Virus record (IMG/VR): IMGVR_UViG_3300028920_000272
Coordinates: 1-23,692 of that record
Source of the DNA: a virus
Direction: 5' to 3' (one strand)
Length of the DNA stretch: 23,692 bases
Positions within the stretch are counted from its first letter, which is position 1, and each line of letters opens with the position of its first letter. This document shows positions 1 to 23,692 of this stretch, piece by piece. Below the pieces are notes generated by a model, which saw only the letters and a program-made list of their open reading frames with translations, searched no databases and was not told the DNA's origin. The position numbers were made by a program, and so were the translations under genes.

Positions 1-5
1 AATCT

Positions 6-39
6 ACTAGAGATATTATCCCACTAGAGATATTATCCC
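6..39. repeat. 17-bp tandem repeat at left edge of a gene-less stretch
   Basis: Two perfect head-to-tail copies of ACTAGAGATATTATCCC (6-22 and 23-39), followed by a four-base start of a third copy. The surrounding 1-296 has no convincing gene. It also holds a 12-base direct repeat, ACTAACTTAAAT, at 164-175 and 232-243, which brackets the dispersed palindrome at 194. Such short iterated blocks could be protein-binding sites or a replication or regulatory region, but nothing in the sequence decides between these. Confidence 0.75.
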
Positions 40-160
40 ACTATGAATGATTATAAGTACTTTGTCCCAAAGAAAATATGGGAAAGGTACCCCAGAAAAC
101 GGAGAAAACATAGATAACGAGATTACGAAAAAACGAAAACCACAATCTTACACAATCATA

Positions 161-190
161 TTCACTAACTTAAATAAGTAATATTATAAT
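161..190 (+). promoter_or_regulatory. Possible sigma70-like promoter
   Basis: TTCACT (161-166) and a perfect TATAAT (185-190) are separated by 18 bases. Transcription would start a few bases downstream, inside the palindrome at 194-216, which would resemble an operator over a start site. The -35 box matches only four of six bases and the DNA is very AT-rich, so chance is a serious alternative. No gene follows on the plus strand until 1600. Confidence 0.22.
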
Positions 191-193
191 TCA

Positions 194-216
194 CTATGTC
201 CCAAATTGGAACATAG
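194..216 (+). repeat. Dispersed palindrome, copy 1
   Basis: Arms CTATGTCCCAA and TTGGAACATAG flank a single central A. One arm position is mismatched (A where G would pair). It is followed by GCAAATTA, the same flank as in copies at 5624 and 19120. It is intergenic, about 80 bases downstream of the minus-strand terminator. Confidence 0.9.
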
Positions 217-284
217 CAAATTATCATACTTACTAACTTAAATCTTATTCTTGGGTTTAAGTAAAGAGGATAGTAGAATAACAA

Positions 285-326
285 AACAAAAAAAATCCCG
301 ACAGGTAAATTTAATCACCTGTCGGG
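285..326 (-). terminator. Intrinsic terminator of the minus-strand gene
   Basis: A perfect 10-bp GC-rich stem (297-306 CCCGACAGGT pairing with 317-326) encloses a 10-base loop. Read on the minus strand, it is followed at once by a T-rich run (complement of 285-296). On the plus strand the T-run is missing, so it acts for minus-strand transcription. It lies 45 bases past the stop of the gene at 372-839 and is the only textbook intrinsic terminator seen in the window. Confidence 0.9.
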
Positions 327-371
327 TTGTTGTGCAATCTGGTGAGATTGGTGCCGTTTTACTTCGCGGTT

Positions 372-839
372 TTACTTTGCGGTCTTCCCGACCATCGCCG
401 AGATTTGTTCCTGTAAGGTTTGCGGATTATCCCGCATGGCCTGTAAGACCATTTCCGCCGTTTCCAGCGGAATTTCCATCTGCTTTGCGAGGGCCTCGGC
501 GGTGATAATAGACGGGCCTCGTGACCTTTCCCTGTCCAGGAATTGCCTAACCGGAAAGCGCACTTTCCCGGCTTTTTCAAACTCTTCGAGAACTTTATCC
601 TCTTTCCATTGCGGCCTTATCGCAATGACGAGGGATTTTGCGGAAAACTTGTACAATTCTTGGATTTCCACGTCCGTGAAATCCAGAATGACGTCGAAAG
701 CATAAGCTTTCTCGTCATCTGCATTGTACTTCGTTTTCTGCGATAGAACGTAAGTGTTCTCGGCGGTCTTTTCTGTTTCTTCTACTTCTACTTCTACTTC
801 TTGTACTTCTTGTACTGTTTCAACAATTCTTCGTGCCAT
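372..839 (-). CDS. Hypothetical protein, lone complete minus-strand gene
   Basis: A 155-residue soluble protein whose family I do not recognise. The ATG at 839 follows a good ribosome site (GAGGT, same type as before 7848), and the gene ends at a strong intrinsic terminator, so it is a self-contained transcription unit. The first 25 residues are a low-complexity V/E/Q stretch encoded by a trinucleotide-like repeat (772-815). The middle is mixed alpha/beta, with motifs such as FDVILDF and VRFPVRQFLDRERSRGP. The C-terminal 45 residues look helical and UBA-like (EALAKQMEIPLETAEMVLQAM). It is oriented against every other complete gene and is richer in GC than the phage backbone, so it resembles a moron acquired from another replicon. 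A regulatory or host-interaction role would fit but is not shown. Confidence 0.8.
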   Translation of the reverse strand: MARRIVETVQEVQEVEVEVEETEKTAENTYVLSQKTKYNADDEKAYAFDVILDFTDVEIQELYKFSAKSLVIAIRPQWKEDKVLEEFEKAGKVRFPVRQFLDRERSRGPSIITAEALAKQMEIPLETAEMVLQAMRDNPQTLQEQISAMVGKTAK

Positions 840-976
840 GGTATTACCTCACTTATTGTATTTGTTACTTCTTCATGGCACCAATCCCACCATTCCAGAT
901 CGTCATAACCACCTGAACACTTTGCCAGGTGGCACCGGTAACTTCCCGGTATGTCAAAGATCAAACTTGCTTCTAC
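794..976 (-). pseudogene. Probable 5'-truncated gene remnant or TTG-start small gene
   Basis: On the minus strand a frame stays open for 60 codons from 976 (after a TAA at 979-977) to a TAG at 796-794. It has no ATG start; the earliest usable start is TTG at 964, with no clear ribosome site. The translation reads like real protein rather than noise: IPGSYRCHLAKCSGGYDD, then LEWWDWCHEEVTNTISEV. The frame opens close to where GC-rich sequence gives way to AT-rich sequence, as expected if an imported segment was cut inside a gene. Its end overlaps the start of the gene at 372-839 by 46 bases in another frame. A chance open frame remains possible. No function is recognised. Confidence 0.35.
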
Positions 977-1132
977 TTAATCTAATATTAAGCAGATACC
1001 TCCATCTTAATCATCCTGTTGTTAATTGCAAGGTTTTTCGTGCTGTTTTCATGCAAGTGAAAATAATTGTGTCGATTGGTGTTGATTTATTCATTCTGGC
1101 GGACCGACTCCATTATCTGTTAGGCACTAATG

Positions 1133-1181
1133 CCATCCTGGTAATAATCCATCCTGGTAATAATCTTATCCTGGTAACAAT
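1133..1181. repeat. 16-bp tandem repeat, three copies
   Basis: CCATCCTGGTAATAAT occurs at 1133-1148 and 1149-1164 perfectly, and as a degenerate third copy at 1165-1181. It lies in the non-coding stretch ahead of the terminase genes. No known binding motif is recognised. Confidence 0.8.
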
Positions 1182-1358
1182 TTCTACTTACCCACTTATT
1201 CTACTCGTCCTCTTGCCCTACTTGCACAATTATTTTACTACCTCTATTATTCTGCTAGGCATTTTCTAGCAAATGGGGGTAGTAGTCTTAATTCTTGGTT
1301 GGGTTGAAGCTTATACAAAATTTCTAAAATTTTCAAAAACTTAACACCAAAATGTGGT

Positions 1359-1452
1359 AATAGAAATAGTAATAGAAATAGTAATAGAAATAGTAATAGA
1401 AAGAGGAAGAGGAAGAAATATAGAAAGAGGAAGAGGAAGAGAGAGAGAGTAG
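1359..1452 (+). repeat. Microsatellite and polypurine tract
   Basis: Three perfect copies of AATAGAAATAGT (1359-1394) run into a GA-rich block with a 21-base direct repeat (1396-1416 and 1420-1440) and an uninterrupted purine run at about 1422-1449. Nearly all purines lie on the plus strand. This could form unusual DNA structure, be a packaging-initiation or recombination site, or simply reflect replication slippage. It lies about 150 bases before terS. Confidence 0.85.
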
Positions 1453-1465
1453 GAATGATCGTTTG

Positions 1466-1488
1466 CTTAGTCCCAAGTTGGGACATAG
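1466..1488 (-). repeat. Dispersed palindrome, copy 2 (inverted orientation)
   Basis: Arms CTTAGTCCCAA and TTGGGACATAG flank a central G. The TA/AT asymmetry and the left flank TTTGC, which is GCAAA on the other strand, show that this copy is reversed relative to the other four. Its reverse complement differs from the copy at 19120 only at the central base. With copy 1 it brackets the minus-strand island. Confidence 0.9.
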
Positions 1489-1599
1489 TAAGATAAATGG
1501 TGGTAATATTAAACCTTCGGTGTTAAAATAAACATTGCATAGTTCTTTCGCCTATGTTACCATTTGCGAAATAATAAGAAACTATAATTAGAGAATAAA

Positions 1600-2112
1600 A
1601 TGATTATTACAAAAGAAATGCTTTTAGAAGCTAATGAAAAAAGTGAGAAGTGGGAGTTGTCTAAACTCCAAGCTCTTCATCATGAGATTCTTAGGCTAAA
1701 AATTCAAGGCCTTTCTAATATAGACATTGCTAACATGCTTGACATTACTCCTGCTACCGTGGGAAATACTGTCAACTCTCGTCTTGGACAAGAAAAGTTG
1801 GCTTTAATGCAAGCCGCAGCTGATGATGAAGCAGTGGACTTTAAAAAAAAGATGACTAAGCTTCTTCCTAATATTATCAAAGCATGTGAAAATTTTCTTT
1901 CTGATGATCCTAGTAATATGACAGAAGATAAAATAAAGCTTGCTACTGCTAAATACGTGACTGGAGATATCTTAGGAATAAATGCTCCGGCCAAAATAGA
2001 TTCTCGTCATCAACACCAACATATGCACGCTATTCTAACTACCGATCAAATAGAAGAAATGAAACAAAGAGGTTTAGCTCAGGCTAAGCAAGCAGGACTA
2101 ATATCTCAATGA
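1600..2112 (+). CDS. terS: Terminase small subunit
   Basis: A 170-residue protein, typical length for a small terminase subunit, which binds phage DNA at the packaging start and hands it to the large subunit. Residues 38-61 form a helix-turn-helix (GLSNIDIANMLDITPATVG), followed by a helical middle suited to ring assembly. The C-terminal end is rich in His and Gln (HQHQHMH near residue 140), then helical with EEMKQRGLAQAKQAG. The start is ATG with only a weak AGAG ribosome site. The stop overlaps the start of terL as ATGA, a normal translational coupling. The call rests on the HTH plus its place directly before an unmistakable terL. Confidence 0.85.
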   Translation: MIITKEMLLEANEKSEKWELSKLQALHHEILRLKIQGLSNIDIANMLDITPATVGNTVNSRLGQEKLALMQAAADDEAVDFKKKMTKLLPNIIKACENFLSDDPSNMTEDKIKLATAKYVTGDILGINAPAKIDSRHQHQHMHAILTTDQIEEMKQRGLAQAKQAGLISQ

Positions 2113-3656
2113 ACATAATAGCTCCTAATACTCCAGATGATATAGCTGAAGTATTAGGCTATTGTTCTATTTCTACTCGCATAACTGCTAAAACTCTTTT
2201 TCCTGATATTTTTTGGACAGAGTTTTCTACTCTTCACGATCAAATATTCGATCTAATAGACTCCGACGAACAGAAGATTGCTATAGCCGCTCCTCGTGGT
2301 ATTGGTAAGACTACTATAGCTACTGCTTTAGCAGCAAAAGAAATCCTATTTCGTCAAGAGCATTTCATTGCTTATGTTATGAACTCTGCTACAGTCGCTT
2401 GTATGCAGACTGAGAATTTAAAGCATATCTTACTAACAACTCCTACCATTCGTCATTTCTTTGGTAATATTAAAAAAGATATTGCTACTGATGAATCAAT
2501 TCCACTAGATTCTTCATCAGACGAAACATTTGCTAAATCCGTTTGGACTGCTTTTGGTACTACTTGTGTACTTCCTCGTGGAGCAGGTCAACAAATTCGT
2601 GGCCTTAATTGGCGCTCACATAGACCTGGATTGATATTAGTAGATGATCTCGAAAATAAAAAAGAAATAATGTCAGAAGAAAATAGAAAGAAAATTAAAT
2701 CTTGGTTTTTTTCTGACCTAGTAAAATCAGTTGATCGGTATTCTAATAAATGGAAAATAGTCTACATCGACACACTAAAGCATGAAGATTCATTACTTCA
2801 AGAATTACTAGATTCACCAGATTGGGCATCTGTAACTTTATCAATTTGTACTGAGGATCTTGAAACTAATGCTCCTGAGTATATGACTACTGAGGAAGTT
2901 AAAAAAGAATACAAAGAACATGAGCGAAAAGGTTTACTTGATGAGTTTTATTCTGAATTTATGAATACGCCAGTTTCATTAGCAGATCAATCAGTAACTA
3001 AAGAACACTTTCGATACTACAAAGAATCAGAAAAAGAATTCCAAGAGGAAATTAGGAATAGAATAGAAAATATACTCATTGTTGACCCTGCTAAAACTGC
3101 TAAATTACAATCAGCTGATAGTGCTCTTATCTGCATTGGTCTTGATTTACTTGCTGGCAGGTACTTTGTACGAGAAGTGATTTCTGAAAAATTCTATCCA
3201 GATGAACTTTATGATGAAATATTTCGACTAACAACACTTTTTCAGATTAGTGTAGTAGGAATAGAAGTAACATCTCTACATGAGTTCATTGTCCAACCAA
3301 TAAAGAATGAAATGTACACTCGTTCTACTTTTTTTGAGCTTATAGAATTAAAGGCAGTAGGCGATAAAGTAGAAAGATTTAAACATACTATCCCATACTA
3401 TCGTCGTGGTTATATCTATCATGAAGAATCTCTTAAAGAAGGTAAATTAGAATCTCAAATTCTTAGTTTTCCTAAACCAAAACTATGGGATTGTATTGAT
3501 TGTATGAGTTACTTGCCAAAAATGCTAGAACTTGGTCAGAGATATTTCTCTTACTCTGGTTCTGACTTAGATGATGAAGATGAAATAGCAGAACAAGAAT
3601 ATCAAATTCTTGAAGAATCTTATGAGCCAGCTTTAACAGATTGGAGATGTGCATAA
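2109..3656 (+). CDS. terL: Terminase large subunit (ATPase and nuclease)
   Basis: A 515-residue DNA-packaging motor that docks on the portal, uses ATP to translocate DNA into the capsid and cuts it. The Walker A loop is at residues 61-69 (APRGIGKTT), Walker B at 175-182 (LILVDDLE), and a probable coupling motif follows near 217-226 (IVYIDTLKHE). The C-terminal RNase H-like nuclease begins near residue 320, with acidic residues D326 (LIVDPAK) and E386 (VVGIEVTSLHE). Length and domain order are standard for the family. It is coupled to terS at its start, and its stop shares one base with the next gene (TAATG). The portal gene lies about 8.6 kb downstream instead of next to it, which is an uncommon arrangement. 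Confidence 0.96.
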   Translation: MNIIAPNTPDDIAEVLGYCSISTRITAKTLFPDIFWTEFSTLHDQIFDLIDSDEQKIAIAAPRGIGKTTIATALAAKEILFRQEHFIAYVMNSATVACMQTENLKHILLTTPTIRHFFGNIKKDIATDESIPLDSSSDETFAKSVWTAFGTTCVLPRGAGQQIRGLNWRSHRPGLILVDDLENKKEIMSEENRKKIKSWFFSDLVKSVDRYSNKWKIVYIDTLKHEDSLLQELLDSPDWASVTLSICTEDLETNAPEYMTTEEVKKEYKEHERKGLLDEFYSEFMNTPVSLADQSVTKEHFRYYKESEKEFQEEIRNRIENILIVDPAKTAKLQSADSALICIGLDLLAGRYFVREVISEKFYPDELYDEIFRLTTLFQISVVGIEVTSLHEFIVQPIKNEMYTRSTFFELIELKAVGDKVERFKHTIPYYRRGYIYHEESLKEGKLESQILSFPKPKLWDCIDCMSYLPKMLELGQRYFSYSGSDLDDEDEIAEQEYQILEESYEPALTDWRCA

Positions 3657-5611
3657 TGACTATTAAAATAGATATTAACCAACCTACCGATGATGTTCTT
3701 GTGTCAGATTTGCCTGTTTATATTAGGGCTAATAAAGTTATTCTTCAAGAATTGTTATCTACTAATACTACTTCAACTAACACTCAAACTATAACTTTAG
3801 ATAATCCTGATATATTAGTAGATGGTACTGTTTCTATAGTATTTCTACGATCACCTTATGATGTTTCTATCAATACGGTAAATTTTGATAATTCAAGTTT
3901 AGTAATTTTATTTGCTTTGAATGATGGAATTACTATCTTAGATAATATTGGAAACATTAAACTTCAAGGTGATACTAACAATCCTGAATTTCCTATGGAA
4001 CAAGGTGATGTGTTAGTACTTCTTTGTCAAGATGGTGAAAATGCTACTGAAATTTATAGAGAGTTAAATCAAGATGCTCCATTAGGGGACGATGGTAGGA
4101 TAAGGACTATTCAAAAGCTATTAGTATCTGGCCATAATGTAGCAGATCATATAGAAGATGTTACTATTCATTTTACTATAGATGATAGTGATACTACCTC
4201 TCTTGATATTGTTTGGTCTGCTAGTAAATTAGAAAATAAATTTAATAATATTTATGGAAGTCAGATAGTTCCTGATTCTATTCCTCCAGTAGCACTAGAT
4301 TCCATTGATATTCCTAATGCAGATAAAGATGGATTTGTTGTAGTGTATAATCATTCTGCTAATCAATTCGAATGGGAAGATGTATCGGGTGTAGTTGGTA
4401 CTGACACTTATCGAGTAAAGTGGAATGAAAGTGATACTAATCAATTTTTAGACGAGAAACTTCCTATTATTGACTTTCCTAGTGCAGAGCATGATGGACA
4501 TTACTACACTGTAGATGCTGATGGAGTAGGTTATTGGTCTCCTGGATTACCTAAATTAGAAAATATCGGCCCTAGTGAGTTAATCAGAACTAACGATGAT
4601 AGTTCTGGATTTATTCCTGGAGCAGTATTGGATGATATTTCTTCTCATACTAATCAACTTCTTCAAGTAGCTGACAGTCCTGCTGGTAAAGATCAAGGTA
4701 GAATTATTCCTGGTGCTATTTTTCCTACTTTGAGTGAAATTAGTAATAAAGTAAGAGGAGATTCATTAGTAATAAACGAGGATAAGACAGGGTTTACTAT
4801 TAGATCAATAGCTTACGACACTGATCCTGTCTATATTTGGATTGATCCTACTAATGGTAATGATAGTGATAGTGGAACTGAATCTAATCGGCCAGTTAAA
4901 ACTTTTGCTAAAGCTAGAGATATTGGTGTAGCTCTTGCTGGTTATGCTGGTAGAGAACTTTATTTTTATATCGTAGATGGAATTCATACTAATAGTGATT
5001 CTTTTAGTGATGTATCTTTTGGGCCATCGAAAGTTACTATTAAAGGTGTTAGTCTTAATAGTACAAGATTGACAGTTTCAAATGGATTTAGATTCCTACC
5101 ATTTACTGATGTTCGTATGGAAGATTTTACAGTAACTGGTAATGGTGGTGATAATACTAATGGTTTATTTCTTAATAGTACGAGAGCTTATGTGAATGGA
5201 GTAGGATTTAATAATTTTTATACTGGTATACGAGTTGCTTATGGTTCACAGATGCGTACAGGCTCTAAAAATGTGTTTCTTGATAATAATACTTATGGAA
5301 TACGTTGTTATAATAATAGCAACGCAAATTTATTTGGAACACTTTTTACTAGTATAACTGCTAAAGATCCAGGAGAAGGGCGAGGTATTGTTTGTGATTA
5401 TAATTCTTCTGTTTTTGCTCACTATGTCTATATCTCTCGATTCTTTTATGGTGTTACAGTAGGTCGTCATTCATGGGTTGATGTTTCTTATGGTAAGATT
5501 TCTAATTGTTCTAATATTAGCTCTGTCCCTCTTTCTTTATCATCAGAAACTTCACCTACTAAACGAGCATTTAATAGTTATATCATGGCCCATGATACTG
5601 AGATTGAATAA
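3656..5611 (+). CDS. Tailspike or tail fibre with parallel beta-helix
   Basis: A 651-residue virion protein expected to bind the host surface. ATG 3656 was chosen because GGAG at 3643-3646 sits nine bases upstream and the ATG overlaps the terL stop; an upstream ATG at 3647 would be too close. The N-terminal half is rich in beta-strand, Asn, Thr and Asp, and carries fibre-like segments such as GHYYTVDADGVGYWSPG. From about residue 392 it has the entry motif of right-handed beta-helix proteins (WIDPTNGNDSDSGT, then P.KTFAKA) and short rungs with N/G turns to about residue 645. This fold is common in tailspikes that bind or cleave polysaccharide, but no catalytic residues can be assigned by eye. 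Its place directly after terL is unusual for a receptor-binding protein. Confidence 0.8.
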   Translation: MTIKIDINQPTDDVLVSDLPVYIRANKVILQELLSTNTTSTNTQTITLDNPDILVDGTVSIVFLRSPYDVSINTVNFDNSSLVILFALNDGITILDNIGNIKLQGDTNNPEFPMEQGDVLVLLCQDGENATEIYRELNQDAPLGDDGRIRTIQKLLVSGHNVADHIEDVTIHFTIDDSDTTSLDIVWSASKLENKFNNIYGSQIVPDSIPPVALDSIDIPNADKDGFVVVYNHSANQFEWEDVSGVVGTDTYRVKWNESDTNQFLDEKLPIIDFPSAEHDGHYYTVDADGVGYWSPGLPKLENIGPSELIRTNDDSSGFIPGAVLDDISSHTNQLLQVADSPAGKDQGRIIPGAIFPTLSEISNKVRGDSLVINEDKTGFTIRSIAYDTDPVYIWIDPTNGNDSDSGTESNRPVKTFAKARDIGVALAGYAGRELYFYIVDGIHTNSDSFSDVSFGPSKVTIKGVSLNSTRLTVSNGFRFLPFTDVRMEDFTVTGNGGDNTNGLFLNSTRAYVNGVGFNNFYTGIRVAYGSQMRTGSKNVFLDNNTYGIRCYNNSNANLFGTLFTSITAKDPGEGRGIVCDYNSSVFAHYVYISRFFYGVTVGRHSWVDVSYGKISNCSNISSVPLSLSSETSPTKRAFNSYIMAHDTEIE

Positions 5612-5623
5612 GTTAATAAGTTA

Positions 5624-5646
5624 CTATGTCCCAATTTGGAACATAG
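5624..5646 (+). repeat. Dispersed palindrome, copy 3
   Basis: Arms CTATGTCCCAA and TTGGAACATAG with a central T, one mismatch, followed by GCAAATTAA. It lies in the short gap between the tailspike and the lysis-like block, ending 14 bases before the next ATG. That gene has no Shine-Dalgarno sequence, so a hairpin here would sit exactly in its translation-initiation region. Confidence 0.92.
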
Positions 5647-5660
5647 CAAATTAAAATATT

Positions 5661-6077
5661 ATGACTCTTGCAGAATTAGCTTCAATACTATCTGCTAGTG
5701 CAGCTGTACTAGGTGTAATATCAGTAGCCATAAAATCTCAAAAAGATTATGGTAAAACTCAAAGAGAATTTGGGCGTAGGCAAGGAGCAGAGGAAGAGCG
5801 AGAGAAGTATGTTAATAAAGAATTTTTAGAAATTAGAAAAGATCTGAATAAAGGATTAGCTTCTATTAGAGATTATCATGATGCAATACATTTAGATCAT
5901 GATAATAATATAAAATGGCTGGATAAAAATAGTCAAGTAAGCCAGTGTGAAAAAGCTCAAGCACATATTATTGAATTACTCAGGCAAGAGATAGCTCCTA
6001 TTAGAGAATTACTTTCTAATTATAAAGAAATTCCTGAAAGAGTAGCTAAATTGGAGGCAAAAGTAAATGGGAAATAA
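5661..6077 (+). CDS. Single-TM coiled-coil protein, possible inner-membrane spanin or holin-associated protein
   Basis: A 138-residue protein with one hydrophobic segment at about residues 6-24 (ASILSASAAVLGVISVAI), then a long charged, helical, coiled-coil-prone region to the end. In tailed phages this layout fits an inner-membrane spanin, which spans the periplasm and pairs with an outer-membrane lipoprotein to fuse membranes in the last step of lysis. It also fits XhlA-like or antiholin proteins. The next gene is a lipoprotein that starts inside this gene in another frame, which is how many spanin pairs are arranged. There is no ribosome site before ATG 5661; the palindrome copy at 5624 lies there instead. 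The spanin reading is inference from layout. Confidence 0.55.
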   Translation: MTLAELASILSASAAVLGVISVAIKSQKDYGKTQREFGRRQGAEEEREKYVNKEFLEIRKDLNKGLASIRDYHDAIHLDHDNNIKWLDKNSQVSQCEKAQAHIIELLRQEIAPIRELLSNYKEIPERVAKLEAKVNGK

Positions 6078-6654
6078 AGTTAGTATTCTTATTGTACTTT
6101 GCATGTTCTTGTCTGGTTGTGCTCAGCCACCGCCGCCACAAGACCCTGCTATATTAGCTACTCAGCAAAAAATTATCGCTGAGTGTCGCATTTATTATCA
6201 ACAGCTTGAAGTAGCTGAGCTTAACCAGCTATCTACCTTATCAGATAAAGATCGTGCTATGGTATTAATGGTACGTACTATGGCTAATGCTATGACTGGT
6301 AATATTGATCCGTGTGCTATAGGTCAAGATGGTTATTGGCAAGCGTATGAAGCATACTATGCCGCTCATGCTAGAGAATTTGAGGCGGCTACTGGATTAG
6401 GTGGTACAATAGCTATTGGTGGTTTTACTTATGCCGGACTTAAATCAATTTTGAGCGGAGTAGGTGATACCAGTATAACTAATAATGGAGATGGTAACTC
6501 AGTAAGTGAGATTCGTTCTGACTATTCAGCGCGGCAATACTACCCTGGCGGAGATAACTCGGTTGTCCGTGGTAGCGGTGAAAGCGGTGGCTATAACCCT
6601 TCATTGGGGTGTAGTTATGAAACGTGGTTCAGCAATGGAGGCTTTTGTCCGTAA
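6067..6654 (+). CDS. Outer-membrane lipoprotein, possible outer spanin partner
   Basis: A 195-residue protein beginning with a lipoprotein signal: a short basic start, hydrophobic ILIVLCMF and lipobox LSGC with Cys at position 18, then PPPP, a proline-rich element seen in many outer spanins. No Asp follows the Cys, so outer-membrane sorting is expected. Its start lies inside the previous gene, with GGAGG at 6053-6057. It is far longer than ordinary Rz1 proteins. After a helical region there is a glycine-rich hydrophobic stretch near residues 118-137, then an N/G/S-rich tail ending in two Cys (GCSYETWFSNGGFCP). The lipoprotein call is firm; the spanin role is inferred from overlap and context. 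The DNA becomes richer in GC in the second half. Confidence 0.7.
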   Translation: MGNKVSILIVLCMFLSGCAQPPPPQDPAILATQQKIIAECRIYYQQLEVAELNQLSTLSDKDRAMVLMVRTMANAMTGNIDPCAIGQDGYWQAYEAYYAAHAREFEAATGLGGTIAIGGFTYAGLKSILSGVGDTSITNNGDGNSVSEIRSDYSARQYYPGGDNSVVRGSGESGGYNPSLGCSYETWFSNGGFCP

Positions 6655-6803
6655 TGAGAAAGCGTGATATAGATGATCTGCATCGTAGCGAGGTTCCTTG
6701 CGATCCGACTCGATTAAATGGGAAACCGAAATGGGCGTTTATGTTACCATCCATTTCTTTTGGAGCAGTTAAAAAATTCTTTTCAAGGAGGAAACGAAGA
6801 TGA
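6654..6803 (+). CDS. Small basic protein coupled at both ends
   Basis: A 49-residue frame fills the gap between two longer genes exactly. Its ATG shares a base with the upstream stop (TAATG) and its TGA overlaps the next start (ATGA), strong signs of a translated gene. GGAG lies about 13 bases upstream, so translation may depend on coupling. The product begins MRKRDIDDLH, has a short hydrophobic part (WAFMLPSISFGAV) and ends with a very basic tail (KKFFSRRKRR). The family is not recognised. Its place among lysis-like genes hints at a membrane-active accessory peptide, but that is only context. Confidence 0.6.
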   Translation: MRKRDIDDLHRSEVPCDPTRLNGKPKWAFMLPSISFGAVKKFFSRRKRR

Positions 6804-7027
6804 ACATTTTCAAAAAGCAGATGTTTTATTTCATGATCTCGCAGCTTATGAAGCTTGCTAAAGAGACTATCGGTGACCAGGAGCGGGTGAAAGAATTTGT
6901 AGGCGTTATACTCAACGCTGCCGATGGTTTATTCCCCGAGGGATCAATGGGAGACAAAGTGGTAGAAGACATTACTACTGAAATCTACGAAACCTATGGC
7001 ATCACTGACCCCGACCCGAATAACTAA
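6800..7027 (+). CDS. Hypothetical small helical protein
   Basis: A 75-residue protein of unrecognised family. It has one of the best ribosome sites in the window, AGGAGG about nine bases before ATG 6800, so it is probably well translated. The first 25 residues are basic and amphipathic (MNIFKKQMFYFMISQLMKLAKE), the rest acidic and helical with a short D/P-rich end. No long membrane segment is visible. The stop overlaps the next start by one base. It belongs to the GC-richer part of the lysis-like block, so it probably came in together with its neighbours. Confidence 0.75.
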   Translation: MNIFKKQMFYFMISQLMKLAKETIGDQERVKEFVGVILNAADGLFPEGSMGDKVVEDITTEIYETYGITDPDPNN

Positions 7028-7317
7028 TGAAACTCTTTTCGTCCATGTTTTCCGGTCACTGTACTTGGTGGCCGGATGTATACTTCGGGGTTGATTTGTC
7101 ACTAGCCTGCTACGATCATGACGCGGCGTATCTTACTCGAAGCGTTAAGCTCAAAATCGTATCGGATTTTAGGTTCGCAAAGGAATGGTGGAATGCGCCA
7201 AAGTCGCACCATAGATGGTGGCAGAAACTAGGGGTGAAAACTACTACGCCATTTGCTTTTATCGCGGTGGCTACGCTTGGCTGGGGAGTATGGATATATG
7301 GGCGATTTAACGACTAA
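7027..7317 (+). CDS. PLA2-like small protein with C-terminal membrane segment
   Basis: A 96-residue protein. Residues 28-35 read CYDHDAAY, matching the CxxHDxxY signature of phospholipase A2-like folds, in which His and Asp form the catalytic dyad. A preceding CTWWPDVYFG segment and a later K..SDFRF (D47) also fit the small phage or bacterial PLA2-like type. Residues about 75-92 are a hydrophobic segment (FAFIAVATLGWGVWIYG) likely to anchor it in a membrane. Placed directly before the endolysin gene, it could help disrupt membranes during lysis or act as a holin-like protein. The fold call is by motif only; enzymatic activity is not proven. It overlaps the start of the endolysin gene by 20 bases. 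Confidence 0.5.
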   Translation: MKLFSSMFSGHCTWWPDVYFGVDLSLACYDHDAAYLTRSVKLKIVSDFRFAKEWWNAPKSHHRWWQKLGVKTTTPFAFIAVATLGWGVWIYGRFND

Positions 7318-7669
7318 TTTTTCCCGCTGGGAATTTGCATGTAAGTGTGGTTGTGGTTTTGATACTATTGATTATGCTCAATTAGTAGAACTACAAACTA
7401 TTCGTACACTTTCTAACGGGAAAATTATCATTACTTCTGGCTGTCGGTGTGTTAATTATAATGAGTGGATAGATGGTGCGCCTAAATCTCAGCATTTAAT
7501 TGGCAGAGCTACTGATATAATCAGTGAAGTATTATCACCTAAGCAATTATTTGATCTTCTTAACACTCTCAAAGATGGCAAAGGTGGATTAATACTTTAT
7601 GATGATTTTGTTCATACGGATAGTAGAACTATTCCTTATAGAGATATTAGAACTAGGGATAAGCTATGA
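7298..7669 (+). CDS. M15-family peptidase endolysin (D-Ala-D-Ala or L-Ala-D-Glu type)
   Basis: A 123-residue zinc peptidase that cuts peptide cross-links or stems in peptidoglycan, the expected endolysin. The start was placed at ATG 7298, nine bases after GGGGAG; a longer TTG-started frame has no such support. It begins with the characteristic FSRWEFACKCGCGF, followed by SGCRC. The zinc and active-site motif SQHLIGRATD gives H66 and D73, and FVHTDSR gives the third zinc ligand H106. The length matches the short single-domain M15 endolysins. There is no signal peptide, so release needs a holin or membrane damage; the neighbouring membrane proteins are candidates. It is coupled by ATGA overlap to the next gene. 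Its 3' part returns to the AT-rich composition of the backbone. Confidence 0.88.
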   Translation: MGDLTTNFSRWEFACKCGCGFDTIDYAQLVELQTIRTLSNGKIIITSGCRCVNYNEWIDGAPKSQHLIGRATDIISEVLSPKQLFDLLNTLKDGKGGLILYDDFVHTDSRTIPYRDIRTRDKL

Positions 7670-7833
7670 GTGAAGAAAAAGATAAGGAAATTCAGGATTA
7701 TTATGAGTGTCCTAGGTGTAATAAATTACTAACTAAAGAAGAGCATTTTTGTTCTATTTGTGGTTGTTGCTTGGGATGTGAAGTCGAATATGATCGTAGA
7801 TTTGTTGCGAAAATAAGTAATGATAATAAATAA
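7666..7833 (+). CDS. Small zinc-ribbon protein
   Basis: A 55-residue frame whose ATG overlaps the endolysin stop (ATGA). It carries CPRC at residues 15-18 and a second cluster CSICGCC at 29-35 with another Cys at 38, a spacing that suits a small zinc ribbon or rubredoxin-like knuckle. It is rich in acidic and basic residues and has no membrane segment. Many phages carry such tiny zinc proteins as nucleic-acid or protein binders; a specific job cannot be given. It may be expressed only through coupling, since the upstream ribosome site (AGGG) is weak. Confidence 0.7.
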   Translation: MSEEKDKEIQDYYECPRCNKLLTKEEHFCSICGCCLGCEVEYDRRFVAKISNDNK

Positions 7834-7847
7834 GTAGAGGTAATATT

Positions 7848-8270
7848 ATGTCTGGTACTAATTCTACTGGATTACAGGTAGTAAAATATGGAACTACTGA
7901 TGAATTTGGTATAGAGTCTGAGTTTCCTCTTGACCCTATATTTAATCAAATTACTGTAGATTATTCAGGCGGTTCTTTGTATAGTAATATAGTTCATGCT
8001 GAATTACGTGCTAGTTTGCCTAAAATTTATACTAATATTCAACTTCAAGTTATTTCACAAGAAGCTGGACGTGTGTATGAAGCATCATTAGATGGAGTTG
8101 ATTATGATCTTTTATCTACTGGCATATCATTTCCTGATATGGATGCTACTGGTGGTGAGTTAAGACAAGATGTATATTTTAGAATATCTGTAGATAATGA
8201 TGGAACTGTTACTCCAGGTATTTATGATACGCCTAAAATTAGGCTTACGTTCAATGCTACTGATTTATAG
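7848..8270 (+). CDS. Beta-rich virion-type protein, paralogue 1
   Basis: A 140-residue protein with a good ribosome site (GAGGT). It is beta-rich, with few charged helices, and is clearly related to the next gene: both begin with V-K-x-GTTDEF, have D-P-I followed by V-D/L-x-x-SGG, S-LDGV(D/N), and end with VDNDGTV...Y...P followed by L. This points to a gene duplication. Context among tail fibre genes suggests a tail or capsid decoration protein or a fibre cap with an Ig-like or jelly-roll fold. The family is not recognised. Confidence 0.8.
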   Translation: MSGTNSTGLQVVKYGTTDEFGIESEFPLDPIFNQITVDYSGGSLYSNIVHAELRASLPKIYTNIQLQVISQEAGRVYEASLDGVDYDLLSTGISFPDMDATGGELRQDVYFRISVDNDGTVTPGIYDTPKIRLTFNATDL

Positions 8271-8281
8271 GAGATACTGAA

Positions 8282-8674
8282 ATGGCACTGAAATTAGTTA
8301 AAGTTGGAACTACTGATGAATTTTCTTTTGGCGATGAGAGTGACCCTATTATTAACTCTGTTACATTAGATGGTTCTGGTGGTACTAAGGTTAGTAATGA
8401 GTTACAAATAGATTTATACGCTGATAGTGGATTCTATATTGATCCAATATCACTTGAAGTAGTTTCGCCTGATGCTGGAATAGTTTATCAATGTAGTTTA
8501 GACGGAGTTAATTTTTATGATATTAATCCTTTTATTCTCCCTATTGTAGATGCAGTTAGTACTCCGCAAAGAATACCTTTATATCTGCGTGTTGTAGTAG
8601 ATAATGATGGCACTGTTTCTGCTGGAAGTTATACTAATCCAGATCTTAAACTTATAGCTACACAAATAGAATAA
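8282..8674 (+). CDS. Beta-rich virion-type protein, paralogue 2
   Basis: A 130-residue homologue of the preceding product, sharing the GTTDEF start, the SGG strand and the VDNDGTVSAGSY end. It lacks about ten residues at the N-terminus relative to its neighbour and has diverged elsewhere, so the duplication is not recent. GGAG sits shortly before the ATG. The pair probably contributes two related subunits, or one replaced copy, to the tail or head surface. Function is inferred from position only. Confidence 0.8.
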   Translation: MALKLVKVGTTDEFSFGDESDPIINSVTLDGSGGTKVSNELQIDLYADSGFYIDPISLEVVSPDAGIVYQCSLDGVNFYDINPFILPIVDAVSTPQRIPLYLRVVVDNDGTVSAGSYTNPDLKLIATQIE

Positions 8675-8691
8675 CTACTAGGAGGTTTATT

Positions 8692-8802
8692 ATGAATAAG
8701 ATTGAATTGTTAAATGATTTACAAAATCAAGTGATAAAAGTTCTTGATAGTAAATCAGTAGGTCAGTGCTTTACTTATGGGAAAATGGTAACGGTGAATT
8801 AA
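8692..8802 (+). CDS. Small ORF, possibly frameshifted
   Basis: A strong AGGAGG ribosome site precedes ATG 8692, which begins MNKIELLNDLQNQVIKVLD, a convincing helical start. The frame stops after 36 residues. A second frame, shifted by -1 and open from 8754 to a TAA at 8820-8822, reads LYLWENGNGELIEVKVA and ends exactly one base before the next ATG. The second half looks like the natural C-terminus of the same protein, so an indel near 8755-8770 may have split a gene of roughly 43 or more codons. An intact 36-residue peptide is the alternative. No clear slippery heptamer for programmed frameshifting is seen. Confidence 0.5.
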   Translation: MNKIELLNDLQNQVIKVLDSKSVGQCFTYGKMVTVN

Positions 8803-8822
8803 TAGAGGTAAAAGTTGCATAA

Positions 8823-11087
8823 ATGAACGGCTGGTCTCATAGAGCGGCGCTGACTATTTCAGCGGCCTATATAGACGAAGATTTAACCAACTGGACATTG
8901 GTTTTCGACCAAAGTTTTAATGCGGTTCTTACTCAGATAAATGGCCCGCTTGATTTAGACGGTACTCGTCCAGCCAAATCTGATGGTGGCGATATTCGAT
9001 TTGCTACCGATGCCGCTGGACTTACTGAGATAGCGGTCGATCTTAGAGAGTGGACGCCCAATAATGACGCGGCTTTAGCAACGTGTGAGATTGCCGTAAA
9101 AATCCCCTTTGTTGATGCATCCGCCAACACCACCATTTATCTGTTTTGGGGAAATTCGACGGCTGAAAAACCGTTGCCTGATTCGCTTTATGGGCAGTAC
9201 AACGCTTACGATTCCGACTATGAATTAGTCTACCCGCTGAGTGAAAACAGCGGATCACGCCTTGACCGGACAAGCAATCAGGAAACGCTGACGCCAAACA
9301 GTACGCCAACGGCTGTAGATGGCGTTGTCGGCAATGCAAACTCATTTGATGGTCTCAACGACTACTTGTATTCCGGCACGTCGAATCCGATAGAGGGCGG
9401 CAATACTTTTACTGTTGAGTGCTGGTCGAAAGCGCCGCGCAGTCAACCGAACGGGTACACTGACGCTTCTATAGTGACATTGGCAACAGCAGGCGTAACG
9501 TCTGACGCTTTAGGATTTTGGTGCGATGCAGCGTCACCCGCAAGCGGGCGTAGTAATTTGATAGCGTGGCTTGTTGCCGGTGAGCGCATTGAATCTGACA
9601 CCGGTCAATGGACAGACGATACGTGGGAACACTTCGCCGGAACCAGTAGTTCGACGACACTAAAGCTGTTGATTAACGGTGTAGAAGTAACAGACAGCCC
9701 GAAATCAGTAGCCATTGGCAATATTCGTTCTAACACCCGTTTTTTGGTCGCCGCTTGGGATTTTGACCTTGATCGGTATGAGCGAAACGGTGAAATAGAT
9801 GAACTTCGCATTTCCAGCACGGTTCGTTCGAACGCATGGATTGCGGCGAACTATCACAACCAACGTAATGCATCTGGCTTTTTGAACTTTGGCCCAATAG
9901 AGGATATTGGTGGTATAGCATATTCTTTTGATTATACTACAGAACTAATTGTTGAACGAGCTGTAACTATTCTGTATGATTTAAAATTAGACGTAGATGA
10001 TGGTTCTGGTATACCTATTTCTGTTTCTTATGATTTAAAATTAGACGTATCTACAGTATTTTTTACTTCTTATGATGTTAGCTTAAATGTAGCTATAATA
10101 TCTTTTACTTCTTATGATATTTTATTAAATGTATTTAATTCAATAGAGACTGATTATGATTTAAAATTAGACGTATCTACAGTATTTTTTACTTCTTATG
10201 ATTTAAAACTAGACGTATCTGATAATTCTGGTGTACCTATTTCTGTTTCTTATGATTTAAGTTTAAACATACTTTTTAATGTAGAAACTAATTATGATTT
10301 AAGATTAAATGTCTTATCTAATCTTGGTTATTCTTTTGACTATAATACAGTATTAGACGTAGTACGAAATATTGATACTTCATATGATATTAAGTTAATT
10401 ATAGACTATGGAATATCTACTTCTTATGATTTAAGATTAAATGTTCTCTCTATTTATGGACATTCTTTTGACTATAATACAGTATTAGACGTAATACGAA
10501 ATATTAATACTTCATATGATGTTTCTCTTACTGTAATTGATATTCTTAATGAATTAATTACTATTTGTGATATTGAATATTCTACTTCTAGTTTTAATGT
10601 AATCGATGTTAGATTATTAGATAGTGAAAGTTTTATTGAGTTTTTTAATTCTATAATATATATTTCTTATACGCCGATATTAGTTAATACTTGTGAATTA
10701 TTATTTTCAATTTCAGATATAGGCGTATATTTTGGTGTAAATAATTCTGAAAATTTATTTAGTACCTGTGATATATCATTTGATTTGCCTATAATTAATA
10801 GTATTCTTAATATATCACTATCACTTAATTCTATTATAGAATTTAATCTATCTGAAGTAGCTTTAGTAAGGCAGTTACTTATTTTAACTGATGATGTTAT
10901 TACTTTTAACACTACTAATATCCTACCATCAATATTACATGAGTTAGGTACAAACAGTGTTATAGTAATTAACACTAATTCTATCACAATTTATATTGAA
11001 AGATTTAATATTAGTAATATTAAATCATATGAAAATGTAACTGTAATAAGAAGCTATGAACCATTAATCTGTAGAGAAGGAGAATAG
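8823..11087 (+). CDS. Chimeric receptor-binding protein: DUF2341 and LamG domains plus 14-residue repeats
   Basis: A 754-residue protein in two very different parts. Residues 1 to about 120 resemble DUF2341 (WSHRAALTIS start, GGDIRFATDAAG, IYLFWGNSTA). Residues about 135-350 look like a LamG/concanavalin-type lectin domain (GNANSFDGLNDYL, FTVECWSKAP, DELRISSTVRS). Both are typical carbohydrate-binding modules. From about residue 371 to 580 there are about 13 beta-strand repeats of 14, 16 or 18 residues with core YDLKLDV, followed by an irregular N/I/S-rich beta region. The DNA changes sharply from GC-richer to AT-rich near 9905, at the domain border. It most likely acts as a tail fibre or adhesin. 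The upstream frame ends directly before its ATG; the nearest ribosome site (AGAGGT) is about 13 bases away. Confidence 0.75.
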   Translation: MNGWSHRAALTISAAYIDEDLTNWTLVFDQSFNAVLTQINGPLDLDGTRPAKSDGGDIRFATDAAGLTEIAVDLREWTPNNDAALATCEIAVKIPFVDASANTTIYLFWGNSTAEKPLPDSLYGQYNAYDSDYELVYPLSENSGSRLDRTSNQETLTPNSTPTAVDGVVGNANSFDGLNDYLYSGTSNPIEGGNTFTVECWSKAPRSQPNGYTDASIVTLATAGVTSDALGFWCDAASPASGRSNLIAWLVAGERIESDTGQWTDDTWEHFAGTSSSTTLKLLINGVEVTDSPKSVAIGNIRSNTRFLVAAWDFDLDRYERNGEIDELRISSTVRSNAWIAANYHNQRNASGFLNFGPIEDIGGIAYSFDYTTELIVERAVTILYDLKLDVDDGSGIPISVSYDLKLDVSTVFFTSYDVSLNVAIISFTSYDILLNVFNSIETDYDLKLDVSTVFFTSYDLKLDVSDNSGVPISVSYDLSLNILFNVETNYDLRLNVLSNLGYSFDYNTVLDVVRNIDTSYDIKLIIDYGISTSYDLRLNVLSIYGHSFDYNTVLDVIRNINTSYDVSLTVIDILNELITICDIEYSTSSFNVIDVRLLDSESFIEFFNSIIYISYTPILVNTCELLFSISDIGVYFGVNNSENLFSTCDISFDLPIINSILNISLSLNSIIEFNLSEVALVRQLLILTDDVITFNTTNILPSILHELGTNSVIVINTNSITIYIERFNISNIKSYENVTVIRSYEPLICREGE
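9933..10560 (+). repeat. In-frame 42-bp repeat array inside the chimeric fibre gene
   Basis: The array encodes tandem units of 14 residues (some 16 or 18) with core Y-D-L-K-L-D-V. Two 42-base units are identical in DNA (10029-10070 and 10155-10196). A higher-order duplication of 132 bases (44 residues, 14+16+14) is seen at 10293 and 10425, nearly identical over long stretches. All observed length changes are multiples of three, so unit gain or loss keeps the frame. Confidence 0.9.
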
Positions 11088-11089
11088 TG

Positions 11090-11884
11090 ATGGGAAGTTT
11101 AACTACTTATGCTGAAAATGCTTTGTTACAGCACGTGTTTAAAATTATAACTTATGTTCCAGCATCTACTTTGTTTGTAGGATTAGGAAGTTCTGTCAGT
11201 GTGGAACCTAATCCTACTTTGCTTGAATTTACTGGTGGTGAATATACTAGGCAATCAATATCTTTTTTGGCCGCTAGCGATAGGCAAATAACACAAGAAT
11301 CAGATATTCTTTATCCAGCGGTTACTTCTAATCTTGGCACTATTAGAAATTATGGAATTTTCGATGCCGCTATAGGTGGTAATATGCTAGCCTATGGTAG
11401 CTTAGAAGAAGAAAAAGTTTATGAAGCTGGTAAGGAAGCTTTCATAGGCAATGGAAGTATTGTGATTTCTGTTAATACTGGCGGAACTAGTACTTCTTAT
11501 GCTAATAAACTACTTAACTTTATGTTTCGTAATATTAATCTTACTCCGGCGACTAATATGTATGTTGGAATAACTACAGTAAATATATCTGATAATGATT
11601 TTGGTGATGATATTTCTGAGTTGGGTATGACTAACTATGTTAGACAATTATGCAATTCTTGGTCTGCTCCGTCTGGAACTCCTAGAAGTAGCTCTAATGG
11701 AATTGTTATAAATTTTGGTCAACTGTTAGGCAATGCTTCTATTATGAGAGCTGGATTTATTATAGACTCTGCATCTGGTAATGGTGAGATTATAGCATAT
11801 GCTAATTCTGCCGTAGTTACTACTATCGGTTCTGGAGATATAGTAAAATATCCTGTGGGTAATTTTATAGTAAGGATGAACTAA
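11090..11884 (+). CDS. Tail protein with duplicated domain
   Basis: A 264-residue protein. ATG 11090 is preferred over the overlapping GTG 11087 because GGAG lies about seven bases before it. The first 125 residues match a common phage tail domain: an N-terminal helix (ENALLQHVF), then a TLFVGL strand, GGEYTRQSISF, LGTIRNYGIFDAA and GGNMLAYGSLE. The second half repeats the plan: NKLLNFMF, NMYVGIT, TNYVRQLC, then IMRAGFIIDSASGNGEIIAYA. Two copies in one chain instead of one point to internal duplication. Such proteins usually lie near fibres and are thought to be virion or fibre-associated; the exact role is not known. It is coupled to its neighbours on both sides. Confidence 0.75.
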   Translation: MGSLTTYAENALLQHVFKIITYVPASTLFVGLGSSVSVEPNPTLLEFTGGEYTRQSISFLAASDRQITQESDILYPAVTSNLGTIRNYGIFDAAIGGNMLAYGSLEEEKVYEAGKEAFIGNGSIVISVNTGGTSTSYANKLLNFMFRNINLTPATNMYVGITTVNISDNDFGDDISELGMTNYVRQLCNSWSAPSGTPRSSSNGIVINFGQLLGNASIMRAGFIIDSASGNGEIIAYANSAVVTTIGSGDIVKYPVGNFIVRMN

Positions 11885-12204
11885 TGAAAGGTATAGTATT
11901 TAGTTCTCGTGAGAATGTTATAGATGTTAAGTTAGTAGAGAATGGAGTACCTATCGGTTCGAGTGATTATGATGCTATACTTAGAATGACTCTAGATTTT
12001 GGTCATGTTTTAATTGACTCAGAAGTAACTGGTCATGGATTTGATAAAGTTTTTGATTGGTCTAGTGGTGAGTTTTTACGCTTGTCTTTAGGTAAGATTA
12101 GTGACCAACTAAAGAAAGGAACTCATAGAGTTGAACATGTTATTTATACTCGACTTTCTAGTAATGGTATTGTTTGGGGTTATCCTATAATAATTGTTAT
12201 GTAA
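11884..12204 (+). CDS. Hypothetical tail-region protein
   Basis: A 106-residue, mostly beta-stranded protein (MKGIVFSSRENVIDVKLVENG, then ILRMTLDFGHVLID, then FLRLSLGKISDQL, then a hydrophobic end GYPIIIVM). Its ATG shares one base with the stop of the preceding gene, so the two are translated together. It closes the tail-accessory block; a palindrome copy follows five bases after its stop. It may be a small structural partner of the neighbouring tail protein. I do not recognise the family. Confidence 0.7.
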   Translation: MKGIVFSSRENVIDVKLVENGVPIGSSDYDAILRMTLDFGHVLIDSEVTGHGFDKVFDWSSGEFLRLSLGKISDQLKKGTHRVEHVIYTRLSSNGIVWGYPIIIVM

Positions 12205-12208
12205 GATA

Positions 12209-12231
12209 CTATGTCCCAACTTGGGACATAG
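12209..12231 (+). repeat. Dispersed palindrome, copy 4 (perfect)
   Basis: Arms CTATGTCCCAA and TTGGGACATAG are perfectly complementary around a central C, followed by GCAAGAATTT. It lies in the 52-base gap between the tail-accessory block and the portal gene. A hairpin with a 10-bp stem and three-base loop could form in RNA, but only a weak, interrupted T-rich stretch follows. Confidence 0.95.
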
Positions 12232-12256
12232 CAAGAATTTAATTTAGGAATTTATC

Positions 12257-14215
12257 ATGCCTAGAATTATAACAGGAGTAGGACAGAGGAATGTTCTTAG
12301 TGCGGCTAGTACTAGAGAATATAAATACGAGTATCCTAACAAGTTAGATCTCAAGCCTAATTCTAAAATTCATAATAAACTAGTTGATTGTATTATTAAC
12401 TTAATTAATTCTAGTATTGATAATCTTGATGTTAATAGGAAAAGATATAAAAATCAGGATAATGTACTAACTTCTTATATTTATCAGGATGATGAAGAAA
12501 AAAGAATTAAGAGTAAAGATTCAAGAAAGCCAACTAGTATAGTATTTCCTTATTCTTATGCTATACTAGATTCTTTATTAACTTACATGTCCATGGCTTT
12601 TTTACGTGACCCTATTTGTAGGTATGAGCATGTTTCGGGAAAAGATTATTTAGGTGCAGTGTTACTTGAAGCAGTTATATCTCAACAAACTAGACGATCA
12701 AGAACTGCACTTGCATTGCATACTATAATGAAAAATGCTTTTTCTTATGGTGTTGGATATGGTGTAGTAGGGTGGGAAACTATTACTGGCAAGAGATCAA
12801 CTGTTACTGAGCCTAGAGCTAGGTTAGCTAACTTAGCAGCTGATACTCCAGATAGACAAAGAAGTAGTGTTACTATTTATGAGGGAAATAAATTATATCC
12901 TCTTAATCCTTATTTAACTTTTTCAGACCCTAATGTATCTGCTACTGATGTACAGTCAGGAGAATTTTTTGGGTGGTTGGAAAATACTAATTTCTTAGCA
13001 CTTAAAAATGAAGAGTTGAATAATGATAGTATGTTTAATGTAGAGTATGCTAAGCATCTTACTAACACTGTTTCTCAATTCATGGTAGATGAAGCAGTGC
13101 AAGCTAATGATGGTAGGAATGATGTTATTAATACTACTAGCAGTCTAACTAGACCTATTGATGTTCTTAAAGTTATTGTTAAATTTATTCCTAGCGAATG
13201 GGAAGTATTTAATTCTGATGAAGTAGAAACTTGGTTATTTAGGATTGCTGGAGATAGTTTATTAATTGGGGCAGAAAAGCTAGATCTAGACCATGGTAAA
13301 ATTCCTGTAGTTGCTACTGCTCCTGAGTATGATGGCAGAAGTGCTTCTCCTGTGTCTAAGTTAGAAACTCTTTATGGCTTACAGTCAGTCGGAGATTGGT
13401 TGTATAATTCACATATTACTAATGTTCGTAAAAGTTTAAACAACATGCTTATTGTTGACCCTAGTATGGTTAACATGAATGATCTTCGTGACCCTGCTCC
13501 AGGTAAGATGATTAGAACTAGAAAGCCAGCTTGGGGTAGAGGAGTAGATGGAGCAATTAAGCAATTAAAAATTGATGATATTACTCGACAAAATATTGGT
13601 GATGCAGGATTTATTCAAAGTGCTATGGAACTAGCTGCTGGTACTGATGGTTCTATGATGGGTAGTTTAAGAAATAGTGGGCCAGAAAGATTGACAAAAG
13701 GAGAATTTCAAGGTACTAGAACATCTGCTATTAGTCGTTTGGAAAGAATTGCTTTGATTATTAGCTTACAACTAATGCATGATTTGAGTGATATGTTTGC
13801 TACTAACACGCAACAGTTTATGTCTAATAATACTTATATCAAGATAACGGAGGGACTTGAGCAAGATTTAATTAAGCAAGGATTTGAAGTAGAGAATAAA
13901 AGATTAAAAGTTAAATTTCAAGATTTATTAATTCCTTATGATGTTAAGTTAAAGGATGGTAGTATTCCTGGCGGTAATTTTTCAGATGGTTGGATGGATT
14001 TGTATAAGTTAGTTGTCGAAAATGAAGCACTGTCTAGTCGGTTAGATATATTTAAATTGTTTAAGTTTATAGCTTATAACTTCGGCGCTAAGAACGTAGA
14101 TGAATTTGAACTAAAGCCACAAGTAATGCCAGACCAGCAAGTAGAAAATATGGCTCAGAGAGGAGACATAGTTCCTTTTAATCCAACAATTCCAGGAGCA
14201 GAAAATGCGATCTAG
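12257..14215 (+). CDS. Portal protein
   Basis: A 652-residue protein that forms the ring at the unique capsid vertex through which DNA enters and leaves. The sequence has the layout of podovirus-type portals: an N-terminal part with YSYAILDSLLTYMSMAFL, a helical segment with FSYGVGYGVVGWE near residue 160, a stretch NPYLTFSDPNVSATDVQSGEFFG, a wing-like part, the stem and tunnel region with WLYNSHITNVRKSLNNMLIVDPS, and a long helix following GPERLTKGEFQGTRTSAISRLERIA. Length and order with scaffold and capsid genes downstream agree. The ATG at 12257 has an AGGA site. Its end overlaps the next start by 11 bases. Confidence 0.9.
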   Translation: MPRIITGVGQRNVLSAASTREYKYEYPNKLDLKPNSKIHNKLVDCIINLINSSIDNLDVNRKRYKNQDNVLTSYIYQDDEEKRIKSKDSRKPTSIVFPYSYAILDSLLTYMSMAFLRDPICRYEHVSGKDYLGAVLLEAVISQQTRRSRTALALHTIMKNAFSYGVGYGVVGWETITGKRSTVTEPRARLANLAADTPDRQRSSVTIYEGNKLYPLNPYLTFSDPNVSATDVQSGEFFGWLENTNFLALKNEELNNDSMFNVEYAKHLTNTVSQFMVDEAVQANDGRNDVINTTSSLTRPIDVLKVIVKFIPSEWEVFNSDEVETWLFRIAGDSLLIGAEKLDLDHGKIPVVATAPEYDGRSASPVSKLETLYGLQSVGDWLYNSHITNVRKSLNNMLIVDPSMVNMNDLRDPAPGKMIRTRKPAWGRGVDGAIKQLKIDDITRQNIGDAGFIQSAMELAAGTDGSMMGSLRNSGPERLTKGEFQGTRTSAISRLERIALIISLQLMHDLSDMFATNTQQFMSNNTYIKITEGLEQDLIKQGFEVENKRLKVKFQDLLIPYDVKLKDGSIPGGNFSDGWMDLYKLVVENEALSSRLDIFKLFKFIAYNFGAKNVDEFELKPQVMPDQQVENMAQRGDIVPFNPTIPGAENAI

Positions 14216-14444
14216 CATAGAAGATTTAGAGATTTTTGAAACTGGCAAAATTTGGAAAGATATGCAAGATGAATTTGATGAATGGGAGTTACAACAACTA
14301 GGTGAAATAAGACAAGCTAAGGGCGATTTAGACCTTGGTAATGTACAAGGAGTATTAGCAACTATATCTAATCTTAGAGATTTGATGTATATGCTAAAAG
14401 ATAAATGTCAATCAGAAAAGGAGAATGAAAATGGGAACGAGTAA
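14205..14444 (+). CDS. Small helical protein between portal and scaffold
   Basis: A 79-residue, strongly charged and helical protein (DMQDEFDEWELQQLGEIRQA, later ISNLRDLMYMLKDKC) ending in a Glu/Asn-rich tail. It starts inside the portal gene and overlaps the scaffold gene, so all three are translated as a unit. Short proteins in this place are frequent in podovirus head operons and may assist portal or scaffold assembly, but the family is not recognised. Confidence 0.75.
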   Translation: MRSSIEDLEIFETGKIWKDMQDEFDEWELQQLGEIRQAKGDLDLGNVQGVLATISNLRDLMYMLKDKCQSEKENENGNE

Positions 14445-15174
14445 TGAGCAAGTAAGTGACTTTGATTTTGGTGAAATTCTTGTATCAGCTGCTAGTGGCG
14501 GTGAAGAAGAAGTAGTTGAAAAAGAAGAGCAAGAAGTAGGTGGTGAAGTTAATGATGAAGTAAAGAAAGAAGAGCCATCAGAAGTAGAGCTTCTTAAAGA
14601 TCAACTTAAAGAGAAAGATAGTGTTATTGCTAATCTTTCTAAGAGAGAAATAGGTAAAGAAGAAGAAAAAAAAGAATCTCAGGAGCCCGAAGTTCAAGTA
14701 ACTTGGACGGATGCTAATTACATTGATGAAGATTTTGATTTTAACACTCTTACTCCTGAGAAGTTTAATTCTATCCTTAATCAAGTAGCTAAATCAGCTG
14801 CTGAAAATGGAGCAAGAACTGCTGTTGCTAAGTCTCTCTTAGCACTTCCAGAAGCTGTAAAGCATACAGTGAAAGTGCATTCTGATATTACTACGGCAGT
14901 TAATAAGTTCTATAAAGATAACTCTGATTTGAAGGAGTTTAGTAAGGTAGTTGCAACTGTAGCTCAAGAAATTGCTAGCGAAAATCCTGAGTTAACACTA
15001 GATGAATTGTTTGCCAAAGCTGGTGATGTTACTAGAGGTAGGCTTAATATAGCTAAAAAAACAAAAGCAGCACAAAACAAAGCACCTGCCGTAAATGTTG
15101 GTGGTCAACAGATTAGAAAAGGTGCTCAGGTATCTGGCTTAGAGAAAGAGATCGGCGAACTTCTTGATAGCTAG
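14431..15174 (+). CDS. Capsid scaffolding protein
   Basis: A 247-residue, highly acidic and helical protein located directly before the major capsid gene, the usual place for a scaffold that guides procapsid assembly and is then expelled. ATG 14431 is chosen because GGAG (14420-14423) is seven bases away; ATG 14425 would be only one base from it. The N-terminal third is Glu/Lys-rich and low complexity (EEEVVEKEEQEVGGEVNDEV). The middle has FDFNTLTPEKFNSILNQVAKS, and the C-terminal part is basic (IAKKTKAAQNK), as expected for capsid binding. No protease domain is visible. Confidence 0.82.
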   Translation: MGTSNEQVSDFDFGEILVSAASGGEEEVVEKEEQEVGGEVNDEVKKEEPSEVELLKDQLKEKDSVIANLSKREIGKEEEKKESQEPEVQVTWTDANYIDEDFDFNTLTPEKFNSILNQVAKSAAENGARTAVAKSLLALPEAVKHTVKVHSDITTAVNKFYKDNSDLKEFSKVVATVAQEIASENPELTLDELFAKAGDVTRGRLNIAKKTKAAQNKAPAVNVGGQQIRKGAQVSGLEKEIGELLDS

Positions 15175-15216
15175 TAATTATATTTCAACCTTTAATTATT
15201 TAATAGGAGAATTAAA

Positions 15217-16512
15217 ATGAGTTATTTTGTAGGTATGCGTGGTACTGGAGATTGGGTAACTGATGAACGTCCTAAATCATGGCGTGAGGGAATTCTTCGA
15301 CTCTATCCTCAAGGTAAGGCATTGATTACTGCTATCATGTCTAAAATGTCATCAGAAGTAGTAACTGATCCTGAGTTTTATTGGTGGACTCAGACAGTAG
15401 AAGCAGTATCGGGAGCTATTACTAATATTTACACTAATGCAGCTATGACTACTGCTTATACTACTGGCGGTTCTCAAGGTGATTTGCTTTATTGTAAAGT
15501 AGCTCTTGCCGAAGCTAACAAAGTACGTCCTGGTCATCAAATAGTTTTACGATATACTGATGATTCTCGTGTTGATGTGACTGGTAAGGTTACTAACGTA
15601 GTTCGTAATGGTGCTAACAGTCGGCTTGATGTTAAGCTACTTGAGGATGATGATAATTCACCTGACTACGATCTTTCTGACGCTAATCACTTTATTGTGA
15701 TTGGTAGTATCAATCCTGAGGGTGGTCAGATTCCTGAGGCAATTACTAGGAATCCTGCTAAGATTTATAATCTTACTCAGATTTTTAGAACTCCTCTTGA
15801 GATCACTCGTACTGCTCGTAGAACTAAGCTTCGTACTAAAGAGGCTTATAATGAAGCTAAGAAAGAGGCATTGGAAATGCACTCTATCGAAATGGAAATG
15901 AATACTTTGTTCGGTCAGCGATTGGATACTATTGGTGACAATGGTAAACCTGAGCGAACTACTATGGGTATTATTCCTTTTGTTCGTGCTAATGCACCTG
16001 CTAATGTGGATGACTTTAAGTTTTCTACTAACATAAATGCTGGCGATACTTGGCTTGAGGGTGGTAAGATTTGGTTGGATACTATGTTTGAGCAACTTGC
16101 TCGATATGCTAATATGAGCGATATGGTGTGGTGCTGTGGTTCTACTGCATTGCTTGCTATCAATCGTCTTGCAGCAGCTAATTCAGAAATCCAGCTTGTT
16201 CCTACTTCTCCTGCTTACGGGCTTCAAGTAGTTAAGTGGATTACTCCTTTTGGTGATGCTAATCTTATGACTCATCCTCTGCTTAGCCAAGGAGTTACTA
16301 CTCGTAAAATGATGGTTGGTATTACTCCTAAATCTATGAAATTTAAATACATAGATGATACGTTCTTTAAGAACGATCCTGAGAAAGAAGCTGGCGAAGG
16401 TAGTTATGATGCTACTAAAGAGGAGTTTCTTACTGAGGGTGGTTATGAGTATCAGCATCCTGAGCATTTTATGATTCTTGATGGTCTTGGTGATACTAAT
16501 CTTGTAACTTAA
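15217..16512 (+). CDS. Major capsid protein
   Basis: A 431-residue protein between scaffold and connector genes, with a strong AGGAG ribosome site. The region FRTPLEITRTARRTKLRTKE followed by EALEMHSIEMEMNTLFGQR and ERTTMGIIPFVRA resembles the SU10/DUF5309 type of HK97-fold capsid protein, where a long spine helix precedes G-rich segments. Length is normal for the fold without a large decoration insert. No N-terminal prohead protease site is evident, and a separate scaffold is encoded, so assembly probably goes without delta-domain cleavage (inference). A short hairpin follows the stop. Confidence 0.88.
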   Translation: MSYFVGMRGTGDWVTDERPKSWREGILRLYPQGKALITAIMSKMSSEVVTDPEFYWWTQTVEAVSGAITNIYTNAAMTTAYTTGGSQGDLLYCKVALAEANKVRPGHQIVLRYTDDSRVDVTGKVTNVVRNGANSRLDVKLLEDDDNSPDYDLSDANHFIVIGSINPEGGQIPEAITRNPAKIYNLTQIFRTPLEITRTARRTKLRTKEAYNEAKKEALEMHSIEMEMNTLFGQRLDTIGDNGKPERTTMGIIPFVRANAPANVDDFKFSTNINAGDTWLEGGKIWLDTMFEQLARYANMSDMVWCCGSTALLAINRLAAANSEIQLVPTSPAYGLQVVKWITPFGDANLMTHPLLSQGVTTRKMMVGITPKSMKFKYIDDTFFKNDPEKEAGEGSYDATKEEFLTEGGYEYQHPEHFMILDGLGDTNLVT

Positions 16513-16525
16513 TAGTTACTTTAAT

Positions 16526-16554
16526 ATGAGGAGGGGCTAATAACTCCTCCTCAT
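16526..16554 (+). promoter_or_regulatory. Hairpin with SD-like and anti-SD arms after the capsid gene
   Basis: A perfect 9-bp stem, ATGAGGAGG pairing with CCTCCTCAT, encloses an 11-base loop, in the 50-base gap between the capsid and connector genes. No T-tract follows, so it is not a textbook terminator. The left arm contains AGGAGG and the right arm CCTCCT. The connector ATG at 16563 has only GGAG two bases before it. The hairpin could lower connector translation, stabilise capsid mRNA or be a leaky terminator. Confidence 0.6.
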
Positions 16555-16562
16555 TTGGAGCT

Positions 16563-17321
16563 ATGAACTTTAAGCAAATTAGAGAGAGATTTTTAGAATC
16601 ATCCGGTAGAACTGATTTAGTTGATACTGATACTCTAGCCGATTTTGGTGCAGGGTATTATATTAATGCTGGTCAGCGATGGTTGGATGTTAAGTTTATA
16701 GATGCTAATATGGAGGGTAGATTTTTTGCCCAACTGCCAGAAAAAACTTATACATTTAATATACCATTTTGTAGGGCTATTAATAGCGTATGGTATAGTG
16801 ATGCTTCTAATAATACCTATGGGCCACTTAGTAAAAAGACACTAGCAGAACTTAAACAAGAATTTCCTCTGCCTTGGCGATCACAAGAGCCAGGAACACC
16901 ATTGTATTATGCGCCTACTAATAATATGTTAGTTCCTAATGCACAAAATTTTAGACTAAAAGACCCTAGAGGTTATCCAGAAGCTACTACTAAAATGAAT
17001 GTTAAGTATGCTAATGTTCTTACTGGTGGAAATTTGGGAATTAATAGTATTACTATCTTACCAATTTGTTCTAATATAATTGACGTAGAAGTATGGGGAT
17101 TGTTTCATTCTAATGTTCTTACTGAAGATGAAGATACTAGCTGGTGGTCAGTTAATTATCCTGAAGCTCTTATTAGAGCAGGACTAAGAGAAGTAGAAAT
17201 AGATCATCGTAATACACAAGGAGTAGAAGATTGGACTAGAGCTATTGCTAGTTTAATAACTGACCTAGTAGACGATCAAGCATATGAACTATCTGTTGGA
17301 ATTAATCAAATGCGAGGATAG
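16563..17321 (+). CDS. Head-tail connector (adaptor) protein
   Basis: A 252-residue protein just after the capsid gene, the standard place for the adaptor that extends the portal to the tail. The N-terminal helices MNFKQIRERFLESSGRTDLV and YYINAGQRWLDVKF are typical of podovirus head-tail adaptor proteins, which begin with a short helical domain and continue with beta strands. The C-terminus is helical (NYPEALIRAGLREVEIDHRN, then DWTRAIASLITDLVDDQ). The ribosome site is unusually close to the ATG, but the N-terminus looks natural, so the start is kept. The following gene begins two bases after the stop. Confidence 0.72.
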   Translation: MNFKQIRERFLESSGRTDLVDTDTLADFGAGYYINAGQRWLDVKFIDANMEGRFFAQLPEKTYTFNIPFCRAINSVWYSDASNNTYGPLSKKTLAELKQEFPLPWRSQEPGTPLYYAPTNNMLVPNAQNFRLKDPRGYPEATTKMNVKYANVLTGGNLGINSITILPICSNIIDVEVWGLFHSNVLTEDEDTSWWSVNYPEALIRAGLREVEIDHRNTQGVEDWTRAIASLITDLVDDQAYELSVGINQMRG

Positions 17322-17323
17322 TA

Positions 17324-18685
17324 ATGCGTGAATTTGAGTATATATTTGATGTAGGATTGCTCAAGGGAATAGGTGAGCGTAGGCAGTATGTAGTAGAACA
17401 AACACTAGAAGAATGTCATAATTTTAAACCTATCGGTCAAGGGTTGGTAGCAAAAGAGTCTATAGAATTTCCTGCTAGCTTGGATGTTTTTAGGTCAGTT
17501 AGTGATGTTGAAAGAGATTTGGGATTTCCTAGGATAGTAGATATTTCTAATAAATGTTATTTGCTTGATTATTATAGTCCCCAATTTAATCCTTTTATGG
17601 GAGCAGTTTATATTGTTAATAAATCTACTAATATTTTAGGCCAACGATTTGAAGTAACAAATTATCCTGACCTAGCTGATTTTGGAAAATTTACAGTAAT
17701 TACTTCTAAGGGAGAGAGTTATTTAAGTGGAGTATATTCTGATGACTTTAGTAATACTAATCAGTTAAATATAGATCATTCTTTAGGTTATTGTTGTTGT
17801 AATTTTAGAGGACAATTAGTATCTTCTTCTAGTAGATATGCTATTTGGAGTAACATAGGTGATGTTAGTTTTAATAAAGTAAAAAACACTTCTGGAGATA
17901 TTTATATTCCTAGTAGTAATGATGTTGGAATAGTGGGAATAAAAGAAGTAGATTCTGGAATAGTGATAGCTACATTTGATGGTATTTGGGCTTTGATTCC
18001 AGTAGTATCTCCTGCACCTACTTATGGTCTTAGAAGAATATATCCATCTGGAGTACAGACTGTCAGAGCTATTGAGTCTAATAATAAAGAAGCATTACTT
18101 ATTACTTCTGATGGTAAGTTACTATATATTTCAGGTGATTTTCAAGTAAAAGAATTTGATTTCTCTCATTTGTTTGGGAGTGAGGCGCATAGTATAGTTT
18201 ATAGTAAAGTTGATAATCTTTGGTATATTTCGAGTAGTAAAGCTGGATATTGTTTTAATCCTCAGTTTGGATTGAGTAGTATTAATAAAACAGTTACTGG
18301 AATATACTCTGATGCTCTTATTGGTTGTGGTAAAGTATTAAATGAGTGTAAGGGAATAATTCAGACTGCTCCGTTTGATCTAGGCTATTCTGGAATAAAG
18401 ACTATTACTGGAATCGAAATTGGAAAAAATCTTGGTATAGCGTATGTTAGTGTTTTATTCAGGGCTAATCAAAAAGAAAAGTGGAAAGAGTCTAAAAGTA
18501 TTAGGTTGAATAATTTTAACGCTGTTGGATTTCCAGTTGCCGGCAGTGAGTTTAAAATAAGACTAGAAGTGCTTAATCCTAGTGAAGCGAATATTGATTA
18601 TATAAAAGTAAGATGGAAAATGAGTGATCTTAGAAACTTAAGAGGAGTTTATTCTCCGCCGCCTAGAGGTCAGTATGCTAGTTAA
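17324..18685 (+). CDS. Beta-propeller-like tail hub or stabilisation protein
   Basis: A 453-residue beta-rich protein with repeated strand blocks such as GIVIATFDGIWAL, ALLITSDGKLLYISG and NLWYISSSKAGYCFNP, recalling propeller blades. In podoviruses the gene after the adaptor often encodes a tail tube, nozzle or DNA-stabilising tail protein (P22 gp10 type), so a role in closing the portal channel is likely. The ATG has a GAGG site six bases upstream. A run of three Cys (GYCCCNF) is unusual. The assignment to a fold is by eye and by position. It overlaps the next gene by 11 bases. Confidence 0.55.
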   Translation: MREFEYIFDVGLLKGIGERRQYVVEQTLEECHNFKPIGQGLVAKESIEFPASLDVFRSVSDVERDLGFPRIVDISNKCYLLDYYSPQFNPFMGAVYIVNKSTNILGQRFEVTNYPDLADFGKFTVITSKGESYLSGVYSDDFSNTNQLNIDHSLGYCCCNFRGQLVSSSSRYAIWSNIGDVSFNKVKNTSGDIYIPSSNDVGIVGIKEVDSGIVIATFDGIWALIPVVSPAPTYGLRRIYPSGVQTVRAIESNNKEALLITSDGKLLYISGDFQVKEFDFSHLFGSEAHSIVYSKVDNLWYISSSKAGYCFNPQFGLSSINKTVTGIYSDALIGCGKVLNECKGIIQTAPFDLGYSGIKTITGIEIGKNLGIAYVSVLFRANQKEKWKESKSIRLNNFNAVGFPVAGSEFKIRLEVLNPSEANIDYIKVRWKMSDLRNLRGVYSPPPRGQYAS

Positions 18686-19154
18686 ACTATTACCTGAACA
18701 AGTAGCTAATTTTTGGGAAGTGCTAGGTTCTCAGATAGCTCCAGTGTTAGCTCCAGTAGTAGATGTTACTCCTGATGTGATGAATAATATCTTAAGTTCA
18801 ATAATGGTAGGTAAGATGGATTGTTGGGCGATAGTTACTAAGACAGAAAATTTAGTTAAGTTAAATGGTACAATACTTACTGCTATAGTTGTTGATGATT
18901 TTACTGAAGTTAGAAATTTACTAATATACTCCATGTATGGTAATGGCAATATTTCTATGCAAGACTGGCAAAAAGGAAAAGAAACTTTAGTTAAGTATGC
19001 TAAAAGTAAGAATTGTAAAAAGATAGTTGCTTATACGAGTAATGATAATATTAAAAATCTTGCCGATAGGCTTGGAGCAGTTACTAGCGAAGTATTTATT
19101 TCACTTGATGTGAATAATGCTATGTCCCAATTTGGGACTAAGCAAATTAATTAA
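18675..19154 (+). CDS. GNAT-like fold protein
   Basis: A 159-residue protein with the outline of a GNAT acetyltransferase fold: an N-terminal helix, hydrophobic strands (CWAIVTK and TILTAIVVDD), a YSMYGNG turn, a helix with WQKGKETLVKYAKSKNCKKI, strand VAYTSN, helix IKNLADRLGA and a closing strand EVFISLDV. The acetyl-CoA pyrophosphate loop (Q/RxxGxG/A) is not clear, so enzymatic activity is doubtful. Similar proteins occur among podovirus tail genes without known substrate. The ribosome site GAGGT lies inside the preceding gene. Its last residues (AMSQFGTKQIN) are encoded by a dispersed palindrome copy, suggesting that the element was inserted over the original end. Confidence 0.55.
   Translation: MLVKLLPEQVANFWEVLGSQIAPVLAPVVDVTPDVMNNILSSIMVGKMDCWAIVTKTENLVKLNGTILTAIVVDDFTEVRNLLIYSMYGNGNISMQDWQKGKETLVKYAKSKNCKKIVAYTSNDNIKNLADRLGAVTSEVFISLDVNNAMSQFGTKQIN
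19120..19142 (+). repeat. Dispersed palindrome, copy 5 (inside a gene end)
   Basis: Arms CTATGTCCCAA and TTGGGACTAAG with a central T, followed by GCAAATTAA. The AT to TA change breaks the pairing of two bases and also turns an in-frame-looking TAG into AAG. This copy overlaps the last codons of the GNAT-like gene and lies 31 bases before the next gene. Confidence 0.9.
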
Positions 19155-19173
19155 TCGCTAAAGGAGAATTACT

Positions 19174-20058
19174 ATGAGTGGTGGTGGTTCTAGTGGAAGT
19201 GTAGACTATCCAGACTATATGAAAGATTTTCATGAGTTGTGGTTGAATCAAATAGGGGCGGAGATAAGATCAGGTAGAAATCCATTTGATAATTCGTCTG
19301 CTTTTAATCCTAATAACTATATCAATAACGCTTTTAATGAACTTTCTTCTACTAAAAATCTCGCTAGTGGAATAACTTACTCACGTTCTTATACTAACAT
19401 ACGATCTTATGTAGATAGTTATAGTAGTTATTTTGAATCTGAGCCTAGTGCTGTTGATGAGCAAAGAATGATAGATTCTTATGCTGAGATAGTAATGGAT
19501 AGATTTAACAATGATCGTATTCCACAATTTGAAGCTGGTATGAGAGATATAAATGCAGTACAATCTTCTGCGTTTGTAATAGGTAGAGGATTTTTACTAG
19601 AAGAAGCTGAAAGACAGATTAGTGAATTTACTGCTAAGGTTAAGTTAGATTACAGGAATGCTTTTTATAATCGCTTAGTTGGATTTCTTGGAGTATATGT
19701 TAATGCTGCTCAAGTTGAAGCATCTATGTCTCAGTTTGTATTAGAGTACAGAAAAGCTATGGCACATATGTATAGTGATCTCTCTCGTGTTTCTATAGTA
19801 TCAGAAAAAGAATATCAAGATGCTAGAAACTTAATAATGCAAGATGATGATAAATGGTATTATGAGCGATATAATTACGCTGGTAACTTATTGGCTTCTA
19901 TTGGTTCTGCTAGCGTTCAGACTGGTATTACTAGGAATCCCATACAATCTGCTTTAGGTGGTGCTATTAGTGGAGTAGCTATGGGATTTATGACTGGTAA
20001 TCCTATTAATGCTGCAATTGGTGGCGCTCTTGGTGCCGCTGGTGGATTGCTTTCTTAG
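19174..20058 (+). CDS. Internal virion or ejection-type protein
   Basis: A 294-residue protein with a strong AAGGAG site. It starts with a flexible G/S-rich stretch (MSGGGSSGSVDYPDYMKDF), has a long helical middle (EEAERQISEFTAKVKLDYRN and neighbours), and ends with a Gly/Ala-rich hydrophobic segment (INAAIGGALGAAGGLL) typical of membrane-inserting virion proteins. In podoviruses the genes after the tail tube encode proteins stored in the capsid and ejected first to make a channel through the cell envelope. This is the most likely role; no catalytic motif is seen. Confidence 0.6.
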   Translation: MSGGGSSGSVDYPDYMKDFHELWLNQIGAEIRSGRNPFDNSSAFNPNNYINNAFNELSSTKNLASGITYSRSYTNIRSYVDSYSSYFESEPSAVDEQRMIDSYAEIVMDRFNNDRIPQFEAGMRDINAVQSSAFVIGRGFLLEEAERQISEFTAKVKLDYRNAFYNRLVGFLGVYVNAAQVEASMSQFVLEYRKAMAHMYSDLSRVSIVSEKEYQDARNLIMQDDDKWYYERYNYAGNLLASIGSASVQTGITRNPIQSALGGAISGVAMGFMTGNPINAAIGGALGAAGGLLS

Positions 20059-20070
20059 AGGAGAATTGTT

Positions 20071-21534
20071 ATGAGTATTAATAACTATATGAAAAATCCT
20101 AAAAATCAAATGTTTATGGCAGAGTTGTTAGCTGGCATAGGTAGTGGAGTTGGCGGTAAGGGTTCTGTTGGTGATGTATTAGGTTCAATAGTTCAGCAAA
20201 ATGCTACTCAATTAAAAAGGCAGCAATTCTTAGATGAGCAAGAAAAAGAAAGACAAAAAATAGAAGCTGAGAGAGCTAGAGCTGTTTATACTGCATTAAC
20301 TGGTCAAGGTAGTGATCAGAGTAATACTAGAGCTAAAGATTTTTATCTAGGATTTACTCCGGTTGAAAATTCTAATGCTGGAACTGGTACTAGTGCTAGC
20401 GTTAGTACTCCGGCAAAAAGTAATCCTAGCACAAATACTCCTAATAATCCTCTAGCTTTTACACAAGATGAACTTGATATGCTAGGTCAAGTAGCTGCAT
20501 CAGGCGGTAATGTTAATACTGTTTATAATACTATGGTGCAGAATAAAATGAGGCCGTATCAGTTAGAAAATACTTTGGTTAATACGGCTAGCACTAGAGC
20601 AGCTACACAAACACCAGAGGAGATAGAAGCTAGAAAACTTCAAGCTATGGAAAATGCTTACTATAGCGCTCTTGTGCAGAATGAAGATGGCATTACTATG
20701 TCTATGGAAGATTATCTTGGTAGCTTGCCTCTTGGCCCACAAGCTAGAGCAACTTTAATGAATACTATAATGGGCACTCAAACTCAGGAAGAAGTTGATG
20801 CTAGAGTTATTTCTGCTTTATCAGATCAGGAATATAATAGATTAGTGACATTAGAAGATGGCACTAAAATAAAGGCTGGAGAGTTAGCTGGCAGGAAAGC
20901 TATAACTCCTAGAGAAAGAGCAGATCAAATTAATGCTATACGAAGTGTTCCGACTGATGCAGAGTTAGAATCTAGAGAAACTGAGGCTATAGCTAAGACA
21001 CAAAGTAATCAATTGACGCCAGTCAGACTTGCTGATGGAACTGAAATTCAACTTCCTATGAGTCAGTCAGGAGTGTTAGCTAGTAAGGCAATACCACAAG
21101 AAGCATTGACAGCTAAGTATTTTATGGAAAATACTGAATTAGGTCCGTATAGAAATGCTACTTCTCCAACCGATCAAGGTGTTATTGCTGAAGAAAGAAC
21201 TAGAGGTGGCATTGCTGGCGAATTAAATAATCCTAAAATGCTTACTGATATAAATGCTGAGTTTGAAAAGACTACAGAAAGTAGTATTGCTAAAGCTATA
21301 GCGATAGATAATCCAAAACTAAGTGAAGCAATAAAGATAGATTTTGAAAATACTTCTGCTATAGAGAAAAACATAGCTCAGTATGGGAAAGAAAATGTTT
21401 TTATCTATATTGACCCTGAAACTTCAGAATCTAGTATTTATATTAAACAAGAGAATGGTGAGTTTACTAAAGTTTGGGATTTGAAAAACATTGAGTTTAG
21501 TAAAGAAGAACTTAATAAAGCACTAAATAGATAA
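20071..21534 (+). CDS. Internal virion-type protein with threefold internal repeat
   Basis: A 487-residue protein with GGAG ahead of the ATG. Residues 1-75 hold a glycine-rich helix (LLAGIGSGVGGKGSVGDVL) and a charged coiled coil (RQQFLDEQEKERQKIEAERA), common in phage internal proteins. Residues about 100-128 are an S/T/N/P linker. Three divergent copies of a unit of about 56 residues follow at about 183-235, 239-292 and 296-350. Each starts with E-x-E/D-A/S-R, has L-x-D/E-DGT in the middle and then a small hydrophobic motif. The C-terminal part ends with a beta-hairpin-like stretch (NVFIYIDPETSESSIYIK). Gene order supports an internal or ejection role. Confidence 0.62.
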   Translation: MSINNYMKNPKNQMFMAELLAGIGSGVGGKGSVGDVLGSIVQQNATQLKRQQFLDEQEKERQKIEAERARAVYTALTGQGSDQSNTRAKDFYLGFTPVENSNAGTGTSASVSTPAKSNPSTNTPNNPLAFTQDELDMLGQVAASGGNVNTVYNTMVQNKMRPYQLENTLVNTASTRAATQTPEEIEARKLQAMENAYYSALVQNEDGITMSMEDYLGSLPLGPQARATLMNTIMGTQTQEEVDARVISALSDQEYNRLVTLEDGTKIKAGELAGRKAITPRERADQINAIRSVPTDAELESRETEAIAKTQSNQLTPVRLADGTEIQLPMSQSGVLASKAIPQEALTAKYFMENTELGPYRNATSPTDQGVIAEERTRGGIAGELNNPKMLTDINAEFEKTTESSIAKAIAIDNPKLSEAIKIDFENTSAIEKNIAQYGKENVFIYIDPETSESSIYIKQENGEFTKVWDLKNIEFSKEELNKALNR

Positions 21535-21536
21535 TT

Positions 21537-23692
21537 ATGAATAAAATTACTGAAAAGGATTTAATTACTGCGTCTAAGTATTTATCTAACAATGCTCCTG
21601 TGCCAGAAAATTTTGTTCCTGCTCAGGAATTTTTATCAAAAGAAGAATTTAATATTCCAGAAAACTTTGTGCCAGCACAGAATTTTCTTTCTGGCGATTA
21701 TACTTTACCTGAGAAGAAAAAAGTAAGTGATCGGCCTGCTACTAAACTTGATTTCGTAGAAGAGCCAGAGTTAGATACTTCTACTCACCAACCACAATTT
21801 CCTCAGTCTCAAGAATTTAAAGAAACAGTAGAGAAGCAAGATATAGGAAAGAGTGAAAGTATTCCTGGATTTGAGTATAATAAAGAAGAGTATCCTTATG
21901 GAATACCTATTCCTGGAGCTCGTAAAATAGGATTTGGAACTGAGAGAGTAGTTGAAGGATTAGATACTACTGCGGCATTAGTAACTGGTGGTCTGACTGG
22001 AGCTATTGGAACTGGTATAGGTGTAGCAGAATCTCTAGGTAGGATGGCATTTGCTGATCTTACTAAACATACTCCTCAAGAAGTTATAGCAGATGCTTGG
22101 TCTGAGGGATTTGAAACTCAGGCTTGGGTGATGAATAATTTTACTTACATGCCTAGATATGTTGATGGGGCTAAAGTAGTAGAAGCAGTATCTTGGCCAT
22201 TTACTAAAGCTCATGAAAAAATAGATGAAAAAGCTGCTAAGAATAATTGGAGCGAAGAAAAAACAGAAGCAGTACATTTAGCTGCTGATACTGCTTTTTT
22301 TGCTATTCCTATGGCTACTCCTAGACTTAGAGTTCTTGGGTCTAGTGCAATTAAAAAGATTCGTGAGAATAAAGCTAATACTTTAACACCAGAAGAAATT
22401 GGAGCACTTAGAGAAATAGGTGAGGGCTGGAAAGATTTAATAGCTATTGAGAATGTTGAAAATTCTGCTAGGCATAGAATTAATAGAGTAGTTAAAGAAT
22501 CGGAAGATACTACGAATCAAGTTAGTAAAGCTACTGATGGAGAAATAATTGATGCAGATTTTGCTATTCTTGATGAAGCAGACATATCACCTAAATCTTC
22601 TGTTACTCCAGTTACTTGGAAACAAGGTATTACTGGTGGAATTTATACTAGCTCTGATGGATTTAGTGCTAAGAAAGTTAATAGTAAAAAATGGCAATTA
22701 CTTGATGCTGACGGAAATGTAATAGATACTGTTCCTACTCTTACAGCAGCTAAAGCATTGCATGAAAGAAATAGAGGAAGTAGTAAGAGAGTAAAAGTTG
22801 ATACTGATGAAGCTGTAGTAGATCATGAGTTTTATATGAGTAAGGAACAGACTGCTAAAGAAGCAGTCGATCTTAATAGAATTGAAGAATTAGTTGAATC
22901 AGGAAAGTATAAGAATACTATAAATAATGTAGATTCTAATCAGGTTAGGAAGATAAGAATAGTTAATAACTTAAACAGAGCTTTACATGGCGATAAAAAT
23001 ATTAAGCTAACTGAAGTACTTAGTGACATAAGAAGAGAGATAATGGAAGTTAGCGAGAGGATGAATTCTGCTACTGCTACAGAAAAATTAGCTTATGAAA
23101 ATTATGTTAGATTTTTAAAATCTGCTGTTGAATATTGGGGATTAGTTAAGACTAAATCTTATAAAGAGTTAGGAGTAGAAAGTGCTATCGCTAAAGATTC
23201 TTCTGTTACTACTTACTCAAATCTTGATCCTACACTTATTGGTAAGTTAGTAGCTGGTCTATTCAAAAAAGACCCTGATTATAGAAGAGTAAAAGATCCA
23301 GCTACTCAACAAGTATTAGCATATGCAGATAAATCTAGAAATCCTAGAGCTTCTAGGGCTGAAAGAATTAAGCAAGCTGAGATGGAAGTAATGTCTAAGT
23401 GGTGGGATGCCAGAGCAAAAGCACTAGATTTATTAGATCGCCACGGTTCTGAAAAAGCTCATGCAGTACATAAAAGATATTCACTTTCTCAAGGTGCTAA
23501 TACTCTTGCTAATGAAATGATTTCTAATATGCGTAAGAGTGTTTATGGTAAAATGTCAAGGGCTGATAGGAAGTGGATTGATGTAGTAATGTTCTTACGC
23601 CGAGTTGTAGCAATAGATGAAGCTAGAGAAAGTGGAGGAGCTAAGCCTGTTAATCATCCTAATATTAGTAAACAAGCTATGCAAAGATTAGG
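21537..23692 (+). CDS. Large internal or polyvalent virion protein, 3' end outside the window
   Basis: An open frame of 718 codons from ATG 21537 that continues past the window edge. The start lies two bases after the preceding stop and lacks a clear ribosome site, so it probably depends on coupling. Residues 22-34 and 40-52 repeat the motif PENFVPAQ-x-FLS with an 18-residue period. A glycine-rich hydrophobic stretch (ALVTGGLTGAIGTGIGVAESL) lies near residues 145-165, as in membrane-penetrating ejection proteins. The remainder is mainly helical and charged, with no catalytic motif visible in the part shown. Podoviruses often have their largest gene here (ejection protein, transglycosylase or multi-domain polyprotein); which one cannot be decided. 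Confidence 0.7.
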   Translation, partial: MNKITEKDLITASKYLSNNAPVPENFVPAQEFLSKEEFNIPENFVPAQNFLSGDYTLPEKKKVSDRPATKLDFVEEPELDTSTHQPQFPQSQEFKETVEKQDIGKSESIPGFEYNKEEYPYGIPIPGARKIGFGTERVVEGLDTTAALVTGGLTGAIGTGIGVAESLGRMAFADLTKHTPQEVIADAWSEGFETQAWVMNNFTYMPRYVDGAKVVEAVSWPFTKAHEKIDEKAAKNNWSEEKTEAVHLAADTAFFAIPMATPRLRVLGSSAIKKIRENKANTLTPEEIGALREIGEGWKDLIAIENVENSARHRINRVVKESEDTTNQVSKATDGEIIDADFAILDEADISPKSSVTPVTWKQGITGGIYTSSDGFSAKKVNSKKWQLLDADGNVIDTVPTLTAAKALHERNRGSSKRVKVDTDEAVVDHEFYMSKEQTAKEAVDLNRIEELVESGKYKNTINNVDSNQVRKIRIVNNLNRALHGDKNIKLTEVLSDIRREIMEVSERMNSATATEKLAYENYVRFLKSAVEYWGLVKTKSYKELGVESAIAKDSSVTTYSNLDPTLIGKLVAGLFKKDPDYRRVKDPATQQVLAYADKSRNPRASRAERIKQAEMEVMSKWWDARAKALDLLDRHGSEKAHAVHKRYSLSQGANTLANEMISNMRKSVYGKMSRADRKWIDVVMFLRRVVAIDEARESGGAKPVNHPNISKQAMQRL

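Follow-up and report, generated by a model that had tools for sequence, protein, structure and literature searches.

Phage-specific symmetric 23-bp sites dispersed between the genes of a clade of environmental podophages

Comparison of related genomes indicates that a large clade of environmental podophages carries dispersed 23-bp palindromes, located for the most part between genes, the features of which are those of phage-specific, symmetric sites read at the level of duplex DNA. The element was noticed in a fragment of 23,692 bases deposited in IMG/VR (hereafter the window, meaning the whole stretch of DNA that was analyzed), and has since been followed through a complete relative and the wider clade. 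The reading that we favor, to which we assign a probability of roughly 0.45, is that a symmetric DNA-binding protein encoded by each phage recognizes these sites and that the bound sites serve as boundaries between transcription segments. No published description of the element was found in the open-access literature, which is not proof that none exists.

The window is closely related to Desulfofustis phage LS06-2018-MD01 (OP947158.1, labeled L008 here), a circular and complete genome of 44,443 bases. Specifically, the terminase and capsid proteins of the two are more than 99% identical, and DNA alignment gives 95-99% identity across most of the window and 82% in its first 976 bases; the two sequences are mosaic with respect to one another. 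They also diverge around a series of tandem repeats of approximately 42 nt (window 9975-10540) that lie inside a lectin-like gene (8823-11087) and encode YDLKLDV-like repeats. The minus-strand gene at window 372-839 (L008 41735-42211), which is without a Pfam match, is annotated in OP947158 as a host RecBCD nuclease inhibitor, and the late arm ends with a very large virion protein (L011 3700-10218, L008 15927-20660) in which there are weak LPD38 or ADP-ribosyltransferase (ART-PolyVal) domains that differ by phage. Roughly 127 bases are duplicated across the ends of the "circular" L008 record (the sequence at 17 recurs at 44333, and that at 97 recurs at 44413), probably as an assembly overlap. 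The life cycle of LS06-2018-MD01 has been predicted to be strictly lytic, and its host, based upon CRISPR spacers, to be Desulfofustis sp. PB-SRB1 (PMC10370329).

Table 1. Palindrome copies and reference genes in the window, with the corresponding palindrome positions in L008.
Feature	Window position	Strand	Context	L008 position
Palindrome copy 1, CTATGTCCCAAATTGGAACATAG	194..216	+	3' flank CAAA	42973
Palindrome copy 2, CTATGTCCCAACTTGGGACTAAG on minus strand	1466..1488	-	3' flank CAAA	41277
Palindrome copy 3	5624..5646	+	49-nt gap between ORF 3641-5611 and ORF 5661-6077	37109
Palindrome copy 4, perfect arms	12209..12231	+	52-nt gap upstream of portal gene; flank CAAG	29966
Palindrome copy 5	19120..19142	+	in last 35 nt of ORF 18675-19154	23055
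Terminase small subunit (TerS), has HTH	1600..2112	+
Major capsid protein	15217..16512	+	query for finding the clade
Portal gene	12257-14215		3' of palindrome copy 4

Exactly the five copies listed in a preliminary description of the window were found (Table 1), each with zero to two mismatches, and 100 dinucleotide shuffles of the window contained none. That description credited all five with shared arms and with a 3' GCAAA flank. The arms do recur within the two mismatches given above, although both are perfect only in the copy at 12209, and the flank is present in four copies but reads GCAAG in this same one. Judged by the 3' flank, four copies are oriented along the plus strand and that at 1466 along the minus strand, and no U-tract follows any copy, as had been stated. 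Copy 2 lies 111 bp before the start of TerS and upstream of the minus-strand island. Copy 5 falls inside one ORF, 31 nt short of where the next (19174-20058) starts, and thus not every copy is strictly intergenic. One window copy reads MSQFGTKQ in frame.

The proposed search of the rest of the genome at up to three mismatches, with a shuffled control, was carried out in the complete L008 and recovered nine copies, at 245, 2247, 7684 and 15470 in addition to the five positions in Table 1, which alignment matches to the five copies of the window. None was found in shuffled L008 and none is expected by chance. Only one weak match, with six mismatches, was seen beyond these nine, such that the palindrome family is sharply bounded in this genome. 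Relative to the deposited annotation, five of the nine copies lie wholly between genes, three overlap the end of a gene by no more than 36 nt, and the remaining copy is inside a 46-codon hypothetical ORF.

Relatives were collected by means of the capsid and terminase proteins, with alignment of the former yielding 559 or more related sequences from IMG/VR, and their long contigs were searched de novo for palindromes. In each of at least 33 related phages a private 23-bp palindrome, with an 11-1-11 layout, is present in 6-24 copies, compared with about 1-5 copies, and occasionally 7-8, in block-shuffled controls and zero with a reversed-pattern control; these counts omit the doubtful motif families of the most A/T-rich contigs (G019, G033), and many of the clade contigs are partial. 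While the layout is constant, the half-sites differ, being CTATGTCCCAA in the window phage and CTATGGGGA, GATTGTTTAAA or CTATCACCAAT in others. Close relatives share the same or nearly the same half-site, yet some phages with core proteins that are 75-80% identical have different ones, and a terminase relative at 45% identity is without the window motif but has its own palindrome, CTTTGATCAAT N ATTGATCAAAG, in up to eight places. The various half-sites share an outer C or G and, near positions 5-7, a G or T, and the center of the sites is rich in A/T. Consistent with each phage having its own palindrome sequence, which explains the result, an exact scan of IMG/VR with the window motif returned no match.

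Nearly every long clade contig tested carries such sites. No palindrome family was found in contigs G021 and G023, nor in the more distant relatives Mel-JY34, VS-ABTNL-3, Kuura, PaMx41 and MW202796; similarly, a search at other spacer lengths revealed none in four distant relatives or in G021 and G023. The 23-bp pattern also occurs in nine Clostridia genomes (L212-L220), where those matches that were examined lie inside ParB-like genes and encode LSQLGTK; the DNA there spells out SQLGTK, and these matches are taken as coincidence rather than as true sites.

Copies occupy codirectional, divergent and convergent junctions, the majority being between codirectional genes, where (n=252) the palindrome begins a median of 3 nt past the upstream stop codon and ends a median of 17 nt short of the next start codon. 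A simple ORF rule was used to call the genes of metagenomic contigs, so junction counts are approximate: codirectional junctions are occupied in 23% of cases, convergent ones in 35% and divergent ones in 33%, a difference that is not significant (p=0.06 for convergent) and that therefore does not specifically favor a terminator-like role. Certain locations are nonetheless preferred, namely the 3' side of the capsid gene (22 of 33) and the point at which the replication and structural arms converge (16 of 27), often with the copy flanked by a stop codon on either side, and no copy was found beside CL20 or 5' of the methylase. The earlier suggestion that the copies mark module borders is thus only partly right: some junctions are favored, but overall the copies are distributed near-evenly, with a median spacing of about 2-6 kb and, in 31 of 33 phages, a greater evenness than that of position-matched random junctions (mean z -1.40, SE 0.17). 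Intrinsic terminators, in turn, are more abundant over background in palindrome-less relatives (mean excess 3.6 vs 1.0; p=0.03, with small numbers), and one is found just after the capsid gene in the palindrome-less L013 and L015. The window phage itself uses an ordinary terminator at least once, a canonical one at 318-352 on the minus strand (CCCGACAGGTGATTAAATTTACCTGTCGGG followed by a T run) that ends the minus-strand gene 372-839.

Several alternatives for what the sites do can be weighed against these data. That the palindromes act as RNA hairpins, either processing sites or terminators, is suggested by their form, near-perfect inverted repeats at 3' ends and in gaps that are probably transcribed. 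Hairpins, however, would be predicted to show compensated arm changes and tolerance of G.U pairs, and the opposite was found: the arms form 2245 Watson-Crick pairs, while swapping right arms among the sites of each phage gives 2358 (sd 13; z about -8.5), and C.A mismatches, counted on the sense strand, outnumber G.U pairs (188 vs 126). This anti-compensation holds for high-scoring sites and upon removal of positions 11 (flanking the center) and 3 (z -6.1). The arms are thus less complementary within a site than between the sites of one phage, a result that strongly disfavors hairpins and, together with the missing U-tract, leaves this explanation very unlikely; the preliminary description was correct that these are not ordinary terminators, and its suggestion of RNA-processing sites is not supported. 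Variation of this kind argues for half-sites that vary independently, as they would in duplex DNA read by a protein dimer, and perfect symmetry may even be selected against. A role in driving middle and late genes, as promoters or activator sites particular to each phage, would agree with the preponderance of copies between codirectional genes, a short distance before a start codon, and with the need of such phages for late promoters, no phage RNA polymerase having been recognized and no RNA polymerase domain having been found in the large virion protein. Still, among 273 oriented sites from 34 contigs no base within 60 nt is conserved at a fixed distance except for 2-3 edge bases, sigma70-like promoter scores of the flanks equal those of shuffled controls, and no -10 element, whether at a fixed distance or enriched near the sites, was found, indicating that the site is self-contained. 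Given in addition its two-fold symmetry, and copies between converging stop codons, where a promoter would serve no gene, we consider this role improbable.

Similarly, recombination linkers that allow modules to be exchanged, another of the earlier suggestions, would account for the location of copies at gene borders in a window and an L008 that are mosaic. The private palindrome of each phage, however, offers no shared homology for exchange between lineages, and the even spacing is not tied to variable modules, making this explanation highly unlikely. The prospect that phages have borrowed the sites of a host regulator has precedent, in that phages do use such sites and CtrA control of alphaproteobacterial phages is the subject of a published paper, but it is exceedingly unlikely here: among GTDB genome contigs, none from Desulfobacterota matches the motif, which gives no evident sign of a host regulon, and half-sites differ between phages whose core proteins are about 75-80% identical. 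The main rival is an architectural role, in which a phage protein that bridges or condenses DNA would land at the regularly spaced sites and so organize or segregate the phage DNA, with intergenic location reflecting nothing but avoidance of coding sequence. Across a widespread lytic podophage clade, such evenly spaced symmetric anchors for a phage-encoded DNA-organizing protein would be the phage counterpart of bacterial chromosome-organizing sites, with a sequence that changes fast between phages within a fixed 23-bp geometry. Even spacing, the small influence of junction type, the absence of a promoter signature and the parallel with MatP, an RHH protein that acts at a short palindrome, all agree with anchors of this sort, whereas the non-random placement of copies relative to genes (the preference for the capsid 3' side and the avoidance of CL20 and of the methylase 5' side) does not, and we regard this account as fairly unlikely.

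According to the favored reading, that of boundaries recognized by a phage-encoded protein, each site would be bound by a homodimeric or tetrameric DNA-binding protein, the specificity of which would drift from phage to phage. The earlier proposal of operators for a phage regulator agrees with what the sequences suggest in this regard, namely symmetric, DNA-level sites of phage-specific sequence between genes. Less certainly, the bound sites would act in either orientation as boundaries at which transcription is blocked or one genome segment is insulated from the next, namely downstream of the major capsid gene, where the replication and structural arms converge, and at operon borders, with a logic comparable to that of the stoperators of mycobacteriophage L5. 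The favored junctions and the larger terminator excess of palindrome-less relatives speak for this reading. Against it, a phage predicted to be strictly lytic would need timed release from any block of its own late genes, and even spacing fits an architectural role too.

Ortholog clustering and iterated profiles yielded three conserved DNA-binding candidates for the protein that may bind these sites, TerS, CL17 and CL24, none of which was convincingly linked to the half-sites in a Mantel test. TerS is judged an unlikely binder: its partial correlation with the half-sites fell from 0.37 to 0.15 once doubtful contigs were removed, its recognition helix is unchanged among phages with different half-sites, and it is also present in palindrome-less phages. 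CL17, a small RHH-like protein, was likewise set aside as the specificity determinant, its strand being nearly constant across different half-sites. Adjacent to CL17 is a second small gene, CL20 (the two occupying L008 9872-10337), which is absent from the palindrome-less G021 and G023 and from distant relatives and co-occurs with palindromes in near-complete contigs. The annotated ParB-like partition protein (L008 10342-11634), conserved in the clade, proved to be a ParB_N domain fused to an N6/N4 DNA methylase and is not an obvious binder of long palindromes.

CL24 (WBK39749.1; L008 862-1191), a second RHH-like protein encoded in the early arm, small and fast-evolving, is the best candidate binder, though not statistically linked to the sites. 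It is found in nearly all near-complete palindrome phages, with highly variable predicted strand residues, and a protein of its type also occurs in the palindrome-less G021 and G023. After removal of relatedness, RHH strand distance and half-site distance were uncorrelated (partial r=0.02). Within one subgroup an R/W difference in the CL24 strand matches a GAT/GTT difference in the half-site in 8 of 9 phages, a pattern seen by eye among phages too few and too closely related for it to carry weight. The RHH assignment is based on a predicted strand-helix-helix pattern; in the AlphaFold model of the CL24 member from G034, an extended N-terminus precedes putative helices at 13-25 and 33-50, where block pLDDT is about 95 or more. 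A PDB fold search with the RHH-like protein gave as its top match a MazEF-mt1 chain that is not significant (E=1.9), and no credible Pfam match was obtained.

Most of what is known of dispersed binding sites in phages comes from temperate ones that have an immunity repressor. The present sites occur in a phage predicted to be lytic, within an abundant and mostly uncultured clade, and each lineage has different sites, so that dozens of natural specificity variants of what would be one protein-DNA system make both the binder and its code directly testable. The sites point to a means of organizing either transcription or DNA with few intrinsic terminators.

Several known elements resemble these palindromes in part. 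The class III promoters of T7, approximately 23 bp long, likewise recur along the genome in the narrow spaces between genes, but they are asymmetric and oriented whereas the palindromes are symmetric; RNase III sites are RNA hairpins, and the palindromes fail the arm-compensation test. The matS site of Escherichia coli, bound by the ribbon-helix-helix (RHH) protein MatP, is also a dispersed short palindrome with an odd center that recurs at intervals, and an RHH-like protein is present in the phages, albeit not linked statistically to the sites. However, matS is a bacterial chromosomal element of 13 bp with one fixed sequence, unlike the 23-bp phage sites, the sequence of which varies and the binder of which is only a candidate. 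Another is SPBRE of the Bacillus phage SPbeta, a repeated intergenic element whose binder came to light only decades after the motif itself, and which is now known to be bound by MrpR, a repressor with a tyrosine-recombinase fold (PMC10516654). SPBRE is a 15-bp motif of prophage promoter regions (PMC10516654), while the palindromes described here are 23 bp and without promoter association. As far as the cited accounts describe them, the stoperators of L5 and other Cluster A mycobacteriophages are 13-bp sites of temperate phages that are bound by the immunity repressor, that are scattered through a genome in as many as about 30 copies, with a consensus differing between phages, and that, in the known case, stop elongation when bound (PMC6550527, PMC9283540). 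Stoperators, the known element closest in logic, are asymmetric and mostly in one orientation; the palindromes, being symmetric, longer, found at any junction type, and carried by a phage predicted to be lytic in which no repressor was recognized, are for reasons of symmetry and orientation not classed among them. What the two have in common is many dispersed copies in short intergenic gaps and a sequence that is specific to each phage.

Follow-up and report, generated by a model that had tools for sequence, protein, structure and literature searches.

In the 23,692-nucleotide stretch of viral DNA analysed here (IMG/VR record IMGVR_UViG_3300028920_000272, hereafter the window) and in the near-identical virus of which it is a close strain, Desulfofustis phage LS06-2018-MD01 (MD01), one lectin-like protein head is exchanged for another, as judged by alignment, right at the start of an array of short repeats. 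This exchange at the array edge, which the initial annotation of the array overlooked, is our main finding. The reading that we favour, with a probability of about 0.6, is that the protein is a virion adhesin, in which an exchangeable N-terminal lectin head would sit on a beta-rich stalk that is peculiar to the phage and attached by its C-terminal end. The features concerned are collected in Table 1.

Table 1. Position of the array gene, its parts, its internal duplications and the neighbouring genes in the window
Feature	Position	Strand	Remarks
Coding sequence with the array	8823-11087	+	one 754-aa product
N-terminal head	8823-9911	+	DUF2341 (residues 54-116) and Laminin_G_3 (residues 178-341), Pfam, above curated cut-offs
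Replaced segment	8688-9912	+	without MD01 DNA match at the same place (blastn, sliding identity)
Right exchange border	9913-9926	+	at exactly 9913, identity to MD01 (15-nt steps) jumps from 0.33 to 1.00
Array	9927-10556	+	residues 369-578; 14 units of 14, 16 or 18 residues
222-nt-offset duplication, copy 1	9975-10049	+	75 nt at 87%
222-nt-offset duplication, copy 2	10197-10271	+	75 nt at 87%
Longest exact repeat, copy 1	10028-10076	+	49 nt
Longest exact repeat, copy 2	10154-10202	+	49 nt
132-nt-offset duplication, copy 1	10287-10391	+	105 nt at 88%
132-nt-offset duplication, copy 2	10419-10523	+	105 nt at 88%
C-terminal part	10557-11087	+	residues 579-754; without significant period; presumed virion-side end (putative role)
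Gp80-type fibre protein (PF23140)	11087-11884	+	E 8.7e-41
106-aa gene separating the fibre genes from the portal gene	11884-12204	+	no family assigned

The two viruses are about 97.3% identical when blastn matches are weighted by length (82.4% over window positions 13-976, 95.5% over 993-6736, 98.6% over 7022-8687 and 99.0% over 9913-23084, positions 23085-23692 aligning on a second piece of MD01), and it is against this background that the replaced segment stands out. On its left side, identity drops from 1.00 to 0.47 at 8687 (15-nt steps), after an AGGAGG common to both. The place is occupied in MD01 by a gene annotated as a DNA methyltransferase and in the window by a frame of 36 codons; the right border sits at the edge of the array. 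The window head matches Laminin_G_3, of the concanavalin-A-like lectin fold (PF13385), with 51.8 bits (curated cut-off 27.6) and DUF2341 (PF10102) with 26.4 bits (cut-off 23.4). The MD01 head scores 57.8 bits against PF13385, with no match reported to the PF10102 profile, and the two heads can be aligned end to end, at low identity. Beyond the border, the array regions are 98.2% identical as protein, and only five codons differ in the array (four of them non-synonymous) and ten in the C-terminal part (six non-synonymous). In this pair of close relatives the head is thus the variable part of an otherwise conserved protein, as in receptor-binding proteins with an exchangeable binding domain. Composition changes at the same point, from 49% GC (GC3 47%) in the window head to 24% (GC3 7.5%) in the array, and MD01 falls likewise from its own head to its array (48.7% to 22.8%). 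The best relatives of the window head in IMG/VR are 39-40% identical, none closer having been found there; in the phage collection, leaving aside the whole-protein match of MD01, the best is phage MD02, at 27.7% (a separate comparison of the window protein with MD02 gave 26.5%). On its upstream side, the exchanged segment is adjoined by two tandem paralogues (7848-8270 and 8282-8674; 140 and 130 aa, 43% identical, E 6e-28), for which we found neither a Pfam match above the curated cut-off nor a significant PHROGs match.

The MD01 head also occurs on other stalks, in two genomes unrelated to MD01. When MD01 and MD02 were compared whole, in pieces, the sole blastn match was a block of 1030 nt at 81.9% identity, which starts 20 nt ahead of the MD01 ATG and ends with the LamG domain. 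An IMG/VR contig of 11,583 bases (L014), 8,611 of which were compared, has only 1050 nt in common with MD01, at 84.8%; with MD02 it shares a block of 1030 nt (90.3%) and two small pieces, of 122 and 58 nt. The LamG half of this block is mostly 85-100% identical in all three comparisons, whereas the DUF2341 half is 62-75% identical in the two that involve MD01 and 70-83% over its first 270 nt between MD02 and L014, suggesting a more recent move of the LamG part. Around the block everything differs: the background GC of the stretches compared is 35.5, 56.1 and 67.8% for MD01, MD02 and L014, and the stalks are unrelated, with units of 14, 16 and 18 residues in MD01 and the window, a period of 24 residues in MD02 and an Ala/Gly/Pro-rich period of 20 in L014. 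MD02 has siphovirus-like tail genes, and the tape measure protein of L014 is 38-40% identical, over about half its length, to those of myophages including the P2-like Smp131. One putative binding head is therefore found on otherwise unrelated phages; in plasmids, we found no match to the MD01 head. The two smaller pieces (MD02 125-279 against L014 7080-7282; 122 nt at 88.5% and 58 nt at 93.1%) lie where the MD02 record begins and match, in antisense, the repeat stalk of L014. They overlap a stretch, from position 170, that has unusually high read coverage according to the MD02 paper (PMC10370329), and are possibly what is left of a different stalk, or else a repeat that both have in common.

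How general the arrangement is can be gauged from 18 loci whose product has a head related to that of the window or of MD01. One search supplied 15 of them, the others being L014, L009 and L013; another search returned seven head-relative loci, six on contigs of the 15-locus set and the seventh being L009. A significantly periodic tail follows the head in seven of the 18 (L013, L014, L015, L017, L018, L019 and L024; best lag reached by 0 of 300 shuffles), although the period of L017 is Ser-rich low complexity and that of L013 is weak. Seven others have a tail of more than 40 residues without significant period and the last four only 0-34 residues after the head. A repeat stalk behind the head is thus common but not obligatory. 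L017 lies on a virus contig of 231,647 bases (L006), in which some 800 residues of Ser-rich repeats come after the LamG head. In two phages with repeat tails (L004/L015 and L007/L019), a gene upstream of the head gene belongs to phrog_240, a PHROGs family that the Gp80-type protein of the window also matches.

The array itself is real, and slightly longer than the initial annotation had it (about 13 units). Our motif scan places 14 unit starts, at residues 369, 385, 403, 417, 431, 445, 459, 477, 491, 505, 521, 535, 549 and 565, and the 13 spacings between them (16, 18, 14, 14, 14, 14, 18, 14, 14, 16, 14, 14 and 16) are all even, none odd, and of the three lengths already described. The core Y-D-hydrophobic-x-L-x-V is present in most units, four times as the exact YDLKLDV. 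The annotated identity of two units over all 42 bases holds for those starting at residues 403 and 445, and because eight distinct 42-mers recur, the longest exact copy extends to 49 nt. The 132-base higher-order duplication was likewise recovered, and to it we add a second one, with an offset of 222 nt. The 42-nt period scores 194 in TRF, and residue identity at lag 14 is 0.29 versus a maximum of 0.183 in 1000 shuffles (lags 2-40 scanned), so that the periodicity is not due to chance. Elsewhere in the window, positions 1357-1402 hold a pure 12-nt tandem repeat, GTAATAGAAATA, in 3.8 copies at 100%.

Hydrophobic residues alternate along the array. Its even-minus-odd lag score is 0.579, a value reached by none of 1000 shuffles; six other stretches or proteins taken from the window score between -0.018 and 0.015. 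A single phase is kept across all 210 residues, with hydrophobic residues at 78 of 105 even positions and 22 of 105 odd ones between residues 369 and 578; it is not kept in residues 579-754. From this unbroken phase and the even spacings we infer an amphipathic beta-type sequence, and the array would then form a beta-rich stalk. The beta-strand stalk proposed initially is plausible and agrees with this at the level of sequence pattern. When run without relatives (single sequence, or three stretches of the window), AlphaFold2 gave mean pLDDT values of 33.8 and 36.7, too low to read a fold, be it the regular beta-solenoid suggested initially or a triple beta-spiral fibre shaft. Even unit lengths with an unbroken alternation could serve as a simple marker for beta stalks that are absent from family libraries. 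The notion that an even period is a general rule of LamG-linked stalks was dropped: the parity score of MD02 is 0.084 (reached by 2 of 1000 shuffles) and that of five IMG/VR tails (L014, L015, L018, L019 and L024) is at background. Nor do we claim L024 as a relative with 14-residue units, its best lag being 14 over the whole tail and 19 over the first 130 residues.

Membership of the array in a named repeat family, which the initial annotation did not recognise, is ruled out for the libraries searched: no match covers the repeat in Pfam, PHROGs, NCBIfam or PDB, and profile matches in the first three are weak (far below curated cut-offs, or with E values of 0.09 and above) or absent. Array relatives were not found in IMG/VR, by protein search or by one 20-base pattern, and the phage collection holds only that of MD01. 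A genome scan with whole-protein alignment, its patterns drawn from the head and not from the array, yielded only a head relative, in a contig of an archaeal MAG (L013). A relative of the portal (L011) brought no further array either, being a short contig in which a terminase gene, and not a fibre gene, lies upstream of the portal.

The array gene is followed by the Gp80-type fibre gene, the 106-aa gene and the portal gene. Relative to MD01, non-synonymous and synonymous changes number 26:14 in a block made of the array with the C-terminal part, the Gp80-type gene and the 106-aa gene, versus 4:10 in the portal, the gene at 14425-15174 and the major head protein (gene groups picked after the counts were seen; Fisher p 0.028). 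This excess agrees weakly with a surface role. It is also found elsewhere, as in the gene at 17324-18685 (453 aa, structural region, no PHROGs match), which has the most codon changes among the genes compared (14 non-synonymous, 8 synonymous). The window also carries five copies of a near-perfect palindrome, CTATGTCCCAANTTGGGACATAGCAA (191-219, 1463-1491, 5621-5649, 12206-12234 and 19117-19145). It has 10 strand-wise matches with at most 3 mismatches versus 0 expected (100 shuffles), at least two of the copies lie in gaps between consecutive genes, and similar copies occur in MD01 (OP947158.1, near 226, 7678 and 15464). The palindrome is possibly a phage operator or RNA-processing site.

In the virion adhesin that we favour, the DUF2341 and LamG domains would form an exposed, exchangeable binding head, and the 14-residue array a head-proximal stalk of amphipathic beta-strands with even unit lengths. 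The remaining C-terminal half would hold the molecule on the phage's own virion, near or on the Gp80-type fibre. Since different virion types have the N-terminal head in common, and the C-terminal half is peculiar to the phage, the molecule would be anchored by its C-terminus and have its tip at the N-terminus. The fold being lectin-like, the head probably binds a glycan, and its target would be a surface glycan or protein. Recombination at the array edge would swap the head, the edge tolerating in-frame joins; that the head was replaced there means that the old stalk could receive a new head without loss of the reading frame. In its way of working the protein would resemble other phage receptor-binding modules, except that its variable part is N-terminal.

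The abruptness of the right border, where GC jumps and identity is lost sharply, is also what one would see if an assembler had joined the head of one phage to the array of another, and the window does come from a contig. Such an artefact has a very slim chance, as the join is in frame and falls at the domain boundary. In addition, MD01, whose genome was deposited as complete and circular, has its own head laid out in the same way and followed by the same jump in GC. The array could alternatively be a length switch for the stalk, driven by slippage or recombination between its identical copies, as initially proposed. The exact 49-nt copies, the in-frame units and the duplications offset by 132 and 222 nt do show that duplications took place in the past, and MD01, with 15 units, is one unit longer than the window. 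However, the additional unit lies at the head-proximal edge of the array, at the recombination border where heads are exchanged, and the internal units are the same in both viruses, with no alignment gap over 9913-23084. In this one comparable pair, at 99% identity, no unit was gained or lost internally, and we regard a length switch as improbable.

A position on the head of the virion carries more weight, albeit still as an unlikely explanation. The protein would then decorate the capsid, its LamG head tethering the virion to an aggregate matrix instead of a host receptor. The MD01 record names the gene 'capsid protein' and PHROGs places the family of the Gp80-type neighbour under 'head protein', and it is on these two labels that the possibility stands; in addition, the MD02 gene sits between terminase and portal, and one head occurs in phages with unrelated genomes. 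Against it, the Pfam family of the neighbour is that of a fibre protein of podophage GP4, and among the Pfam and PHROGs profiles no capsid-binding domain was recognised in the array protein.

Both MD01 and MD02 were described from pink berry aggregates. That work reports that host CRISPR spacers target the 'capsid' gene, with one protospacer common to the two phages, that more variants occur in this targeted gene, and that a 2011 ancestor of MD01 (more than 97% ANI) has the rest of the gene conserved and its N-terminus absent (PMC10370329). The window may be that ancestor, which it fits in identity and in the gene affected; if so, the N-terminus would have been replaced by a distant homologue, not lost, a different reading of what was published on this CRISPR-targeted gene. 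As the head cassette is the only DNA that blastn finds in common between MD01 and MD02, the CRISPR target should lie inside the exchanged part. We can go further, though only as a speculation that we think has the odds against it, and suppose that podovirus-, siphovirus- and P2-like phages share a pool of N-terminal lectin heads, joined at the stalk edge to phage-specific repeat stalks. The head might then bind a shared aggregate matrix and not one host receptor, and a swap would change adhesion and, since host spacers target the head in MD01 and MD02, erase the CRISPR target at once. With one stalk bearing two heads and one head borne by three stalks, what was a curious repeat becomes an example of how natural phages evolve by modules, and one that can be put to the test.

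Among known proteins, the MD01 'capsid protein' (WBK39766.1 in OP947158.1; PMC10370329) resembles that of the window in its nearly identical array and C-terminal half, its internal units and its gene order, and differs in its DUF2341 and LamG head, in the methyltransferase gene upstream and in the extra unit. The 'virion structural protein' of MD02 (WBC28274.1 in OP947159.1) has head DNA 82% identical to that of MD01 and a short-period repeat tail after LamG. It is set apart from the window by its 24-residue period, unrelated stalk sequence and siphovirus-like tail genes, with no DNA similarity by blastn. The gene adjoining the array gene is of the family of the podophage GP4 fiber I protein gp80 (PF23140), to which the array protein itself has no match. 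Tail fibres usually have the anchor at the N-terminus and the binding domain at the C-terminus. Here, it is the N-terminal part that is variable and shared, and the C-terminal part, with the putative anchor, that is specific to the phage. This suggests that a fibre can also have the opposite polarity and bear its variable tip at the N-terminal end. Judging from titles and the openings of abstracts, we found no paper describing a DUF2341 and LamG head on a repeat stalk, and the portions of PMC10966104 consulted make no mention of LamG or laminin. That recognition parts pass between phage families is already known, since, according to PMC10579305, the Alteromonas phages A5, V22 and P24, a podovirus, a myovirus and a siphovirus without other similarity, have a host-recognition element in common. 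Theirs is a syntenic block of ten genes shared at the protein level, the tail-fibre match between A5 and V22 being mostly C-terminal (PMC10579305), whereas MD01, MD02 and L014 share a single sub-gene, N-terminal cassette at 82-90% DNA identity, joined to unrelated stalks. Module exchange is therefore known in kind, and what makes the present one a good test case is its sub-gene precision, its N-terminal position, its three unrelated carriers and its link to CRISPR.
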